Source: Brucella pituitosa (GTDB taxonomy: Bacteria > Pseudomonadota > Alphaproteobacteria > Rhizobiales > Rhizobiaceae). Taken from it: 64,000 bases of DNA. The position numbers and the translations under genes are program-made. Under the pieces are notes generated by a model. That model worked only from the letters and a program-made list of their open reading frames with translations. It searched no databases and was not told the DNA's origin. This document shows, piece after piece, positions 1 to 64,000 of the stretch (positions within the stretch are counted from its first letter, which is position 1; each line of letters opens with the position of its first letter). The DNA is taken from contig NZ_PYSY02000002.1 of NCBI RefSeq assembly GCF_003049685.1, positions 744,001 through 808,000 of the forward strand. Direction: 5' to 3'.

Positions 1-193
1 CGGCCGCACGCAGCTTATAGTCTGACAGCTCCTGCCGCGTCAGTGCGGCAAGTTCTGTGGCAGCTTCTGCTTTAGCTCCGCACTCCGATCGCACAGTCTT
101 GATGTGGCCTTCGATGTATTTCCAAAGGCCAAACAGAAAGCCGAACAGCATCACAATGAAGCCGACGACGCCCATTATTTCAGTGCCAGTCAT
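1..193 (-). CDS. Small membrane protein, runs off the left edge
   Basis: An ATG at 191-193 opens a frame without stops to the window edge (64 codons visible). Residues 6-23 form a hydrophobic segment (GVVGFIVMLFGFLFGLW), followed by a charged, probably cytoplasmic helix. It lies just downstream of the Rz/Rz1 pair in the lysis cassette, so a holin or accessory lysis role is possible, but no family is recognised. The C-terminus is outside the window. Confidence 0.55.
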   Translation of the reverse strand, partial: MTGTEIMGVVGFIVMLFGFLFGLWKYIEGHIKTVRSECGAKAEAATELAALTRQELSDYKLRAA

Positions 194-230
194 TTCTCAT
201 TACCCATCAATTTGTTCATTACAGCATCCC

Positions 231-416
231 TCAAGGCCGTACCCCGCACAGCTTTTCCATTTTCTCATTCTCGACCAGTATCTGGCGCTTGGTTTCCGAC
301 GTGTCGTCATGGCTGGCGTAGATCGCTCGTGCCACGTCGCAGTAGTTACCGCTTGTCGCGCATCCACTTAGCAAGCCGAGCGTCAACAGCGCTGTCATCA
401 AGACGGCTGATTTCAT
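231..416 (-). CDS. Rz1-like outer-membrane spanin lipoprotein
   Basis: This 61-residue protein has a signal peptide ending in a lipobox (LLSGC), so Cys19 would be lipidated and the protein anchored in the outer membrane. Its start lies inside the upstream Rz-like gene in another frame, an arrangement typical of Rz/Rz1 pairs. Known o-spanins bind the i-spanin across the periplasm and fuse the two membranes at lysis. Assignment rests on architecture and position, since spanins diverge strongly in sequence. Confidence 0.75.
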   Translation of the reverse strand: MKSAVLMTALLTLGLLSGCATSGNYCDVARAIYASHDDTSETKRQILVENEKMEKLCGVRP

Positions 417-582
417 TTTCTATCTTCCGTGCTTTGGTTGCGGATTGTGCGGCGCGCTCGGTCTGAGCCGTTTTGCTGTCAGACCTGCCTTTTAGATACG
501 CGCCGACAAGGACGGCCAGCGCCGCGCTAAGAACAACGGCGTAGCCTGTCAGCTTGGAGCGTAGGGCTAAGAGGAAGGTCAC
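346..582 (-). CDS. Rz-like inner-membrane spanin
   Basis: This 78-residue protein has an N-terminal membrane segment (about residues 13-30, YAVVLSAALAVLVGAYL) and a charged, helical periplasmic tail rich in Lys, Glu, Gln and Arg. That is the i-spanin layout. The Rz1-like lipoprotein gene overlaps its 3' part in another frame, and the upstream 62-residue gene overlaps its start by 4 bp. It belongs to the outer phage lysis cassette and would join the o-spanin for the final, outer-membrane step of lysis. Confidence 0.75.
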   Translation of the reverse strand: MTFLLALRSKLTGYAVVLSAALAVLVGAYLKGRSDSKTAQTERAAQSATKARKIENEISRLDDSAVDARLAKWMRDKR

Positions 583-767
583 GTCTGCTCCCCCGTAAGA
601 AGCAAAGACTTCGAACCGTCGCGTTCGCGGCGGATCAGATACCCGTCGCGTGTTTCAGTGACGCCTTGCGCGAGAGTTAAGCGCACATCAGTCCAATGCT
701 GGACCGTGCCGTCGATCGTAACTGCAGCAGTCTGAGCATAAACATCGTAGTCAATCACGATCCTCAC
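579..767 (-). CDS. Hypothetical protein in the lysis cassette
   Basis: This 62-residue protein has no recognised family, no membrane segment and alternating hydrophobic/charged residues that suggest beta strands. It overlaps the endolysin gene by 4 bp upstream and the Rz-like gene by 4 bp downstream, so it is translationally coupled and probably real. Its role in lysis is unknown. Confidence 0.6.
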   Translation of the reverse strand: MRIVIDYDVYAQTAAVTIDGTVQHWTDVRLTLAQGVTETRDGYLIRRERDGSKSLLLTGEQT

Positions 768-1629
768 GTCGCCACCCTCTTAAGTTCGAGCCTGCCCGTA
801 TGCCAAAGCCAGAAACCGCCGCCCAAGGCAACCACGATCAAGGCAACTGTCAGGAAGGCCCATGGATTAGAAACTGCGCCGATAATGCCGGTAACGAACG
901 TACCGCCACCAGCTGCGACGATGGTCTGCACCGTCTTATCCTTGAGCAAGGGCACGTCATCAGGCTTGGCGTCTTCAACAGCAGCCGCTTTCATTTCACG
1001 CGCAGCGATAAGGCTGTCGAGGAAGTTGCGGTAATAGCCGGCGATAAGCGTAGCCTTATCGATGCCATTGACGATCGCTCGCGCTCCTTCCGGATCTGCT
1101 TTGCCCTTGCCGAAATAATCCCCCTAGCTTACGGCCCGTGAACTTGCCCAGCACCATGCCTTCAAAGAGGACGCGGATCGCCGTAGCCAGCTCCAGCGCT
1201 TTTTTCAGGCACATCGGCGATACCGAATTTCTTGTAATTGTCCTCGCCAGTGATATGAGGCAGGCCGCGTCCTCGATAAGTCCATCCGTCATTGACGCTG
1301 TCGTTACCCATGCGGCCGCCGTAGACCTTGTTTGCTAACTTCTGAGGCTGTCGCACATATGGTTCTGCCGCAGCAATAGTCGCAAACCGCTTGGGCCAAA
1401 CCTGTCTGATACGTGCCGCTGACGTATAATTTAGGTTTTCCTCATTTGGCTGCATTTTGCCGCCAGTTTCATGAAAGACCGTTGCAAGAATATACGCGAT
1501 CTGCTCATCGGGTAGATTACGACGCTCCGCTTCAGCCAAGATAGCCTCTGTGCCACTAACCTGAGCCTGGCTCAAACGGCCGCCAAAAGGCGCGCGCCTC
1601 GCATACGCGAAGAACGTTGTTTTGTTCAT
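764..1629 (-). pseudogene. GH19 (chitinase-like) endolysin with C-terminal membrane segment, two frameshifts
   Basis: The N-terminal part shows GH19 endolysin hallmarks: FHETGG with the catalytic Glu, and ENLNYTSA with the second acidic residue. The reading frame then shifts twice: one extra base in an A6 run (plus-strand T6 at 1200-1205) and one in a G5 run (C5 at 1120-1124). Removing one base from each run restores a 287-residue protein. It ends in a hydrophobic segment (SNPWAFLTVALIVVALGGGFWLW) that could insert in the membrane. As written only the first 155 residues are made. Either sequencing error or inactivation fits. Confidence 0.8.
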
Positions 1630-1793
1630 TTGATTGTCCTTGGAGTTTAAACGAGCAAATGCGCCGCCGCGTTTATGCGTCGTGCCATTGTGTTTTCCTT
1701 AGATTGTGATTGTGAGGGTCTTGAAACCGATAGATTTTTGACTAAATCGAAGCCGTCATTCCAACAATAGCGTTCGATCAAATGGAGGTTTCG

Positions 1794-2096
1794 ATGAGCG
1801 ACCGTTTGTTTGACAGTCCTGTTTTTGTGAAGGACGGCCCTTACCTTATACGTGAGATTGCCAGCATCGGAGATGCGCTAGATTTTCTCTACGAGTGGCC
1901 CGAGTATGACCGTGGCCTCATTTACGAAACCGCTTGGAAAGCGTGCTGCGACAGTCACGATGGCATCAAACCAGTGAAAGTGGCAGAGAGCGCCATTCGA
2001 GGTTTCGCCAAGAAGAACGGAATTCTCGAAAAACCAGAAGTTGCGATCCCTTGGATGAAGGGCAAAAAATCAGGAGGCGGCCTAGTTCAGGCTTGA
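1794..2096 (+). CDS. DUF982-family protein
   Basis: This protein of about 100 residues resembles the DUF982 family, common in Hyphomicrobiales and of unknown function (core: DALDFLYEWP, then AWKACCDSHDG). The start is placed at 1794 because GGAGG lies six bases upstream; the in-frame ATG at 1782 overlaps that ribosome binding site. It reads against the outer late operon, between the lysis cassette and the glycosyltransferase island, so it is probably cargo expressed from its own promoter. Confidence 0.7.
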   Translation: MSDRLFDSPVFVKDGPYLIREIASIGDALDFLYEWPEYDRGLIYETAWKACCDSHDGIKPVKVAESAIRGFAKKNGILEKPEVAIPWMKGKKSGGGLVQA

Positions 2097-2105
2097 AAGC
2101 GCATC

Positions 2106-2219
2106 ATGATTTGGGTTTTGCTATTTGAAGCGGCTATTCTTGCTACGCTGTCATATGTGGTAGCCTTGATCGGCTGGAAAGAGATCAGGTACTACATGAA
2201 CAACCGACGTAAACTGTAA
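2106..2219 (+). CDS. Small single-pass membrane protein (37 aa)
   Basis: The frame starts ATG ATT TGG and gives a hydrophobic segment from residue 2 to about 23, then a basic tail (NNRRKL). It starts 9 bases after the DUF982 stop and is followed at once by an intrinsic terminator, which supports a two-gene plus-strand unit. No family is recognised. Small membrane proteins expressed in lysogens often act in superinfection exclusion, but that is only a guess here. Confidence 0.5.
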   Translation: MIWVLLFEAAILATLSYVVALIGWKEIRYYMNNRRKL

Positions 2220-2235
2220 CACTAGTTTTAAATCA

Positions 2236-2270
2236 AACCCCGGTCCCATCGCCGGGGTTTTGTTTGTTTC
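2236..2270 (+). terminator. Intrinsic terminator after the DUF982 unit
   Basis: The stem AACCCCGG / CCGGGGTT (2236-2243 with 2252-2259) is followed by TTGTTTGTTTC. It is the first of three near-identical hairpins in 280 bp. Confidence 0.8.
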
Positions 2271-2336
2271 CTCTTTTAAGATATCGTTATGAAAGAGCGT
2301 CTTCACTCACCCTGACTGGTGCCTTACATTGTTAAT

Positions 2337-2412
2337 GCGCACCGTCCCAAGCCCCCCGCTTACTCCTCGGTGCGCAGAACCCCGGCATGGTCCTCCAGCC
2401 GGGGTTTTTATT
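2337..2412 (+). ncRNA. Candidate small RNA: C-rich-loop hairpin plus terminator
   Basis: Two hairpins lie back to back. The first is GCGCACCG / CGGTGCGC (2337-2344 with 2368-2375), with a C-rich loop containing CCCAAGCCCCCCGC. The second is the terminator AACCCCGGC / GCCGGGGTT (2378-2386 with 2398-2406) followed by TTTATTT. No open frame fits between 2271 and 2412. The same 14-nt C-rich loop recurs in the plus-strand terminator hairpin at 57811-57864. Transcription is not shown; no promoter was identified with confidence. Confidence 0.45.
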
Positions 2413-2473
2413 TATCAAGAGCTCGAGTAATGTCGAACAGCGTTGAGGTAAATGCGAATCAGCCTTAGCGCAG

Positions 2474-2510
2474 AACCCCGGTGGGCTTTGCGGTCGCCGG
2501 GGTTTTCTTC
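2474..2510 (+). terminator. Third tandem terminator-like hairpin
   Basis: AACCCCGG / CCGGGGTT (2474-2481 with 2497-2504) is followed by TTCTTC. The preceding GCGCAG matches the bases before the second hairpin, so the unit looks duplicated. Confidence 0.65.
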
Positions 2511-2628
2511 ATTCCAGGGTGGGTGTAAGCTTGGCGAGCGCAGTTCATCTTCGAGACGCGACTGGAGACCTGCGTAGCCCCCGGCTTTCTGGGAGGTCAG
2601 TCGGGGGTTCTACAGGAAGGGAGGACTG

Positions 2629-2751
2629 ATGAGCCAATTGCGAGAATTTATTACTTCAGATATCGGACAGATGATTATCGGCGGGTCAGCGCCCATTCTG
2701 GCGGTGGTGTTCTTGGTGTTGCTTGCCCAAAACCGCCGCATTCGCTTCTGA
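2629..2751 (+). CDS. Small single-pass membrane protein (40 aa)
   Basis: A strong ribosome binding site (AAGGGAGGACTG) precedes ATG at 2629. The 40-residue product has a soluble, charged N-terminus and a hydrophobic segment (about residues 16-32, IGGSAPILAVVFLVLLA), ending in a basic tail (NRRIRF). No family is recognised. It is one of three such genes on the plus strand between 2.1 and 3.0 kb. Confidence 0.5.
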   Translation: MSQLREFITSDIGQMIIGGSAPILAVVFLVLLAQNRRIRF

Positions 2752-2876
2752 TACCCAGACTGCAAAGAGTTCTTATTAATTATTTGGCGCTAGCCTTCCT
2801 GAGCAATTGTCAGTTCCAAAACGAGAGTCGGTAAGCTTTTTTTGATTGAATTTCATGCTTTGCCTACGGGGGGAGA

Positions 2877-2966
2877 ATGTATCACACGCATCTGGAAGAC
2901 TTCGAAGCTCTGATGATTATCGTTGCACTGGTTGTTATCGGTTGCATTTCCAAAGGAAGCCTCTGA
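2877..2966 (+). CDS. Very small membrane protein (29 aa)
   Basis: GGGGGGAG lies directly before an ATG at 2877. The 29-residue product has an acidic N-terminus (HLEDFEA) and a hydrophobic segment (LMIIVALVVIGCI). Its length is near the detection limit. The ribosome binding site and the resemblance in layout to the two small genes upstream are the only support. Confidence 0.4.
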   Translation: MYHTHLEDFEALMIIVALVVIGCISKGSL

Positions 2967-3130
2967 CTTCCTTTCGGCATGAAACCGCCTCAATGGCGGT
3001 GTCACGCACTTATTCGTTGTTCAATTTGATTGCCTCAAATCGTAATCATGATAATTAGCCACTTTTACAGGCCAATGATCTACGACGTTTTGCAGCAAGA
3101 ATAGCCAGACCGAACATTGAGTAGGGTAGA

Positions 3131-3400
3131 ATGACCAGAATAATGAGAGAGTGGAGCGAGACAGAGGAAAAGATTGCTCAGGATACGGTTGATAAATTCC
3201 ACAAAGTTTTGAATGCAATGCTAGCGGAAAAGAAGATGACACATGCTGATTTAGGCGCGGCTTTAGGTGTAACAAGGGCTCGCGCTAGTCAACTTCTCGG
3301 TCGTAATACTAACCCATCCATGCGTTACACCGCATTAGTTCTTCACCGACTAGGCTATACGCTGGAAATCAAAAAAATAAAATCCCGTCGCCGTAAGTGA
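3131..3400 (+). CDS. XRE-family helix-turn-helix regulator
   Basis: This 89-residue protein contains a Cro/CI-type helix-turn-helix at about residues 36-75 (MTHADLGAALGVTRARASQLLG, then PSMRYTALVLHRLGY) and a basic C-terminus (KSRRRK). It stands alone on the plus strand between small membrane genes and the glycosyltransferase island. It is unlikely to be the main prophage repressor, having no effector or oligomerisation domain. It may control the neighbouring cargo or be an orphan antitoxin-type regulator. Confidence 0.75.
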   Translation: MTRIMREWSETEEKIAQDTVDKFHKVLNAMLAEKKMTHADLGAALGVTRARASQLLGRNTNPSMRYTALVLHRLGYTLEIKKIKSRRRK

Positions 3401-3538
3401 TCTACATAGGGGGCATATTCAACCAGCTGCGTTGCATTGATACCAATTGTAACGTCATATTTGCAGGGTTGGCTTTTCAGTAACTCCTGTATAAATGCTG
3501 TTAGCGCAGACTGAATATTTTATGCAGATTGTGCAGCC

Positions 3539-3585
3539 CCTGTGCGTTGTGGGAGATGCGCAGGAGGCGTTTATTTTTTATATTT
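3539..3585 (+). terminator. Possible terminator after the XRE gene
   Basis: CCTGTGCG (3539-3546) can pair with TGCGCAGG (3557-3564) through two wobble pairs, followed by a T-rich stretch (TTTATTTTTTAT). It overlaps the end of the convergent FkbM gene. Confidence 0.4.
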
Positions 3586-4453
3586 TTTGATAATCCGCAC
3601 GAAGAAATACATATGTTGGGCTAATTGGGAAAAATGCTTCAGAAGAACTCTGAAAAGATTCCATATCTAGCAACTTAAGTTGATATTTGTCTTTAGATAT
3701 CCCGGCTCGATAAACTATAGGATGCGACGACGATACAAGCGAAGCAAATTCGTTGACTCGTTCATCCCAAAATTCGGTGAATATTGCCCTTGGTGGACAG
3801 TCTTTGAGAGATTGATATGCACCGTTGATGACGTCAATTTCCGCGCCTTCAACATCCAGCTTCCATATATCAAAAGGACCACTTTGCAAACTATCGATCG
3901 TGATTGTCGGAGTAGTGATAAATTTAACATCGTCCCCAAATATGTGCGAGAACTTTGCAATCACCGCACTATCATATGTTGAACCTTGATTGTGCGTTTT
4001 CGAGATCGCTATATCGACGAATGCGCCTGAACGTTGGCTCAGCGCAGCTTCGGTAACAGATATTCTGGCATCACCTAACCGCCTTATTCTTTCAGACAAC
4101 CACGGCAACGCTTCCACACATTCGACAAAAGATGCACCAGAATGCAGGAATTGAAGCGCAGTCAACCCGATATTAGCACCACCGTCCAGTATCCGGTCTC
4201 CCTGCCTCACGAACCGTTCCATGAGTAAGGTATCAATATCGTATTGAGGATAGCGGAGTGGTGTACTCAAACATGCCGCGTATCGACGCTCATGAATATT
4301 ACACAGATCCAATATGATCTTATTCTGGCCGACTTTCAGAGTAACATTTCCCTGATCGCGAAGGATTTCGTCAAGATCGGTGCAAAATCCAACTTCAGAT
4401 TTCCCCTCATGCGTGATGAGAAACTGAGATATTAATTTACGAAAAAATCTCAC
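3578..4453 (-). CDS. FkbM-family methyltransferase
   Basis: This 291-residue protein carries the class I methyltransferase fold of the FkbM family. The SAM-binding loop is DGGANIGLTALQFL (about residues 91-104), and IDSLQSGPFDIWKLDVEGAE is the family's second signature (about 190-210). FkbM enzymes O-methylate sugars or secondary metabolites. Beside two glycosyltransferases and a KpsS-like gene, it most likely methylates a surface polysaccharide. The codon use is AT-richer than the flanking phage genes, a sign of recent acquisition as cargo. Confidence 0.85.
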   Translation of the reverse strand: MRFFRKLISQFLITHEGKSEVGFCTDLDEILRDQGNVTLKVGQNKIILDLCNIHERRYAACLSTPLRYPQYDIDTLLMERFVRQGDRILDGGANIGLTALQFLHSGASFVECVEALPWLSERIRRLGDARISVTEAALSQRSGAFVDIAISKTHNQGSTYDSAVIAKFSHIFGDDVKFITTPTITIDSLQSGPFDIWKLDVEGAEIDVINGAYQSLKDCPPRAIFTEFWDERVNEFASLVSSSHPIVYRAGISKDKYQLKLLDMESFQSSSEAFFPISPTYVFLRADYQKI

Positions 4454-4500
4454 AATCTCTTCCTTGCTTCCAATACACGCTCTAATTGTTAGATATTTTT

Positions 4501-4528
4501 TTGAATCGATATTACTGTTATCTATAAT
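4501..4528 (+). promoter_or_regulatory. Candidate sigma70-type promoter for the KpsS-like gene
   Basis: TTGAAT, 16 bases, then TATAAT, about 40 bases before the TTG start at 4571. It lies in the AT-rich divergent gap between the FkbM and KpsS-like genes. Confidence 0.5.
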
Positions 4529-4570
4529 ATCCTATCGCTTTTCTAAATAACAACTGAGGAAAATCCGATT

Positions 4571-5895
4571 TTGTTGAATGAACAGACACAAATCGTTGTT
4601 GAATTACCCACCGACTGGATGTTGAACCCCGTCGACGGCGCACGCCACAGGATTTTCCTGACCAATGTTATGGGTGCACTTTCAAAACTGCATCCGTCAA
4701 TTGTCGTACGGGATGTTCCTTGGGGTACTGACCTAGTTGAAAGATCCCCCTCCGCCAGACGGCGTACTTTTTTCCTTTCACTCTGTCGGAAAAGTGCGTG
4801 GAGTTTGGCGCTTAAAAGAAGCCGCCATACCGCCCTTATACGCTATAGATCGAACTGGTCACTCTGGCTGGTCTGAGATTGCTAACGACAAAAAGCTCCA
4901 AGAGAAGGCATATTCATTTGATCTAGAAAAAAGCAAAGTTGATAATAAGGAATTACAAAGAAAGATTTCAATTAGATAAAATAAGCAAATATCCGCAACC
5001 CGGTTTGTTTGATCAAGAAATTAGGGACTATGTATTCATTCCTCTTCAAGTTCAATCTGACCCAGTAGCTAAGTTTGCTGATATTGATGCGTTAACCATT
5101 CTCAAGTCGGCATCAATTCTTTCGCTCGAAACAGGTATACATGTCGTTGTCAAAAGGCACCCATACTGCGATAGTGACGCGATAGCAGCATTCATCGAAA
5201 GTGCCACGGCGGCGAACCCCTTTTTTCATACCAGTCAAGCCAATGTACATGATCTCATTGAGCATTGTTCATCAGTTATTGCTGTAAATTCGGGAGTTGG
5301 TCTCGAGGCGCTCATTCATGGAAAACCTGTCTATGCTTGTGGACTTTCCGAATGGTATCCCGCAAGCCATCGCATAAAAGACGCTGCAGAACTTCGCCTG
5401 GCATTTCACGAGATTCAACCTGAGGCAGATAATAAATCTATAGCTTACCTGGGATATCTTCTTTCCGAATACTGGATTGACGGTTCGGATTTCCGAGTAG
5501 TTTCAGAAAGATTGAAACGCTGTTTAAACGAATCCCCCATCAGCGATATTAAGGTGGCACCCATTGCTCCTAAGAAGCTGAAAGTGTGCGGCGAAGTTGG
5601 AGAGTTGGAACGCCGGTTAGCGAGGGTGATGACCGATCTTAATTACTTCAAAGATGAGAATGATCAACTTAAAAGAACGGAGCTAACAGATCGAGAGTAC
5701 ACGCAACAAATTTTAGAAGAACTGTCTGCCTTAAAGAAACTCAATGGATCTCAATCTTTACAAATTACTGAGATCCAAAAGAAGCTGAGTACCGTGAAAT
5801 CAGAAAACATCCGATATCAAAATCTAATCGGAAAAATAAGAGACAAGCCTCTTAGCAGTGCGATTAAGCTTCTCGCAAATAAGCTGGGGAAGTAA
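4571..5895 (+). pseudogene. KpsS/capsule-biosynthesis-type glycosyltransferase with coiled-coil tail, two frameshifts
   Basis: Three overlapping frames make one protein of about 440 residues once a base is removed from the C5 run at 4746-4750 and from the A6 run at 4927-4932. The middle part resembles capsule polysaccharide (Kdo-type) transferases: YVFIPLQVQSDP and IAVNSGVGLEALIHGKPVYACG, the nucleotide-sugar binding loop of GT-B enzymes. The last 100 residues are a predicted coiled coil. The start is a TTG nine bases after GAGGA. It reads opposite to its neighbours in the surface-modification island. As written it is broken. Confidence 0.7.
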
Positions 5896-5899
5896 CCCC

Positions 5900-7297
5900 T
5901 CAGCTCATCTGTTCTAAATTTCGACCTGAAAGCATTCTTTCGCGATAATCATCTTTGAGGTCTTCGCGTATCAACGATAGAGCCCAGCGATGAGTGGCCG
6001 CTTCTATCGGACCCAAGTGGTTCAACAATTCACCATCATATTTTGTCTCGATTACTTGATAGAGATAATCAAATATCTCGAAGTGAATGTATAGACGCTC
6101 ATCGTCGAAACTCACGTCCTGGCCTGGCCTACCCATTCTATAGAAATAATGCGCATCAGGAATTACGACAACGGACTGCGCTAAACTTAGAGCGAGGTAG
6201 GCAAATGGCAGATCGTCAAATCGCTTCAACGAATTATTGAATCTTAGATCATATTTATTCAAGAAGTCACGCCTGTATATACGTCTCCAAATAGAGGGTG
6301 AATTGAAAATAAAATCCGGTTTGAAATTCGTTTCATATGGGAAGATTAGAGGCAATCTTATTGGCTCGTTACCGAAATTCGTTTTACTTCCACCGCTTTC
6401 GTAAGCTTCTACGTATCCGCACTGTCCAATATCTTTGAAACCTGGAAGTACTGCATTCAACAAATCCTCGAACATATACGGAGAAACCCAATCGTCACCG
6501 TCAACAAAGCCGACATAATACCCACTTGCTTCAGCGAGGCCAGCGTTACGCGCGGACGCACAACCGCCATTCTCTTTATGAATTACTTTAATAATTTCCG
6601 GGTAACGGCTTGCCCAATCATCTGCAATTGCACCTGAATTGTCTTTAGCACCGTCATCGACGACAATAATTTCGATCTCCTTCAACGTCTGACTTGAAAG
6701 GGTTTCCAAGCACTTAGGCAGATAATTCTCGATGCCGTACGCAGGAACTATGACCGATACATATTTTTGCAACCCCTTTACGGATTTCGCTAAGCTCATC
6801 TCACTGGACAAAGATCGGACATAGAATAGATCGGCGACGCAAGATAAATCTCTATGTAATTGATATGGCGACCTACAAAGTGAGCCAAACGCACCGCAAA
6901 GATAACCTATTTTTATTTTAACCGAACCCAGTTCGGTAATAAGCTCATCTGTAAAATAGTGTTCATCAACCCTACAGAAATCGACACCATCCACTCCAAG
7001 TCTCTGAAGAGACACCATTAGTTCATCAACGTTATTGACAGCAATATCGCCACACTGCGCGACATCAATCTTGCAATCCCACGTAATGATCCGAGCGCCG
7101 GGGTAGTTGGCTTTGACAAACTCAATCTCTAAACCGGATCGCGCTCCTAGAAACAGGCAAACTGGACGAGGTGAAACTGGAGCAGTCAGGGGACCATAAA
7201 ACTCACTTAATATGCGACCCAAATCAGCCTGAACGCTTGAAGCTATATCCGAGCGGCGTTTCAAACTGCCAGCAACTCTTTCCCACAAATATGACAT
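5900..7297 (-). CDS. GT2 glycosyltransferase with N-terminal FkbM-like domain
   Basis: This 465-residue protein has an N-terminal part of about 175 residues with a degenerate FkbM-like fold (FLGARSGLEIEFV, FCRVDEHYF). A GT-A family 2 domain starts at about residue 180: VSVIVPAYGIENYLPKCLETL, VVDDGAKDNS and the DxD motif in GFVDGDDWVS. It should transfer a sugar from a nucleotide donor onto a cell-surface glycan. It overlaps the next GT2 gene by one base (start/stop), so the two are an operon. The acceptor is unknown. Confidence 0.85.
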   Translation of the reverse strand: MSYLWERVAGSLKRRSDIASSVQADLGRILSEFYGPLTAPVSPRPVCLFLGARSGLEIEFVKANYPGARIITWDCKIDVAQCGDIAVNNVDELMVSLQRLGVDGVDFCRVDEHYFTDELITELGSVKIKIGYLCGAFGSLCRSPYQLHRDLSCVADLFYVRSLSSEMSLAKSVKGLQKYVSVIVPAYGIENYLPKCLETLSSQTLKEIEIIVVDDGAKDNSGAIADDWASRYPEIIKVIHKENGGCASARNAGLAEASGYYVGFVDGDDWVSPYMFEDLLNAVLPGFKDIGQCGYVEAYESGGSKTNFGNEPIRLPLIFPYETNFKPDFIFNSPSIWRRIYRRDFLNKYDLRFNNSLKRFDDLPFAYLALSLAQSVVVIPDAHYFYRMGRPGQDVSFDDERLYIHFEIFDYLYQVIETKYDGELLNHLGPIEAATHRWALSLIREDLKDDYRERMLSGRNLEQMS

Positions 7298-8547
7298 TAT
7301 CTTCCGACCATCATGTTTTTGATTTTTCTAGTAGGTGCTTTAACTAACGAAATGATGCTTCGCTTTATGAGTCGCGCCGGAACCATCGGAAAATCTTTAA
7401 TAGTTTGTAGTTTAGATTTGTGTTCGAACACAACACTCTCAACTTCGGACAATGCAGAAAGTGGTTGATCTTCCAAATTAACACCGACCAAGGACTTCAA
7501 AGCTCGGCCATCTTTGTTCGCTGAAAATTCGCAGAACTGTGCCTCAGCCATATTCTCCGAATATCTTTCCTTATAGATCAACCACCAGATGCTTGGTATT
7601 TTCGTAATCGAATCTAAAAATATATCAATAAACTCTGACCGCATATTCTTCGGGCATTCGGTGGCGCACCAGTGCACTAATCTAGCAAGCTGTCCACATA
7701 AACACGCCCCCGCTTCGGTAGACAAATCGCCAATATAGGCACTCTCGGAGATTTGCTTTACAGAGTGCAAGATATCGAAACGCGTCGCGCCTTTTGATGC
7801 CGTAATCTGTCCAGCTCTATCTATACGATATATTAGCAGACATTCGTTGAGCAAACCTACGCGCGATGCCCTTGCTATCGACGCTGCATGGGGGGCTACA
7901 TCCTCAAAGTGCACCCCTTCTGGGAATTTTTCTACGCTTTGATCGAAGAATTTTTTATTGTAGAGTCTAATTACCGCGCTCGGCTCAACACGGAATAATC
8001 TTCCTTCTCGGCTGGCGTTTGTCACTTTGAAGTGGTCGCCACCTAAAATTGAATTAATTATGTCATGATCCCCGAATTTAGAGGTACGCATAGTTAAGTT
8101 ACTAAAACGTCTAGCTCTAGCAATTATGACATCTAAACTATTCAATTCCGCCAACTGTACCATTGTTGGATAAGTGTATGAACAGGCGTAATCATCGCTA
8201 TCGAAAAATGTAATGTAACGCCCTCTTGCCGCGGACGCCCCTGCATTCCTAGCCGAACCAAGCCCACCATTTTCTTTTATGATATAAACGACATTGAAAT
8301 CGTTACTACTAATCCATTTTAGTATTGCCTCATGCGATCCATCTGAGCTACCGTCATTTACAACAATTACCTCATAATCATCATCAAACGATGAAACAAT
8401 GGACTGCAGAGTTTCTACCACATACTTTTGCGTATTGTAGACCGGCACTACTACCGAAAGTAATGGTGTTTTTCCTGTCAGCCTTGATAAGAATACGTTC
8501 TGTTTTATCAGGCCATGCCCATCTACGACCGTCATGCCGACCGCCAT
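7297..8547 (-). CDS. GT2 glycosyltransferase
   Basis: This 416-residue protein has a GT-A family 2 domain near its start (LLSVVVPVYNTQKYVVETLQ, VVNDGSSDGS) and the DxD metal-binding motif in TFFDSDDYA. The C-terminal 150 residues are helical and basic, and could contact membrane or acceptor. It is coupled to the upstream small membrane gene (16-bp overlap) and to the downstream GT2 gene. Phages often carry such cassettes to alter the host O-antigen or capsule and block reinfection. Confidence 0.85.
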   Translation of the reverse strand: MAVGMTVVDGHGLIKQNVFLSRLTGKTPLLSVVVPVYNTQKYVVETLQSIVSSFDDDYEVIVVNDGSSDGSHEAILKWISSNDFNVVYIIKENGGLGSARNAGASAARGRYITFFDSDDYACSYTYPTMVQLAELNSLDVIIARARRFSNLTMRTSKFGDHDIINSILGGDHFKVTNASREGRLFRVEPSAVIRLYNKKFFDQSVEKFPEGVHFEDVAPHAASIARASRVGLLNECLLIYRIDRAGQITASKGATRFDILHSVKQISESAYIGDLSTEAGACLCGQLARLVHWCATECPKNMRSEFIDIFLDSITKIPSIWWLIYKERYSENMAEAQFCEFSANKDGRALKSLVGVNLEDQPLSALSEVESVVFEHKSKLQTIKDFPMVPARLIKRSIISLVKAPTRKIKNMMVGR

Positions 8548-8777
8548 ATTCTGATAAGAATCGCGACAATCACACTAGACAAACCAAAAGAGAACACGAC
8601 AATAGACGCCGAGGCTAAAAAATCCGACCCATATTTTACTGCATCAAACCTACAAAAAAAGAAGACCAAAAGCCCGAAGACCGTTAAGATCAATCCATTC
8701 CTACCACGCATCATCAACCCACTGCCTCCAACAACGATAAATGCAACCTTATTATCCGTCGTGCGGCCACATTTCAA
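8532..8777 (-). CDS. Small two-pass membrane protein
   Basis: This 81-residue protein has two hydrophobic segments (about residues 28-43 and 53-75). It heads the glycosyltransferase operon and overlaps the following GT2 gene by 16 bp. Small membrane partners of phage glycosyltransferases (GtrA-type flippases) have a similar place, but this protein is shorter and has fewer membrane passes than GtrA. Function not assigned. Confidence 0.5.
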   Translation of the reverse strand: MKCGRTTDNKVAFIVVGGSGLMMRGRNGLILTVFGLLVFFFCRFDAVKYGSDFLASASIVVFSFGLSSVIVAILIRIWRSA

Positions 8778-10116
8778 TGTCTGAGCTGAGTTTCCCCTTG
8801 GGTCAACTTCACTTCAAGCTCTTCAATCCTGGACAACATAACCTTACACGCCTCCACGAGCACAGCCGCAGCCACACCACCAGTATCAAGCGCCAGCACA
8901 TCGGTGATTGTCGTGCCGTCTGGCAACGTCTTCTCTTTTTTCGCTGACCTGTGAGCATCCAGGAACTGCCTTTTCTGCATCCTGTGCAATTAGGCCAATA
9001 CCGTTTGTACCTGTGTCAATGCGGGTCCAAGTACAACCGTTTAACTTTTTTAGAGCTTCAAGAGGGTCAGGGATATTCTTAATATCAGTTTTTTAATCGT
9101 CCGTCAGAAGAGTTGACCCAAGAACCAGAGCTTGCGTAAGCACTACCATTTCCCCTGAAGTTGAAGAAAACGGAAGGTGTGCCTGATGCATTGGTGATAG
9201 CTGTTGTTAATCCGTGCCAAATGCCGTGTTGTATTTCGAACCAAGATGTTGCGCTGAACACCCCCGAATTACCGTAACGTATGTTACGTGAGTATCCTCC
9301 ACCTGACGGGCCTGCATTGTCAACCTCACCTAGATTAAGAGCGAACACACCCGCAGCAATTGGCTTCGACCAAACGTAGGTACCAGTAAGTCCACTTTCC
9401 CCGGCTTTGTTAAGAGCACCGATAGTGCCGCGCACGGTTGCTGCGTCACCATCATCCAAAATTGACCGAGCAAAAGCTGTCAGGGGTGTCAACGCTGATG
9501 TGTTGGCTGCACTGAGATATGGCATTCGATCAGCCGTACCCGGCAGACCAAGCATTGAAATGGCCCAAGGCGTGATGTCGCCCTGTGCTAAGTCCTTGTT
9601 TGCATCTGTGTAGATGAATTTATTCGCCAGAAGAGCCAAAGCCTTCAGCGCGCCGTTTTCATCTGTCTGGAAGATTTGACGGGCAGCTACTGTCAGCGCT
9701 GCAAACTTCGCCAATGTGCCGTTCGGGTCTGTCACAAGGTCCGCCAGCTCATATTCACCCGCCGCATTGCCGACTGCCACCTTGCCGTCCTCAACGCCAA
9801 GCTCAGCAAGGTTAGACAATACGCCATTGCCGAGCAGCTCTATCAGTGTCGTTGCCTGCGCAGTCACGCGAGCACCGTCTGGTAAATATCGCGCACGATA
9901 AGGCGCATCGTTCAGCGAAGTGCCGGTCCACGGCGCGGCCAGCGTGAGCGATGTATTACTGTTCACGCTGGCAATGACGGCCGTCAGGTTCTGAATTTGA
10001 AGCGTATCGCCTTCACGAAACTTCGCCACGTCGAACAGTGTGCCCGTGCCGGTCACAGCCGTTGAGCCATTGGCGAGCGTGATCGTGCCAGAGGTGTAAT
10101 CTGACAAAACAGCCAT
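8774..10116 (-). pseudogene. Tail fibre with C-terminal S74 intramolecular chaperone, two frameshifts
   Basis: The intact frame (10116-9085) is a beta-rich tail fibre ending in SSDGRLKN, the first motif of the peptidase S74 chaperone. One extra A in an A6 run (plus T6 at 9089-9094) ends it prematurely. Removing it gives DIKNIPDPLEALKKLNG and GIGLIAQDAEKAVP. A second extra base in a GG pair about 120 bases on must be removed to reach DGTTITDVLALDTGGVAA and the terminal helix (MLSRIEELEVKL). Restored length is about 446 residues. S74 domains trimerise fibres and then cleave themselves off. The start at 10116 (MAVLSDY) was chosen over the longer frame. Confidence 0.75.
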
Positions 10117-10138
10117 AGTATTCTCCGATTTCGGATTG

Positions 10139-11689
10139 TTAGAGCGTGGTAGCTCCGAGGATATAATAGCGGACACCGACAGGGTCGGGAAAACCCGTCA
10201 CATTACCGGCGCTGTTGCCAGGCGAAATATGGACAATGCAATGATCGCTATTGACGACCGTCGCCATGGAGTGCCTCAGCACTTCAACGCCACCGCCCGG
10301 TGACAGATACATTGTGTGATTGCCCTGCCGGAACATGTCGCCAAAATCGACGATGACCTTGGGAAACACGAACAAGCCTTGGCTGTCGAAATTAATCCGG
10401 GCCGCGATATTCCCGTAACGCCAGTGGACCTGATTGGCTGCGCTGAAACTTGAGGCGGGGATATACCCTTCTGCCAATACCGTCACAGCTGCGAAACGAG
10501 TGTCCAGAAGGATATCGTTGTACCCCGGTGCAACATCACTGGAACCCGGCCTTTTGATCTGAAGATACTGACCTTCAACTTTTCGGATTACAGCGCTTCC
10601 GCCCGTCGTATGGCCTTGAATGCCGGTTGCGTAGAGCATGAAACGAATAGCAACGGAGTGCGTTCCGGTAACGCTGAAACGAATTCCCCCAGCTTCAACT
10701 CGGTAGTATGCCCATGTCTGCTGCTCATCAAAACCGGTATTCAGATTGACTGGAGGAATGGCAAATCCCCAACCATTCAGACTGCAAATCGTATCGCAGA
10801 CCATTGAAGGAGACAGGTCGAAGTCAATCGATGTAGGCTTTGCGACAAAGTAGGACGTACCGGGCGCGATAGCAGGCGTTTCGCCCATCATCACACACTT
10901 GATCGGAGTCCTGTCACTATCCATGATCAACTGACGCCCTGTCGCTGTATCGATGGAAAACCCCGGCCTTGCCATCTTGATGCGGTTATTGGACGCCTCA
11001 AACGCTATCTGCCCTGCGATAGGCGTTCCGACAGGCTTAGGGATCGGCACGTTATTGCAAGGCAAATCCCAGATCATCGTATTCACGTATTCTTTGTCAC
11101 CGCCGAGGTAGGTGTCAAAACTTGCAGATGCGTCCGATGGCCTTATGCACCATCCCGTATAGCCGAAGTCTGAAGGAATACGTCGATAGCCGAGGCCAGT
11201 CGTGCCCGTTTCCGTGGAGTTGCAAGTCACGCCGTAGTTAGTGACGCTGAAATAATAGGCGCTCGAACTTCCCGGCTTATTGTTCCAAAGAATGCGAGAT
11301 GTTCCATCCGCTGAAATGAACTTTACTTCCGCAAATGGGATGGTGCCTGCGAGGTCAGGCATTCGACCAATCAGCCCATAGATATCATAACGAGTCCCAG
11401 TCTCATTAGATGTCGTGTAGGTGCTTTTCATCACCCATTGGTCGCCAAGAGAACCAGTTTGCAGGCCATACATACCCCCCGGGAGATATCCCCCGGGATA
11501 GTTCGATTTGTTCAAGGGCTGCGGTGTCTGAAAGTTTCCAAACACATACGACAGATTGCTCGCCTCTGAATTGAAGTAGAAGCGATTATGCGCATCGTTC
11601 GGCACGTCTAACGGCCAATCGTTATCATATTTATTGACCTTCATCACCGCGCCGACGCCCGGTTTCCAGCCCACAAACCAACTGACCAT
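10139..11689 (-). CDS. Distal tail/fibre protein
   Basis: This 516-residue protein is rich in Gly, Ser, Thr, Asn and aromatic residues with repeated short beta strands, as in virion surface proteins. Its ATG overlaps the stop of the J-like gene (TAATG). It sits between J and the tail fibre, where host-contact proteins are found. No enzymatic motif or specific family is recognised. Confidence 0.6.
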   Translation of the reverse strand: MVSWFVGWKPGVGAVMKVNKYDNDWPLDVPNDAHNRFYFNSEASNLSYVFGNFQTPQPLNKSNYPGGYLPGGMYGLQTGSLGDQWVMKSTYTTSNETGTRYDIYGLIGRMPDLAGTIPFAEVKFISADGTSRILWNNKPGSSSAYYFSVTNYGVTCNSTETGTTGLGYRRIPSDFGYTGWCIRPSDASASFDTYLGGDKEYVNTMIWDLPCNNVPIPKPVGTPIAGQIAFEASNNRIKMARPGFSIDTATGRQLIMDSDRTPIKCVMMGETPAIAPGTSYFVAKPTSIDFDLSPSMVCDTICSLNGWGFAIPPVNLNTGFDEQQTWAYYRVEAGGIRFSVTGTHSVAIRFMLYATGIQGHTTGGSAVIRKVEGQYLQIKRPGSSDVAPGYNDILLDTRFAAVTVLAEGYIPASSFSAANQVHWRYGNIAARINFDSQGLFVFPKVIVDFGDMFRQGNHTMYLSPGGGVEVLRHSMATVVNSDHCIVHISPGNSAGNVTGFPDPVGVRYYILGATTL

Positions 11690-14325
11690 TAGACGATAAT
11701 CCTCAGATATGCGTTGCCGCCATCGCCACGTGCATCAAACTTGCTATTGTTTGACAGGAGACGATCAAACCTCAACGTTCCGAGGCGAACGCTTTGCATG
11801 TAAATCTCACCATTCTGAGCGACAAACGGATACGTAAAGCTGCCGTCATCGTTCGGGTCAGCTATCGCGAACTGGTTGGAAACGATGACAAACTGGCTGC
11901 CTGTCGGAGTGACATTCACAAACCACCCGGCTTGTTTCCAACTATCGCCAGACCCAATGCGGCCAAACGCCGAAATTTTCACGGACTGACCGCCGCTACC
12001 CTGTGTTGCAGTCATGCGCCAAGCGGCATTCGAGACAGTTCCATCTACCGATGCATTGACCTCAGTCAGCGCATTCGAAATGGCTGTCATGTCGCCTTGA
12101 ACGCCATCAACACGGCTTTGCAGAAGCACAACCGTGCTCGCATCGGCCTTGGTGCCGAGGCTGACATTGATCTGCGTCAGTTGCTGGCCAATGGCACTGT
12201 TCGGGCCTGTGGCAGTCAGGATATCCTCTTGCCACGATGCTTTTGCCGTTCCGTAAGTGCTGGTCAACTGACGGCGAATGGTCTGCAAATCAGCGTAGTT
12301 GGTGTTGTGATTGTCAGCAGTGCTTGTTGCCAGTTCCTGCGCTTGCCTTTTCAGCTCGCGCATATCGTCAGTGATCCAGTTAATCAGACCCGACAAGTCG
12401 TCATCAAGACGGCCGTAATCGACCGGGCTGTCATCGCCTGACACCTCTTGCGTCAGAACCAGCACCGGAGCAGACCAAACCACAGGACGCGTTCCTGCCG
12501 CCACTCTGAAGCGATATCGCACGTTCCATTCTGATTTGCTGGTCAGTCCGTTGACGATCTGAAAGACTGTCACATCACGCGGCACGTAAGCCGTGAATAT
12601 CTGGGACGGATCATTCTCAGGCCAATACTGGATTTCGACACCTTCGACAGTCGTGTCGGTGATTTCATCCCAGAACAGACGAATGCCGGGATATTCCTGC
12701 CCGTCATCGCCAATCACCTTGTTCGGGATGGCGTTGAAGTTAGAAAGCTGCGCCTGATAATCTGGAGGTTGGTTCGGGATCAAAACAGGCGGATTTGTCT
12801 CGTAAGCGGTCGGATCAAAGATGCCGTCGCCTACCTCCTGCCACGAAATTGAAACGTCGCGAACGCTGTCACTGCCCATCGCGCCAAGAGACTTGGAATG
12901 GATCTGCATCTTGATCGTACGGTTGTAGCGATCAGACTGCCATTGCACCCACTGGCCTACCTGAAGCGCCAAGAACTTTGGATGAACCGTAAAACTTCCG
13001 TTGGCCTGATAGCGCGATGCACGGATTGCAATATCTGCCAGCCGGTCGCCAACTCGATGATCGGTAACAGCAGTATAATCCACCTTGGATGCAAGGCGCT
13101 CACGATCCTGCGCCAAAGCAAGCGCATCAATGCGGGTCGTTAGCGAAGTGGTTTCATAGAACAGGTCAGGACTGACGTACGATGCAGCGACCGTATTAAC
13201 GAGCTCGGTTCGCGTGCGCGTGAGTGAAAGCTGGAAAGATTTTTCCCACGCAATGTCGTCATCGGTAATTGTCGCTACAACCGCCTGATTTGCCCCGACG
13301 ATTGGATATTCCCCTGTTACGGCCTCGATCCAAGAGCCTGCGCAACCTTCGCGCAATGGCGTCATGTTGGTTTCGTGGGTAACGCCATCACCAGATGAGG
13401 CAATCAGAGCCGCGCTATAACGCTTGCTGCCATCCGACATGATTTCATCGCAGATATTCATTGCGGTGAACCATTCAGACAACGGCAGGCGGCTTGCGGC
13501 CACACCACGACCGACGATCTTTTCAGTGCCGATGTACAGGCCTCTTTCAAGGTTATACATCATCACGGCATTGTTGTTGCTGAACTCCCAAGTGCTCTGG
13601 TCATTCCAGCGATGTGCGCCGAAGCCGCCGACAGAGGTGTCTTTGCGTGGATCATACAGTGGAGCGCCGCGTACTTCGAACATGAGGTTCGGGACGGATG
13701 TGAGATTGTCCACGTCAGTAATAGTCGTGACGATTGCATAGCACAGGCCGGCGCCGCGATGGGCTGTCGTCCAGCGACCGGCAGGGTTTGCATAGGCGAT
13801 CAGTGCCGGGTCGGCTGTCTGATCAAACGTTCCCTGATAAAAGCGCACGAAGCATTGGCCACCATCCTTCACACCGAGAATGCGCTGGCCATAGATGCGG
13901 CCTTCGTCGCCTTGCTGATCGGGAGACAGCGATTTCCATTCACCATCCATCTGCACGCGAAGAAGCTCAAGGCATCGGAAATCCGACAGCTTGAACACGT
14001 CCTGAACAATGTGATTGCCCTTGTCGAACGCGTTTCGGTAGATGTGATGGCCCATAGTGCCAAAGACGCCAAGCCCGACCTCGCGCACGAGGTTTTCGCC
14101 GTACTTGGTTTCTGTAGCAGAGGCGGAAGACTTCGGCGTTTGCTGGAAGATCGATGTCAGCGCGTACTTGGCAGCAACAAGAAGTCCGCCAAGCACGATG
14201 TTTGCAAGTACGGTGCCGCCAAATAGCCATGATCCAAGGCCGACAATGCCTGTCACAAGTGAAACAGGGTCCGCCGCCGCAGGCGTTGCCAGCAGCGCGA
14301 ATAAAATCGCCAGAATGTAAAACAT
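11689..14325 (-). CDS. Host-specificity protein J-like central tail tip protein
   Basis: This 878-residue protein begins with a hydrophobic stretch (signal-like, then GTVLANIVLGGLLVAAKYAL) as in many J-like tail proteins. The middle carries the tail-hub fold and a fibronectin-like region (about 530-640). The end has a helical region with VLLQSRVDGVQGDMTAISNAL followed by a beta-rich tip. J forms the tail-tip spike and contacts the receptor. Its position, directly after a Cys-protease-like tail protein and before fibre genes, is canonical. This is the kind of gene the inner element lacks. Confidence 0.85.
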   Translation of the reverse strand: MFYILAILFALLATPAAADPVSLVTGIVGLGSWLFGGTVLANIVLGGLLVAAKYALTSIFQQTPKSSASATETKYGENLVREVGLGVFGTMGHHIYRNAFDKGNHIVQDVFKLSDFRCLELLRVQMDGEWKSLSPDQQGDEGRIYGQRILGVKDGGQCFVRFYQGTFDQTADPALIAYANPAGRWTTAHRGAGLCYAIVTTITDVDNLTSVPNLMFEVRGAPLYDPRKDTSVGGFGAHRWNDQSTWEFSNNNAVMMYNLERGLYIGTEKIVGRGVAASRLPLSEWFTAMNICDEIMSDGSKRYSAALIASSGDGVTHETNMTPLREGCAGSWIEAVTGEYPIVGANQAVVATITDDDIAWEKSFQLSLTRTRTELVNTVAASYVSPDLFYETTSLTTRIDALALAQDRERLASKVDYTAVTDHRVGDRLADIAIRASRYQANGSFTVHPKFLALQVGQWVQWQSDRYNRTIKMQIHSKSLGAMGSDSVRDVSISWQEVGDGIFDPTAYETNPPVLIPNQPPDYQAQLSNFNAIPNKVIGDDGQEYPGIRLFWDEITDTTVEGVEIQYWPENDPSQIFTAYVPRDVTVFQIVNGLTSKSEWNVRYRFRVAAGTRPVVWSAPVLVLTQEVSGDDSPVDYGRLDDDLSGLINWITDDMRELKRQAQELATSTADNHNTNYADLQTIRRQLTSTYGTAKASWQEDILTATGPNSAIGQQLTQINVSLGTKADASTVVLLQSRVDGVQGDMTAISNALTEVNASVDGTVSNAAWRMTATQGSGGQSVKISAFGRIGSGDSWKQAGWFVNVTPTGSQFVIVSNQFAIADPNDDGSFTYPFVAQNGEIYMQSVRLGTLRFDRLLSNNSKFDARGDGGNAYLRIIV

Positions 14326-14717
14326 CAGGAAACCTTGAAGGCCCTCTCGGCCATTGTGCGCGGCAGGAAGCGCAAACCGTCCTCGCCTTTCAAAGCGAAC
14401 CCGTATTCACAGAAGTAGCCGACAGTTTTCTCGAAGATACCAACATCACCGCGCTGCGCCATGGAGACAGGGATTTCTTCAAATCGGTCGGCTAGCACTG
14501 CACCAAGGCTGTCGAAGTTACGCTGTTTGATCATGCGATATGCGCCAGCACGGCGCTTGTACTTGCCACGCACTTCTATCGCTGGATCAAGGCCTGTCAT
14601 GGCCTCAATAGCGTCACAGGTGGTAAGAAGGCAGTCAGACGTTCCCCAAACCAAAGGCGTGACTAAGTGCGCCTCCGTGACAGCCACGAGGCGTTTTTCC
14701 CATTCCGGATGTCGCAT
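14325..14717 (-). CDS. DUF6950/NlpC-P60-like tail assembly protein
   Basis: This 130-residue protein carries the motif WGTSDCLLTTCDAIEAMTG near residue 25, where the Cys of SDC would be the catalytic residue of an NlpC/P60-like peptidase. The matching His/Asp region is less clear. Such proteins sit between baseplate-hub genes and J in GTA-like and lambda-like tails and may open peptidoglycan during DNA entry. It overlaps the J-like gene by one base. Confidence 0.7.
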   Translation of the reverse strand: MRHPEWEKRLVAVTEAHLVTPLVWGTSDCLLTTCDAIEAMTGLDPAIEVRGKYKRRAGAYRMIKQRNFDSLGAVLADRFEEIPVSMAQRGDVGIFEKTVGYFCEYGFALKGEDGLRFLPRTMAERAFKVS

Positions 14718-14756
14718 GGAGATCCCTTCGCGGTGGTCATATTGTGCAGGGAGGAC

Positions 14757-15326
14757 TTATTGGTACGGCGTGATGTAGAAGTTCTCGCGCTTCACAGTGG
14801 ATGCGTATTCGAAAATCTTGTCACCCGGCGAGATAAGCTGCTGATCTTCATGTGAAGCAGTGCGGTATCCGTCGCGGTGGTTTTCAAGCGCAGACGTTTC
14901 GACGTTGGCTTTCAGAACCATTTCGCCGCCATCTATGACGTGATCAACCGTATCGATATAACCGCGATACATCGGCTCAACGTGCAGCAGCTCTCGCGTA
15001 TCCGGATCGAAATAAGCATCGGATAGGATGACCGTGCGGCCCTTATAATCCACGCTTTCGATCTGAGCGAGCTTGTCAGGCGTCACGCCATAATCCGCCG
15101 CTGTCGGCATGGTGATCGTGATCGGCAGAGCTTCAGCACCCATCTGATACGGCGGCTCTTCAATCGCAATAAGCTGGTTTGGAATGTAGGTGTTGCCGTT
15201 CCAAGTGAATTCAGAAGAGCCGTTCCACATATACCAAAAGCCAGTGCCAAACTGAAATTCGCCGAGAGAGCGCACAACAATGCGCCCCTCTTCCAGCAAT
15301 TGCTGTAGACGAGTTGGGAAAGCCAT
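14757..15326 (-). CDS. Distal tail/baseplate hub protein
   Basis: This 189-residue protein is beta-rich with the segments VDYKGRTVILSDAYFD and MVLKANVETSALENHRDGYRTASHED. The order (after the distal tail protein, before the NlpC-like protein) and the DYKGR...G pattern resemble DUF2163/hub proteins of GTA-like tails. Assignment is by weak similarity plus position. Confidence 0.6.
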   Translation of the reverse strand: MAFPTRLQQLLEEGRIVVRSLGEFQFGTGFWYMWNGSSEFTWNGNTYIPNQLIAIEEPPYQMGAEALPITITMPTAADYGVTPDKLAQIESVDYKGRTVILSDAYFDPDTRELLHVEPMYRGYIDTVDHVIDGGEMVLKANVETSALENHRDGYRTASHEDQQLISPGDKIFEYASTVKRENFYITPYQ

Positions 15327-15411
15327 GAAGCCTCCGAATTGTAGGAAAGTGTAATCGACTTATAGTTGCGACTCGGCTTTGATGCACGTGTCAACAATAG
15401 GGAGGCTTGAA

Positions 15412-15618
15412 ATGAATGAGTTCAAAGACCCACAGATTACATATAACGATCAACCAAACGGTAGGTTTGTGACGATCAATCTCAATCACATGGGGCTACC
15501 GAACGCACGGGTCACATTCATAGACACTGAAAGGCCTGATGAGACAAACGCCCAAGAACGAACACGCGTCTTAGGACTGGCGAAGCAATTGTTTAGACGG
15601 GCTGCTGAAAGCCTCTAG
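15412..15618 (+). CDS. Small hypothetical cargo protein
   Basis: This 68-residue protein is preceded by GGGAGG and an ATG at 15412. It reads against the tail operon and overlaps the end of a convergent minus-strand small gene by 48 bp. The sequence is hydrophilic with short beta-like segments (NGRFVTINLNHMGL). No family is recognised. Confidence 0.5.
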   Translation: MNEFKDPQITYNDQPNGRFVTINLNHMGLPNARVTFIDTERPDETNAQERTRVLGLAKQLFRRAAESL

Positions 15619-15753
15619 CGTATCAACCCTTGCGGTTAACGCCATGAGCGTTGCGTCTTGTTCGTCAATACGGGCTAAAGACAGTGTAAGAGCATTGCTC
15701 AAGTCGTCATATGAGAGAGGCAGGACTTTGCCTGCCTTTTCTTCATTGTCCAT
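15571..15753 (-). CDS. Small coiled-coil protein in the tail operon
   Basis: This 60-residue protein has AAGGAGG before the ATG at 15753. The middle (SLARIDEQDATLMALTARVDTLEAF) shows a heptad pattern. It fits between two distal tail genes on the same strand and may be an assembly factor. No family recognised. The 3' end overlaps a convergent gene. Confidence 0.5.
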   Translation of the reverse strand: MDNEEKAGKVLPLSYDDLSNALTLSLARIDEQDATLMALTARVDTLEAFSSPSKQLLRQS

Positions 15754-15764
15754 AATTCCCTCCT

Positions 15765-16382
15765 TCACCTCGGCACCTCGATCAGCTGGAAAGTCGCTGT
15801 GGGTCGCGGACCTTTCGACATTTGAAAGCTATCCTTCACAAGCCGCGTATTCATTTCTGGCTGCTTGAAACGAGCCGTTGCGCCGGTTGCGATATAAGAC
15901 GCAATCGGCTGATCCACCTTAACTGTGATCGTCGTGCTTACGGCTGTTGCACCGCCGCCGTAAGCGATCTGCAAGAACTGCCGATATTCGCCGCTCTTCA
16001 GCGAGAACATGTCACCGTCCATTAACTGCAGTCCAGGAACGACGCCGGTTAGCTGAACGGTATAACCGTCGGTCACTGTTCCGCGCGAGGCTGTACCGGT
16101 GATGTGCGAATTATTCGGGTCGCCCCAATAAGCGCGAGGGATGCAAATATGCTTCGGACGATAAACAATCGTCTCCATCCCGCCCTTCGCTGAAGCAATA
16201 AACGCCTGAAGCTGAACAGCCTCGCTGGCCTTCATCGGCTGCGTTTCCATATCAACGGTTCGATATGGATCAACAAATTCAACCGTCGATATAACCCGAC
16301 CGCCGAATTTCGTCTGGCTGGTCGGGTTATTAAGCATCGGATAGGACGGTACAAAGCGGACAGTTGAGAGAAGATCGATCAT
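15765..16382 (-). CDS. Distal tail protein (DUF2460-like position)
   Basis: This 205-residue beta-rich protein is immediately downstream, in gene order, of the tape-measure region and before the hub genes. Segments such as VEFVDPYRTVDMETQPMK and TIVYRPKHICIPRAYWGD do not let me fix a family. The place in the operon is that of the distal tail protein that joins tube to tip. Confidence 0.55.
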   Translation of the reverse strand: MIDLLSTVRFVPSYPMLNNPTSQTKFGGRVISTVEFVDPYRTVDMETQPMKASEAVQLQAFIASAKGGMETIVYRPKHICIPRAYWGDPNNSHITGTASRGTVTDGYTVQLTGVVPGLQLMDGDMFSLKSGEYRQFLQIAYGGGATAVSTTITVKVDQPIASYIATGATARFKQPEMNTRLVKDSFQMSKGPRPTATFQLIEVPR

Positions 16383-16608
16383 GGGTTGTCCTTAAAGGGG
16401 AGGAAATATTATTTGGCCCGTCAATTAGCGTAGACTTCTGCCGTGGTAGGCAACGGACATAACAGTGACGTCTGCCTTTAAGTGACCTCAATTGTTAGCT
16501 TGCTATTTTATCCATAAAAGTGGACTCTTGATTGTCAGCATTAGATTTTTACTTGGGCTCGCTGGCGGGACTAAAATGTCCGTAACCGTAATCTGAAAGG
16601 AGGACTTC

Positions 16609-16833
16609 ATGTCTTCCAATATCCATCTCGTCGATTTCCACATCAGCAACCGCATCCTTAATCAAATGATGGCTAAGGCGGGTTATGTAACGTTAAGAAT
16701 GAAGCCACTATCTGGTCCACTCTTTCACCAGTCGAAATTAGTTTTGCAGAATTTTATGACGGGTGTCATGCGTGACCATCGCATTGATATCGCTCCGTTG
16801 CCTGAAGCTACCTCATCATATGGTACGGCTTAA
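16609..16833 (+). CDS. Small hypothetical protein, first gene of the csp-rpsU cargo island
   Basis: This 74-residue protein has a very strong ribosome binding site (AAAGGAGGACTTC) before ATG. It is basic in the middle (GYVTLRMKPLSG) with no membrane segment or known motif. It is followed by an intrinsic terminator at 16852-16884 and so forms its own transcription unit. Confidence 0.5.
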   Translation: MSSNIHLVDFHISNRILNQMMAKAGYVTLRMKPLSGPLFHQSKLVLQNFMTGVMRDHRIDIAPLPEATSSYGTA

Positions 16834-16851
16834 TTAACGAAGCTTTTTTGG

Positions 16852-16884
16852 GGTGAGCTCACCATTCGTGAGAGCTCGCCTTTT
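16852..16884 (+). terminator. Intrinsic terminator
   Basis: GGTGAGCTC (16852-16860) pairs with GAGCTCGCC (16872-16880), one wobble, then TTTTAT. Confidence 0.75.
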
Positions 16885-16968
16885 ATAAGTTTTAGAAAAA
16901 TATTAGTGCTGATATACGTGAGATTAAAATAAAAATATCTACCAAACGATGATTTACTTAAATATAAT

Positions 16969-16997
16969 TTGACAATTCCGAGATCATGCATTAAGTA
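16969..16997 (+). promoter_or_regulatory. Candidate promoter and long leader of the cold-shock gene
   Basis: TTGACA, 17 bases, then TAAGTA, placing transcription start near 17004. The leader to the ATG at 17141 would be about 135 nt. The gap 16834-17140 holds no gene apart from the terminator and this leader. Long structured leaders are typical of cold-inducible csp genes. Confidence 0.5.
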
Positions 16998-17140
16998 TTA
17001 ATCATCGATATTTTCTTGATGAGTTTTGCTTTATTGCGCGTTTAGCACCGCGCCCTGAACGAACCCCTTTTTAATAATCGTTATCACTTTGCGTCACGCA
17101 ACTGCGTGCTGCTATCTATACCTCTATGAAAGGGTTTATT

Positions 17141-17350
17141 ATGACCACTGGCACAGTTAAATGGTTCAACTCCACAAAAGGCTTCGGCTTCATTCAGCCT
17201 GACAACGGTGGCGCAGATGCCTTCGTTCATATCTCTGCCGTCGAGCGCGCCGGAATGCGCGAAATCGTCGAAGGTCAGAAGATTGGATACGATATGGAGC
17301 GGGACATGAAGTCCGGCAAGATGTCTGCCTGCAACCTCGTCGCAGCCTAA
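17141..17350 (+). CDS. Cold-shock domain protein (CspA family)
   Basis: This 69-residue single cold-shock domain protein has both RNA-binding motifs: RNP1 KGFGFIQ and RNP2 DAFVHIS. It binds single-stranded nucleic acid as an RNA chaperone. The ATG at 17141 (MTTGTVKWFN) is used rather than an in-frame ATG 15 bases upstream. It lies on the plus strand inside the tail module, followed by a terminator at 17414-17442. It looks like host-derived cargo rather than a phage morphogenesis gene. Confidence 0.95.
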   Translation: MTTGTVKWFNSTKGFGFIQPDNGGADAFVHISAVERAGMREIVEGQKIGYDMERDMKSGKMSACNLVAA

Positions 17351-17413
17351 ATAAGTTTTCTCCTTTCCTTTGACCACGGATGTACTGGCACTGTTGAAAG
17401 AAGTTACTTTTAA

Positions 17414-17442
17414 AAGGTCGAGTGCACGCTCGGCCTTTTTTA
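17414..17442 (+). terminator. Intrinsic terminator of csp
   Basis: AAGGTCGAG / CTCGGCCTT (17414-17422 with 17429-17437), then TTTTATTTT. Confidence 0.85.
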
Positions 17443-17485
17443 TTTTCGTTCTTATTGCATTAATGAATTTAACAGAGAGGCTCTT

Positions 17486-17674
17486 ATGGAAAACCAACTA
17501 GACCATTCAAAAAACCTTAAAAAACAATCTAGGAAGACTGATGTTTCGCCTTTGGAGCAGTCCCGTTTGGTGAACAACCTCTCGACGCGCCTGACTTCAT
17601 CGCGTGACTGGTCAAAACTTTCAAACGTCCTGAGACGAACTGCTGGCGGTTGTTCAAAAAGCCGAGCCCGTTAG
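17486..17674 (+). CDS. Small basic hypothetical protein
   Basis: This 62-residue, Ser/Arg/Lys-rich protein is preceded by GAGAGG. Its 3' end runs into the terminator stem at 17658-17690, which weakens the case for coding. It sits between csp and another small gene in the island. No family recognised. The transcript could instead be a small RNA. Confidence 0.4.
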   Translation: MENQLDHSKNLKKQSRKTDVSPLEQSRLVNNLSTRLTSSRDWSKLSNVLRRTAGGCSKSRAR

Positions 17675-17690
17675 TCATCGGCTTTATTTT
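17658..17690 (+). terminator. Intrinsic terminator
   Basis: AAAGCCGA / TCGGCTTT (17658-17665 with 17678-17685), perfect 8-bp stem, then ATTTT. Confidence 0.8.
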
Positions 17691-17709
17691 ATACTGAGAG
17701 GACTCCGCC

Positions 17710-17886
17710 ATGATAACTGAATACACAAAAGATACGCTCTTCAAGCCAATTGATACGCGCACGGAGTCGCAAAAGTCGCGAACCGCTCTGGCCGCTAAGA
17801 CTATTCTCCACGAAGAGAGATCCGCGACCACTGCGAAAACGGACCGTTTGAGGGCAGCCAGAATAGCTCGCGATCATTCTTTGTAA
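17710..17886 (+). CDS. Small conserved-type hydrophilic protein (58 aa)
   Basis: GAGAGGACTCCGCC precedes the ATG. The product contains [19 protein letters not shown] and ends with [13 protein letters not shown], a pattern I associate with small uncharacterised proteins of Hyphomicrobiales. It lies 20 bases before the bS21 gene and probably shares its transcript. Confidence 0.6.
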
Positions 17887-17906
17887 CCTATAAGTTAGGA
17901 GAGACT

Positions 17907-18188
17907 ATGCAAGTTCTTGTCCGCGATAATAACGTTGATCAAGCCTTACGCGTTTTGAAGAAGAAATTGCAGCGTGAAGGTGTGTTTCGCGAGATGAAGG
18001 CTCGCAGGGCATATGAAAAGCCTTCCGAAAAACGCATTCGCGAAAAAGAAGCTGCAATAGGCAGAGCCCGAAAAGAAGCGAAGAAGAAAGCGCAACGTGA
18101 AGGATTACTGCCTAAGCCCAAGAGAAAGCCGTTATCGGGGACTACTAGATCCCCAGCTCATAACGTTAATGCTCAAACTGCAGCTTAA
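17907..18188 (+). CDS. rpsU: 30S ribosomal protein bS21
   Basis: This 93-residue protein matches bS21: [20 protein letters not shown] at the start, then [17 protein letters not shown] and a run of Arg/Lys ([13 protein letters not shown]). bS21 binds the 30S subunit near the anti-Shine-Dalgarno end of 16S rRNA and helps initiation. The tail beyond residue 75 is longer than usual for alphaproteobacterial bS21. The ribosome binding site TTAGGAGAG fits well. It ends 36 bases before the convergent tape-measure gene, inside the outer phage tail module. Phage-borne bS21 is known from several phage groups. Confidence 0.93.
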
Positions 18189-18224
18189 AAGAAACCAGGA
18201 ACTGCACGAACGCCATCCAGATTC

Positions 18225-20972
18225 CTATCGCACTAACCCCCGCCTTGATGCCTGTTTACTGTCCCGTGCGAAGCGCATCGGCCCTGATTTGTCGTACTGC
18301 CGAAGTCCCTGACTAACGCCATCGCTGACAACGGCGCGGATGTAATCGTCACCGCTCGCGCTTGCCACGTTGATATTGATCTGTGGTGCCACCTGTGCAG
18401 CACTTGGCCTTTGCGGAGCGCTGAGTATCGGCATTGAGGGTGCGCGCAAACTCGGAGTGCCGTCGGCAAAGGCTGGCAAGCGATCCTGGTTGATCGCTTC
18501 AAGAAGCCCACGATATTTCGCTGTCGAACGAGCGTTCGTGATAAACTCTTTATTCGACACTCTCGCGAGGATGCTGTCACTGCGACCAGTTCCCGGTCCA
18601 CGAATGAGGCCATGACCGGGGCGCGAAGGCGTTCCATTGGCAAACTTTGGCAGCCCGCCATCTTTGAACCCCATGAATCCACCGAACAAACTTCCTGACT
18701 TGCCGAACAGACCATCGAAAAGGTTGTTCAGCGTCATGTCCAGCAACTTATCGATCAGCTTTTGAACAGCATCTGTCAGGGCTTCAACAGCGTCTTTTCC
18801 AGATGAGAGGTCAGTAACTAGCCCCTTAAAAGCGTCCAGTTCGGTGCTTCGCCACTCCGAAGACTTCTGCCTTAGCTCGCCCTGCGCCTCGTTGAGCTTG
18901 TTCGCTTCAGCCGTAGCAAGGGCCCACTGCTGAGCAGTCTGGGCAATCTGCGACCTGAGTTCAGGAGTGATGGCAATGCCGGCTTTTTGAGCCGCATTGA
19001 GTAGTTCCTGCTCGGTGCGTGCCTTTTCAGCTGCGAAGCCGTAATCATCAATTAGTGGGTTGATCTGGCGAAGCGCTTCTGTTTCGGCGACAAGTGCAGC
19101 TGTGCGGTCGTTAGTGTCCTGAACTGTCGTGTCGAATTTTTCAGCCGGTGTCTTTTTTTCTTTCTTCGGCTTCTTGCCTTCGGCAGTTCGAGATTCTTGT
19201 GCGGCGAGATTGGCTTTCGCGATGCGGTCTATCGCTTCTTCCGTTAGCTTTGTGCCATCCTTAATCGCATCGTTTCGAACGCGAATACGCTCCATTTCTA
19301 GAGCGTGCTCCTTCTTATTCAAAGAAGCCTTGCGCAGCGCTTCTTTTTCGTAATTGCTCGCCGCGACTGCATTCAAATCAATTCGGATAACATCATCTTT
19401 TGCTGATCGGCCCATTTCAGCGCGCGTGTCAGCTAGTCTTGCCTGTAATAGGCGAGCAGCTTGCTCCGCTTCCACCAGCTTGCCAACGAAAAGCTCCACG
19501 GAACTGGTAAACGATTCCCACGCAGGATTTGCGCGCGTAATGCCATCAAGCTCTGACGCTAACTTTTGCGCAGTAATTGCACCTGATCGGAACTGTTCGC
19601 CAAGTGATCTTACCTTATCGACTTCATCTTGTGGCACACCTTCAAAACTGACATTCCGAAGATTATCGAACTGATCTGTAACGGTTTGAGTGGCTTGTGA
19701 TATTTCTTCTAGCGAAACAGCTATGCCGCCTTCAAGCTTATCAGGCAGGCCACGGGCAATTTTCCCCCCAGCCTCTTCGACTGCATCACCTGTGTCTTTT
19801 GCCGCATCCTGAACCTCTTTTAGAGCTGCGGCATAAACTTCTGAAGCCTCGCTGGCCTGGCCAACAGTTGAATTGTAGAGAATGAGCGATGATACAACCG
19901 CACCACCGATGACCATGCCGACAGGACCGGCAGCGGCACCAAGCCCACCGAAGGCAGTTGCCAAGCCGCCCATTGTGCTTGCGGCAGCTAGAGCCTTCCT
20001 GAGTTGGCCCAGAGCCGTCACGCCAAGACCGAGCGTACGGATCATGCCAAGGAGAGAACGTCCGACGAGGGCTCCTGCAATGACAGCAGCAACCTGCAAA
20101 GCTCCGTCGGCGACTTTGTCGAAGTTGTCGGCTATCATGACTAGAGCTTCGGAGATCTTCGCAGATACTCCAGCTGCACTGTCAGCATTGCCAACGTACT
20201 GGAGCAGAGCATTGTTCAGAAGAGTAAAGCCGTCGCCGATCGTGGCAGGCATGTCGGCGGCTTCTTGACGAAGCGTTTCCATCTGGCTTGAGAGGCCGCG
20301 AACAATGTCGTTACCAGTGATCTTACCCTGCGAGCCAAGCTTGCGCAGACCGCCCACTGTCGTACCTAGACCAGTTGCCAACGCCTCAGCGACACGGCCA
20401 CCTGAATCAATCACTGTATTGAGGTTGTCGCCTTGCAGTTTTCCAAGCGCCATAGCCTTGGCGAGCGCATCAATAACTCGTGCAGCTCGATCCCCCTTGG
20501 CGCCTGACACAACGAGAGCGTTGTTCAATGCCTCGGTGTAGTTCAGAGATTCATCAGTATTGTAGCCGAGCTCGCGAACAGCTGTAGCATTGGATAGATA
20601 GCTTTCAGCTGTTTGGGTTAGATCAGAGTAGGTCCGGCGCGCCATGTCGCCGAGACGGCCCATGACCTCAGTACCTTTATCGATCGAACCTGCGGCGAGG
20701 TTGACACGAGACGTCATATCCGTCCACGTATCTGTCATCTTGCGCAACTGATCGACGCCCAGCGCAGCGCCTATTCCGGCGAGTGGTGCCGTGAGGCCGC
20801 TAAACGAGCGCGTGAAAATGCTATCCAGATTCTTGTTCATCTGGCGGGCGCGGCGTTCAATCGCATTAAATTGGCGATTAGAAACATCGTTGGCGCGGGC
20901 CAGGCTTTTTTCAAACGACTTGAAGTCAGCGGAAAGCTGAACAACCAGACTTTCGAGGTCGGTTCTTGCCAT
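18225..20972 (-). CDS. Tape measure protein (outer phage)
   Basis: This 915-residue protein has a helical N-terminus (MARTDLESLVVQLSADFKSFEKSL), a tape-measure N-terminal domain (MTDTWTDMTSRVNLAAG, then VVSGAKGDRAARVIDALAKAMA), a hydrophobic segment near residues 290-380 and long coiled-coil stretches. It sets tail length and is ejected ahead of the DNA. The end carries YDKSGPMRFARDSKQASRRG, shared in pattern with the inner element's tape measure. Start at the ATG with GAG seven bases upstream. Confidence 0.95.
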   Translation of the reverse strand: MARTDLESLVVQLSADFKSFEKSLARANDVSNRQFNAIERRARQMNKNLDSIFTRSFSGLTAPLAGIGAALGVDQLRKMTDTWTDMTSRVNLAAGSIDKGTEVMGRLGDMARRTYSDLTQTAESYLSNATAVRELGYNTDESLNYTEALNNALVVSGAKGDRAARVIDALAKAMALGKLQGDNLNTVIDSGGRVAEALATGLGTTVGGLRKLGSQGKITGNDIVRGLSSQMETLRQEAADMPATIGDGFTLLNNALLQYVGNADSAAGVSAKISEALVMIADNFDKVADGALQVAAVIAGALVGRSLLGMIRTLGLGVTALGQLRKALAAASTMGGLATAFGGLGAAAGPVGMVIGGAVVSSLILYNSTVGQASEASEVYAAALKEVQDAAKDTGDAVEEAGGKIARGLPDKLEGGIAVSLEEISQATQTVTDQFDNLRNVSFEGVPQDEVDKVRSLGEQFRSGAITAQKLASELDGITRANPAWESFTSSVELFVGKLVEAEQAARLLQARLADTRAEMGRSAKDDVIRIDLNAVAASNYEKEALRKASLNKKEHALEMERIRVRNDAIKDGTKLTEEAIDRIAKANLAAQESRTAEGKKPKKEKKTPAEKFDTTVQDTNDRTAALVAETEALRQINPLIDDYGFAAEKARTEQELLNAAQKAGIAITPELRSQIAQTAQQWALATAEANKLNEAQGELRQKSSEWRSTELDAFKGLVTDLSSGKDAVEALTDAVQKLIDKLLDMTLNNLFDGLFGKSGSLFGGFMGFKDGGLPKFANGTPSRPGHGLIRGPGTGRSDSILARVSNKEFITNARSTAKYRGLLEAINQDRLPAFADGTPSLRAPSMPILSAPQRPSAAQVAPQININVASASGDDYIRAVVSDGVSQGLRQYDKSGPMRFARDSKQASRRGLVR

Positions 20973-20992
20973 ACTCAACGATGTCCTGATAA

Positions 20993-21020
20993 GAAAAAAG
21001 CCCGCACGAATGCGAGCTTG
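20993..21020 (-). terminator. Minus-strand terminator-like hairpin between tail chaperone and tape measure
   Basis: On the minus strand AAGCTCGCA can pair with TGCGGGCTT (21019-20998), followed by TTTTTC. It lies just before the tape-measure start, where it could attenuate the late transcript. Confidence 0.55.
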
Positions 21021-21023
21021 GGG

Positions 21024-21332
21024 ATGTGGATGAAAGTATTGGTCGGCGCGGCCTGCATCGCGGTTATCGCGTTCGTCGGGTACTATTTTTGGAATGAGTA
21101 CCGTGCGGCGCAGTATGTAGCTGCAGCGCGTTCAGCTAGCGCAGAACAATCCCTAAGGGACTACGAGGCCGATTGCGATGTTTGGGTAAAAGCCCTGAAT
21201 TCTTGGAAGAACGGCAGTCCGGACGGTCGCGCTGATAGCTTTGCGAAAGCCCGAGGCGAAGTTGACCGGTGTCTAAACTACACAGTCGGACGGCCGTGGC
21301 AAGAAAAAAACATCAGCATAAAGTACTGGTAA
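21024..21332 (+). CDS. Single-pass membrane or exported cargo protein
   Basis: This 102-residue protein has an N-terminal hydrophobic segment (KVLVGAACIAVIAFVGYYFW) followed by a soluble, charged domain with two Cys and three Trp. It sits on the plus strand between the tail chaperone and tape-measure genes. ATGs at 21024 and 21030 are both possible; GGGG precedes the first. No family is recognised. An inner-membrane protein facing the periplasm is the likely topology. Confidence 0.55.
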   Translation: MWMKVLVGAACIAVIAFVGYYFWNEYRAAQYVAAARSASAEQSLRDYEADCDVWVKALNSWKNGSPDGRADSFAKARGEVDRCLNYTVGRPWQEKNISIKYW

Positions 21333-21350
21333 GGCCAGCATCACCCAGCC

Positions 21351-21534
21351 TTAAAGCCAATCCCAAAGCTCATCTTTTTCGGACTCTGACAGTTTGCCAG
21401 GCTCGTCTGGCGTAGACGCTTTGATGTAACCATCAAGCGCCGCCATGTACTGCCAAATCGACATTTTGCGCACTTCTTGCGGCGTATAGCCTAGAACTGC
21501 ACCGTTTCCGTAGATGGCGGCAAATCTGATTTTT
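21351..21534 (-). CDS. Tail chaperone extension, reached by probable -1 frameshift
   Basis: In the -1 frame of the upstream chaperone gene a stop-free stretch encodes AIYGNGAVLGYTPQEVRKM, then SIWQYMAALDGY, and ends DELWDWL. The inner element encodes the same pattern (ADIYQTAGAIGLKPADLSDM, then TMWQFNQYLEGW) fused in frame. The frames meet at an A5 run (plus T5 at 21530-21534). Slippage there would give a 186-residue G-GT-type product, as in lambda gpG/gpGT. The homology begins upstream of any ATG, which favours frameshifting over a separate gene. Confidence 0.7.
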
Positions 21535-21910
21535 CCATTGGGAAGGCTGTCGAGTTGCTCCCCTCCTGACTTGCCGCTCCCTGCTCCCCCACCGGCTCCT
21601 CCGGTACGCCCTGAATTCCAGCCTGCAATATCGCAATTGCATGAAGCAAATTTTCGGCCGGCGGGCGCTTTTCGACATAACGCTGCACAAGCTTCGTCGC
21701 GTCGGTTGGCTTCATCTCCCCGCCAATCAGGCCTTGCCGAATGACATTTGCGATATCACCGACGAAACACTGCTTTGATATCAGGCGCTCAAGAATAACC
21801 CAGGGGCCCGCATCGCAGGCCTCCTGAAGTGCTTCGAGTTCGCTCCACCCAAGGCGGAAGGTGTAATCATCATCCGCCCAGGTTAGTTCGATCGACGCGT
21901 CTCGACTCAT
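21491..21910 (-). CDS. Tail assembly chaperone, TAC_11 (GTA) family
   Basis: This 139-residue protein matches the GTA family chaperone pattern: FRLGWSELEALQEACDAG, VIRQGLIGGEMKPTDATKLVQRYVEKRPPAENLLHAIAIL. It would coat the tape measure before tube polymerisation. It lies between the tail tube and tape-measure genes, overlapping the tube gene by one base. The zero frame ends at 21491; see the -1 extension at 21351-21534. Confidence 0.88.
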   Translation of the reverse strand: MSRDASIELTWADDDYTFRLGWSELEALQEACDAGPWVILERLISKQCFVGDIANVIRQGLIGGEMKPTDATKLVQRYVEKRPPAENLLHAIAILQAGIQGVPEEPVGEQGAASQEGSNSTAFPMEKSDLPPSTETVQF

Positions 21911-22359
21911 TATGGCGTGGCCGGAGTAGACGTACGAACCATGACGCCATCGGACTGCAGGCTGACATTCAGCGTTGCGCGCTGGCCATTAGTAGCGCCA
22001 GCCTCGATGCTTTCAACGTGCATGAAGCCGGTCCAAGTAATAGTTTTTGCAGGAAATTCCCACTCTACCTTAACCGGAATGGATTCGAGGCTGTCGACGG
22101 CATCTAGCCATGTATCGACACTTTCAGCTGCCAGTACGCCCTCGCCGCTGATGCTCATCGAAAGACTGGTCGCATCGCGCCCAACCCAATCGACCTTATC
22201 CGGGTCAGTACAGTCAGGAACATTGACCTCTTCAAGACCTTTGTTAATTGTGATCGATCGCTGTGTGAAGCCACAAGGGTTTTCGTAAACAATCGGCTCG
22301 GCATCGTTGCCGATAAGGACGCGGAATTTACCGCCCTTGATAGTTGTTGCTTGAGCCAA
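21910..22359 (-). CDS. Major tail tube protein
   Basis: This 149-residue protein has the tube-protein layout of TP901-1/GTA-type phages: GGKFRVLIGND at the start, SLSMSISGEGVLA in the middle and ATLNVSLQSDGVMV at the end. A TTG at 22359 is preferred as start because GGAGG lies seven bases before it. A longer frame to 22374 would include that site. It sits between DUF3168 and chaperone genes, the normal order. Confidence 0.85.
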   Translation of the reverse strand: MAQATTIKGGKFRVLIGNDAEPIVYENPCGFTQRSITINKGLEEVNVPDCTDPDKVDWVGRDATSLSMSISGEGVLAAESVDTWLDAVDSLESIPVKVEWEFPAKTITWTGFMHVESIEAGATNGQRATLNVSLQSDGVMVRTSTPATP

Positions 22360-22432
22360 TGCGGCCTCCAACAAAAAAGGCCGCCTATAGCGACCTTAAA
22401 AAAGATTGAATTGTGAAATCCGGCGGCGCGGG

Positions 22433-22852
22433 CTACGGCGTCTCGATGACTGCCGTGTACTGGATAGAAGCCTGATTGATGCCGGGCGCGCGGATGTAGT
22501 CGGTTCGCCAATAATCGAAGGTGACGAGCGCGTTTACCGCGAGCGGAGGATCCCATCGTTTAAGCGCTTTGGTGACTGCGTCGGCGATTTGCCGAACCTG
22601 TTTCTGACTTGGCAGAGACGACCAGCAATTGATTTGAAAAGTAACGTCTACCGCATCAACGCAATCGGCACTGTCATCAGAAGATGAAGCGCTGCCGAAT
22701 GACACATAAGGATAGGTTGCGGCCGGTATATTACCATTGGGATCGGCAGGAGGATTGTCGTAGACCTTGTCAGCGCCGATTAGAGTTGTGAGGGCAGCAT
22801 TCTGCGATAACCGCGCGTATATCGCGGTTTGAAGTTCCCATACTGGGTCCAT
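22433..22852 (-). CDS. Tail completion/neck protein, DUF3168 family
   Basis: This 139-residue protein matches the DUF3168 pattern: VWELQTAIYARLSQNAALTTLIG at the start, YPYVSFGSASSSDD in the middle, VTFQINCWSSLPSQKQVRQIADAV after. Family members close the head-tail joint. It starts four bases after the gp10-like gene ends. The inner element has its own homologue at 38027-38416. Confidence 0.88.
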   Translation of the reverse strand: MDPVWELQTAIYARLSQNAALTTLIGADKVYDNPPADPNGNIPAATYPYVSFGSASSSDDSADCVDAVDVTFQINCWSSLPSQKQVRQIADAVTKALKRWDPPLAVNALVTFDYWRTDYIRAPGINQASIQYTAVIETP

Positions 22853-22855
22853 CCA

Positions 22856-23329
22856 TCAGCCTCCTGCGGCTACTGTTTTCGCGGCTTTGGTGATGGCTCG
22901 ACGAATACGGCGTTTCGTCTCTTTGTCCTTGGCCCGCCACGTCACGTAGAAGAACGGCTGCTTGCCTTGGCCGGGGTTCTTTGTTCCGGGGAACATGCCT
23001 TTGTTGGCAAAGCCTACCGTACCGAATTCAATCCAGCGAGCATAGTAAGCTTCCTTATTGCCAGCATAAATCGTGATCGTCCAATCAGCTGCAAGGCTGG
23101 CTTCTACCGTCGCGATAACCATGCTGCCCTTTGGAGCCTTGCCCCACGTCCAGCCGATGCTTTCCCGTAGTGCTCCGTCATCTTCAGCGACACGACGTTT
23201 CATCATATCGACGATATCGTCTGAGCCTTGCTCCATTGCACCGCGAACCATGTCGCGAGCGACTTTTGGCAAGCGTTTGAACTTCTGTTCGAGTTTGGCG
23301 AGCCCCAGAATGCGCGCACCAATTGCCAT
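22856..23329 (-). CDS. HK97 gp10-like head-tail joining protein
   Basis: This 157-residue protein begins ILGLAKLEQKFKRLPKVARDMVRGAMEQGSDDIVDMMKRR and contains YYARWIEFGT, the hallmark of the HK97 gp10 family that completes the head-tail interface. The basic tail is KRRIRRAITKAAKTVA. It overlaps the head-closure gene by one base. Confidence 0.88.
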   Translation of the reverse strand: MAIGARILGLAKLEQKFKRLPKVARDMVRGAMEQGSDDIVDMMKRRVAEDDGALRESIGWTWGKAPKGSMVIATVEASLAADWTITIYAGNKEAYYARWIEFGTVGFANKGMFPGTKNPGQGKQPFFYVTWRAKDKETKRRIRRAITKAAKTVAAGG

Positions 23330-23679
23330 CAGCCACCGCCCTGCACGACAGCGCGCATTTCGATATACTGATTAACCTCGTCGGGGTTCGCACAAGACTG
23401 GATTTCGTAGAAGACACCCGTTCGCTTGTTTCTCGCGCGCCATGACGGCGTGACGCCTCGTGTTCGCGGTTCACTGCGAACAACAAGCGTATAAGGCTGG
23501 ATGCCTTGAGTACGAGCCGCAATATCGTTTTCAGAACCAAGGCGGGGCTGTAAGCGAGCGGCGGTTTCGAACTTGTCTACCCAATCCTGGCTGGTGCCAC
23601 CGCCCTCATCCCTCACCGCTTCACGCTGTTGAAAGACCACGATGTTGTTGAGCGCACCTGCGCCTTTACGTGTCGCCAT
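23329..23679 (-). CDS. Head closure protein (SPP1 gp16-like)
   Basis: This 116-residue protein has NIVVFQQREAVRDEGGGTSQDW and YEIQSCANPDEVNQYIEMRAV, typical of the head-closure/adaptor family that plugs the portal. The start at 23679 (MATRKG) is preferred over an upstream ATG at 23688. It overlaps the small gene upstream by 14 bases. Confidence 0.85.
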   Translation of the reverse strand: MATRKGAGALNNIVVFQQREAVRDEGGGTSQDWVDKFETAARLQPRLGSENDIAARTQGIQPYTLVVRSEPRTRGVTPSWRARNKRTGVFYEIQSCANPDEVNQYIEMRAVVQGGG

Positions 23680-23845
23680 CCTTCTCACCTTTTCTAGGAG
23701 TTTTCAGACGAACAGCCTTGTTGGCTTGTACGGCAGAATTTGCGCACGGTGTAGTCACGAGGCCAGACCAGCCAGCCCTATAAGCAATCGTAACCTGCGG
23801 GAGCGGCTTCCAGTCAAAGTCTTCGGAGAAGCGGACGTGGGGCAT
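23666..23845 (-). CDS. Small phage protein of the connector region (59 aa)
   Basis: This short frame (MPHVRFSEDFDWKPLPQVTIAY at its start) fills the gap between the head-fibre and head-closure genes, with a start overlapping the stop of the head-fibre gene. Proteins of similar pattern occur at the same place in other alphaproteobacterial phages, to my knowledge without assigned function. It is too short to be noticed by length filters. Confidence 0.65.
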   Translation of the reverse strand: MPHVRFSEDFDWKPLPQVTIAYRAGWSGLVTTPCANSAVQANKAVRLKTPRKGEKDGDT

Positions 23846-24273
23846 TAAGGGGCTGCGTCTTCGAGGGCTGCTATGCGAGTTGCAAGCGCCTGTAGTGTGA
23901 CCTGCAAATTACCAGCTGCAAGGCCACCAGTACCGGCAACAACCTGAAGTGCAGTAGCCACAGGAAGAGCATGCACATGATCTGCACGTGCAGCAGTAGT
24001 GCCTGTACCGACAGCGGCAGCGGCGGCCAGTGCGGCTGGAGCCGTAGTTGCTACGGCCAAGCTAGACGTACCCGCTCCAATAGCAGTTCGCGCAGCGGCC
24101 TGATCAGCCCCAGCCGCGATTACGGCAGGTTTGCCCGTAATGTCGGCCCAAGCAGTAGCACCGCCACCACCTTCAAGGCCTTCAACCGTTGCGCCGGCCT
24201 CAACTTTCAGTGTGCCGCCGATGACAAGCGTATCGCCGCCGTCGGTAGAGTAGTTTTTAGTAATGTATGACAT
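23845..24273 (-). CDS. Head fibre-like protein
   Basis: This 142-residue protein is very rich in Ala, Gly and Thr. Its VIGGTLKVEAGATVEGL, AWADITGKPAVIAAG and ARADHVHALP segments match the head-fibre family (phi29 gp8.5 type), which decorates capsids. It lies between the connector and small 59-residue genes. It contributes to host attachment or is dispensable in known cases. Confidence 0.75.
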   Translation of the reverse strand: MSYITKNYSTDGGDTLVIGGTLKVEAGATVEGLEGGGGATAWADITGKPAVIAAGADQAAARTAIGAGTSSLAVATTAPAALAAAAAVGTGTTAARADHVHALPVATALQVVAGTGGLAAGNLQVTLQALATRIAALEDAAP

Positions 24274-24282
24274 ATCCGCCTC

Positions 24283-24564
24283 CTAGACAGACATCAGGCG
24301 AAACGGGTTGATGAGCCGCCGCGCCGTTGGGATTTCTGTGTGGATGGTGCCGGTGATGTCAGATTCACGGTTCTCGTACATGCTGGCAGCATGCAGCATA
24401 ATAGCCGCGTCAAACTCGAACTCTGCGCCTACTGGAACCGTCTCTCGACGAACGTAATGGAGAGCCCACGATTTAGACGCATCCAGATAAGCCTGGATGA
24501 TTTCGTCCTCGTCGTCGTAATCCACGCGGATATGTTTTTTGAACTTTTCGAGTGTTACCGACAT
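24283..24564 (-). CDS. Head-tail connector protein (gp6-like)
   Basis: This 93-residue protein starts SVTLEKFKKHIRVDYDDEDEIIQAYLDASKSWA, the HK97 gp6/DUF connector signature, and ends NPFRLMSV. It forms the ring under the portal. It follows the capsid gene as expected. Confidence 0.88.
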   Translation of the reverse strand: MSVTLEKFKKHIRVDYDDEDEIIQAYLDASKSWALHYVRRETVPVGAEFEFDAAIMLHAASMYENRESDITGTIHTEIPTARRLINPFRLMSV

Positions 24565-24608
24565 CGTGCCTCACAAATGGCGGGCGCTCCAGAGAGCGCC
24601 CTTGTTCG

Positions 24609-25805
24609 TTAAGCCGCGACCTTATGATAGCGGAACACTGTCGGATCTACGACACCGCCGCCAACACGCTTGGTCGTGTAGAACTGCACGAATGGCTTAT
24701 TGGTGTACGGATCCCGAAGAATGCGAATGCCAGTACGGTCAATGACCAAATAACCGCTGAAGTCGCCAAATACGATTGGGATCGCACCTGCGGCAATATC
24801 AGGCATCGCGGCAAACTCGGTCACAGGATGACCAAGGACTGTCGCCGGCTGACCCGACTGAAGTCCCGGCTGCCAGATGAAATTACCGTTGCCATCTTTC
24901 AGCTTACGGATTGCACCCTGCGTCTTACGATTCATAGCAAAGCGCGCATTTGGCGTGCGCTCGCTCGGCAGATCGTAAACAAGATCAACGAGACCATCGA
25001 GGGACAATTCAGCTGCCTTGCCGGTCTTCACTTCTGGAATGGCGCCCCAAGGATGTGAGCCAGCAGTCGTATAGGTCAAAAGACCCTTCGGCTTGTCGGT
25101 GCCATTGCCTGAGATAAATGCAAGGCCTTCCTGATAAGCGAATTCAGTCTCGACTTCACCAGCAAGCCAGTTTTCGAGGTTGATTTCGGAATCATCCAGC
25201 AATCGCTGGGTTGCGGCTGGGTTCGCATAAATCTCGCCGGTATTGAACTTCACTTCCGCAAACTTTGCAGTCGTGGTTTCAGGCCGCTCAGTGGTTTCAC
25301 CAACCCAGCCCGATGCGGTAGCGCGATCGTTGTAAAGCTTCGAGAAGCCATTGCCACTGATCGTCTGCGTCGCTGCGATCTGACGCATTGGCGAAATGAT
25401 CTTCAGCTTGTCGATGATCGAACGGTCCCACTCAGTTGGAGCTGTGTAACCACCGTCCTCTGGAGTGCCGACGTTCATTGCGGCCTTTGGATTTTCGCGG
25501 AAGTAGGCGTCCAATCCAGCTTCGTCACCACGACGGAAGAAGCGTTCAAACGCTTTAGCGTGGGCGCTATTAGGCTTATGGTTATCGTTGGCAGGATCAC
25601 CAAAAAGCGCCGCAGCGATCTTCTGATTGGCCTCGTCGATTGCAGTGCTGAGCTTGCCGACTTCGTCGTTGATCCGATCAACCTTTTCAGCCTGCACAAC
25701 GTCCTTACGAACATCGGCCAGAGCCTTGTTGTGTTCGGCCTTGAATGCTTCAAAGGCCTCGCCCTGCTTTTCAATAAGAGCGGTTACAGTCGTGATGTCA
25801 GTCAT
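24609..25805 (-). CDS. Major capsid protein (HK97 fold)
   Basis: This 398-residue protein has an N-terminal coiled-coil delta domain (about 1-95) that acts as internal scaffold and is removed by the protease. The HK97 fold follows (GGYTAPTEWDRSIIDKLK, FAMNRKTQGAIRKLKDGNG, RVGGGVVDPTVFRYHKVAA). The delta/body linker holds the PANDNHKP motif that recurs in other proteins here. It overlaps the protease gene by 8 bp. Confidence 0.95.
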   Translation of the reverse strand: MTDITTVTALIEKQGEAFEAFKAEHNKALADVRKDVVQAEKVDRINDEVGKLSTAIDEANQKIAAALFGDPANDNHKPNSAHAKAFERFFRRGDEAGLDAYFRENPKAAMNVGTPEDGGYTAPTEWDRSIIDKLKIISPMRQIAATQTISGNGFSKLYNDRATASGWVGETTERPETTTAKFAEVKFNTGEIYANPAATQRLLDDSEINLENWLAGEVETEFAYQEGLAFISGNGTDKPKGLLTYTTAGSHPWGAIPEVKTGKAAELSLDGLVDLVYDLPSERTPNARFAMNRKTQGAIRKLKDGNGNFIWQPGLQSGQPATVLGHPVTEFAAMPDIAAGAIPIVFGDFSGYLVIDRTGIRILRDPYTNKPFVQFYTTKRVGGGVVDPTVFRYHKVAA

Positions 25806-26670
25806 GGGAGACTCCTAACGCTGACGTTGATTTCATGAGGGATGCCGCGATTGCGGCGTAGTCAGACTTGGCAACATCAGCGTTGGAATTGGGCTCAACG
25901 GCATCGTCGCGCGCGGCCTTCTTCATGTCTGAAATGGTTGTCTTCGCTTCTTTGGCGGATGCGCCAGCAAGCCTCAATGCGCGTTCGGTTTGCTTTTCAG
26001 CCCTAAGCGCGTTGGCTTTTGCGTTCGGTTCCGACTTGATACGGTCAGCCGGTAGCAAAGCAGTAGCAAAACCAGCATCGATTGCCGCCTGACCTGAGAA
26101 CCAAGTTTCAGCATCCATCATGGACGCCACGGTTTCGGCATCATTGCCGGTTCTGGCCTCGTAGACGGATGCCATATTGGCGTCGAACTGCTCCATCGTG
26201 ACTGCCATTTCGGCAAAGTCACGACGGTTGCCCATAGCGACGGTCCAGCAATTATGGATCATGATTGATGCGGATGTGCCGATTTCGATCTCGTCACCAG
26301 CCATAGCGATTACGCTGGCAGCACTTGCAGCGACGCCGAGTACCTTGACCTTCACCGACAGAGTATTTGCATCAGCGTGGTCGCGGATCTTGTTGTAGAT
26401 CGCCACCCCTTCAAACATATCACCGCCTGGTGAATTGATGTGAACTTCGAAGTCGCGACGTCCAATGGTTCGGAGAGCTGCATCCAGCCGCTTGAGCGTA
26501 AACCCGCCTCCGGTCCAGAAGTCTTCGCCGATCACATCATAGATTGAGATCACATTATCGCCGATTGCATCTGCAGAGAGGATGGAAGCGTCCCACCTCT
26601 CCAAGACGGCATCGGGCGTGCGAGCGCTAATGCCCGCTCGCGCAGGCACCGCAATTCTAGGTAAATTCAT
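25798..26670 (-). CDS. ClpP-type head maturation protease
   Basis: This 290-residue protein contains the S14 protease fold: HINSPGGDMFEGVAIYN, then GVAASAASVIAMAGDEI with the nucleophilic Ser, and IMIHNCW with the His. It cleaves the capsid delta domain after prohead assembly. The C-terminal 90 residues are charged and may serve as scaffold. The inner element instead uses a U35-type protease fused to its capsid, so the two heads come from different lineages. Confidence 0.92.
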   Translation of the reverse strand: MNLPRIAVPARAGISARTPDAVLERWDASILSADAIGDNVISIYDVIGEDFWTGGGFTLKRLDAALRTIGRRDFEVHINSPGGDMFEGVAIYNKIRDHADANTLSVKVKVLGVAASAASVIAMAGDEIEIGTSASIMIHNCWTVAMGNRRDFAEMAVTMEQFDANMASVYEARTGNDAETVASMMDAETWFSGQAAIDAGFATALLPADRIKSEPNAKANALRAEKQTERALRLAGASAKEAKTTISDMKKAARDDAVEPNSNADVAKSDYAAIAASLMKSTSALGVSHD

Positions 26671-26676
26671 ATTGGA

Positions 26677-27930
26677 TTATTCCTGATTGGGTGCTTCGAC
26701 CGTCGTTGGTTCGATGCCGACAGGCTGCATATTGAGAGGCTGGAGATACTCATCGCCGCCATCTATCGGGTTCATATCTTCGCTCGCGCGGATGTCGTTG
26801 ACGGAAAGCCAACCCCAATTCCGTCCGATCGCGTATGAATCGAAACGAGCCTTCATGTCGCCTTTAAGCAACCCGGCGATGTTGAACTTCGCATAAATCT
26901 CGAGATCATCTTCCGGGATGAGATCGCGGCCTATGGCCTGCTCCCACATCACCAGCCAATCGTTGACCGTGTATGTGATGAACCCAATGTTCTGTTGCTC
27001 AATGCCCGAGCCCCATGATGTTGATTTCTCTGTGATACCCAACATATGTGGAGGCACGCCGAAGAACATGGCAATCTCGGTCAATGACTGAACGCGCGTT
27101 TGAATGAACTGCGCGTCGTTCGATGTCATCCCGATCTTGTCGTAAGTCATTCCCTCTTCGAGAATGAGGTCACGGCCTTCCCGCGCGCCGCCCCGACGAT
27201 AATAATCCAGGCTTTCCCGTAGGGCTTCTTGCCCTTCAATCCCGAGCTTGCCTTCGTGCCGAAGTACGCCGCCAACATTGGTGCCGTTTTCAAACAGTGA
27301 GGTTGCGTGCTGCTCAGTGGAAAGCGACAAACCCATTGCTTCGCGAGCATAAGTGAGCACAGGCAAGCCGACGATGCCATCGAAGGTCATTCCGCGCAGA
27401 TGAAGCATGTCTTTCTGCTTCAGCTGCAATCGGCTACCGCTCGGCAACGTCACATTGTAAGTCAGGGAAAGGTCGCGCTCTTGCTTGACTTCCACGTTAT
27501 CGGCGTTGAGCGGAATGAGTTCAATCACCTCGCCGCGACTGTATACCTTGTATGCGTAACCGTTGCCGCGCAGCAGAACACTCGCCTGCATCATGCGTCG
27601 GAATTCAGAAGGTGTTTGCCATCTGTTCGGCTTCCGCCGAAGTAGCGACCACAAAGCATGATCGTCCGCGTCAATGCGCGTTTTGCTGTCTACTCGCCTC
27701 TTCAGATCAAGAGGGAGTGTGGCGACTGTCCCTGAGATGAGGTTCACACATCGCCACACCGCTGCAATCTTCATAGAGTTTTCAGCGGTAATGTTGCGAC
27801 TAGCGGACGTGTCACCGTTTTGAATGAAGTCATTTAATGGCGTGTCCGCCATACTGCTCCATTGCTGCTTAGGCGCGCCCCGTCGTTTGGGTGGCCCATC
27901 TGAGCCACGCCACCAATCCATAAAGCCCAT
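26677..27930 (-). CDS. Portal protein (HK97 family)
   Basis: This 417-residue protein matches HK97 portals: AVWRCVNLISGTVATLPLDLK, FRRMMQASVLLRGNGYAYKV, EIAMFFGVPPHMLGITEKSTSWGSGIEQQNIGF. The dodecameric ring is the DNA entry channel and terminase dock. It lies seven bases after the terL 3' end. Confidence 0.95.
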   Translation of the reverse strand: MGFMDWWRGSDGPPKRRGAPKQQWSSMADTPLNDFIQNGDTSASRNITAENSMKIAAVWRCVNLISGTVATLPLDLKRRVDSKTRIDADDHALWSLLRRKPNRWQTPSEFRRMMQASVLLRGNGYAYKVYSRGEVIELIPLNADNVEVKQERDLSLTYNVTLPSGSRLQLKQKDMLHLRGMTFDGIVGLPVLTYAREAMGLSLSTEQHATSLFENGTNVGGVLRHEGKLGIEGQEALRESLDYYRRGGAREGRDLILEEGMTYDKIGMTSNDAQFIQTRVQSLTEIAMFFGVPPHMLGITEKSTSWGSGIEQQNIGFITYTVNDWLVMWEQAIGRDLIPEDDLEIYAKFNIAGLLKGDMKARFDSYAIGRNWGWLSVNDIRASEDMNPIDGGDEYLQPLNMQPVGIEPTTVEAPNQE

Positions 27931-27937
27931 GCGGTCC

Positions 27938-29356
27938 TCATAAAATCAAAAGGCCGCGGCCTTTTCTGTATATGGATTCTTTTGGCGCCGCTGGAACACC
28001 GTCAAGCGCAGCACCAATAGCCATTGCGAGCGCGACTGCAGCATCGATGCGAACCGACGCTTTCGTTTTGACAAACCATCGGTTTTCTTGCGGGTCGTGA
28101 TCGAACGTTGCGCCCATGAGGGCGGTCATCAACACTGGGTTTCGCCTCAAGCGAATGCGCCCGTCGATGATCATGTCTTCCAGCGCCAGCACCGAACCAG
28201 GCATCCACAAGCCTTGCGGCGGTGGCAGGCCAGCGGCTTTTGCGGCCTCAACTTTTGCTGGTTCAGGCTTAGCTCGAACCTTACCACCCTGCGGATGTGC
28301 AACATGGTCGACTTCAATGCCGAGTGCGTCCACCTCTTCGCGGAACTTGTCGTAGGCGTAGCGGTCGTATGCAATAGCTTTGATTTCAAATTGCTGATCA
28401 AGCCGCTGTAGGCGTGCCGCAACGAAGTCATAGCGGACACGCTTGCCGGGCGTGGCGTTAAGCCAGCCTTGCTGCACCCATAACTCATATGGTGCTTTGT
28501 CGGCTTGCGCTCGGGCTTGCAGCGTGTCGCCGGGCGTCCAAGCCTCAACCCAAGCGTCAAAAGTCGGAAGACTGACGGTAGCTCCGTCTTCTCGTTCCAT
28601 TTCCATGAAGCCAGTAGGAACCACGCAGGCGAGAACGGTCATGTCCTTGCTGCCCGAAAGGTCGACACCCATGAAAACCGGCTTTTCAGCGTGATCTTCT
28701 TCGGGGTCGAAGTCGTCCATGACGCTTTCGACAGTCTCACGCGGCATCCACGCCTTATCGGCATCCGTCCAGCAGCAAAAGTGCAGGCGCAGAATACCGT
28801 TCAGCTTGCCCGGCATTTGTTTTGCCTGAGCAACAACGCCGGCCAGATATTCCTGCGTCAGAATCACTCCGAGAAGTGGATTAGCTTTCTTCCAGCAAGT
28901 CGGATCGTTCAGAGGGTCATCGCCCTTATCGAGCGCGCAAACCCATGCAAACGTCGTGTCATCGATGACTTCACCGACGTAATTAAATACTTCGTCTGGC
29001 GTCTGCGTTCCGGCTGCAACCCGAACTGCGTGCTCGTGCTCTTCCCAGCAAATGCTGTTCTTGTCGCTACCAGAGTTCGTAATCATCAAAAGGAGCGGTT
29101 GACGACGAAACTTAAAGCCACGCTCTAGCATTTCCATCGTCGATCGGTCTGGATGCTCATGCACCTCATCGCAAAGCGCGAAGTGTGGACGCGGACCAGA
29201 ACCCGACTTTCCCGAATCCTTTGAGATCGGACGGAAAAAAGATTGTGATTTGTGGTGCGCGATATTGAACTCGCGCCCAATACCGCCGCTGAACTTCACA
29301 CGCTGCATCAAAGCAGGTGCAGCCCGCGCCATCTTCACAGCGTCCTGAAAGAGAAT
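27938..29356 (-). pseudogene. Large terminase, C-terminal part, split by the inner element
   Basis: This part begins in the attachment core and reads ILFQDAVKMARAAPALM. It contains the Walker B region (HFALCDEVHEH) and the nuclease domain (GVDLSGSKDMTVLA with its metal-binding Asp, and the C-terminal DAAVALAMAIG). Alone it lacks Walker A and cannot package DNA. Joined to 45952-46409 the frame continues without a break to a protein of 617 residues. The GTG at 29338 could start a truncated product, but no ribosome binding site was seen. Confidence 0.93.
29334..29356. repeat. attL core of the inner element
   Basis: This 23-bp sequence (TTCACAGCGTCCTGAAAGAG and AAT) is repeated exactly at 45952-45974. 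Including neighbours, 29329-29359 matches 45947-45977 at 29 of 31 positions. It encodes part of the terminase just after Walker A and lies 31 bases from the integrase stop. Confidence 0.95.
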
Positions 29357-29387
29357 GCCTTACGTCAATGGTTTCAACGACTTAGAA

Positions 29388-30599
29388 CTAACTGCGCAAC
29401 TCTTGCGCAATTGCTGGCACGTTTATTTTTGGCGATGGCATTAAGCGGTCTGAAAGCGATTGTGCGGCTTCGGCGTGACCCATGCCTTTTTCAAACGCAT
29501 GAGTGTAAACTGATAAGGTCGTATCGACCCGCTTATGACCCATTTCTTTTGCCACGATAGGAAGCGCCCAACCAGCATCAACACGCCAGCTTGCCGCAAA
29601 GTGCCGAAGGGCATGAAAGTGGAAGGTGGGCTTTCTTTGTTCGGTAGACAGTCCCGCCCGGTATAACAAACCACCCCATAACATCCGGATCGCATCATGC
29701 CGGTAGGGCTTGCCCTTTGCGTCGGTGAAAAATAGATCGTCCTTGTTCTGCATCCAAAACGATGCCTTCCAAGCCTTCAACAGATCAATGACATGGGTAG
29801 GAACGCCAACTTCGCGATTACCCGATTCTGTCTTCGGACCCTTCAAGCCATCTAAGCGAGACAAGCTTGACCTAACCTTCAGCACTCCGATTTCCATGTC
29901 GATGTTTGAAAGCTTTAAACCCAAAATTTCGCCAAGGCGCAAACCGCAGAACGCAGCAGTATGAACGCAACACTGCATTAAAAGATTAGCCCGTGGCCTC
30001 CTTCCTACGTACATCGGCATTGCCGCCGCTTCCAAAAGCTTTTTTATGTCATCAGTCGATAGAGTTGCGATTGGCTTTGAAACAGCGCCCCGCGTCTCGT
30101 GGAACAGGTCTATGAGCGGGTTACGTACAGCCCATTTTCGCCTTATGGCAAACTCGAAAATTCCTTTCAGCACCGTTTCAAACTGCCGGGCGGAAACTGG
30201 GGCCACTTTCTTTTCAGTGATCAGCTTTCCATGCCAATCAGAAAGAACTTCCAGGTTCACTTCGGAAAGCTTCAGATGTCCAAGGGCTGGCAAGATGTGC
30301 CGTCTCACATCCTTGGCGACCTTATAGTGGTAGGTCTTTCCGATGATGCCAGATTTAAGCCGCTGGTCCTGCCATCTCATGTATTCTTTAGCGACGTATT
30401 CAACCGAGAACTTGCCGGATTCCGCGACATGCAAACCGGCGTTCAATTCCGTTTCAATTTTGGACCTGTGCGCGTCCGCATCTTTCTTCTTGTCAAAAGA
30501 CTTGGAACGGTGCTTGCCGCCCTGATCGACGTAACGCACTTCCCACGCCGATTTCCTGACGCCGTTGTATTCCCACTCGCGTTTTCTAACGCTCGCCAT
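29388..30599 (-). CDS. int: Tyrosine integrase of the inner element
   Basis: This 403-residue phage integrase has an N-terminal arm-binding domain (about 1-60), a core-binding SAM-like domain (about 65-165) and a catalytic domain. All catalytic residues are visible: Arg221 (GLRLGE), His329/Arg332 (HALRH), His355 (GHK) and Tyr365 (SVYTH). It recombines attP with a site inside a phage terL gene and lies next to attL, as usual. Its 3' end is 31 bases from the core. Confidence 0.96.
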   Translation of the reverse strand: MASVRKREWEYNGVRKSAWEVRYVDQGGKHRSKSFDKKKDADAHRSKIETELNAGLHVAESGKFSVEYVAKEYMRWQDQRLKSGIIGKTYHYKVAKDVRRHILPALGHLKLSEVNLEVLSDWHGKLITEKKVAPVSARQFETVLKGIFEFAIRRKWAVRNPLIDLFHETRGAVSKPIATLSTDDIKKLLEAAAMPMYVGRRPRANLLMQCCVHTAAFCGLRLGEILGLKLSNIDMEIGVLKVRSSLSRLDGLKGPKTESGNREVGVPTHVIDLLKAWKASFWMQNKDDLFFTDAKGKPYRHDAIRMLWGGLLYRAGLSTEQRKPTFHFHALRHFAASWRVDAGWALPIVAKEMGHKRVDTTLSVYTHAFEKGMGHAEAAQSLSDRLMPSPKINVPAIAQELRS

Positions 30600-30668
30600 T
30601 TCATTCTCCTTCTTGTGAAAACGTAGCCCTGACCGGCAATAAAGCCGATCAGGAAGCCTAAAGGCTGG

Positions 30669-31121
30669 TTAGTGACGTTTGGAACCCAACGCCCATGCGT
30701 ATTGGATCAATCGGTCTTCGGGCATCGTGATTGCCAACTCGCCGTCTTGGTACAAATCCCACATGCTAAGATGTTCGTTGTACCGGCCAATCTCGAACAG
30801 TTTCCCGCTCATCATGATCGTGGCCCCGACTTTAAAATCGTCGCGTCCTATGTTTCGATAGATGACGCGCGGCGCTGGCTGGTTAGATGGCCCTTTGTCT
30901 TGAAGGGTAGCCACAACTGCCCCGGCTTCGGAGCAATGGCGAAGCTGGCGTTGTATCTCGAACTGCAACAATTTTTCGGTTGTTCCGACATCATCCGGCA
31001 ATCGGCACCACTTGCGTAGCATCCGAAGTTCATCAGCCACCGAGTCGGCCAGAGCTTCCAATATCTCGGTTGACTGTCTAATGTCGTGAATTGCGCCATC
31101 CAGTGAACAAAGGTCGGTCAT
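30669..31121 (-). CDS. Hypothetical protein of the inner accessory operon
   Basis: This 150-residue protein has a helical N-terminal half (AIHDIRQSTEILEALADSVADELRMLRKWCRLP) and a beta-rich C-terminal half (VIYRNIGRDDFKVGATIMMSGKLFEIGRYN). No family recognised. The start at 31121 overlaps the upstream gene by ATGA. It is the last gene of a three-gene coupled operon beside the integrase. Confidence 0.6.
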   Translation of the reverse strand: MTDLCSLDGAIHDIRQSTEILEALADSVADELRMLRKWCRLPDDVGTTEKLLQFEIQRQLRHCSEAGAVVATLQDKGPSNQPAPRVIYRNIGRDDFKVGATIMMSGKLFEIGRYNEHLSMWDLYQDGELAITMPEDRLIQYAWALGSKRH

Positions 31122-31252
31122 GCCGCACCGCCAATCGTACGAGGGCCACATGGCCAATGGGGCAGTCTAATGATGACCACGATCATTTTTTGCTCGCCAC
31201 GGCTAAAATTCAGCGCAACAAACAGCATGGTTTCAAAGTGTTTCATGGTCAT
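31118..31252 (-). CDS. Small hypothetical protein (44 aa), middle gene of the operon
   Basis: The start overlaps the stop of the upstream gene (ATGA at 31252) and the stop overlaps the next start in the same way. The product has a weakly hydrophobic middle (MIVVIIRLP). It has no recognised family. The tight coupling on both sides is the main evidence that it is translated. Confidence 0.5.
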   Translation of the reverse strand: MTMKHFETMLFVALNFSRGEQKMIVVIIRLPHWPCGPRTIGGAA

Positions 31253-31572
31253 GCGCGCGCCTCCCAATATTCGCGGGTCGCGCCGTCATACGTCTCTTCT
31301 TCGTAGCCACCCTCTTCGTCGGGTTCGAAGTCAGATTCGTCGTCTTCTATGTCCGACAGGCAAAGCTCAAGCTCATCGCCGCGAAAGCTGGATGCCACGC
31401 CAAACTGGCTGCCGGCAAAATTGCTTTCAAGCGGCTCATGTTCAAGATCACAATCGCCGTCGATCTGATCAAGGATTGAAATCAAGCGCTCAATCTCGTC
31501 GGCAATGCTTCGCCTGACGAATTGCACGTTCATGCCCGCAATATGTGCGGGCGCAATAGTTGGATGATTCAT
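31249..31572 (-). CDS. Highly acidic hypothetical protein
   Basis: This 107-residue protein starts MNHPTIAPAHIAG, then a helix (RRSIADEIERLISILDQIDGD) and a very acidic tail (DIEDDESDFEPDEEGGYEEE). I have seen similar IERLI..LD.IDGD.DLE proteins in rhizobial prophages without a function. Acidity of this kind occurs in DNA-mimic proteins, but also in many inert ones. The start at 31572 was chosen because the longer frame runs into the repeat-rich leader. Confidence 0.65.
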   Translation of the reverse strand: MNHPTIAPAHIAGMNVQFVRRSIADEIERLISILDQIDGDCDLEHEPLESNFAGSQFGVASSFRGDELELCLSDIEDDESDFEPDEEGGYEEETYDGATREYWEARA

Positions 31573-31983
31573 TGTAGTCTCGCGGTAAGACCGAACATGT
31601 CTGCTTCTCAGGGCTTTCATGCCGGGTAAGCCAGTGAACAGCACTGGCGCCGGGAGTCTGAGAACATGTCCGCGAGAACATGCGCCATGGCCTTCGTTAT
31701 TGAGGTCAAGATTTCTCTTGACGCACCGTGGCACTCCCGGCAATAGTATGCCGGTCACGCCCACGGCAAAGGGGCGCGTCATTATTCGGAACACATCTAG
31801 CCCGGCAAGGCCGATCTGTTCCTATCGCGGATGAAGCCCTATCCCCGGCAAGGGACGGCTTCGAGAGTTCTCAGGCTCCGTGAACACACTTACCGAAAAC
31901 ATTCTTAATTTCAAGTGAATCCATCCCCTTTCGGGGAAGCATTCGCCTATGCTATTGCTCGCCCTGTCTAAATGGGGAATGTT
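31573..31983. promoter_or_regulatory. Divergent control region of the inner element
   Basis: This 411-bp gap separates the minus-strand acidic-protein operon from a plus-strand pair. It holds three GAACATG repeats (31593, 31662, 31676; the last two 14 bp apart) and several stems: GCCAGTG/CACTGGC, CCGGCA/TGCCGG and GCCGGGAGT/ACTCCCGGC about 80 bp apart. No gene is evident. These look like operator sites and a structured leader, but no regulator is assigned. Confidence 0.45.
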
Positions 31984-32295
31984 ATGAAGCGTATAATCGT
32001 TGTTTTGAGCCTACTGACGGCAACTATCGCGCATGCTGATGATAAGACGGACAAAGATAAAGTCTGCACCTCTTGGGGTGGCCTTGCCGCAAAAATCATG
32101 GAGCTTCGACAAGACGAGGCACCAATGAGCCGGGTGATCGAGCTTATTGATTCTGATGGCGACAACCCGGTAACGAGGCACATCATCAATCAAGCATATG
32201 AACAGCAAGCATTTGAATCCCCAGGCAATCAAAAGCGCGCCGTTGATGCTTTCCGTAACAAAATCGAACTTCAATGTTTTAAGTCAGCGAATTGA
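31984..32295 (+). CDS. Small exported protein
   Basis: This 103-residue protein has a clear signal peptide (MKRIIVVLSLLTATIAHA, cleavage after the last Ala) and a hydrophilic mature part with two Cys that could form a disulfide. It heads a two-gene plus-strand unit in the inner element. No family recognised. A periplasmic role, for example in exclusion, would fit but is not shown. Confidence 0.6.
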   Translation: MKRIIVVLSLLTATIAHADDKTDKDKVCTSWGGLAAKIMELRQDEAPMSRVIELIDSDGDNPVTRHIINQAYEQQAFESPGNQKRAVDAFRNKIELQCFKSAN

Positions 32296-32303
32296 GGCGT
32301 CTA

Positions 32304-32618
32304 ATGACAACCGCATACCCACGCAACATTATCGGACATGTTGACGATCTCAGCGACGCAATGAAGGCGGCCAAGACTATCGACGAGATTGAAAAATCGT
32401 GGCTGCATTTTCATCTCATTGAATCGCATATCGAGCGCACTTGGCCCAACGATCGGCGTTTAATGGACACGTTGCGCCGTCTGAAAAGCGGGCTTTCACA
32501 ATACACTCGCGATTTCAGAGAAGGACTACCCTCGCCTTACAGTGGATGGAGAGCCGATCTTTCGTCGCTGCGATCACAGGTTAGCCCGCAATACGACAAG
32601 GATGGTTGGCCTAAATAA
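32304..32618 (+). CDS. Hypothetical protein
   Basis: This 104-residue helical protein (IDEIEKSWLHFHLIESHIERTWP, RRLMDTLRRLKSGLSQY) follows the exported protein by 8 bases. The ATG at 32304 is chosen over an upstream in-frame ATG at 32292 that overlaps the previous gene. No family recognised. Confidence 0.5.
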   Translation: MTTAYPRNIIGHVDDLSDAMKAAKTIDEIEKSWLHFHLIESHIERTWPNDRRLMDTLRRLKSGLSQYTRDFREGLPSPYSGWRADLSSLRSQVSPQYDKDGWPK

Positions 32619-32677
32619 AGAACTGCTCGCTCATATTGCATTCAGCCATTAAAAAAGCGCCTAACAGCGCTGTCATT

Positions 32678-33079
32678 TTATTCATCAATTTGAACAATGT
32701 GCTGTTCCAGGTGCGTATAGAAAGCAGCGAAATCTAACTTATGCGCTATAACACCAGTAAAGATCTTTGCCGTCTCTTCTGTGTCAGGCACATGAAAATC
32801 ATAACCGTGAAATTGCATGAATGTTCTTCCCGCAATAAATCCGGTACGTTTATTTCCCTGCATAAAAGCATGTGCGCCTGCAATTGACACCATATACTCG
32901 ACACCGAGAACAACAACATTCTCTTCGCTATTATAAGCCCATTCAGAATATGGCCTCGATAACGCGCCTTCTAACTTCCCTATATCGAGCAAAGAATATG
33001 GCTCGCCGCTAGTTTTAACAACGTGCTGATTGATTTCACAAACGTCGCGAGAAGCGAGCCAATTGAAGCTATTTTGCAA
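32678..33079 (-). CDS. Doc-type Fic-fold toxin
   Basis: This 133-residue protein carries the Fic/Doc core motif HAFMQGNKRTG at about residues 69-79 (HxFxxGNKRT). Doc of phage P1 phosphorylates elongation factor EF-Tu and stops translation. The protein follows a 55-residue upstream gene with an 11-bp overlap, the arrangement of an antitoxin-toxin pair. It would stabilise the inner element in its host. Confidence 0.85.
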   Translation of the reverse strand: MQNSFNWLASRDVCEINQHVVKTSGEPYSLLDIGKLEGALSRPYSEWAYNSEENVVVLGVEYMVSIAGAHAFMQGNKRTGFIAGRTFMQFHGYDFHVPDTEETAKIFTGVIAHKLDFAAFYTHLEQHIVQIDE

Positions 33080-33236
33080 GTTCAGCCATAATCCGTGGAT
33101 AGCGTTTAAAAGTATCTTCGCATACGGATTTGATCGTTACCTGATTCTTAACGGGACGAGGAGGAAATTTATTTTCCTTCTTCGAACTTCCCACATCAGT
33201 ATGACTGGTGGTGAAGCATGCTATAACCTGTGGCAT
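33069..33236 (-). CDS. Putative antitoxin of the Doc pair
   Basis: This 55-residue protein starts at 33236 (AAAGGAG eight bases before) and contains ENKFPPRPVKNQVTIKSVC and a C-terminal helix. Sequence similarity to Phd is not visible, so the call rests on size, position and overlap with the toxin. A longer frame upstream is rejected because the best ribosome binding site is here. Confidence 0.6.
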   Translation of the reverse strand: MPQVIACFTTSHTDVGSSKKENKFPPRPVKNQVTIKSVCEDTFKRYPRIMAELAK

Positions 33237-33310
33237 GGTCTGCTCCTTTCCACATTGTAAACGCATTGAACGGCAGATGGGTTTCCAAAAATCAACCGTT
33301 TGTTGAATAT

Positions 33311-33340
33311 GTATAAGGGTACAAAATATCTGTCTGTCAA
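33311..33340 (-). promoter_or_regulatory. Candidate promoter of the toxin-antitoxin pair
   Basis: On the minus strand TTGACA (33340-33335), 18 bases, then TTATAC (33316-33311), about 75 bases before the antitoxin start. Confidence 0.55.
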
Positions 33341-33561
33341 GACTTGATTTATGAGTCAAAATATGTTACGAAGGCTCTGTCTTCTTCAGTAGCCTTCTAT
33401 GTACGGCAGAGCATGCAAAAAAATAATTAACAGACATTCAATTTCAGTCAAAATAATAAGAAATTTACAAGAAACTTGCCCAACGCATTAATTAAAAAAT
33501 TAATCATTTTTATAGATTGAGCAACAAACCATTTTGCAAATGTTTGCAATTTTTACGATTC

Positions 33562-33586
33562 GAGATGAAACGGCCCGAAGGCCGCC
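33562..33586 (-). terminator. Possible terminator of the inner late operon
   Basis: GGCC-TTC-GGGCC type hairpin (33571-33584) right after the tail chaperone stop, with only TTTC behind it. The AT-rich gap 33360-33560 holds nothing recognisable. Confidence 0.45.
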
Positions 33587-33590
33587 CCTA

Positions 33591-34121
33591 TCATCCATAC
33601 CTTTGCATAAGCTCAGCTAGTTCATCCTGATCAGGTGGCGCCACATCAGCCCCGCCGCCTTGTGCTGTATTCCAGCCTTCGAGATATTGATTGAACTGCC
33701 ACATGGTCATGTCGGAAAGGTCGGCAGGCTTTAGCCCGATTGCTCCCGCTGTCTGATAAATATCAGCGCTGGAAAAATCCGGGTCCGACTTCCCTTTCTT
33801 TTCTTCGCTAATCGAGCCGTCTGGCGCAGATATGCAAACCGCAATCAAAGCCCTGCATAGATCACGAACACGACGCGCCATAGACGGCCCATAGTGAGCC
33901 GTCAGCAAGCGTTCTGATTTAGATGGACGCATACCGCCGCCGACCAATGAAACGCTCAGGACGCGCCGGACTTCGGCAAGCTGATACGTTTCATTCGCCA
34001 ACCTATCCCACAGGCCAGCAATGCCGCCGTCAACATTACTATCGGTGTCGATGTAACCGGCCACCGTCAAGCGCAAGGAATGCACCTGACCAGCGAGAGG
34101 GGCGCTCAAATAGCCGATCAT
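33591..34121 (-). CDS. Tail assembly chaperone, TAC_11 fused to its extension (inner element)
   Basis: This 176-residue protein combines a TAC_11-like part (GGIAGLWDRLANETYQLAEVRRVLSVSLVGGG, RLLTAHYG) with the extension AGAIGLKPADLSDMTMWQF. In the outer phage the same two parts are in different frames. It is encoded after the tape measure, whereas the outer phage has it before. The start overlaps the tape-measure stop by 4 bp. Confidence 0.8.
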   Translation of the reverse strand: MIGYLSAPLAGQVHSLRLTVAGYIDTDSNVDGGIAGLWDRLANETYQLAEVRRVLSVSLVGGGMRPSKSERLLTAHYGPSMARRVRDLCRALIAVCISAPDGSISEEKKGKSDPDFSSADIYQTAGAIGLKPADLSDMTMWQFNQYLEGWNTAQGGGADVAPPDQDELAELMQRYG

Positions 34122-36043
34122 CGTACAATACCCCGCCGTGCAGCTTCACGGCTGTCTCGTCCGAAGCGCAGCGATGCGCTCTTGTCGTAACGCTTGATCT
34201 CTCGCTCGCTCATCTGCTGCGATACGCCTCTCACATAAGCTTCCAGATTGCCGTTTTTATCGACACTCACACCAACATCCACTCCGACATCAACCTTGCT
34301 CTGTGTTGCACCGCCCGTCTGTGCCTGACCTGCAGGCTGGCGAAGCGCCTTAGCTATGTTCGTATTCGAGATGACCTGCGAACCACGTGGAATATTCAGA
34401 AGCTCTGGTCCCTGCTCACCGATCAAAGACAATCCGCCTGGCGCTGAATTTGTACCTTTTGCGAACTTTGGAATAGGCGGGAAATAGTTCGTGCCGAAAC
34501 CCGATCCACCCCCAAACAAGCCGCCGAAGATATTGCCAAATCCACCACCGCCGAATAGAGCGTCAAGGCCGCTATTCAAGAAACGATCAGCCAGACGCCC
34601 GATAGCATCAGCGAGAACGTCAGTTGCCTTGGCGCCAGATAGAAGGCCAGAAACAAGCGTGCCAGCGAACTCCCGTCCAGCGTCGTTCAATTCTGCTAGT
34701 TGTTCCTGTGCCTTATCCCACGCCTCATTCTGCTTATGTGTGCTTTCGACCAGCGCTTCGATTTTCTGCTTTTGTGTCTCGGTCGCAGCAGCACCCGCAT
34801 GACGAACGGCGATCATTTTCTGTTTTTCGACTGCAGATTTGCCGACAAGGCTGGCCTCGAATTCAAGGTCCGAAATCAATTTCAGAACGGCCTTGGCTTC
34901 ACGTTCTGCCGCCTTGGCCGCTTGATCGCGATCCCGCGTGGCGTCCGACTTGCCGCCCTTTGAGCTGCTGCTGTCTGGCAGAATGTAAGGCTTGACGGGC
35001 GACTGGTCAGGAACAACTGGAGTCGATAGGCTTTTGCGACGTTCAAGCTCATTGTTCAGTTCTTTTTCGCGAGCGGTAATACCTGCGATCTGCGCCTCTT
35101 TGCTTTTACCAAAAACCCAGCCGACATTATCTTGTGCACTTCCGGCCTCAATAGTATTGGCACGCTCGCGCTGCTTCTGAAGGAGATCAAGCTCGGATCT
35201 AATGCCCGCCACGCTCTTGTTATTCAGCTCATTCCACGAACTGATAAACGCTGACAGAGCGCCAACCGCATCAACAATCGCCGCCTTAAGCGTCGAACCG
35301 ATAGTGGTCGCGATCTGGTTGAACTTCTTATCAACTTCCTCGGCTCGCCGGATGAAATTCTCATCCATGATGCCGCCCATCTTTTGGGCTTCATTCAATG
35401 AGGCTTCAATGCCGGCGCGACCCTGTTCTATGAGTCTGACGAACTGTTCGCCGCCCTGACCGCCAAGCAATTCATCAAAAATGCGAACGCCTGCGGCGGT
35501 GTCTTTTAAGCGTCTGGTCCGATCGATCAGTTCGAGCATCAAGTCGCTTGGATTCTTGATACGCTCTTTGACTTCATCGGGAGACATGCCGAGTTTTGCA
35601 AATGCTTCGGCGGCCGACCCTTTGCCGGTCTTGGCGTATTCATCACCACGGATTGCGAGCTCTTTAAAGGAATCGACAAGCGCATCGACGCTGATACGGT
35701 TCTCATCTGCTACCCGCCGCCAAAGCTGGAACGACTCCACCTTAAGGCCTGCGGTCTTGGCTTCGTCTCCCAGCGCGATGATTGATTTCATCGCAGTATT
35801 GACTGAAGCAGTAATCGCTCCAAAGCCCAGCCCACCAATGCCGAACTTGGCAAGGGCCATGTTCATGCCCTTGGATGCACCCTGCATTGCTTTCTGCATC
35901 GCGTCGGAGTTTTTCTTTGCGCTGTCGGTCATCGCCTTAAAGCGCTTTTCAGTCGTCCGCTGCGCTCGCGCCATGCCTTTTTCAAGATCATTGATACGGG
36001 CCTCAACGGCAATAACTAGTTTTTCTTCATCGGTGCGGGCCAT
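34118..36043 (-). CDS. Tape measure protein (inner element)
   Basis: This 641-residue protein has the tape-measure layout: coiled-coil N-terminus (LVIAVEARINDLEKGMARAQ), hydrophobic segment near 55-85, central helices, a Gly/Phe-rich region (GGGGFGNIFGGLFGGG) and a C-terminus ending RYDKSASLRFGRDSREAARRG. That end resembles the outer phage's tape measure. By length it would give a tail about 70% as long. The gene starts directly after the TerL stop (TAG ATG). Confidence 0.92.
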   Translation of the reverse strand: MARTDEEKLVIAVEARINDLEKGMARAQRTTEKRFKAMTDSAKKNSDAMQKAMQGASKGMNMALAKFGIGGLGFGAITASVNTAMKSIIALGDEAKTAGLKVESFQLWRRVADENRISVDALVDSFKELAIRGDEYAKTGKGSAAEAFAKLGMSPDEVKERIKNPSDLMLELIDRTRRLKDTAAGVRIFDELLGGQGGEQFVRLIEQGRAGIEASLNEAQKMGGIMDENFIRRAEEVDKKFNQIATTIGSTLKAAIVDAVGALSAFISSWNELNNKSVAGIRSELDLLQKQRERANTIEAGSAQDNVGWVFGKSKEAQIAGITAREKELNNELERRKSLSTPVVPDQSPVKPYILPDSSSSKGGKSDATRDRDQAAKAAEREAKAVLKLISDLEFEASLVGKSAVEKQKMIAVRHAGAAATETQKQKIEALVESTHKQNEAWDKAQEQLAELNDAGREFAGTLVSGLLSGAKATDVLADAIGRLADRFLNSGLDALFGGGGFGNIFGGLFGGGSGFGTNYFPPIPKFAKGTNSAPGGLSLIGEQGPELLNIPRGSQVISNTNIAKALRQPAGQAQTGGATQSKVDVGVDVGVSVDKNGNLEAYVRGVSQQMSEREIKRYDKSASLRFGRDSREAARRGIVR

Positions 36044-37675
36044 CTAACGCCTTCCCAAAATGCGCAGCCCTGTCGGACGCGCTGATTTATCTGAATAGAT
36101 CGACATCTGATCATTGCCGAACGATGCCCGGTCGACGGCCATCCACGTTGCAAAGCAACCGTCAATGCGATCTGTTGAAAGCCCTTTATGCAGGGTTCGA
36201 TTGCCGTTGCTGTCGACGTGAACTTCAGCGTTCTCGAAGTTCCACCGCAGAATAGGATTGCCGTTATGTCGGAACTTGCGGCTAAGAATTGCGGCTTCAA
36301 GCCGGTTTAGCGCGGGCGACTGCGTGACCCATCCCTGTTGTAGAGTTACAACAGGGTGATGCGACTTTTCCAAGCTTTTCATAAGCAGGAACGCGTAAGC
36401 CTTATCAAACGCAATCTCTTGAACTTTGAAGCGTTCGCAAATGTCGCGAATATATCGCTCTACCATTTCCTGATCGATCACGGGTCCCGGCGTCGGAGTG
36501 ATCAAACCCTGTTCGGCCCAATGCCTATACGGCACGCCATCACGTTCGGATTTGCGCGTGATGCCGTCCTCTGGACAGAAGAAATGAGGATGCACGATAT
36601 AGCCGCCCTCGCCGTCTCGCCAAGCTGCAACGATAGCGGTCAAGTCAGTGGTCGTGCTCATATCCACGCCCAGCCAGCAAGGCCGGTTTTGAAGCTCATC
36701 CAGATCGACTTTGCCGCGGCAAGAATCCCATTCTGTCATGTCAAGGAAAGGCGAAGTTGCCGTGTCCATCCACATATTCAGATGGTCGTTCTTGAACTTG
36801 TCGCGAAGCGCTGGCCGCTCTTTGGCTTCCTTTGCTTCCTGCCTCAGACTTTCAAGGTCGGGATATTCCGGCAAGCCGGGGTTAACACGGTGCCATACTT
36901 CTTCGTCCTGCCAATCCGCGTCTTTCGGCGTTTCAAGTAGAATAGGAAGAGTGCCAGGATCATCGTCGACCTCGCCTGTCGCAACCTTGCGGGCATAGTC
37001 AAATACCTCGAAAGCTACATTTTCTTGTCCGCGGCCCGCCTGCGAAATCACAACGGAAAGTGTGTTTTTCGTTTTACCAAGGCCGGTTCGCATGACGTCA
37101 TATAGCGAGCGCGAAGGCCAGCAATGGATTTCATCGAACAAGCACATGGCCGGGGTGGCACCATTGCGCGCTTTGGCGTCTGACGACACGGCACGAAATG
37201 AGGAGCGTGATGTTTTGTGCTTAAAGCGGTGGCGGCTGTCGGTTATAGTGACCTTGCTGCGCAAGCGCTTGTTCATATCGATAATGCCGACAGCTTCTTC
37301 AAACGCGATACGGGCCTGTTCTCGATCATAGGCGCAAGCAATCACCTGACCATATGGGCGACGTTCAGGCCCGATTGAATGAAGCAATGCAAGTGCTGCG
37401 CCAAGCGTTGTCTTGCGGCAACCGCGTGGCAACATCATAACGACGTTGCGAACGATGCGGTGCCCGTTTGGATGACAAGGGCCGTAGATGCGCCTGACAA
37501 TCCTTTCCATCCACGGATCAAGTTGAAAGGCTTTACCGCTGATCGGATGCTTGAGAAAGCGGATCGCCTGCACCGCTCTCTCGCCATATCCGAAACTGTC
37601 TTCAATCGGTGAATCGTCAAACACCCACGCGGGCCAGCTATCCGAAGCCTTTGGCGTCAAGTTCGTCATTATCAT
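36044..37675 (-). CDS. Large terminase (inner element)
   Basis: This protein of about 543 residues has a Walker A-like loop (MLPRGCRKTT), Walker B (AMCLFDEIHCWPS) and the nuclease domain (WLGVDMSTTTDLTAIVAA with metal-binding Asp, AFDKAYA). The Walker A has Cys where Gly is usual (RGCRKTT), common enough in this family (Terminase_1). Starts at 37675 or 37669 overlap TerS by about 35 bp. It is complete, so the inner element packages its own DNA. Confidence 0.93.
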   Translation of the reverse strand: MIMTNLTPKASDSWPAWVFDDSPIEDSFGYGERAVQAIRFLKHPISGKAFQLDPWMERIVRRIYGPCHPNGHRIVRNVVMMLPRGCRKTTLGAALALLHSIGPERRPYGQVIACAYDREQARIAFEEAVGIIDMNKRLRSKVTITDSRHRFKHKTSRSSFRAVSSDAKARNGATPAMCLFDEIHCWPSRSLYDVMRTGLGKTKNTLSVVISQAGRGQENVAFEVFDYARKVATGEVDDDPGTLPILLETPKDADWQDEEVWHRVNPGLPEYPDLESLRQEAKEAKERPALRDKFKNDHLNMWMDTATSPFLDMTEWDSCRGKVDLDELQNRPCWLGVDMSTTTDLTAIVAAWRDGEGGYIVHPHFFCPEDGITRKSERDGVPYRHWAEQGLITPTPGPVIDQEMVERYIRDICERFKVQEIAFDKAYAFLLMKSLEKSHHPVVTLQQGWVTQSPALNRLEAAILSRKFRHNGNPILRWNFENAEVHVDSNGNRTLHKGLSTDRIDGCFATWMAVDRASFGNDQMSIYSDKSARPTGLRILGRR

Positions 37676-38027
37676 CACCAGTATCTCGAATTGAAGGGCG
37701 GGATCGCGACGTAGGTGACAGGCCATACTGGTCACCGATCTGTCGGGCCGTGGTCATGGCCTTATCCTGTGCGCGATAAAGAGCTGGATCGAAGCCGTCG
37801 CCCATTTTGCGGATTGCGCGCCCAAGCCTTTCGACAGTGCCCATTGCTATGCAGAAGTTTCTCAATCCCGGCATGTCAGCGGCAGTCAAAACTTTGCGCT
37901 CGACAAGATCAGGCATTATTTCGCGCCATATACGCTTTGCATACTTATCGAGCGTGGAAGGCGGGGGCGGAACAATATCTAGCGCGTTCGCGGCGGCCAC
38001 AATCCCGGCCTTACGTCCAGCAGCCAT
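37638..38027 (-). CDS. Small terminase, P27 family (inner element)
   Basis: This 129-residue protein has the P27-type TerS pattern: PPPPSTLDKYAKRIWREIMPDLVERKVLTAADMPGLRNFC, then ALYRAQDKAMTTARQIGDQYGLSP. It recognises the packaging site of the element and feeds DNA to TerL. It differs in sequence from the outer TerS, so packaging specificity should differ. It overlaps the DUF3168 gene by one base. Confidence 0.85.
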   Translation of the reverse strand: MAAGRKAGIVAAANALDIVPPPPSTLDKYAKRIWREIMPDLVERKVLTAADMPGLRNFCIAMGTVERLGRAIRKMGDGFDPALYRAQDKAMTTARQIGDQYGLSPTSRSRPSIRDTGDDNDELDAKGFG

Positions 38028-38416
38028 TAAAGCGCCTCCATGTAAGCTTTAACGGCCATACGGGCGCGATTGACTCCCTGCACATCGTCGCGGCTGAAAT
38101 CAGTGCTTTCAATGCGCAGATCAATCAGATTGAAGCCAGACACCGGCACATCCTTCTTATGAAGCAACTGCCAGACTTCGCCCGCGATCAACTTGACCTC
38201 TTTGTAATTCTCTTCGTCAGACCAGCAGTCGATTTGAAAATAGACATCGAAGCCGTCAACACAGTCCACGTCGTCTGGCAGCACTTGGCCGGAACCGATG
38301 CTGATGCGCGGAAAAATCCCCGGCGTTACCTTGTCAAAGACAGCAGGCCCGGCGGCGGTCTTATTATCAAGCTCGCGGACGATGGCGACTTGCAGCGCAT
38401 ATGAAGGTTCGCTCAT
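38027..38416 (-). CDS. Neck/tail completion protein, DUF3168 family (inner)
   Basis: This 129-residue protein matches DUF3168 (SYALQVAIVRELDNKTAAG, VYFQIDCWSDEENYKEVKLIAGEV). It overlaps the head-closure gene by 4 bp. It is homologous to the outer protein at 22433-22852. Confidence 0.85.
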   Translation of the reverse strand: MSEPSYALQVAIVRELDNKTAAGPAVFDKVTPGIFPRISIGSGQVLPDDVDCVDGFDVYFQIDCWSDEENYKEVKLIAGEVWQLLHKKDVPVSGFNLIDLRIESTDFSRDDVQGVNRARMAVKAYMEAL

Positions 38417-38751
38417 TTTCGCTCCACCAGCAGCTCTATGAATTGCCGCTTCTCATCCATATTTCCCGCGGACTTAATCGAGTATTCGCGCTTGTCTTCG
38501 TCGTATAGCTTCCAGCTGTTGGTCACATTGGCGATTTCGGGCTGCCATGGGATCGTGACGATGAAAGGCTGAACACCAGTCAGGCGCGCAGCTATAACCG
38601 TCTCGCTGCCCTTCATGGGCTGCATTCGCGCCCAGAAAGGCCCGTGCTTTATATCTTCATAGATCGGGCCGCCGCCTTCGTCCTTTTCGCCGGTCCAGCC
38701 GTAAAACGTCAGCGTGACCATGCGGTCACGTTGGCCGATGGTTGTCTTCAT
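38413..38751 (-). CDS. Head closure protein (inner)
   Basis: This 112-residue protein has IGQRDRMVTLTFYGWTGEKDEGGG and YSIKSAGNMDEKRQFIELLVERK, the SPP1 gp16-like adaptor pattern. The start at 38751 (MKTTIG) overlaps the gp10-like gene by 4 bp. Confidence 0.82.
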   Translation of the reverse strand: MKTTIGQRDRMVTLTFYGWTGEKDEGGGPIYEDIKHGPFWARMQPMKGSETVIAARLTGVQPFIVTIPWQPEIANVTNSWKLYDEDKREYSIKSAGNMDEKRQFIELLVERK

Positions 38752-39170
38752 GTGGCGGTTTCCTTCAATGCTTTGCGGGCAGCGCGGCGCAATGCTGCCT
38801 TGGTCTTCTTCCGCTTCAATCGAATGGCTGGAAAGAAGAAGGGCTGCGCCTCGTTCTTCTCGGTGCCCCACTCAACAAGGTGCGCATATCTGACCTTGCT
38901 GTTGCCAGCGGTGATCATATAAACGCCTTCAGGAACCGTCTGCGAACCGCCCGGCTGACTATGAGGCGGGGTAGTATGCCCCGGCCCTGTAACAGTGATG
39001 CTTTCCTTCAGGTCGCCATCATCGACAGGCGCGAAGTTGCGTATCTGATCAGCAATTTCGTTTGCAGCCGTTTCGGTTTCGGCCATCAGGCGTTCGCGCA
39101 TCGCTTCAGGAATACGCGCCAGCCTGTCTTTCAAGTTGCGAAGCTGCGCGTCATACTTAGGCTGCGCCAT
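38748..39170 (-). CDS. HK97 gp10-like joining protein (inner)
   Basis: This 140-residue protein has the gp10 pattern: ETAANEIADQIRNFAPVDDGDLKESI, YAHLVEWGTEKNEAQPFFFPAIR and a basic helix at the end. The start at 39170 (MAQPKYD) is preferred over a longer frame. It follows the connector gene with a 14-bp overlap. Confidence 0.85.
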   Translation of the reverse strand: MAQPKYDAQLRNLKDRLARIPEAMRERLMAETETAANEIADQIRNFAPVDDGDLKESITVTGPGHTTPPHSQPGGSQTVPEGVYMITAGNSKVRYAHLVEWGTEKNEAQPFFFPAIRLKRKKTKAALRRAARKALKETAT

Positions 39171-39459
39171 TGGCAAACCTCCTGTAGCGATACGTCCGCA
39201 GAAGATCGTCAAAACTGTTAGGCATTGCCGCCATGCTGCCGTCGATCGCAGCGCCGCGCCATTCATAGAAATGAACGGTAAGTTTCACCCACGCCTCAAT
39301 CAAACCGGCTGGCGCGCCGCCTTCGATGCTTTCCAGCTTGCAGCCGATAATTTCTTCGATATAATCTTTCGCAGCCGCAATTTTTCGCGTGATCAACGCG
39401 TCTTCAAAATTATGCGTGATGCGCAGTTCAGCCTTCACATCGGCCAGCGAAATTTCCAT
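39157..39459 (-). CDS. Head-tail connector protein (gp6-like, inner)
   Basis: This 100-residue protein begins ISLADVKAELRITHNFEDALITRKIAAAKDYIEEIIG, the gp6-like connector signature, and contains a conserved TVHFYEWRGA. ATG at 39459 is used, with GGAG about 11 bases upstream. Confidence 0.85.
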   Translation of the reverse strand: MEISLADVKAELRITHNFEDALITRKIAAAKDYIEEIIGCKLESIEGGAPAGLIEAWVKLTVHFYEWRGAAIDGSMAAMPNSFDDLLRTYRYRRFANGAA

Positions 39460-39536
39460 TTTTAAAAACTCCAATTGGAAAAAAACTCACGCGATTGCCC
39501 CCCCACGTTCCCTCAAGGATCGGCAAAAGTTGACGA

Positions 39537-39890
39537 CTACCCCCGGGTACTACGTGCAAAACCTTGATCCCGGGCTGTTCGGCGTGAGTGACAGGACTTG
39601 CAAAGTGCCCGCAAATTCGACCATTCCAGCCTCAATTCGGGTGCTTCTTTGATACTTTTGATATGATCTGCTTCGGTTGCAGGCGCTTCACACCCGTCTG
39701 CGGTACAGTACGGATTAGCGAGCAGGAAGGCTTTGCGCAGCCTGCGCCATGCGCCGTCATAACCCTGCTTGGAAGCCGATGGCCGCGCCCGGTCCATTGC
39801 TCGCTTGCGTTCAATCGCGCATGAACATGGCTGGCCGTATGGCACGACCTCGCTCCCACACGCGCAGACGCGCGGTATACCTGAATTCAT
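39537..39890 (-). CDS. HNH endonuclease (inner)
   Basis: This 117-residue protein has an N-terminal Cys pair (CACG, CSC) and the HNH core ATEADHIKSIKEAPEL ... NLRALCKSCHSRRTA with zinc-binding CxxC. HNH proteins beside TerS/TerL nick DNA and stimulate terminase in HK97-like phages. Here it is 1.5 kb upstream of TerS with connector genes between, an unusual separation. Confidence 0.88.
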   Translation of the reverse strand: MNSGIPRVCACGSEVVPYGQPCSCAIERKRAMDRARPSASKQGYDGAWRRLRKAFLLANPYCTADGCEAPATEADHIKSIKEAPELRLEWSNLRALCKSCHSRRTARDQGFARSTRG

Positions 39891-40094
39891 TAGTTCCTCG
39901 TGATAAGTAAGAGGGTGACAGCATCACGCTGCCACCCAATGCGCCCTTGTGCCTTAGGAGTACGGCCGGTGCGCTGGACCGCATCACCTTGACCCTCTGA
40001 CAACATGTTGCAGCGGCAGGGAGGTGATTTCGCGTTATCGGACAGGCCCGTGAGCCACGCTCAAAGCGTAGGCGTTGCCCTCATTATGCGCCGC

Positions 40095-40526
40095 TTAAAC
40101 TTCGTCGACGAAAGTGAGGACATCAGCAGCCGTAAAGGTCGCGCTGAATTCCATATTTTGCTCGACATCACCCGTGAACTCGAAATCGGTCACAAACCAC
40201 GGGCCGGTGTAAGTGCCATCACCGGGCACAATAACCTTGGCGTTGAACACTTCCGCATTGCGGACATAGTTCAAGAATGCCTTAGTTTCAGCACCTGCAA
40301 TGAAGGCACCAGCGCCGTTGAACGTGCGGCTCGAAATGCCGGGTTCGCTGGTCTTCTGGACTGGACCGTCAGGATTTTCACAAGGCGGCACTGTCGTGTC
40401 TATTTCCGTGGTGCTCATATTGAATGAGCGAGTCTTGATGCCGCAGAGCGACTTGAAGACTTCAGGTGTTGCTCCGTCGCCAATCTGGATCAGGAGCATA
40501 CGGCCTTTCTTCTGTTTACCCGCCAT
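40095..40526 (-). CDS. Tail tube protein (inner)
   Basis: This 143-residue protein starts AGKQKKGRMLLIQIGDG, continues CGIKTRSFNMSTTEIDTT and ends with WFVTDFEFTGDVEQNMEFSATFTAADVLTFV, matching TP901-1/GTA-type major tail proteins. The start at 40526 is two bases after the preceding gene's stop region. Its presence separates this element from known capsid-only satellites. Confidence 0.85.
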   Translation of the reverse strand: MAGKQKKGRMLLIQIGDGATPEVFKSLCGIKTRSFNMSTTEIDTTVPPCENPDGPVQKTSEPGISSRTFNGAGAFIAGAETKAFLNYVRNAEVFNAKVIVPGDGTYTGPWFVTDFEFTGDVEQNMEFSATFTAADVLTFVDEV

Positions 40527-40528
40527 GA

Positions 40529-40918
40529 TTAAGCACCTACCGGGCGAGCATGAGCGCCAGCAAGCACAGCCACAGCACCAGCAGCAATTGACGTGCCGCC
40601 AGCCTTGGTAAGCACAAGGCGCGTATAACGCTTGTGGCCCCAATAGCCGAGCTTATAGGCGCTGGTTGCTTCCAGCGTGTCAGGTGCTTCACCAATAATC
40701 CACTTCGGATCAACGTCAGCAAAATCGGCCGGCGTGATAGTGTCGGAGTCCTGCACCTTGAAGGTGAAATCGCCATCGGCTGCGATTGCGCCCGTGTTTA
40801 CGACGTAAGTCACCTTCTCAAAGCCCTTGCGGTCAATGACGGTACCAGTTGCATTTGCCGCCTGCACAGCAGGAGCGAGCGCCGAAAAGACGGCGATATT
40901 GTTTGCGAGATCGCGCAT
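40529..40918 (-). CDS. Probable capsid-associated protein
   Basis: This 129-residue protein follows the capsid gene. It has KGFEKVTYVVNTGAI and FTFKVQDSDTITPADFADV, a beta-rich pattern common downstream of HK97 capsid genes in prophages without a firm function. The C-terminus is Ala-rich. It may be a decoration protein. Confidence 0.55.
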   Translation of the reverse strand: MRDLANNIAVFSALAPAVQAANATGTVIDRKGFEKVTYVVNTGAIAADGDFTFKVQDSDTITPADFADVDPKWIIGEAPDTLEATSAYKLGYWGHKRYTRLVLTKAGGTSIAAGAVAVLAGAHARPVGA

Positions 40919-40990
40919 TGAATAACCCTTATCTGGATAAGAAAAGGGCCGCCGATTGGCAGCCCTTAATGAAATGAAATGATGTGCCGA

Positions 40991-42631
40991 TTACGACTTC
41001 ATCTTGAACTTGCGCAGCGCCTTCGGCTTCACAACGCCAGCGCCAAGACGCTTGCGAACGTGGAAGCGCGTCATGCCTTCCTCAGCACGCTTGAACGGAT
41101 TGACGAGGACTTCCATGTCAACACGGTCATAGATGCGGTAGCCTTCGTTGAGATCGCCATAGACGATTGGAACCGCACCGGCTGCAGCGTCTGGCATGTC
41201 GAGCAGTTCAATCACTGGACGGCCCAGAAGCGTTTCGGGCTGGCCTGCCTGGTATGAAGGCTGCCAGAGGAAGTTGCCCTGACCATCCTTCAGCGTGCGC
41301 AGCTTGCCAAGCGTGGTGCCGTTCATCATCCAGCCGCCGTCATTGCGGTAATAAGCAGGATGCGAATAGAGCATCGCAATCAGTGCATCGGCGTTGATGT
41401 TCGTCGCATGATCATTGTCGAACACCGCAATGTCATCGCGCGTCAGGAAGCCTTCCGGCTGCTTGACGCCAGTGCCGTGAACGAATGCATAGCCTTCCTT
41501 CACACCAAGATCTTCCGCAAAAGCCATGCGGACTTCGGCTTCAACGTCAATCGCCGCATCTTCCAGAAGCTGGTTCGATACGTCGACATACGTGTTGATC
41601 TCGTGGATCGGGATTTCTACTTCGCGGAAATCGAATGTCGATTCCTCTTGCGTTTCGAGCTCGCCTTTCCACTTGGCGTTCGTGGTGCCGACACGGCCCG
41701 GCAGGATCACCGAGTTATTGCCAGTTGAGCCGACGTGCGCATAATCCCGAACAGGTGAAAACTCGACGATTTCGCGCAGCATCTCGTTGACAAACTCAGG
41801 AGGGGCAACATAACCGCCCTTAGTGTCATTGCCCTTAACCAGCGATTTCGTTGCAAGTGCCGCACGCTCACCGTGTCGCAGATAATCCGCGAACGCCTTA
41901 CGCTTCATTTCTGCAGGGTTTTCCTGCTGACGAATAACGCCCGGACGCGCCGACTTGATCGTCAGCTTGGAAAGCGACTTTTCGATATTCTCGGTGGTTT
42001 CTTCTACATTGCCGATAGACGACTTGATTTCAGCCACATCGGTTTCCAGTGACGTCACACGATCTTCCAGCGTGCTTTCTTCGATGACTTCCTCAATGAC
42101 CTGTTCGATGTTGTCATTGTCGGATTCAAGTTCTTTGCGCACGATGCGCTTAACAGCAGCTTTTGCCATTGTTGTACCTTTCCGGCTCTTGGCCGATTTA
42201 ACTGTGATGATTTTCGCGCCCTTGTGAGCAGGAACGCTGACAAGGCTGATCTCGGCCAACTCGGCTTCGAGAATATTGTCGCCGCCGAATTCATTTGGTT
42301 CCACCACAAGGGGCAGGAAACCAAGCGATAGGCCAGACAAGCTTTTGGATTTGACGAGGCTATAGGCTTCAGCAGCGCGTGGAATTTCCTTGACCAGCAT
42401 CTTGCCGACCACTTCAATGCCACGGCTCGTTTCGGCGATGGATGACCAGCCGCCGAGCACTTCGCTTTGATCGTGCTGCCAAAGCATCGGGATTGTTCCG
42501 CGCAGTCTTAACGCGCCTTCCCCGATAACATCGCCTTCACTGTCGGGCGAACCGAACGGCCAAGCAATGCCTGTAATAGTTCCCTCATCATCGACCGAAA
42601 GGCTCGCCGCCTTGAGGGTCAATTTACGCAT
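40991..42631 (-). CDS. Prohead protease-major capsid fusion (inner)
   Basis: This 546-residue protein joins two usually separate proteins. Residues 1 to about 150 are a U35-type prohead protease (His53 in LWQHD, Ser near 102 in GLSLGF). A coiled-coil scaffold (about 165-225) and an HK97-fold capsid follow (GGYVAPPEFVNEMLREIVE ... RKRLGAGVVKPKALRKF). The protease presumably frees itself and cuts the scaffold. The gene overlaps the TAC_11 gene by one base. The capsid end is similar to the outer capsid's. Confidence 0.92.
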   Translation of the reverse strand: MRKLTLKAASLSVDDEGTITGIAWPFGSPDSEGDVIGEGALRLRGTIPMLWQHDQSEVLGGWSSIAETSRGIEVVGKMLVKEIPRAAEAYSLVKSKSLSGLSLGFLPLVVEPNEFGGDNILEAELAEISLVSVPAHKGAKIITVKSAKSRKGTTMAKAAVKRIVRKELESDNDNIEQVIEEVIEESTLEDRVTSLETDVAEIKSSIGNVEETTENIEKSLSKLTIKSARPGVIRQQENPAEMKRKAFADYLRHGERAALATKSLVKGNDTKGGYVAPPEFVNEMLREIVEFSPVRDYAHVGSTGNNSVILPGRVGTTNAKWKGELETQEESTFDFREVEIPIHEINTYVDVSNQLLEDAAIDVEAEVRMAFAEDLGVKEGYAFVHGTGVKQPEGFLTRDDIAVFDNDHATNINADALIAMLYSHPAYYRNDGGWMMNGTTLGKLRTLKDGQGNFLWQPSYQAGQPETLLGRPVIELLDMPDAAAGAVPIVYGDLNEGYRIYDRVDMEVLVNPFKRAEEGMTRFHVRKRLGAGVVKPKALRKFKMKS

Positions 42632-42945
42632 TACGCCTCGCTGGTGCCGAAAAACGCCACATTGAGAATGTCGGAAGCCAATGCCGCACTATCGCCAAGC
42701 GGTCGCGGCTTCACATATGTTTCGACCAGATCGTACGCTTTGACGTCATCAGTGCCGCCGCCAATCAGTGCCAGCCTGATAATCTCGGCGATGTGCTTAA
42801 CGCGCCAATCGCTGTCGAGAATGCCTTTGTGCGTGGCAAACAATGACGTCCGGTTATCACGCTCGAAAGCATGAGCCAGATCATACGTCAGGTCGAAGTC
42901 ATACGCGCCGTCCGCGAACGGTCGGGTTATTTTAGTTTCGCTCAT
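42631..42945 (-). CDS. TAC_11-family protein between portal and capsid (inner)
   Basis: This 104-residue protein matches the GTA/TAC_11 pattern (FDLTYDLAHAFERDN, HIAEIIRLALIGGG, AYDLVETYVKPRPLGDSAALASDIL). Such chaperones normally lie next to the tape measure; this one lies between portal and capsid, and a second one follows the tape measure. It overlaps the portal gene by 14 bp. Confidence 0.8.
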   Translation of the reverse strand: MSETKITRPFADGAYDFDLTYDLAHAFERDNRTSLFATHKGILDSDWRVKHIAEIIRLALIGGGTDDVKAYDLVETYVKPRPLGDSAALASDILNVAFFGTSEA

Positions 42946-44179
42946 GAAGCTCACTATCAGTTTGAGGTTTCTTGTCGTCCAGCATTGCGGCAACTGCCGT
43001 ATCGCTTGTTGTGTTCGGGTTGACGTATTCGTCGCCACCCTCATATGCAGGCAAGTTTTCGCGTGCCCGGCATTCGTTCGGATTCATGATGCGGCTGGTG
43101 ATTGCCACCGCATACGCCGCCATCCGTTTCGCGGTATCCGCGCGCAGCAGATCGTCCGTCAAGAACTCAGCAAACCATTCGTCTCTCTCTTCTTCCGAAA
43201 AGAGCTTCAGCATGATTTCGCCTTCCCATCGCTTGATCCATGACATCAAACAGTAGGTGACAAGCTGGCTGCCCTGCTGTTCGTTATTGGACCAAGTTGC
43301 GCGTCCATAATCGTTCAGGAAGATCGGCGGCACCCGGAAGGCGCGGCCGATTTCTTCAACGCAGTACCGGCGAAGCTCTAGAAATTGAGCATCGGTATTT
43401 GACATGCCGATCTGCTTAAATGTTGATCCTTCTTCCAGAACAGCAACACCGCCCGCGTTGTCGCCACCGTTGGCTTTCTGCCAACTATCAGCCATTCGGT
43501 TAGCAGCATCGTCACCCATTTTGCCGGGGTGCTCGATCACACCGCCTGGCTGCGCTGAATTGCGGAACAACACCGAGCCGTGCTTTTCCAAAGCCAAGGC
43601 AAAAGCAATGGCTTCCTTTGCAGCTTCGATCGGACTCTCGCCAGTGATCCCGTCAAAGGTCGGTGCGCGAATATGGATAATGTCCTCGAGATTATAGACC
43701 GCTTTAGTGCCTTCGAATTCGTACTCGTATGAAGGCTCCTGCGTCGTCTCATCAATGATGATGCGGACCTTGTCAGGCTGCAAACGGTTCAACTCGACAG
43801 GCTTGTTGTCACCATCGCGAAGGATAACGGCATAACCATTTCCCCAGAGCAAAGCGTCCCGCGTGACCATCTCCCGAAATTCGCTGGCAGGGATAAAGTT
43901 GTTCACCGACCTTCGCAGCAGATTATGCGCTGGATGCTCGTCAGAGCGCTCCTTGTCGCCTTCATCGTTGCGGTGGTAGGTCTGCACTGGCAACTGGCCT
44001 ATTGCCTCTGCAATGACCTGCACGGCGCACCTGACGGGCACACAGTTCATGGCATTGCGTGGCGTCACTGAAATGCCAGCCGCTGTAACTCGAATGCCTA
44101 GCAACCGCCGCTCGAAATCAGTGGGCGCGGAAAGGCTCTTGCCGGTCAAGCGACCAGCAAGTTTGCGAATAATGTTCAT
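42932..44179 (-). CDS. Portal protein (HK97 family, inner)
   Basis: This 415-residue portal has VPVRCAVQVIAEAIGQLPVQ, FREMVTRDALLWGNGYAVI and EIGRAFRVPPIFLNDYGRATWSN. AAAGGAAAATC precedes the ATG. It is the first structural gene after the replication gene, whereas terminase would be expected there. Confidence 0.94.
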   Translation of the reverse strand: MNIIRKLAGRLTGKSLSAPTDFERRLLGIRVTAAGISVTPRNAMNCVPVRCAVQVIAEAIGQLPVQTYHRNDEGDKERSDEHPAHNLLRRSVNNFIPASEFREMVTRDALLWGNGYAVILRDGDNKPVELNRLQPDKVRIIIDETTQEPSYEYEFEGTKAVYNLEDIIHIRAPTFDGITGESPIEAAKEAIAFALALEKHGSVLFRNSAQPGGVIEHPGKMGDDAANRMADSWQKANGGDNAGGVAVLEEGSTFKQIGMSNTDAQFLELRRYCVEEIGRAFRVPPIFLNDYGRATWSNNEQQGSQLVTYCLMSWIKRWEGEIMLKLFSEEERDEWFAEFLTDDLLRADTAKRMAAYAVAITSRIMNPNECRARENLPAYEGGDEYVNPNTTSDTAVAAMLDDKKPQTDSELHERN

Positions 44180-44364
44180 GATTTTCCTTTAGGAAGAAAC
44201 CGCGCCGCCCGGCCACGAGGAGCAACCGGGCGGGGATCAGTCAGGCTTAATGTTCGCGTACCACCGCGAACGCCGTGACGATCTTTGATTAGGTGGCGTA
44301 CCAGCGTCCGAAGCCCGTCGCATAATAGACTTTCGACCGTTTTGCCTGGCCGCAAAAAAACCAT
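44176..44364 (-). CDS. Short reading frame before the portal gene, doubtful
   Basis: A 62-residue basic frame ends in an ATGA overlap with the portal start. Its ATG has no clear ribosome binding site, and the DNA inside forms a strong hairpin (GTTCGCG/CGCGAAC). It may instead be a structured leader. The rest of the gap 44365-44461 holds a short GC hairpin after the replication gene. Confidence 0.25.
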   Translation of the reverse strand: MVFLRPGKTVESLLCDGLRTLVRHLIKDRHGVRGGTRTLSLTDPRPVAPRGRAARFLPKGKS

Positions 44365-44461
44365 CCCCGACGCCGCAGCATCGAGGTAGGACAGGTCTAG
44401 CCTATCGTCCCAAAGCTCTATCCGTTTAGCGTCCCTACTTCAGGCCGGAAGACGACCTGAA

Positions 44462-45565
44462 TTAGTTGATTGTTAGAAACTCGCCATCGCGATTCATTTT
44501 GAATGAGCGGCCCACAAGATCATTTTCATCTTGCAGACTATCAAGTCCGCAAGCTGATAGAAGTTTCCATAGGTCTTTCTGACCAGCGTCTTGTTCGCTT
44601 GCGCGGCTCGATTCCAAAACCACGAACACTTCTTCTGACGCATTGCCGTCATAAACGGTATCTAACTTCAGATAAGTACGGCCATTCTCTTTTTCGACGA
44701 AGGCACCCATTACCTCATGGACGCGCTCGTAATCAATTTGACTGGCATTCATTCTGAGTTTCCTTTGTTTCTGCTGTTGCTTCCGCTCAGGCTTCACAAA
44801 TCCTGATGGCGCGTCTTCCAGATGGCGCTCCTGCCCTAACCAATTGGCGAGGGTGTAGCGCGGTGCATCTGGCTTGTTCTGGCGTTCCCATGCCTCACGC
44901 CAAGCGTTGGCGGATTCTATTAAGACGGGGTGGTCGGCAGCGGCTGGCGAAAGGGCTTCATATGCCTTGCGCGCTTCTGCCCTGCCCCGCCTGTAACCGT
45001 AAGCCTTATAAAGCTCATCAAAACCATCTATCGCCCTTTCCGCGACGGTGGCCTCAAGGCCATCCGTAAGCGGCGGCGAAGCCGGGGCGATATCAATATC
45101 TATATCTTGTCTACCGGCCTTTGTAGGCCGGAGACGTATATAGGAGGGGGTATCAGGCGTGACACCTAATAGGGCTGTTTCGGTGTCATCCTTGATACCT
45201 AAAGCGTCTAATTCGGTATCATCCCTGATACCCTTTGTTTCAGTGACAGGGATGTCACCCTTTTCAGGGACCATATCAAAATTTGGCTTGTAGACCGTCG
45301 AACGGCCCCTGCGTCCCATTGACAGGACGGAAACAAAACCTAGCCTTTCAAGCTTTTTCTTTGCCCTGATCACCGAAGGCCGGGATATGCCTGTATCTTC
45401 AATCAGCATTTCATGGCTTGACCATGCGTTGCCGTATTCACCGTGATACCGCTGCACGATTTCACCCAACACTGCACAGTCCGCTTTCGTAGTCTCAGGA
45501 TGGCGCAATGCCAGCCTTAGAAAGTGCACCTGTTTCCATGCGGCTACATCGTACTTGCGCTTCAT
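44462..45565 (-). CDS. Winged-helix replication initiator (O-like)
   Basis: This 367-residue protein has an N-terminal winged helix (about 18-95: CAVLGEIVQRYHGEYGNAWSSHEMLIEDTGISRPSVIRAKKKLERLGFV). A linker of 11-residue repeats (GIRDDTELDAL, GIKDDTETALL) follows, then a helical domain (FDELYKAYGYRRGRAEARKAYEAL) known from phage replication proteins. The repeat linker is encoded by the iterons at 45149-45258. By analogy to lambda O, the protein would bind these sites inside its own gene and recruit the host helicase. Confidence 0.75.
   Translation of the reverse strand: MKRKYDVAAWKQVHFLRLALRHPETTKADCAVLGEIVQRYHGEYGNAWSSHEMLIEDTGISRPSVIRAKKKLERLGFVSVLSMGRRGRSTVYKPNFDMVPEKGDIPVTETKGIRDDTELDALGIKDDTETALLGVTPDTPSYIRLRPTKAGRQDIDIDIAPASPPLTDGLEATVAERAIDGFDELYKAYGYRRGRAEARKAYEALSPAAADHPVLIESANAWREAWERQNKPDAPRYTLANWLGQERHLEDAPSGFVKPERKQQQKQRKLRMNASQIDYERVHEVMGAFVEKENGRTYLKLDTVYDGNASEEVFVVLESSRASEQDAGQKDLWKLLSACGLDSLQDENDLVGRSFKMNRDGEFLTIN
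45149..45258. repeat. Four dyad iterons inside the rep gene: predicted replication origin
   Basis: Imperfect palindromes of form GGTATCA-N4-TGATACC lie at 45149-45166, 45182-45199, 45215-45232 and (GTGACA/TGTCAC) 45243-45258. Centres are 33, 33 and 27 bp apart, so they face the same side of the helix. AT-rich DNA (GATATCAATATCTATATC, about 45086-45105) lies next to them, with the dyad CCGGCC/GGCCGG in between. This is the layout of the lambda origin. Confidence 0.75.
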
Positions 45566-45567
45566 GA

Positions 45568-45786
45568 TCAGTTACCGGCGCTTCCTGCCGTTCGGGCCTT
45601 GGCTTCCATATCGGCCAGCCATGCTCGCAACGATGTCCGACGGGAGCAGATCGTGCCACCAATCCGAAAGGTCGGTATATGACCCGTTTCAATTCGGTGC
45701 CTCGCCTGCTTCTCTGTGATGCCCAAAAAGTTAGCTATCGGGACTGCGCCATAGAGCAGGTCAGCCCCTTCCTTATCCTGTTCCAT
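45568..45786 (-). CDS. AlpA/excisionase-like HTH protein
   Basis: This 72-residue protein has a MerR-like winged HTH: YGAVPIANFLGITEKQARHRIETGHIPTFRIGG, then SRRTSLRAWLAD. Such proteins act as excisionases or, in satellites, as activators of int (AlpA). ATG at 45786 is preferred over the longer frame. It precedes the replication gene by two bases and lies 165 bp from attR. Confidence 0.8.
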   Translation of the reverse strand: MEQDKEGADLLYGAVPIANFLGITEKQARHRIETGHIPTFRIGGTICSRRTSLRAWLADMEAKARTAGSAGN

Positions 45787-45852
45787 GATATGCCTCTCTT
45801 GCGTAATTTTTGCGCAACCGCGCAGCCGGGATTTTTCGGGAATGGTGGGTAA

Positions 45853-45933
45853 CTTATTGATATAAAACATTATTTCGGTGGAGTATTTTTCGCTATAAGA
45901 TAGGCCCTAATCAGGGCCTATCTTATTGATATA
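45853..45933. repeat. Direct repeats flanking a long palindrome beside attR
   Basis: CTTATTGATATA occurs at 45853-45864 and 45922-45933. Such repeats next to att cores can be arm-type integrase or excisionase sites. No copy was seen near attL. Confidence 0.4.
45895..45926. terminator. 14-bp perfect palindrome, likely bidirectional terminator
   Basis: ATAAGATAGGCCCT (45895-45908) pairs fully with AGGGCCTATCTTAT (45913-45926), loop AATC. It stands between the terL fragment and the excisionase gene and would insulate the element from outer late transcription. The U-run is weak, so a protein-binding site is also possible. Confidence 0.55.
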
Positions 45934-45951
45934 GCTACACTAAAAACCATT

Positions 45952-45974
45952 TTCACAGCGTCCTGAAAGAGAAT
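45952..45974. repeat. attR core of the inner element
   Basis: Exact copy of the 23 bp at 29334-29356. The terL reading frame enters it as ILFQDAV and then leaves the true terminase sequence (MVFSVAISIR, stop at 45918). Confidence 0.95.
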
Positions 45975-46409
45975 CCCCGCCTGTTCTTTCTTAGCAGCGG
46001 CGGCATAAATCTGCGCGCCAGCTTCCTTGTCGGCGATCAACCCGAACAGGCCGACACCGCCAGCGAATGGCGATTTTCCGTTGCCCTTGCCTTCCTCGAT
46101 GTACGCACGACGAAAACGGCGGGAGCCGTCCTCGCGCTTCCAACCGAACAACGAACCGAGCTTGAATGCTTGCGATGCGTGTAGCTTGAAGGGCTTGCCT
46201 TCAAACTGGCCTTCTGACAGCTTCAAACGCTCTTCGAAGAAGCGAAACACACGATCTGCCTCCTCATCGTCAAACCACAGCCCGCGCTCATGCGCTGTCG
46301 CCAAATCGTCGAAATGACGCTGGCAAGCGTTTCGAACGTGCGGGCCTGCAATCTCAGTGCCGTCAAGGACAGCTTGCGCGTAAGCGCTCACACGCTCCAG
46401 CGCAGGCAT
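45952..46409 (-). pseudogene. Large terminase, N-terminal part, split by the inner element
   Basis: This part starts at 46409, one base after the TerS stop (TAATATG). It holds the N-terminal region and Walker A (YIEEGKGNGKSP), then AAAAKKEQAGILFQDAV, the conserved stretch after Walker A where the integrase acts. In the present state translation would continue for 11 element-derived residues to 45918, giving about 163 residues. The 465 residues at 27938-29335 complete it. Confidence 0.93.
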
Positions 46410-46410
46410 A

Positions 46411-46797
46411 TTAGTCAAGCAAATCGTCCTTTTCATCGCCGTCGTCGGCAGTCGCAACTTTCGACGCGTCCGCAGGAGTTGCTCCCATCTGGCCAAGCAT
46501 CTGACGCAGCAAGTTCATCGCCTGCACGCCAACCTCTTGCCCAGCCATGATGCGGCCCTGAATATTAGCAGCCATACCCACCAGCGTGCGGTGTGACTGA
46601 TTCAGCCACGGCAGCTCTTTCTCAAAGAGCTTCCACGCCGCCTTGGCTTTAAGCTCTGGAGTGTCCTTCAACCATGCGGGAGGATTGCCGAGCGGGCCAT
46701 CAGCCTTGACATCGGTGCGGTTTTTGAAGCGCTGCGGGTCTTTCTTGTCTCTCCCCTCGATTTTAGCCTTGCCGAGGGGATTTCTCGGCTTTGCCAT
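46411..46797 (-). CDS. Small terminase (outer phage)
   Basis: This 128-residue protein is basic at the start (AKPRNPLGKAKIEGRDKKDPQRF) and has the helical core WKLFEKELPWLNQSHRTLVGMAANIQGRI. Position between HNH and TerL and the size fit a P27-like TerS. The sequence resemblance to known families is modest. Confidence 0.75.
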   Translation of the reverse strand: MAKPRNPLGKAKIEGRDKKDPQRFKNRTDVKADGPLGNPPAWLKDTPELKAKAAWKLFEKELPWLNQSHRTLVGMAANIQGRIMAGQEVGVQAMNLLRQMLGQMGATPADASKVATADDGDEKDDLLD

Positions 46798-47040
46798 TGG
46801 GGAAATCCTTCAAGAGGGGTCATATTTTGAATTGCGGATGCGTGTGCTGTGGACCCTCGCCGTTCCGGCATTTTCGACCTTCGTCGACTTTTTGATGCCC
46901 CCGGGGGACCGTGATATTTCTGCAACACTTCGCAAAAGTGACATAAATGTTACACCTTCGATGGGAGGACGCATGAAAAATCCCGATTTTTCGGACCACG
47001 AGACGGGGTTAGCCATTATAAAAAAAATACTCGTACTGGT

Positions 47041-47325
47041 TCAAACCGGCCACCCGTCGGCCCCGAAGGTCACGATGTCCTGACCTCGCTCCAAGCGCTG
47101 CTTGGTTCGATCGTGGCACGTCTTGCAAAGTGACTGGAGGTTGCCTGCATCCCAGAAAAGGAACTCGTCGCCCTTATGAGCGATGACGTGATCGCAAACC
47201 GTCGCCGGTTCGACGTCACCAACCCGTAAGCAGAACATGCAGAGGGGTTGCTCGGTCAGTTGTCGCTCGCGCATTCGCTGCCATCTGGCAGTCTTGTAGC
47301 GGCGGAGCCATGTGCGTTGTGGCAT
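47041..47325 (-). CDS. HNH endonuclease (outer packaging module)
   Basis: This 94-residue protein has the HNH core CMFCLRVGDVEPATVCDHVIAHKGDE ... NLQSLCKTCHDRTKQ with two zinc-binding CxxC pairs. It is the canonical HNH partner upstream of TerS/TerL. ATG at 47325 (MPQRTW) is used. The 243 bp between it and TerS hold no further gene. Confidence 0.9.
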   Translation of the reverse strand: MPQRTWLRRYKTARWQRMRERQLTEQPLCMFCLRVGDVEPATVCDHVIAHKGDEFLFWDAGNLQSLCKTCHDRTKQRLERGQDIVTFGADGWPV

Positions 47326-47579
47326 GATGTGGAACCAAACATAGAGATCCGGCAAAAAGCACGGGGCTTATCAATGAGCAGTTTCAATTGACAAATACGT
47401 TTAGATCGCGCGCCGATGCTTGCAGGCAATCTATACTCATTCCCCACAAAACGGTCTGATCTGTCGAATTATCGTACGGGCGCAAGACATAGGTGCTAGG
47501 CTTAAACCAGAGCAAAATGACCTGAACGGATATCTGTGCAGGTTTGGAACAATCCGCTCTGAACAAGAAAGTTTCCGTC

Positions 47580-47720
47580 ATGGCAAAAGGCCAAGTACGC
47601 AGTAATCGTGAAGTGCGTAAACCGAAGAAGGATAAATCAGCATCTGCTGAGAAGTCTGCAAGCAAAACAGGAGGTGGCTTCACCACCCAAATCAAAGATA
47701 CCGAGAAGCAAAAGAAATAA
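47580..47720 (+). CDS. Small basic protein of rhizobial type (46 aa)
   Basis: The product starts MAKGQVRSNREVRKPKKDK and ends TTQIKDTEKQKK. Very similar small Lys-rich proteins are widespread in Hyphomicrobiales without known function. It is followed by an intrinsic terminator. It lies on the plus strand opposite the late genes. Confidence 0.65.
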   Translation: MAKGQVRSNREVRKPKKDKSASAEKSASKTGGGFTTQIKDTEKQKK

Positions 47721-47758
47721 TTTAAAGCTCTTGAATAATACTGCCGGATACGAGCTTG

Positions 47759-47787
47759 AGGTAGGCGTTTACCGCCTGCCTTTTTTA
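47759..47787 (+). terminator. Intrinsic terminator
   Basis: GGTAGGCG (47760-47767) pairs with CGCCTGCC (47773-47780), then TTTTTT. Confidence 0.75.
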
Positions 47788-47910
47788 TCAAATGAAAACG
47801 CCACCGCAAGCCGATTCCAAAGATTGTTGTGCCCGCATTTCACATCGCTCTACCTCTATAAGAGGTGAATGTTAGGTTGCTACATTTTATCAATAGTATA
47901 TAATTACGAA

Positions 47911-48159
47911 ATGAGAATTTCGGCGAAAAAGGCCTATAAGCTAATTCTTACTGCCGTGCACGTCGATGGGACCCTTATCGAGCCATTCACGGCTAAGGAT
48001 ATACGACGAATAATTTCCGGTTGGCATTATACTGATCACTTTAGTTTCCTCGCGTCGAACTGCGATGGCAAACAACTCGATAACAAAGTTCTGTTCATTC
48101 GGGTTGGGCGAGGCAGTTACCGATTGCCCACGCGGCTTACTTCCGCTGAGACCGATTAA
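47911..48159 (+). CDS. Hypothetical protein
   Basis: This 82-residue protein (start MRISAKKAY) has a mixed alpha/beta pattern (LILTAVHVDGTLIEPFTAKDIRRII, VLFIRVGRGSYRLP). No family recognised. The upstream region has a weak GA-rich site only. Confidence 0.45.
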   Translation: MRISAKKAYKLILTAVHVDGTLIEPFTAKDIRRIISGWHYTDHFSFLASNCDGKQLDNKVLFIRVGRGSYRLPTRLTSAETD

Positions 48160-48235
48160 CTTGGTTGCAGAAGGTCGAGCTTGCCAAATTCCTTAAAAGA
48201 TAGTTAAATGCAGTTCTGGATAGGAGGTGATATAC

Positions 48236-48520
48236 ATGCCTTTTCGGAACGCACGGTATCACGGGACTTTCCGTCCCTCAGACTTAGCCATTCTGCAAAA
48301 AGCATACGAAGAATGCTGCGTCTTACTTGATCGATGCCCTACCAGCCATGAAGACAAGGACAGGGTGGCGAGAGCCATAATCCGATCCTTTGAAAGCGGT
48401 GTGCGCGATCCAGTCAAAATAGCTGAACAGGTCGCAGTAATCGAAACGCACGTCAGTGTGACGGTGACAAACTACTCCGGCCCAACCGCAGCCGAGCGTG
48501 TTGTAGCCCATTCGGAATAG
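48236..48520 (+). CDS. Hypothetical protein of rhizobial type
   Basis: This 94-residue protein has a near-perfect ribosome binding site (TAGGAGGTGAT) six bases before ATG at 48236. The helical core (SDLAILQKAYEECCVLL, KDRVARAIIRSFESGVRDPVKIAE) resembles small uncharacterised Hyphomicrobiales proteins. It is probably host-type cargo. Confidence 0.6.
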   Translation: MPFRNARYHGTFRPSDLAILQKAYEECCVLLDRCPTSHEDKDRVARAIIRSFESGVRDPVKIAEQVAVIETHVSVTVTNYSGPTAAERVVAHSE

Positions 48521-48842
48521 TTAATTGATCGGCGGGGAGGCACTGGCTTTATCGTTGCCAACCTCAACCCGCCGTATCCCGTCTGCCGGAGGAGAAACGG
48601 CGCCGGGGATTTGAATTGATTGGCAAGCGCAATGCAGGCGTGCACTGCCTATGTCTGCGAGCCGATGACTGCAGGGGATTGCGCTTGCTTTTCAGATTGA
48701 CGACTGAATACCGTCGTCAGGTAGTTACGCCCGGTTCATCGCTGACCGAGCGTCTGTCGCTGGCAACAGCCTGTGCGCACAGAACATGGAATGAATTGGA
48801 AGTTTGCCTTCCCACTATTACCAACGTTCTGACGGTTTGAGT
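48521..48842. other. Gap without a supported gene
   Basis: A plus-strand frame from 48616 lacks a start with ribosome binding site and has no recognisable pattern. A GC stem (GGCGGGGAGG ... CCCGCC) lies near 48531-48575. Nothing else is seen. Confidence 0.4.
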
Positions 48843-49637
48843 TTAAACTGACATTTTGAAATCTTGTCGTTCAACTTGGCCAAGGATACCGCGCAGCGTG
48901 ATAAGCGCGATGTGCACATTTGCACGTCCTGCCCCTGTGGCGATAGCGACACTGCCTCCGATCGTTGCTGCTCCAACCTCTGCATACGTCTTTCCGTCGA
49001 TGCATGCCAATTCAAACGGCTCACACAAATAACCCAAAGCTGATCGCAGCCTGCAAAGCTTATGCTGAGCATCAATCATCTCGTTGACAGGCACATCGCC
49101 CCTCCAAGGCTTCGGCACGTTCGTGTATCCGCTTTCTGATTTTTCAGAAGATAACTGCGTCTCGGAGTCGGTTACGCTTTTCTTGCGGGATGGAATATCA
49201 ACGCTCGCAGCTTTTGACTGACGCACGTGCTTGTAGGCGACACTTCCGTTCGGGCGCACATGGATGTGTCGGTCAAGCGCTATTCCTTCACCAAGCGTCA
49301 CAGATGACCCGCCTAGCACCGCGTTGCTTTTAGCCGCCGTGTGAATGCGACGATACATCATGGCATATTTAAGAAGGTCCGTATTACCTTCCCTGATCAG
49401 CGCTGTTGCCAACGGCCAAGCGATGTTGTCATTCGCCGCACGACCATCCCAATCGCTACCAATACCTTGCCGCTTATTGATACGGCGACGCAACTTGGCC
49501 AACGCTTTCACCTCGCGAGCCCGTTCGACAGGTATGCGATCTCTTGCTGCTTGCCTTTGCTCTGGCGTACGTTCAGGCATGTGTGTTCCATGAATGGCGC
49601 TGGTTGCGATGTGTGGCTTGAGATTAAGCTGCGTCAT
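48843..49637 (-). CDS. Possible DNA-binding regulator
   Basis: This 264-residue protein has a basic N-terminus (RERTPEQRQAARDRIPVERAREVKALAKLRRR type composition), a middle region with GRAANDNIAWP, and a C-terminal segment (PFELACIDGKTYAEVGAA ... HIALITLRGILGQ) that could be a helix-turn-helix. It overlaps the VRR-NUC gene by 14 bp. It may regulate late genes, given its place before the packaging module. Low specificity. Confidence 0.5.
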   Translation of the reverse strand: MTQLNLKPHIATSAIHGTHMPERTPEQRQAARDRIPVERAREVKALAKLRRRINKRQGIGSDWDGRAANDNIAWPLATALIREGNTDLLKYAMMYRRIHTAAKSNAVLGGSSVTLGEGIALDRHIHVRPNGSVAYKHVRQSKAASVDIPSRKKSVTDSETQLSSEKSESGYTNVPKPWRGDVPVNEMIDAQHKLCRLRSALGYLCEPFELACIDGKTYAEVGAATIGGSVAIATGAGRANVHIALITLRGILGQVERQDFKMSV

Positions 49638-50229
49638 TGATGTTCTCCTCGTGCGGTTTTGGTTGGTTATCGTTCGAAGTTTCCAGCAGCCAGCCTTTAA
49701 CTAGCCTCACTGCCTGCTCTGCTGCATCACCCTCGGTAACTGCCCTGACGACCACGACGGGAAAGCCAAGAGCATCAAGCAACGGATGGCGGGTTATCTG
49801 GCTTGACTCGAGCCTGACCTTGCCGACCTTGTTTTCGATTTGACGCAGCACACCACCGTAGAGATAGATCCGGACGTCTGCTTCTCCCGGCGTCAGCCCT
49901 GCAGCTAATGCCTCGGCTCTTGCCTTGGGGCCTCGCTTGGCTGCGTTCTGATCTCCAGCCAGCGTGAATGTACCCGGTCGAACGTCTTTCGCTGTGTGAA
50001 CGTATTCTGGCAGTCGGCGTAATGCCCGGACCTGTGCAGCTTGCAGTTCCCATTCCAGAGGCAGTGCTGCTTTTGTTGTCACCTTGCCATCGCGTGTCGT
50101 GATGATTGTTCGGACGCCATTGATGCGGACGGTCTGGGTTGTGGCTTTTGGCCTTGCTGAAGGTTTGGTGCTGGCTGTGGATTTGAGCTTGCTGGATGAC
50201 GCGCCTTTCAGCGCACGTCTTCGTGTCAT
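49624..50229 (-). CDS. VRR-NUC domain nuclease
   Basis: This 201-residue protein carries a PD-(D/E)XK fold of VRR-NUC type near residues 108-165: PGEADVRIYLYGG, then IENKVGKVRLESSQITRHPLLDALGFPVVVVRA. It shows GxxD, ExK and the Q...L..G..V.VVR elements. Phage VRR-NUC proteins are structure-specific nucleases in recombination or packaging. The C-terminus has SNDNQPKP. The basic N-terminus is probably disordered. Confidence 0.7.
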   Translation of the reverse strand: MTRRRALKGASSSKLKSTASTKPSARPKATTQTVRINGVRTIITTRDGKVTTKAALPLEWELQAAQVRALRRLPEYVHTAKDVRPGTFTLAGDQNAAKRGPKARAEALAAGLTPGEADVRIYLYGGVLRQIENKVGKVRLESSQITRHPLLDALGFPVVVVRAVTEGDAAEQAVRLVKGWLLETSNDNQPKPHEENINDAA

Positions 50230-50377
50230 GGCCTCTCCTCGTGTTCATGGTGCGTCAGCTTGGTTTTCTAACAATTCACATCATGGTGGGAGTGACAGGT
50301 CGGTCAAGCGTCGACCGGCATAATTTCAACCAACCTCAAATCAGGTTGTATTTTTCAATCGTGAAATTTTCTAAAAA

Positions 50378-50525
50378 GTGCGTAGTTCTCAAAAGCATAG
50401 AACTACGCGCTGCGCGCTTTGTGCGTAAGTTTCTATATAAGAACTCTTACGCACTAAAAGCAGCGTGCTTTTGCGCAAGTCTTTTTAGGTTTTTTGAGAC
50501 TTACGCAGTATGACTTATGCGTTAC
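50378..50525. repeat. Array of hairpins sharing a TGCGTAAG half-site
   Basis: Within the gene-free gap 50230-50618 lie GCGTAGTTCT/AGAACTACGC (50380-50389, 50399-50408), GTGCGTAAG/CTTACGCAC (50421-50429, 50446-50454), AAAAGCA/TGCTTTT (50456-50462, 50466-50472), GCGCAAGTCT/AGACTTACGC (50473-50482, 50497-50506, one mismatch) and TTACGCA/TGCGTTA. Four of five share T(T/G)CGTA-like halves. It may be an origin, operator cluster or structured RNA. Confidence 0.6.
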
Positions 50526-50618
50526 CTATGGTTGTATTTCTATTGTGACAGCGGGTTGTGTTGTTGGTGCCCGAAAGGAAGGACACCCACCCTCCTCTCG
50601 GCATATGGCTCAACAAAA

Positions 50619-51098
50619 CTAAGCTTTGTTTATCTGATTTATCGCAAGATTCGTGAGCTTATTGTTAGTGGCTTTTTCCTGATCCAGAATCTGGGTCAAC
50701 AAAGTATGCGCTTCTGTATGTCCGAGTTCCTTGGCCCACTCGCGCAGAGAACCATATCTTGAGATTTCATAATGCTCTACTGCCTGACAAGCCGCTAACA
50801 GACCAGCGTCGAGAGCTGTTCCGCTTGCTTCTTCAATCAAGCCGTCTGCTTCTTTAATCAGTCCTTCGATGGCGTCGCATTTCTCAGCGTTGGGCTTTAG
50901 TTTGAGAGACTTGAACACTTGATTCAACGTTGCGATCTGACCTTTGGTTTCCTCCAGATGCTCCTCGGCTGCCTGCTTTAGTTTGGCACTCTTTGCCGCT
51001 TTGGCTACCTTCGGGAGCGCTTTGGTGATCGCGTTTTCTGCGTAGTAAATGTCCTGTAAGGTGTGCTCAAAAATATCAGAAAGGGTTTTCACATCCAT
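50619..51098 (-). CDS. YciE/YciF-family (DUF892) ferritin-like protein
   Basis: This 159-residue helical protein matches DUF892: LSDIFEHTLQDIYYAENAITKALPKVAKAAKS, EEHLEETKGQIATLNQVFK, CQAVEHYEISRYGSL. The Glu/His pattern is that of a ferritin-like four-helix bundle. Family members are stress-induced; the reaction is not settled. It is cargo, divergent from the MgtC-like gene with a 230-bp shared upstream region. Confidence 0.88.
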   Translation of the reverse strand: MDVKTLSDIFEHTLQDIYYAENAITKALPKVAKAAKSAKLKQAAEEHLEETKGQIATLNQVFKSLKLKPNAEKCDAIEGLIKEADGLIEEASGTALDAGLLAACQAVEHYEISRYGSLREWAKELGHTEAHTLLTQILDQEKATNNKLTNLAINQINKA

Positions 51099-51329
51099 CC
51101 TCCTTGTTAGGAAGACGAAACGAACGATTCGCTGATAGGTTCCTGGGTAAAATTCCGCGAATTGCGCCGGAAACTGCTAACTAGAGCAAAAAACCGCCCG
51201 ACGTCTAAGGTGGCCCCCTTGTATTCTGGCGCTATCCCGCTTGTTGCTTGCGTATCAAAAGTCTCTCTTCGGGAACGGAACCGCGACAACTGCGTTTACT
51301 GAAGCCATTGACCCAGAGTGATAGAAAAC

Positions 51330-51812
51330 ATGGATCAGCTTCAAATCGCGCTCGAAGAAGCGCTAAAGTCCGATAACTTTAACGTCTGGCCACACATTAT
51401 CGCGTTGGCTGCTGCCTACATCCTTGCATTGCCGATTGGATGGCACCGAGAACGCCAAGAGCGAAGCGCCGGACTGCGGACCTTCCCACTCGTCGCAGTA
51501 GCCAGCTGTGGCTTTATTCAAGCGACAGAGGGAATAACCACCGACAATCCCGAAGCGCTTGCGCGCATTATTGAAGGTGTGATCACAGGCATGGGCTTTA
51601 TTGGCGGTGGCGCAATACTTCGCTTGAGCTCGTCAATCAAAGGCACAGCGACAGCAGCCAGTCTGTGGTCAACAGGCGCTATCGGCATTGCTTGCGCTGT
51701 CAACGCCTTCGACGTTGCCATTATCATAATGGTGTTTGCGCTGCTCACTCTGATATTCTTCTCAAACGGAAAGTCGGATACCGAGGACATAAGCACAAAA
51801 GATACCCAATAA
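51330..51812 (+). CDS. MgtC/SapB-family membrane protein
   Basis: This 160-residue protein has four to five membrane segments and the MgtC core: ALPIGWHRERQERSAGLRTFPLVAVASCGF, ITGMGFIGGGAIL, TAASLWSTGAIGIACAVNAF. It is the membrane domain only, without MgtC's soluble C-terminal domain. MgtC promotes survival in low magnesium and in macrophages by acting on ATP synthase. In a prophage it is plausible lysogenic-conversion cargo. Confidence 0.88.
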   Translation: MDQLQIALEEALKSDNFNVWPHIIALAAAYILALPIGWHRERQERSAGLRTFPLVAVASCGFIQATEGITTDNPEALARIIEGVITGMGFIGGGAILRLSSSIKGTATAASLWSTGAIGIACAVNAFDVAIIIMVFALLTLIFFSNGKSDTEDISTKDTQ

Positions 51813-51838
51813 AAAAGCGGCCTTTCGGCCGCCTTTTT
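51811..51838. terminator. Bidirectional terminator between MgtC-like and prim-pol genes
   Basis: AAAAAAGCGGCC-TTTC-GGCCGCCTTTTT: stem 51817-51822 with 51827-51832, A-run on one side and T-run on the other. Confidence 0.9.
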
Positions 51839-54032
51839 ACACCGCTCTGACAAAGGTCGTCATGCGTCGTTGGATCGGGTCTCGTTCTTCGACCTTCTTC
51901 AGAAAGCCTTCCGCAAAGAGCGCCTTGGTGATCATCCCGACGCGCTTCTTGTCCGTTTCTTCGTCGACATCCAGTTGCAGAGCGTAGGCCACTGCTAGCC
52001 CGACCCATTCCTTAGCGTTAGGTGCTTGCTTATACATCCCGCCATTAACGGCACCACGGATGGCCTCGCGCTGCGCTTCTGTAAGTTCGTCTGCAATGTC
52101 CTCGCTGGTCGGCCAAGTCCAAGCGATAACGACCGGCGCATGATCCTGCGGCTTTGTCAGCCCCTGCCCGTTGCCAAGCGCAACACTCTCCAGCTTGCGC
52201 CAATCAGCCTTGTGAGAAAGAGGTGCAAGGTTAGCCTTCCCGTATGTGACAGAGAAATACGCAAACCGATCCATTGACCCCATCCCTGCGTCTTTGGCCT
52301 GCGCTTCGGACATGCGGTTAAGCACACGCACCGAACGCGCCGCACCGATCAGGGACACAGCACCGCGAGCGTCTTCAACCGTAGCCTCACGATCGCTCAC
52401 CTTGCGCAGATGGTGCACGATATCGATTGAGCAGTTCGTGCGGTCAGCGACCTGCGCCCATAGCTTGGCCACCTTGTCGATTGCGCCATTGTCGTTTTCA
52501 TTGACCTGGTGCGTCGAGACGAACGGGTCAACAATCATCACGTCAATGCCGAGCTCCGAGATCGTCTCAACGACTGCTTCAACAACCGGCTCCTGAATGC
52601 GCACGCCTTTCTTGTCGTCGATCGCAATGACCAGTTCCTGCTCGCGGCCTGTGTCGAGAAACAGATGCCCATCGATATCGGCTGGCTTCAGATTGAAATG
52701 AATGCACGCTGCCATGATACGACGCTCAAGCTCGTCGCGAGGATCTTCGGCATTGAACAACCAGACCTTTAGACGCTTCGGCGGCTTCGTGCCGTTGAGT
52801 GCTTTACCTGACGCCATGGCGAGCGCTTCGACGATGCTGTTCGCAGTTTTGCCAAGACCGCCCGGCGCAACCGTTACTGAAACATACTTACGAATGAAGT
52901 GCTTACCGAACGCAAACTCGCGCCTAGGAAGCGTCGACGGGTCTTTCCATACGAAAGGTGTAGCGATGATTGCGCGTTTGTTTTCAGTAGTTTGTTCCGG
53001 TTCGCTGATAGATGAATCAAAGTCCGCAACGGGCTCTGCAACAACGTCAGTGCGTGCCTCCGCTTTTGCCAAGCCATTGGCAATCATGCGGCTGATATCG
53101 ACTAGGCGTGTGTTGTCGTTGTCATTCTGCGGCACGATACGTGGGCTGCGGGCACCGGCTGCCAGGCCGTTGTCGATGGTCTTGACGCAGCGCGGCCAGT
53201 CGCGGCCCCAGCCTCGTGCCACGTCCTGCAACAGCGCACGCGCTTCGGACTCAGCCAGAGCGCCAGCCCCGACGAAAGTGCCCAAACGAAACGCGGCGTC
53301 GTTCAGACGGTTGTTGCGGTTGCCCATCGGTTCAAGCGCGAGATCGTCCAGCTCAGACTGAACAGCACGCTCGACATAACGATCGTTGATCTTGCCACTG
53401 ACAGACGGCGCTGCGGTGTATGTGCTCTCGTACGAACGGGGCAGCACGAGTTCCAGCAGCCAGTCGGGCGCGTCGACCGGCTCCTGCTCCATGATCCAGC
53501 GATATGGCAGGCCAACCCCCGGCACGCTCCCGGCCGCAATGACATAACCGCCGTCACCGCGCACATCGACGCCGGAGCCAAGCGCGCCACGATTACGAAC
53601 GCCCTGACGATGACGAAAGAAATAGTGACGGCCGCCGCTCGTGGTTTCTGCGGTCAGCGTTGCAGGCAGCGCGCCGTGTGCGGCCTCAAGCGCTGCAAGC
53701 GTTTCGTCGCCGCCGTGCTTCGGATCGATATCCAGCACCCATGCACCAATAGGTGCACCTGTCGGCACGCCGATCATCGCGGATGGATTGCGGCGCCAGT
53801 ATTCGCGAACGATGCGTTCGTTCAGTGTCGCGCCACGGAACCCGTTTGATGTCAGAGGCGTTTTAGTAGCGAGGATTTCGATTTCACCGGTTTGTGGATC
53901 GATAATTTCCTCGTCGCGGTAGCGGCACGGGAAAACCGGCCAGTTTTGAGCCTGATACGACAACGCGACGTCGAGCATTGGATCAGCATCATTGACCAAA
54001 GGTTGCGCTGAAATAATCATAGCTGTACTCAT
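51837..54032 (-). CDS. Prim-pol primase fused to RepA-like helicase
   Basis: This protein of about 731 residues has an N-terminal AEP-type primase-polymerase domain (GAWVLDIDPKHGG with the catalytic DxD, TTSGGRHYFF, GVDVRGDGGYVIAAGS). A RecA-like ATPase follows: Walker A APGGLGKT, then FNAEDPRDELERR, Walker B VMIVDPFVS and HHLRK. It would prime and unwind at the outer phage origin. The start MSTAMI at 54032 is chosen; a longer frame would overlap the plus-strand gene at 54068. Confidence 0.88.
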   Translation of the reverse strand: MSTAMIISAQPLVNDADPMLDVALSYQAQNWPVFPCRYRDEEIIDPQTGEIEILATKTPLTSNGFRGATLNERIVREYWRRNPSAMIGVPTGAPIGAWVLDIDPKHGGDETLAALEAAHGALPATLTAETTSGGRHYFFRHRQGVRNRGALGSGVDVRGDGGYVIAAGSVPGVGLPYRWIMEQEPVDAPDWLLELVLPRSYESTYTAAPSVSGKINDRYVERAVQSELDDLALEPMGNRNNRLNDAAFRLGTFVGAGALAESEARALLQDVARGWGRDWPRCVKTIDNGLAAGARSPRIVPQNDNDNTRLVDISRMIANGLAKAEARTDVVAEPVADFDSSISEPEQTTENKRAIIATPFVWKDPSTLPRREFAFGKHFIRKYVSVTVAPGGLGKTANSIVEALAMASGKALNGTKPPKRLKVWLFNAEDPRDELERRIMAACIHFNLKPADIDGHLFLDTGREQELVIAIDDKKGVRIQEPVVEAVVETISELGIDVMIVDPFVSTHQVNENDNGAIDKVAKLWAQVADRTNCSIDIVHHLRKVSDREATVEDARGAVSLIGAARSVRVLNRMSEAQAKDAGMGSMDRFAYFSVTYGKANLAPLSHKADWRKLESVALGNGQGLTKPQDHAPVVIAWTWPTSEDIADELTEAQREAIRGAVNGGMYKQAPNAKEWVGLAVAYALQLDVDEETDKKRVGMITKALFAEGFLKKVEERDPIQRRMTTFVRAV

Positions 54033-54067
54033 TGTTTTCAATTGATTCGTTCCTTGAAAGGACTCGC

Positions 54068-54277
54068 ATGAGCAGATCGACATTAACGGGTGGACGGTAC
54101 ATCGGTGGACGCTACAAGACATCGAACGGGGTAAACGACACTTGGTCAGTGTTTGATCAGAAAGCTCAAAAGCTAGTCGAAATGGGATCAAGGCAGGCGG
54201 TAGGTCTGAACTACCGCGATGCCAAAGAACTCAGCGATCTTCTCAACACGCTCGAGGCAAATCGTCAGGCTTCCTGA
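54068..54277 (+). CDS. Small hypothetical cargo protein
   Basis: This 69-residue protein (GGRYIGGRYKTSNGVNDTWSVFDQ, then helical AKELSDLLNTLEANRQ) has GAAAGGA before ATG. It is divergent from the prim-pol gene with only 35 bp between starts, so a promoter must overlap one of them. No family recognised. Confidence 0.55.
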   Translation: MSRSTLTGGRYIGGRYKTSNGVNDTWSVFDQKAQKLVEMGSRQAVGLNYRDAKELSDLLNTLEANRQAS

Positions 54278-54317
54278 CGTCGTTGTCGTTAGCGGCTTTC
54301 CTAAAACGGTGCCCTTC

Positions 54318-54635
54318 CTAAAACGGCGCCTCCTTCAAAGCTTCCCGCATCCCTCGCCCACAGCCTTCCCATGCGGCTTTCACCAGCATGCGTGCTTCGA
54401 GCTCGTCGCATTCCGCAAGATCGGTTTTGCCTATGGACCCAAGGAAGGCTCCTACTGCCTCAACACCGGTATCAAGAGCGCGTAATTCGTAAGGGTCGAG
54501 CCTTCGGCGGGAACGAATGTGCTCGGCAATATCTGCGCATTCCTTGCATAGCCAGCGGATCGGTTCTCGGTCTGACTGCACGCCAAGTCCCACGGCGTGA
54601 CGGAGGCAGACGTGGCATTGATCTGGATGGCTCAT
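54318..54635 (-). CDS. Zinc-ribbon-like hypothetical protein
   Basis: This 105-residue protein begins with a CxxC pair (CHVC) and a second CxxC (CKEC) about 20 residues on, a likely zinc site, followed by helices. It overlaps the methyltransferase gene by 4 bp. Function unknown. Confidence 0.6.
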   Translation of the reverse strand: MSHPDQCHVCLRHAVGLGVQSDREPIRWLCKECADIAEHIRSRRRLDPYELRALDTGVEAVGAFLGSIGKTDLAECDELEARMLVKAAWEGCGRGMREALKEAPF

Positions 54636-55447
54636 GCGGCTTCTCCGAAGAGGTTGGGCTGCACAAGCGGTTGGTTGTCGTTCGCAGGTTGCGCTTTCGC
54701 GGCAACGACGGGCGCATCTGTAAATTCAACGCAAACGATCTCGCACATTGGAGAGACGCCTTTCCACTGATCGATGAAATAGGCAGTATCGACGCCGCAG
54801 CCTGCATCGAAATGCAGACCGGTCAACTCCTGGAACTTAACGGCTTTGCCACTAGTTTGCCTCTCATAGCTTTGCCGTCCTGAATAATTAAAGCCCGCCG
54901 ACATTTGTGGAACGATGAACGTGCCGTAGTCCGCCAGATGTGCCGCAATATCGATTACGTGGAATTCGAAGTCCTTGCCGCTGTATCTCGGGGAATTTCT
55001 GCTCCGCTTGATGTTTCCGAACGGAGGGTTGCTAATCGCACTGTCGAAGTGCCCCAGTCCCATATCGAGAACATCAAATACGTCAGCGTGAATCCATTCT
55101 GCTTCTGGCAGCAACTTTTTCCCGACCTCAAGATAGTCCGCATTACGCTCTACACAGGTGATTTGCGGCCTACTGTCGTTGAAACGGCTACGCTGCCAAA
55201 TGGCGTAAGACAGCATTCCAATCCCAGCGCACAGGTCAATAATGCGACCGCCGCCAGCATCTATCGCAAAATCAAACGCCATATCGAATGGGGTGAAGAA
55301 GGCACCAGCTTCGCCGTTTACGTGGTTAGCGCCCTCGTTCCAGTTTCTGTATACGAATTCCTTGTCGTCTTCCGACAGACGCTCTTGCTGCAGGATAGCG
55401 ACTGCTTGAGAGTGGGCCTGAGCCTGCGCCCTCGTGAGCTTAGCCAT
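54632..55447 (-). CDS. N6-adenine DNA methyltransferase
   Basis: This 271-residue protein has the SAM-binding motif IIDLCAGIGMLSYAIWQRS, the acidic strand CVERNADY and the catalytic motif SNPPFGN (NPPF, typical of N6-adenine methyltransferases). The C-terminus has PANDNQPL. It may protect phage DNA from restriction. It is followed in order by the zinc-ribbon gene and overlaps the MT-A70 gene by one base. Confidence 0.88.
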   Translation of the reverse strand: MAKLTRAQAQAHSQAVAILQQERLSEDDKEFVYRNWNEGANHVNGEAGAFFTPFDMAFDFAIDAGGGRIIDLCAGIGMLSYAIWQRSRFNDSRPQITCVERNADYLEVGKKLLPEAEWIHADVFDVLDMGLGHFDSAISNPPFGNIKRSRNSPRYSGKDFEFHVIDIAAHLADYGTFIVPQMSAGFNYSGRQSYERQTSGKAVKFQELTGLHFDAGCGVDTAYFIDQWKGVSPMCEIVCVEFTDAPVVAAKAQPANDNQPLVQPNLFGEAA

Positions 55448-56019
55448 TAAGCCACCTTCCCCAGCAAATCTTGGTTATTATTGGCCGCAACATACTTCTC
55501 AGACTCGTTCCCCCATGAAGACCAGCCCGGCCACGCCTGACGAGCAAAGAGCTCTAGATAAGTACCGTCGACCAGCTTCTCGATGCGTCCGTACTGTTCA
55601 TCTGGTTTGCGGGAATGCTCGCGACGCGGAGCCTTGATGAGTGAGCGCACGCCTTTCGATAGGCGGCGAGGCTTGCCGCGCTTGAACAAATGACAGATTT
55701 CAACTTCCTGCCGCGTCCAGTAACCCATGCCCATGCGGCCTTTGTCCCAGACAAAAGCAATGCTGACAGGTTTGAAGCCCCACGCGGCTGCCACATCGAT
55801 TGCAGCGGCCTGCAGGTGCGAAACCGTCCACATGAACAACAAACAGTCGCGAGCGCATACCTGTTCGACAGGCAGCGCTTTGATATCGTCGAGCGACATC
55901 ACGCCGTAAGGCTGGCGACCTCGTGCTGGCGCGACGTCTTTTTTACCATATGTTCTAAAAGACCAAGGCGGGTCCGCAAGGACGCAGCCGAAAGGCCCGC
56001 TGGGTAGCGGTGCATGCAT
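55447..56019 (-). CDS. MT-A70-family DNA adenine methyltransferase
   Basis: This 190-residue protein has the DPPW catalytic motif (CVLADPPWSFRTYG), CLLFMWTVSHLQAA and REHSRKPDEQYGRIEKLV of MT-A70-type phage methylases. It methylates adenine N6, perhaps with a different target from its neighbour. Two adenine methylases side by side suggest resistance to more than one restriction system. Confidence 0.92.
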   Translation of the reverse strand: MHAPLPSGPFGCVLADPPWSFRTYGKKDVAPARGRQPYGVMSLDDIKALPVEQVCARDCLLFMWTVSHLQAAAIDVAAAWGFKPVSIAFVWDKGRMGMGYWTRQEVEICHLFKRGKPRRLSKGVRSLIKAPRREHSRKPDEQYGRIEKLVDGTYLELFARQAWPGWSSWGNESEKYVAANNNQDLLGKVA

Positions 56020-56073
56020 TCATTCTCTCCTCGTGTTTGGTAACCCGCCAGTGGGTGGCTGGCGGGGTGGTTG

Positions 56074-56304
56074 TTAAAGGCTGGGCGCTCCGCCTTGCTG
56101 CTCGGCAGCAATTGGGATGCTGAGGTCAGGAAACCAGTCGTCATAGGTGGAGACGTTCATCCGTCCATCTGCGGCCGAATTCCAGCCGCAGGAGCATTCG
56201 TATTCGTCTTTGATGTACAGGCCGACGCCTACGTCAACGCATTCAGCCTCAGCGGTGCCGCCGCAATCCTGGCATTTCATGAACTGATCGCCGTAGTTTG
56301 TCAT
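56074..56304 (-). CDS. Small zinc-ribbon protein
   Basis: This 76-residue protein has CQDCGGTAEAEC and a CSC pair, a likely zinc ribbon. Its ATG overlaps by ATGA the downstream stop (56301) of the HNH-AP2 frame, not its internal TGA. Function unknown. Confidence 0.6.
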   Translation of the reverse strand: MTNYGDQFMKCQDCGGTAEAECVDVGVGLYIKDEYECSCGWNSAADGRMNVSTYDDWFPDLSIPIAAEQQGGAPSL

Positions 56305-56861
56305 GCTGCCTCGCTGATACTATCGTGGCGCGCGAATTCACCATGCAGATGGTTAGCAGCTTGCTCCCGTACTTTTCCTGCCTCCTGCGCGGTTGCATAA
56401 ATACCAAGGTGGTGAATTTTTCCATTGACCCGGACTCTAGCAGTTCATCCACCACGCCTCTTATCAAAACCAACACCCTTAATTCCACTTGTGTTATCGG
56501 CTCTCAGGGCTGTATTCATTAAATTTTGCGATCGAGTAGCGGGGCGAAGGTTATTGGGCCTGTTGTTCATATGGTTCTTATCTATGTGGTCTATCTCTGA
56601 AGGAACGTCCGTTAGGTTGATGCCACGACTTAAGGCATAAATTATACGATGAGCATAATAGCGCTTTTTATCGATAGTGATCCTAATATAGCCATCAGAT
56701 CGATAGTTTCCGGCCGTTTTGCCTGCAGCATGAATTGTCCAACTGTGCCAAGACTTCCAACTAGAGAAATGTTCTAATGGACGTTGTTTCCATGTGAGAA
56801 CTCCCGCGTCAGCGTCAAGATCAAAACACTCTTTAAGAAACTCTGGTGACATATCTGTCAT
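56301..56861 (-). pseudogene. HNH-AP2 endonuclease with in-frame TGA
   Basis: Residues 1-138 contain the HNH core (YYAHRIIYALSRG, VPSEIDHIDKNHMNNRPNNLRPAT). A TGA at 56447-56445 then interrupts the frame where Trp is expected. The same frame continues with ARVRVNGKIHHLGIYATAQEA, an AP2-type DNA-binding domain, to 56301. A point change TGG to TGA explains it. The 138-residue product keeps the HNH core but loses target binding. Confidence 0.75.
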
Positions 56862-57613
56862 CGTGCGATTCTTTCCTCATACACACGAAAACCAGGAATT
56901 GAACGGATGCCAGACCTAACATCTGTTTGAGCCATATTGACGATCAAGTCTTTAAACGCTTCAGGCCGCTTGCCCCAGTAGTGGTCAAGCGCGACGCCTT
57001 CGTCAACAAGATCGCAATGCCAGACCGAACGAAGGCCAGTGCCAGTCGTTGCCGCTTTGTCTTCGCGCTTCGCCCAACGGTCAGCTTGCTTGGCTTCCTT
57101 GACCAGTTCCTCAGCCTGCTCGCGCGCTTCCAGATTGCCGGCGCTCGCCTGAATTGCCTCCTGCGCCTCGCGGATTACGCGGTCGGCTTCCTCACGCGCT
57201 GCCTTGGCAGCAGCTTCCTTTTCAGCGGCAACCTTATTGCGCCACGGGGTCAGGAGACCTTGCAGCACTTCCTTGCCGAGAACGACTTTGCCCTTGCCTG
57301 ACGTCTTAGTGTTGCCGATCAGTTTGTTGTAGCGCGTCTGGATTTCTGCTTTGGCGTCGTCGTGTGGCTTCGCTTCGTCCTTGCGAACCTCATCGGCGCG
57401 CTTGCCAGCCTCATGCAAATTGTCGTGCAGTTCGGTTACTGCGTCGGCAAGCGCCTGATTGTCGATGGCTTCGCCGTCTGCGAAATTCTTAGCTTCAGCA
57501 AACAGGTCTTCGATTTCTTGCTTGATCTCTTCATATGCAGAGGTCGGCGGGTTGTTGTGTCCTGCCTGCGCCGTGGTTCTTGCGGTGTACGGATCGTAAG
57601 TGTCATTAGTCAT
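56858..57613 (-). CDS. Coiled-coil phage protein of the replication region
   Basis: This 251-residue protein starts MTNDTYDPYTARTTAQAGHNNPP, followed by long charged helices (about 85-190, EKEAAAKAAREEADRVIREAQ) and a C-terminal WHCDLVDE...IPGFRVYEE. Similar proteins occur near phage recombination genes, sometimes without function. It overlaps the HNH gene by 4 bp and its start is preceded by GAGGAGAATTGAAG. Confidence 0.6.
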   Translation of the reverse strand: MTNDTYDPYTARTTAQAGHNNPPTSAYEEIKQEIEDLFAEAKNFADGEAIDNQALADAVTELHDNLHEAGKRADEVRKDEAKPHDDAKAEIQTRYNKLIGNTKTSGKGKVVLGKEVLQGLLTPWRNKVAAEKEAAAKAAREEADRVIREAQEAIQASAGNLEAREQAEELVKEAKQADRWAKREDKAATTGTGLRSVWHCDLVDEGVALDHYWGKRPEAFKDLIVNMAQTDVRSGIRSIPGFRVYEERIAR

Positions 57614-57810
57614 CTTCAATTCTCCTCGTGTGGTTGGCTGGTGAGGCCGACAGTCAACGATGCAGACTGCTCATAAAGATAGTATTAATGAACGGTTAAG
57701 ATATTTCGGTTGTATCACCCAGTATTGGCAACCGTTACATTTGTTCTATTTTATTCTAGGATTTATTTCGTAACCTCGGCATTGCATTGACCTCCTTTGG
57801 AAATATGCTT

Positions 57811-57864
57811 CCCGTATCGCGCACCCCAAGCCCCCCGCCCAAATGCGCGATGCGGGCCTTTTTC
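57811..57864 (+). terminator. Plus-strand terminator with C-rich loop, possible small RNA 3' end
   Basis: CCCGTATCGCGCA (57811-57823) pairs with TGCGCGATGCGGG (57844-57856), then CCTTTTTC. It points against all genes around it and shares its CCCAAGCCCCCCGC loop with 2337-2375. The gap 57614-57810 upstream has no coding frame on the plus strand, so it may end an RNA gene. Confidence 0.6.
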
Positions 57865-59614
57865 AAAATGGAATCTCGTCGTCCAGCAGTTCCGAAAGAC
57901 CGATAGAAACATTGTCATTTGCTGGCTCCGGAACGTTGTCGTTATCTGCTTCAAAATCGAGGCCCGCCCGTACGTCTTTCACATTCCAGTATTTGCCATT
58001 CGGAACGACGCTGATTTCGTCGGTGGTGAGCAACTCTCGCTGACGTTCAAGCCACTCCATGACCGTTTTAGGGAAAGGTCGCTGGCCTCCATGCTGTGTC
58101 CACCATCGATGCGCCTTGGTTTGTGCAAAACCCGTATGCTGCGGACAAAGCCATTCATTGATCTGCGTATAGCCAGCGATGTAGCTGCACTTGACCGATG
58201 GCGGCTTGTCGCCCTTGCCTTCGTGGAAGTGAAACGTCCTGCCTGTTACCTTGCGCCATTCAGCTTCGGCGGTCGAAAGGACTGGGGCATCAGCTGCTTG
58301 AGCTGTAATGGACGTCTTTTCGCTTTCAGGAAAAACATATCCACAACAATGGCATGTCTTAGCCGATGCATGAATCGTTTCGCCGCATCCGAACTTGCCT
58401 TCAGTGTCACGCACTGCTCCAGGTGTTTCTTCACTCGGACACACCTTGCGGGGCGCTTCACCGTCACCGCTTCCCGGTGCCCTCGGCCTGATCTGATCGA
58501 TAGGTCCGTGATAGGCAAGGTTCTTGCCGTGATCGGCAATTAAGCAATCGGTCTTCCCTGGAGAATTGCGGGTTCCTCGTCCTAAAATCTGCACGAGTTT
58601 TCCCGCCGACTTAGTTGACAAGATCAAGCTGATGAAGTCCACGAAAGGAAAATTTGTCCCGGTGGTAATCATTGAGACTGAAGAAATTGCCCAGTACTTA
58701 CCGGATCGGAACCCCTCAAATACCTCCTTGGTTTGGTGAGCGTTATCACTCGTCAGGACGGCACAAGTGCGCCCATGACTATGAATGCACTCAGCAATGT
58801 GCCGCGCGTTTTCCTTACTGGTACTAAAGAATAGTCCTGCACGGCGACCTTCAGACATAACCATGTCTTCCGCGACAGCAACCTCAATGATCTTTTCAGC
58901 GGCGGCCGATAGTTGTCCCGGTATGTAATCGCCACCCCTAGACCCAACTCCCTTTAGGTCAATTTTCGCGTTTGTCTTGTGACTGGTGAGCTTCGTCAGG
59001 TAGCCATTTTCTATTAACTCCGCGATGCCGATTTCATAAACGACATCGTCAAACAACTTGAACCTGACTTTATTGCCATCCTCATCTACATCGTCGTCGG
59101 AATCCATTTCATCGGTCAGACGGCCTGAATCCATACGATAATCGGTTGCTGTAGTGCCAGCCGTTCTGCTGTCTGGGTTCTCCTCACGTACATCTCGAAA
59201 GAATTTGCCGTATTGGGTATTAGCATTTCGGCTAATGGCATGAGCCTCGTCGACCAGAACAAGGTCGATCGGGCCCAATTGCTTGACCTTATTCCAAACC
59301 GACTGAATGCCACAGAACAGCACTTGCGCCCTACTGTCACGACGATTGAGGCTGGCGGAATAAATGCCAGCAGGCGAAAACGGGCAGAGACCCAAGAACT
59401 CCTTGAAGTTCTGTTCGACCAATGACGCCGAATGCGTGACATTGACGATCCGCATGTCTGGGTATTGAGCAAGCAACTCCTCAATGATCTTGGCAATAAC
59501 CAGGGCTTTCCCGGCACCGGTAGGCAGCACAATTAATCCGTTGCCGCCGCCATTGGCCCAATATTCATAAAGCGCGTCTATGCTTTCGCGTTGGTAAGAC
59601 CTGAGTTCCAGCAT
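57863..59614 (-). CDS. SF2 (DEAD/DEAH) helicase with zinc ribbon
   Basis: This 583-residue protein has motif I LPTGAGKALV, motif II VLVDEAHA, motif III GTTATD and motif VI QILGRGTR, then a CxxC...CxxC ribbon (CGETIHASAKTCHCCG) and a C-terminal region ending in DNDNVPEPANDN. Motif I has Ala where Thr/Ser normally coordinates Mg2+, which could weaken ATP hydrolysis. It overlaps the HNH gene by one base. Confidence 0.9.
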   Translation of the reverse strand: MLELRSYQRESIDALYEYWANGGGNGLIVLPTGAGKALVIAKIIEELLAQYPDMRIVNVTHSASLVEQNFKEFLGLCPFSPAGIYSASLNRRDSRAQVLFCGIQSVWNKVKQLGPIDLVLVDEAHAISRNANTQYGKFFRDVREENPDSRTAGTTATDYRMDSGRLTDEMDSDDDVDEDGNKVRFKLFDDVVYEIGIAELIENGYLTKLTSHKTNAKIDLKGVGSRGGDYIPGQLSAAAEKIIEVAVAEDMVMSEGRRAGLFFSTSKENARHIAECIHSHGRTCAVLTSDNAHQTKEVFEGFRSGKYWAISSVSMITTGTNFPFVDFISLILSTKSAGKLVQILGRGTRNSPGKTDCLIADHGKNLAYHGPIDQIRPRAPGSGDGEAPRKVCPSEETPGAVRDTEGKFGCGETIHASAKTCHCCGYVFPESEKTSITAQAADAPVLSTAEAEWRKVTGRTFHFHEGKGDKPPSVKCSYIAGYTQINEWLCPQHTGFAQTKAHRWWTQHGGQRPFPKTVMEWLERQRELLTTDEISVVPNGKYWNVKDVRAGLDFEADNDNVPEPANDNVSIGLSELLDDEIPF

Positions 59615-60333
59615 TACAATAGCCGTCCATTTTGTTTCGCAAATTCAAGTGGATGCTTTGCACCCTTAATGTCATTACATAGAGGGCAAAGGATCTGAAG
59701 GTTTTCTGGCCAGTTTGATCCACCGAGAGCTAGCGGCATTATGTGATCCACATGCTTAGCTTTTTTGGTAGAAACACCGCACTCAGCGCACTTGTATTTT
59801 TGTGCCGCATGGATCCTCAAAATATCTTCCCCTGTATGAACGCCATCAGCTCCACGCCGTCGCGCACGCCTAGTCCTCGAATGTGCATTCACAATTTCTG
59901 GGTTTGCTTTCTTCCATGATTTTTTTGCTGGCCGACTTTGATCATTAACCTTTTCGCGGAATCCAGGTTCATTCACTATTCTCCATTTTTTCCGCTCGTT
60001 TTGCTTCTTGCGCCGCTCTGGCTTTGCGTCGAGTACGCGGCCAATCTCCCTAACTTTCTCTAGGAATTCAGGATCTTCAGTTTTCCTTTGGGCTTGATAA
60101 ACACGCATATAATCTCGCACGCTTTGAGCTGTTGCTGCAGATGTCCTTAACTTGAGACCATTTTCATAACTGCAAGCAACGCAGTTGCGGCTAGATGCGA
60201 AACGAGGCGATACGTGTCCACGCAGACATGGGTTCCCATTAAAATATTGTGTAGCACCGACAGCGAGTGCCGCCGCCTTAGTGGGGAGCCAAGGACCATA
60301 ACGAATTGGCTGATTATCATTATCGTATTTCAC
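59614..60333 (-). CDS. HNH endonuclease
   Basis: This 239-residue protein has N-terminal Cys pairs (CLRG, CVAC), a basic helical middle (RKKQNERKKWRIV) and a C-terminal HNH core (CAECGVSTKKAKHVDHIMPLALGGSNWPENLQILCPLCNDIKG). It may be a homing-type nuclease. The first residues hold DNDNQP. It overlaps the Cas4-like gene by 4 bp. Confidence 0.88.
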   Translation of the reverse strand: MKYDNDNQPIRYGPWLPTKAAALAVGATQYFNGNPCLRGHVSPRFASSRNCVACSYENGLKLRTSAATAQSVRDYMRVYQAQRKTEDPEFLEKVREIGRVLDAKPERRKKQNERKKWRIVNEPGFREKVNDQSRPAKKSWKKANPEIVNAHSRTRRARRRGADGVHTGEDILRIHAAQKYKCAECGVSTKKAKHVDHIMPLALGGSNWPENLQILCPLCNDIKGAKHPLEFAKQNGRLL

Positions 60334-61265
60334 GCCGCCTTCCTCCCCTCGCCATCAACCCACACCTCACCGCTCTTCATGCGATACGTGATCGTCTCGG
60401 CGTCCTCGTCGACGTCGATCTGTTCACCATTCACCATGCCCGGCAGATACAAATGCGCCGGGCAACCGTCGCGTTGCTCGTCGATAGACAAAGGCTTTGC
60501 CCATCGTGCGCACGAGATATGGCAATCACCGCCGCTTTCAGGTTGAGCATGAAGGCAGGTTCGGCAGTTCACACGCGGCTGTGCATCGTGATGACAGACG
60601 GCCTTGTGCTTGCAAAACATGCATCCGAAGAACTCCGGGTTTTCGCTAATTCTGCTCGGCGGCATGTCCGAAAACACGATGCGTTCGCAGCGAGCGACAA
60701 GCCTTAAGCAGAACTCCAGATCGTATTCGATGCGCTCGGAATAGAGACTGTCGCTGTCCTTGCATGAGACGAGATAAAGGCACCGGCTTAAACCGAAGGC
60801 ATGCATTCCAAGCTGACATTGCGCATAATGCAACGGCTTTGCTTTTTGACAGCCATCCTTAACAATCAGTGCGAAGCCTTTGGCGTTGCTCGACTTGAAC
60901 TCAAGCAGGTGTTCGGTCTTCGATGCCTCCGGCACATTCATTGCCTTACCGTCGCACTTGCCGCGTACGAAACCTGACACAAGCCGGATTTTGTCTTGCT
61001 GCCCGTACACGTCGACGCCGATGCGTTCGAGATCAGCGACGAGACGGTCTTCCTCGATGTTACCCGTTTCAAACAAGCGCAGCTGGCGGCCGCTGTGGAC
61101 TTCGTGGGCTGACGCCCATCGGAAACCATACCAAAGCGCCCTGTCGCATTCGGTGCCTGCCTCGCCCACGCTGATGCCCCACGAGTCCCAGGATTTCGCC
61201 TGGGCCTCGTAAGCAGCATAGATCGCGCCGACGGTTGTAGATTGTGGTTTGGGGAGTGGAGCCAC
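60330..61265 (-). CDS. Cas4-like PD-(D/E)XK nuclease with probable Fe-S cluster
   Basis: This 311-residue protein has CDRALWYGFRWA near residue 40, GKCDGKA and EFKSSNAKG (GxxD...ExK nuclease motifs), then YAQCQLGMHAFG. The Cys cluster CMFCKHKAVC near 215, with the first Cys near residue 40, matches the four-Cys Fe-S arrangement of Cas4/AddB. It likely processes DNA ends in recombination. No other Cas gene is present. Confidence 0.75.
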   Translation of the reverse strand: MAPLPKPQSTTVGAIYAAYEAQAKSWDSWGISVGEAGTECDRALWYGFRWASAHEVHSGRQLRLFETGNIEEDRLVADLERIGVDVYGQQDKIRLVSGFVRGKCDGKAMNVPEASKTEHLLEFKSSNAKGFALIVKDGCQKAKPLHYAQCQLGMHAFGLSRCLYLVSCKDSDSLYSERIEYDLEFCLRLVARCERIVFSDMPPSRISENPEFFGCMFCKHKAVCHHDAQPRVNCRTCLHAQPESGGDCHISCARWAKPLSIDEQRDGCPAHLYLPGMVNGEQIDVDEDAETITYRMKSGEVWVDGEGRKAA

Positions 61266-61268
61266 AGT

Positions 61269-62327
61269 CTATGTCCGCATCGGCATAATTACGCACCTAT
61301 ACCCCGGCCTGCTCGCCGACGTGATGAGCGCAGGCGAACCGGCATCTGCCATTGACATCGTTATTTCATCCGCACCAAATGCTGCCATGAGGTCGGTGAC
61401 ATACTGACCGTTGAAACCGATCGTCAGCGGCTCGCTGCTGAAATTGACTTCCATCTCCTCGGTAGCGTCGCCGCGATCTGGATTAGCGACATTCAATGTC
61501 AGAGCATCAGAGGCAAATGAGAAGCGAACGGCCTTCCCACGTTCGCTGGCGATGACCGACGTGCGACCGACAGCTTCGCGCAGTGCTTTTGCCGACAGCG
61601 TAGCGACACGCTCTGATGGTTTTGGAATAACGCGCTCGTAATCCGGATATGTGCCGTCGACCAGCTTCGACAAGATTACAGTCGAACCGCTCTCAACCAT
61701 GACCTTATTCGATGACAACGAAACTGACACGACGCCGGTCGGCAGCAAGGACAGCAGCTTGTTAGGCAGAATGACGGGAGTAAACGTCGCTTCCTGCTCA
61801 ATGCGTGTCGATGCAAGGCGATGACCATCTGTCGCCGTGGCAACGATATGGCTGTCCTTCGCTTCCAGAAAAACGCCGCAGAGATAATAGCGAGTTTCTT
61901 CCGTGCTGACAGCAAACTGCACTTCCTGCACGAGTGATGCCAGATCTACTTTGATCGTGGTGTCGAAGCTTCCGTGGTTGAAGGATGGGAAGTCAGCAGC
62001 TGGCAGCGTGTCCAGCTTGAAGCGACTTTTCCCAGATTTAACGACCAGATAACTGCCGTCGGCTTCCAAATTAACGTCGCCAGTTGCCTTCTTGGCAATG
62101 TCTGCAAGCAACTTGCCTGCAACCGTGACTGTGCCGTCCTGACTGTCCAGAACCGGCAAGCTGGTGCTGATTTCCAGATCAAGATTTGTACCGGTGATGC
62201 TCAGCTGTCCTTTGTCCGCGGACAAGAGCACGTTGCCAAGAATTGGGATTGTCGTTCTGGCCTCGACTGCCTTTGTCACGGTCGACAAGGCATGCGCAAG
62301 CTGCGCTCGGTCAAGCGTTACCCGCAT
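61269..62327 (-). CDS. dnaN: DNA polymerase III beta subunit (sliding clamp)
   Basis: This 352-residue protein has the three-domain clamp pattern: TTIPILGNVLL, LPAADFPSF, ATDGHRLA, DGTYPDYERVIP and the terminal CVIMPMR. It is slightly shorter than host DnaN. No polymerase was recognised in the window, so the clamp may tether the host or a downstream phage polymerase. ATG follows a GAGGAGAAA site. It lies between the DUF669 and Cas4-like genes. Confidence 0.95.
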   Translation of the reverse strand: MRVTLDRAQLAHALSTVTKAVEARTTIPILGNVLLSADKGQLSITGTNLDLEISTSLPVLDSQDGTVTVAGKLLADIAKKATGDVNLEADGSYLVVKSGKSRFKLDTLPAADFPSFNHGSFDTTIKVDLASLVQEVQFAVSTEETRYYLCGVFLEAKDSHIVATATDGHRLASTRIEQEATFTPVILPNKLLSLLPTGVVSVSLSSNKVMVESGSTVILSKLVDGTYPDYERVIPKPSERVATLSAKALREAVGRTSVIASERGKAVRFSFASDALTLNVANPDRGDATEEMEVNFSSEPLTIGFNGQYVTDLMAAFGADEITMSMADAGSPALITSASRPGYRCVIMPMRT

Positions 62328-62383
62328 GGGTTTCTCCTCGTGTTGGTGGTAGGCGCGGCTGGTGACCGCGCCGTGGTTGGTTC

Positions 62384-62943
62384 TTACTTAGACCAGGGAC
62401 GGCTGCCCGCAGCTTTTGCAGGCTGCGCTGGCTTGTTGTTGTTTGCAGCTGCAGGGCGGTTGTCATTGGCTGGTCGCTGCGCTGCCGCCGCAGGCTGCTG
62501 AGCGTCAATGCTCGGCTCAGGCACGTTATTTTCGTCGGGGAAGAAATATTTCTTGATCTCGGCGCGCGCCGGATACTGGCCGTCCTTTGAAGGCTTGCCG
62601 AGGGCCACTCGCACCGTGAACGACTTGAAGAGCAGGTCGTCGGTGTCTTCTACCGAGGACATTTCGAGCGCGCGGCAAAGGCTGGCGAACTGCCGCTGGC
62701 CGATCTCTGCGCCTGCGGATTCTTATTCTCGATGTTGTAGTTGTTGAACAGCTTGCGATCAGCATATTCAACAGGCTCGAGCACCTTCATCGTGGTTTTC
62801 AGAATCGTGCCGCTGCCGGTAGATGTTGCGGCAACGTCGGCCGCTTCGATTTCCATCTTGTATGTGCCGTTCGGCAGCTCGGAATAGTCCGACTGCGTCG
62901 TGTCGTGTTGGGTGGCGTCAAACGCCGTTCCAAGTCTCGCCAT
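62384..62943 (-). pseudogene. DUF669-like ssDNA-binding protein, one frameshift
   Basis: The first frame runs SELPNGTYKMEIEAADV ... LFNNYNIENKNPQAQ, the DUF669 pattern. The expected continuation (IGQRQFASLCRALEM) lies in another frame, reached if one base is added near 62704-62712. The second part continues to a Pro/Ala/Asn-rich C-terminus (RPANDNRPAAANNN) like that of SSBs. Restored length is 186 residues. Proteins of this type accompany phage AAA ATPases such as the upstream gene. Confidence 0.75.
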
Positions 62944-62983
62944 GTGTTAGTTCCTCGTGTTGGTGATGTGGTGAATGCGCAGA

Positions 62984-63226
62984 TTAAGATTTTGCGCGAA
63001 ACACGGTGGGTCGGAAGAACCCACCGATGAAGCCAAGCGCAGCGCCAATCTGCCAAAGTGACAAGTGACCAGCATTCACGCCTAACGCTGCAAGGAATTC
63101 CTGCACTGTTTCAGTGAAGAAGAAACCGACAACCCATCCCGAAAACGCGCCAAAGAGAACGCCGATTAGCGGTGCAAAGAAAAGGATGGCGGCAACCGTG
63201 ACCAGTCCCGCTAGTGCTTTTTCCAT
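62984..63226 (-). CDS. Small two-pass membrane protein
   Basis: This 80-residue protein has two or three hydrophobic segments with GxxxG patterns (GVLFGAFSGWVVGFFF, IGAALGFIGGFF). Its start overlaps the stop of the AAA gene (TGATG). It lies in the replication operon, where a membrane protein is unexpected. No family recognised. Confidence 0.6.
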   Translation of the reverse strand: MEKALAGLVTVAAILFFAPLIGVLFGAFSGWVVGFFFTETVQEFLAALGVNAGHLSLWQIGAALGFIGGFFRPTVFRAKS

Positions 63227-63999
63227 CAAGCAGCCTCCTGCAGCGTGACCGGCCAATACTTCGCAAGCTCGGCGAAGCCCTGCCCTTTGCGGTATGGAAC
63301 GGCGTCGGGCATTGAATAGCGGTTCTTGGCATTGAAGCCAGCACCTTCATTCAGATGGATCTGGCGCTCTTTGCCGCCCTCTGCATGAGCGACCTTTGTC
63401 TGGCGCGCGACTTCCTTTTCCTTGATTGAAACGCGATAGTTCATGAACGCCACAACGTCAGACTTCTCGCGAACAAGTGCGTTGGCGCGCTTGTGAAGCT
63501 TCGGCTGATACCTCGAATAAGGATCGGTCGTCGGGCTATCGAACCGGACAATCTCGGGGTGGGCAAGGATGACCACATAAATGCCAGCTTGCGCGAGCGC
63601 CGACAGGGCCGACATGAGCTCATTCCATTCGGTGTCAGCTTCCACGTAGCCTTTTCCGAATCCAGCTTCCTCAATACTGGTGATGCCAAGGCGGGCACAG
63701 GTCGCAGCCCAGACAAGCGGTTCGAGGCCGTCCGCGCTGTCAATAATGACGGTGCGCCGATCGTGCTCAACTGTCAGCAGTTCGCCGATAATGTTGAGCA
63801 AGTCGTCGAAGCTTTCAATCGTGCCTGGCGTTGCCATTTCGACGTCGGACGGCGGACGCTCGCCTTCTGTGGCCAGATAGATCGGATCTGGAAACTCAGC
63901 GGCAAGACTGGTCTTTCCGATGCCGTCGACGCCATACAAAAGCATGACTGGCGGGTCGTTTCTCTTCGTCGATTTGAGGCTTGATAGGCTGATAGCCAT
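63226..63999 (-). CDS. AAA ATPase (Sak4/ATP-binding phage recombination type)
   Basis: This 257-residue RecA-like ATPase has Walker A YGVDGIGKTSL, FPDPIYLATEGE and Walker B TVIIDSADGL. Such proteins pair with DUF669/SSB-like proteins in single-strand annealing. The ATG at 63999 is the first visible; a longer upstream extension beyond the window cannot be excluded but is not needed. Confidence 0.85.
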   Translation of the reverse strand: MAISLSSLKSTKRNDPPVMLLYGVDGIGKTSLAAEFPDPIYLATEGERPPSDVEMATPGTIESFDDLLNIIGELLTVEHDRRTVIIDSADGLEPLVWAATCARLGITSIEEAGFGKGYVEADTEWNELMSALSALAQAGIYVVILAHPEIVRFDSPTTDPYSRYQPKLHKRANALVREKSDVVAFMNYRVSIKEKEVARQTKVAHAEGGKERQIHLNEGAGFNAKNRYSMPDAVPYRKGQGFAELAKYWPVTLQEAA

Positions 64000-64000
64000 A

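What the first reader, a model, noticed from the sequence alone, without database searches (positions are those of the whole stretch)
29329..45977. A complete mobile element inserted in the terL gene of another phage
The outer terminase is split: Walker A half at 45952-46409, Walker B and nuclease half at 27938-29356. Both breakpoints carry the same 23 bp (29 of 31 including neighbours), with an integrase 31 bp from one. Deleting one repeat and everything between restores a continuous 617-residue terminase across ...AGILFQDAV-KMARAAP... While the element is in place the outer phage cannot package DNA; precise excision would restore it. This is a switch-like link between two mobile elements.
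Basis: partly seen in the sequence, partly recalled or inferred. Interest (0 to 1): 0.92.

Follow-up and report, generated by a model that had tools for sequence, protein, structure and literature searches.

The report
Phage satellite embedded in prophage terminase
A 16.6-kb phage parasite sits, apparently reversibly, inside the DNA-packaging gene of a larger dormant virus, and related parasites in other Alphaproteobacteria sit in the same kinds of virus-building genes, a strategy already known from enterobacteria.

Summary
A 16,641-bp element (29334-45974) flanked by an exact 23-bp repeat splits the terL of an HK97-type prophage. Nature supplies the empty site: of 97 TerL loci fetched (the window's own included), 93 hold both halves together, 90 at exactly the predicted 435-nt offset. 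The outer prophage is itself bounded by a 50-bp repeat at a tRNA-Lys gene, an 80.3-kb composite.

The element looks like a satellite, not a full phage: integrase, AlpA-like regulator, Rep, TerS/TerL, portal, protease-capsid, neck, tail terminator, major tail and tape measure, with no tail-tip, receptor or lysis gene recognised.

It is one of a family. Of 51 related integrases, 38 lie directly before a phage structural or packaging gene; both halves of a split gene are in view in 8. A 90%-identical cargo elsewhere carries another integrase and sits in portal instead.

The strategy is known as helper-embedded PICIs in Enterobacterales (PMC10111431). This lineage differs in gene order, replication gene, arm motif and cargo: a new variant of a known kind. 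Excision and packaging were not tested.

The parts
29334..45974 (-). whole embedded satellite including both repeat copies (16,641 bp)
   Evidence: exact 23-bp repeat at both ends; natural relatives lack it at this place
29334..29356 (-). att core, integrase side (copy 1)
45952..45974 (-). att core, AlpA side (copy 2)
27938..29356 (-). C-terminal part of the outer phage TerL (Walker B and nuclease)
   Evidence: phrog_9 277-676, TerL_nuclease; dN/dS 0.015-0.07 against 11 natural relatives, a twelfth saturated
45918..46409 (-). N-terminal part of the outer phage TerL (Walker A), running to a stop inside the satellite
   Evidence: phrog_9 166-279, TerL_ATPase 3-77
46411..46797 (-). outer phage TerS
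   Evidence: phrog_83
26677..27930 (-). outer phage portal
   Evidence: phrog_12
29388..30599 (-). satellite tyrosine integrase (403 aa), last gene of the element, pointing out towards the TerL C-part
   Evidence: Phage_integrase 80 bits
30669..31157 (-). satellite gene of unknown function, 98% aa identical in L040
31249..31794 (-). satellite gene of unknown function, 70% aa identical in G020
32678..33079 (-). Doc/Fic-like gene of the satellite
   Evidence: PF02661 40 bits, phrog_577
33591..34121 (-). tail gene of GTA-gp10 / TAC_11 type
   Evidence: PF11836
34118..36043 (-). satellite tape measure protein (641 aa; the outer phage's is 917 aa)
   Evidence: phrog_10574 495 bits
36044..37735 (-). 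satellite's own TerL
   Evidence: phrog_9 465 bits
37638..38027 (-). satellite's own TerS
   Evidence: phrog_83 79 bits
38027..38416 (-). tail terminator
   Evidence: phrog_176
38413..38871 (-). head closure Hc1
   Evidence: phrog_25
38748..39266 (-). Neck1 / tail completion
   Evidence: phrog_5
39157..39474 (-). head-tail adaptor Ad1
   Evidence: phrog_40
39537..39890 (-). HNH endonuclease
   Evidence: phrog_144
40095..40643 (-). major tail (tube) protein
   Evidence: phrog_1407, PF06199
40991..42631 (-). fused head protease and major capsid protein
   Evidence: Phage_capsid and Peptidase_S78
42631..43044 (-). small gene of GTA-gp10 / TAC_11 type
42932..44179 (-). satellite portal
   Evidence: PF04860 349 bits
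44462..45565 (-). replication initiator (HTH_36, phrog_270); no primase was recognised
45568..45870 (-). AlpA-like HTH_17 regulator / putative excisionase, first gene of the element
   Evidence: HTH_17 21 bits, below Pfam's cut-off of 27; relatives beside related integrases
45896..45925 (-). 12-bp-stem hairpin just inside the AlpA-side end; short T tail in this copy
   Evidence: related hairpins at the same border in L040 and G020; not listed by the stock terminator scan
45799..45817 (-). putative integrase arm sites TTGCGCAA / TTACGCAA, 11 bp apart
   Evidence: same pair at 159/170 in L089; the motif is not enriched in the window
29392..29410 (+). putative integrase arm sites at the other end (CTGCGCAA / TTGCGCAA, 11 bp apart)
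   Evidence: sequence

Best explanation
The element is a phage satellite that uses its tyrosine integrase to sit inside the terL gene of its helper prophage, as helper-embedded PICIs do in Enterobacterales. Shown from sequence: clean site-specific insertion at a 23-bp site inside the conserved ILFQDAVK coding motif, open halves, a natural empty site in close relatives, and related elements in terL, portal, protease and capsid genes of other prophages. Inferred: helper induction excises and replicates the composite; the AlpA-like protein and Int then remove the satellite, which frees terL; the satellite replicates with its own Rep and packages itself with its own TerS/TerL into its own head and tail shaft; the helper supplies tail tip, receptor-binding proteins and lysis. 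Until excision the helper lacks its packaging motor, so the satellite gets the first use of the late phase.
For: 23-bp repeat and split TerL. Both halves together in 93 of 97 loci, 90 at the predicted offset. Both halves show dN/dS of about 0.01-0.14 against 12 relatives (one C-part comparison saturated); four intact-against-intact pairs give 0.027-0.04. Structural set without recognised tail tip or lysis. 38 of 51 related integrases lie directly before a phage structural or packaging gene, and 8 have both halves of the split gene in view. Repeat cores at the split stand clear of shuffles in 5 of 14 loci examined; matching arm-like sites in the window and L089. 90% identical cargo with another integrase in the portal gene of a sister phage. 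Precedent for excision after composite replication: PMC10111431 (parts 1-5 of 8 and the Discussion read).
Against: No reads, induction or particle data here. Low dN/dS largely reflects time before insertion, so a recent but dead insertion would look the same. Of 51 integrase relatives, four show no phage structural gene beside them and six are unclear; 9 of 14 loci examined for a repeat core gave none clearly beyond chance at the split. In G020 the related element sits at the 3' end of terL without breaking the gene, so interruption is not essential to the lineage. Absence of tail-tip and lysis genes rests on profile searches of ORFs of 80 aa or more and could miss divergent or small genes.
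Confidence: 0.82

Rival explanations
1. A dead composite: the satellite inserted once, lost excision ability, and now simply inactivates the helper prophage.
For: No activity data; the insertion could be too recent for the terL halves to have decayed.
Against: The integrase, AlpA-like and recognised late genes are open, and the att cores are exact; a close relative of the cargo sits at another site with another integrase, so the lineage has moved.
Confidence: 0.13
2. A small independent prophage or phage remnant that happens to lie in another phage, with no helper dependence.
For: It carries its own packaging, head, neck and tail-shaft genes.
Against: No tail tip, receptor-binding or lysis gene recognised; related elements of about 9-17 kb recur in late genes of prophages.
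Confidence: 0.08
3. Assembly artefact joining two phages.
For: The assembly has an estimated contamination of 5.55.
Against: It lies inside a 1.72-Mb contig; the breakpoints are an exact repeat in a coding motif; 90% identical cargo is embedded in a sister phage from another record.
Confidence: 0.02

Closest known systems
Helper-embedded PICIs (HE-PICIs; Tommasini, Mageeney and Williams 2023, PMC10111431; 11capE in E. coli NRG857C)
   Same: Satellite in a late gene of a prophage, same orientation as the late genes, gene split without a replacement sequence, repeated retargeting to late genes such as terminase, portal, protease and capsid, and an AlpA-type gene.
   Different: 11capE reads int-HTH-primase-SSB-capsid; here AlpA-like-rep-late genes-int. 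The integrase scores only 33 bits against 11capE, which scores 69 against P4. Rep instead of a primase. No TGTATTGC arm motif. Full head set plus tail-shaft genes. Alphaproteobacteria; that paper reports phage surroundings only in Enterobacterales among the top integrase hits it inspected.
Capsid-forming PICIs (as listed in passages of PMC13230959; the founding paper is recalled, not read)
   Same: Own capsid, portal, protease, adaptor, closure, HNH and terminases in a genome of 16.6 kb.
   Different: Also carries major tail, tail terminator and tape measure genes, and is embedded in a late gene of a prophage.
Satellite P4 (NC_001609, annotation seen)
   Same: Satellite with tyrosine integrase and a small excisionase/regulator; paired arm repeats at attP.
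   Different: No capsid, portal or terminase is annotated in P4; its integrase groups with 11capE, away from this clade, in the tree.
Elements that interrupt a gene and restore it on excision (regulated gene integrity; term seen in PMC10111431)
   Same: Insertion in a conserved coding motif without replacement sequence; excision would restore the gene.
   Different: The gene restored is a helper virus gene, so the benefit would go to the satellite.

Membership tests
Helper-embedded PICI (HE-PICI) | Integrated within, and splitting, a prophage late gene | tested here: met
Helper-embedded PICI (HE-PICI) | Co-oriented with the interrupted late gene | tested here: met
   the recognised structural, rep, AlpA-like and int genes and terL are all on the minus strand; only small ORFs of unknown function near 31.2-32.6 kb are on the plus strand
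Helper-embedded PICI (HE-PICI) | Integrase belongs to the HE-PICI clade | tested here: inconclusive
   33 bits against 11capE int; 11capE groups with P4 at 97* outside; but the AU test does not reject placing 11capE with the 44-row clade (p 0.454), long branches
Helper-embedded PICI (HE-PICI) | Order integrase/AlpA, Bro, replication (primase), late genes | tested here: not met
   order AlpA-like, rep, late, int; no primase or Bro hit; 11capE order
Helper-embedded PICI (HE-PICI) | Doubled TGTATTGC motif on both attP arms | tested here: not met
   0 exact matches in the window (1.84 expected by chance); TTGCGCAA-type pairs instead
Helper-embedded PICI (HE-PICI) | Excision after composite replication upon induction | not testable with these tools
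   needs reads or culture
Capsid-forming PICI | Own capsid, portal, protease, adaptor, closure, HNH, TerS and TerL (list from PMC13230959 passages) | tested here: met
Capsid-forming PICI | Small genome, within the 10-20 kb that PMC10111431 gives for GN-PICIs | tested here: met
   16,641 bp
Capsid-forming PICI | Lacks tail genes (said of the two satellites in PMC13230959; as a rule for the family recalled) | tested here: not met
   tape measure, major tail, tail terminator present
Capsid-forming PICI | Particles take tails from a helper | not testable with these tools
   needs particles

The most novel reading that the evidence does not exclude
A second, separately evolved lineage of integrases, spread over Alphaproteobacteria, hunts for conserved motifs in helper-phage head and packaging genes. 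It retargets by swapping the specificity part of the integrase plus att behind a conserved N-terminus. Some of its satellites build head, packaging motor and tail shaft themselves and take only tail tip, receptor-binding proteins and lysis from the phage whose packaging gene they hold locked.
Probability: 0.42. Interest if true: 0.8.

Novelty: new variant of a known kind. Interest (0 to 1): 0.62.

Why it matters
In the papers that my searches reached helper-embedded satellites are described only in Enterobacterales, with one example followed by experiment, which gave no detectable virions (PMC10111431). A differently built lineage in Alphaproteobacteria suggests that late-gene embedding is a general satellite strategy, perhaps evolved more than once. 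The swapped integrase on near-identical cargo gives a direct sequence record of how such elements change target. The cargo (own TerS/TerL, head and tape measure, no recognised tip) would mark how much of a virion a satellite can make itself.

Tried and rejected
Tried and dropped: (1) A shorter satellite tape measure as a rule for short tails. The window pair fits (641 against 917 aa), but L089 is reversed (916 against 694) and L105 is about equal (871 against 855), so no rule. (2) Own-helper matching of tape measures: the own helper scores best only for L040 (118 bits against the helper on its contig, L111) and for the C-terminus of L089 (47% over 209 aa); in the window, G020, L105 and L124 another helper scores higher than the own one. 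(3) A clean claim that this integrase clade arose independently of HE-PICIs: the AU test did not reject a joint clade (p 0.454), so it is left open. (4) An insulating terminator at the AlpA-side border: a scan found a hairpin with T tail in 6 of 9 elements against a background density of 0.085 per kb (border hits included), but the rule was set after seeing the window, L040 and G020, and the stock scan does not list the window's own hairpin. (5) TTGCGCAA as an enriched motif: it is not (4 found, 3.4 expected); only its position and 11-bp pairing are notable, and 5 of 9 elements show no such repeat at both ends. (6) Self-insertion into the satellite's own terL: best match to the att core is 13 of 23. 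(7) Defence genes: of 10 proteins sent, only the Doc-like gene gave a hit, a weak one. (8) A count of satellites among helper contigs from a 10-kb flank search gave 1 hit (L207, 32% identical to the L074 integrase), because an embedded satellite pushes its integrase beyond the fetched flank; 3 of the 80 helper contigs are however the same contigs as integrase hits.

Literature searches. No paper on embedded satellites in Alphaproteobacteria came up in their listings; subscription papers and preprints are mostly not held, so absence is not shown. Read: PMC10111431 (parts 1-5 of 8 and the Discussion), passages of PMC11389934 and PMC13230959; the rest were seen as listings only.
Full report
1. 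The observation. The window holds an exact 23-bp direct repeat at 29334-29356 and 45952-45974, found nowhere else in the window with up to 3 mismatches and in none of 100 shuffles. The outer TerL is split there. Its N-part (Pfam TerL_ATPase 3-77) ends at one copy and its C-part (ATPase 98-176 and the nuclease domain) starts at the other. The integrase stop codon lies 31 bp from one copy.

2. The empty site exists in nature. If the insertion is precise, an uninterrupted terL should show 435 nt between the start of the N-part and the first base of the repeat. I collected 17 TerL loci from 13 of 35 same-genus genomes, the window's own among them, and 80 viral-contig loci, the best 80 of 136. Of these 97, 93 carry both parts close together, 90 of them at exactly 435 nt; the rest are at 434, 447 and 306. 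The four without both parts are the window itself and three loci whose match runs into a contig end. Some loci are near-copies of one another. At the core, 1 of the 93 matches all 23 bases, 91 match 15-22, and 1 only 10, so the site is a conserved coding motif. One of the 93, L153, holds two stop codons. The halves show dN/dS of 0.01-0.14 against 12 relatives (one C-part comparison was saturated); four intact pairs give 0.027-0.04. Most of that divergence predates the insertion, so this shows absence of decay, not recent use.

3. The helper. The outer prophage is bounded by a 50-bp repeat at G000:C2:737201 and 817509, with its own integrase beside the first copy; the second copy is the end of a tRNA-Lys gene at 817509-817584. 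The composite is 80.3 kb and the helper without the insert 63.7 kb. It carries portal, capsid, tape measure, tail fibre, primase and helicase genes.

4. The satellite. Reading with the late genes: AlpA-like HTH, Rep, portal, a small tail gene, fused protease-capsid, an unknown (phrog_5707), major tail protein, HNH, adaptor, neck, head closure, tail terminator, TerS, TerL, tape measure, a TAC-type gene, a Doc-like gene, unknown genes, integrase. I found no tail tip, receptor-binding or lysis gene among the ORFs searched; ORFs under 80 aa were not searched. So it can plausibly make its own head and tail shaft but not a whole infectious particle.

5. The family. Integrase relatives came from one genome scan (31 loci) and two viral scans (6 loci; 57 loci with four of those again). 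Of all these, 51 (the window's own and L040 included) went into a tree with 11 further integrases. Weak hits, records that repeat one another and one fragment (L076) were left out before the count; one near-identical pair (L072, L115) remained. Directly downstream of the integrase, 38 of 51 have a recognised phage structural or packaging gene or gene part: terminases of two types, portals of three types, proteases, capsids, a tail fibre and a minor tail protein (local profiles; PHROGs). Three are cut by the contig end. Six are unclear: an HNH gene part before TerL (L099), a head-tail adaptor one ORF further on (L034), phage families of unknown function (L079; weak, L093), a weak hit (L075) and no hit (L109). 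Four show no structural gene (L064, L067, L080, L106). The tree holds a 44-row clade at 100* with the window in it; 33 of the 38 lie in that clade and 5 (L037, L071, L073, L074, L120) outside. Both halves of the split gene are in view in eight: TerL (window, L066, L073), portal (L040, L089, L105), protease (L061, L107). Repeat cores were sought in 14 loci. They stand clear of 60 shuffles in the window (23 bp), G020 (16), L073 (16), L061 (19) and L107 (14). L089 (11 bp) and L063 (12) just pass their shuffles. In L066 the longest shared word (13 bp) lies off the split and looks like an arm repeat. L040 (10), L105 (8), L062, L070, L103 and L075 do not pass.

6. Same cargo, new site. L040 (IMG/VR contig 2585427803) carries a satellite 90% identical in DNA over 11 kb to the window's. 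It sits in the portal gene, at the KFNMEG motif, of a phage whose TerL is 96% identical to the window's outer TerL. Its integrase is 36-38% identical. Identity upstream of int is 115 of 120 bases and in the first 57 bases of int 53 of 57, then drops to 19 of 60. I read this as a swap of the integrase specificity part and att behind a conserved N-terminus. In G020 a third relative sits at the 3' end of terL, leaving the gene readable. On the tree, 36 rows labelled terminase, portal, protease or capsid need 15 changes of target class.

7. Integration ends. The window element has TTGCGCAA and TTACGCAA 11 bp apart about 160 bp inside one end, and a similar pair near the other end. L089, its closest integrase relative, shows the same spacing (158/169 against 159/170), and L066 and L061 have TGACGCAA repeats at both ends; the other five of nine elements show no such repeats at both ends. 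These look like integrase arm sites. The motif itself is not enriched in the window. A hairpin with T tail stands just inside the AlpA-side border in 6 of 9 elements; it might stop helper transcription from entering the satellite, but the stock scan does not list the window's copy.

8. What is known. Helper-embedded PICIs were described in 2023 (PMC10111431; parts 1-5 of 8 and Discussion read): 491 elements at 14 sites in lambda-like late genes, including terminase and portal sites, in Enterobacterales. In E. coli NRG857C induction replicated the composite and then excised the satellite, and virions were not detected. I fetched that element: its order is int, HTH regulator, primase, SSB, capsid, with the integrase at the opposite end from here. 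Its integrase scores 33 bits against the window's and 69 against P4, and groups with P4 (97*), but an AU test does not reject a joint clade with ours (p 0.454). Capsid-forming PICIs are listed with head and packaging genes, and the satellites described there lack tail genes (PMC13230959, passages); this element has tail-shaft genes, so I do not file it there. It works like an HE-PICI but misses two tested HE-PICI features (gene order with primase, arm motif), and its place relative to the HE-PICI integrase clade is open.

9. Mechanism and limits. Most likely the satellite holds the helper's packaging gene hostage until it excises, then packages itself with its own motor and borrows tail tip and lysis. 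Insertion, open parts and natural empty sites are shown; excision, blocked packaging, chimeric particles and benefit are inferred. Close relatives are thin on the ground: 2 of 394 genomes drawn from the family (E <= 1e-60 to the window's integrase) and 2 of 385 drawn from the class (E <= 1e-80 to the profile), each count including the window's own.

Noticed in passing
L093 and L118 (IMGVR_UViG_2643221868_000001): Two related integrases about 16 kb apart on one contig, with a short capsid piece between the first integrase and an AlpA gene, suggesting two embedded satellites in one prophage.
   Followed up: partly
window 32678-33359: Doc/Fic-like gene with a small upstream ORF of no known family, a possible toxin-antitoxin pair carried by the satellite.
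   Followed up: partly
window 5900-8547: Two neighbouring ORFs with GtrB-like glycosyltransferase matches in the outer prophage, possibly surface-modifying genes.
   Followed up: no
L041-L049: Contigs, several of them 12-19 kb, whose TerL is 45-54% identical to the satellite TerL; most share its portal, capsid, HNH and adaptor genes and some carry tape measure homologues.
   Followed up: partly
window 42631-43044 and 33591-34121: Two genes of the same GTA-gp10 / TAC_11 family in one satellite, one before the capsid gene and one after the tape measure.
   Followed up: no
L153 (G002:C1:1089030-1090424): A same-genus terL relative with two stop codons, so some of these prophages are decayed.
   Followed up: no
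L067, L064, L080, L106: Four integrase relatives with no phage structural gene beside them; L067 is sister to the terL-inserted L066, so it may be an off-target insertion.
   Followed up: partly
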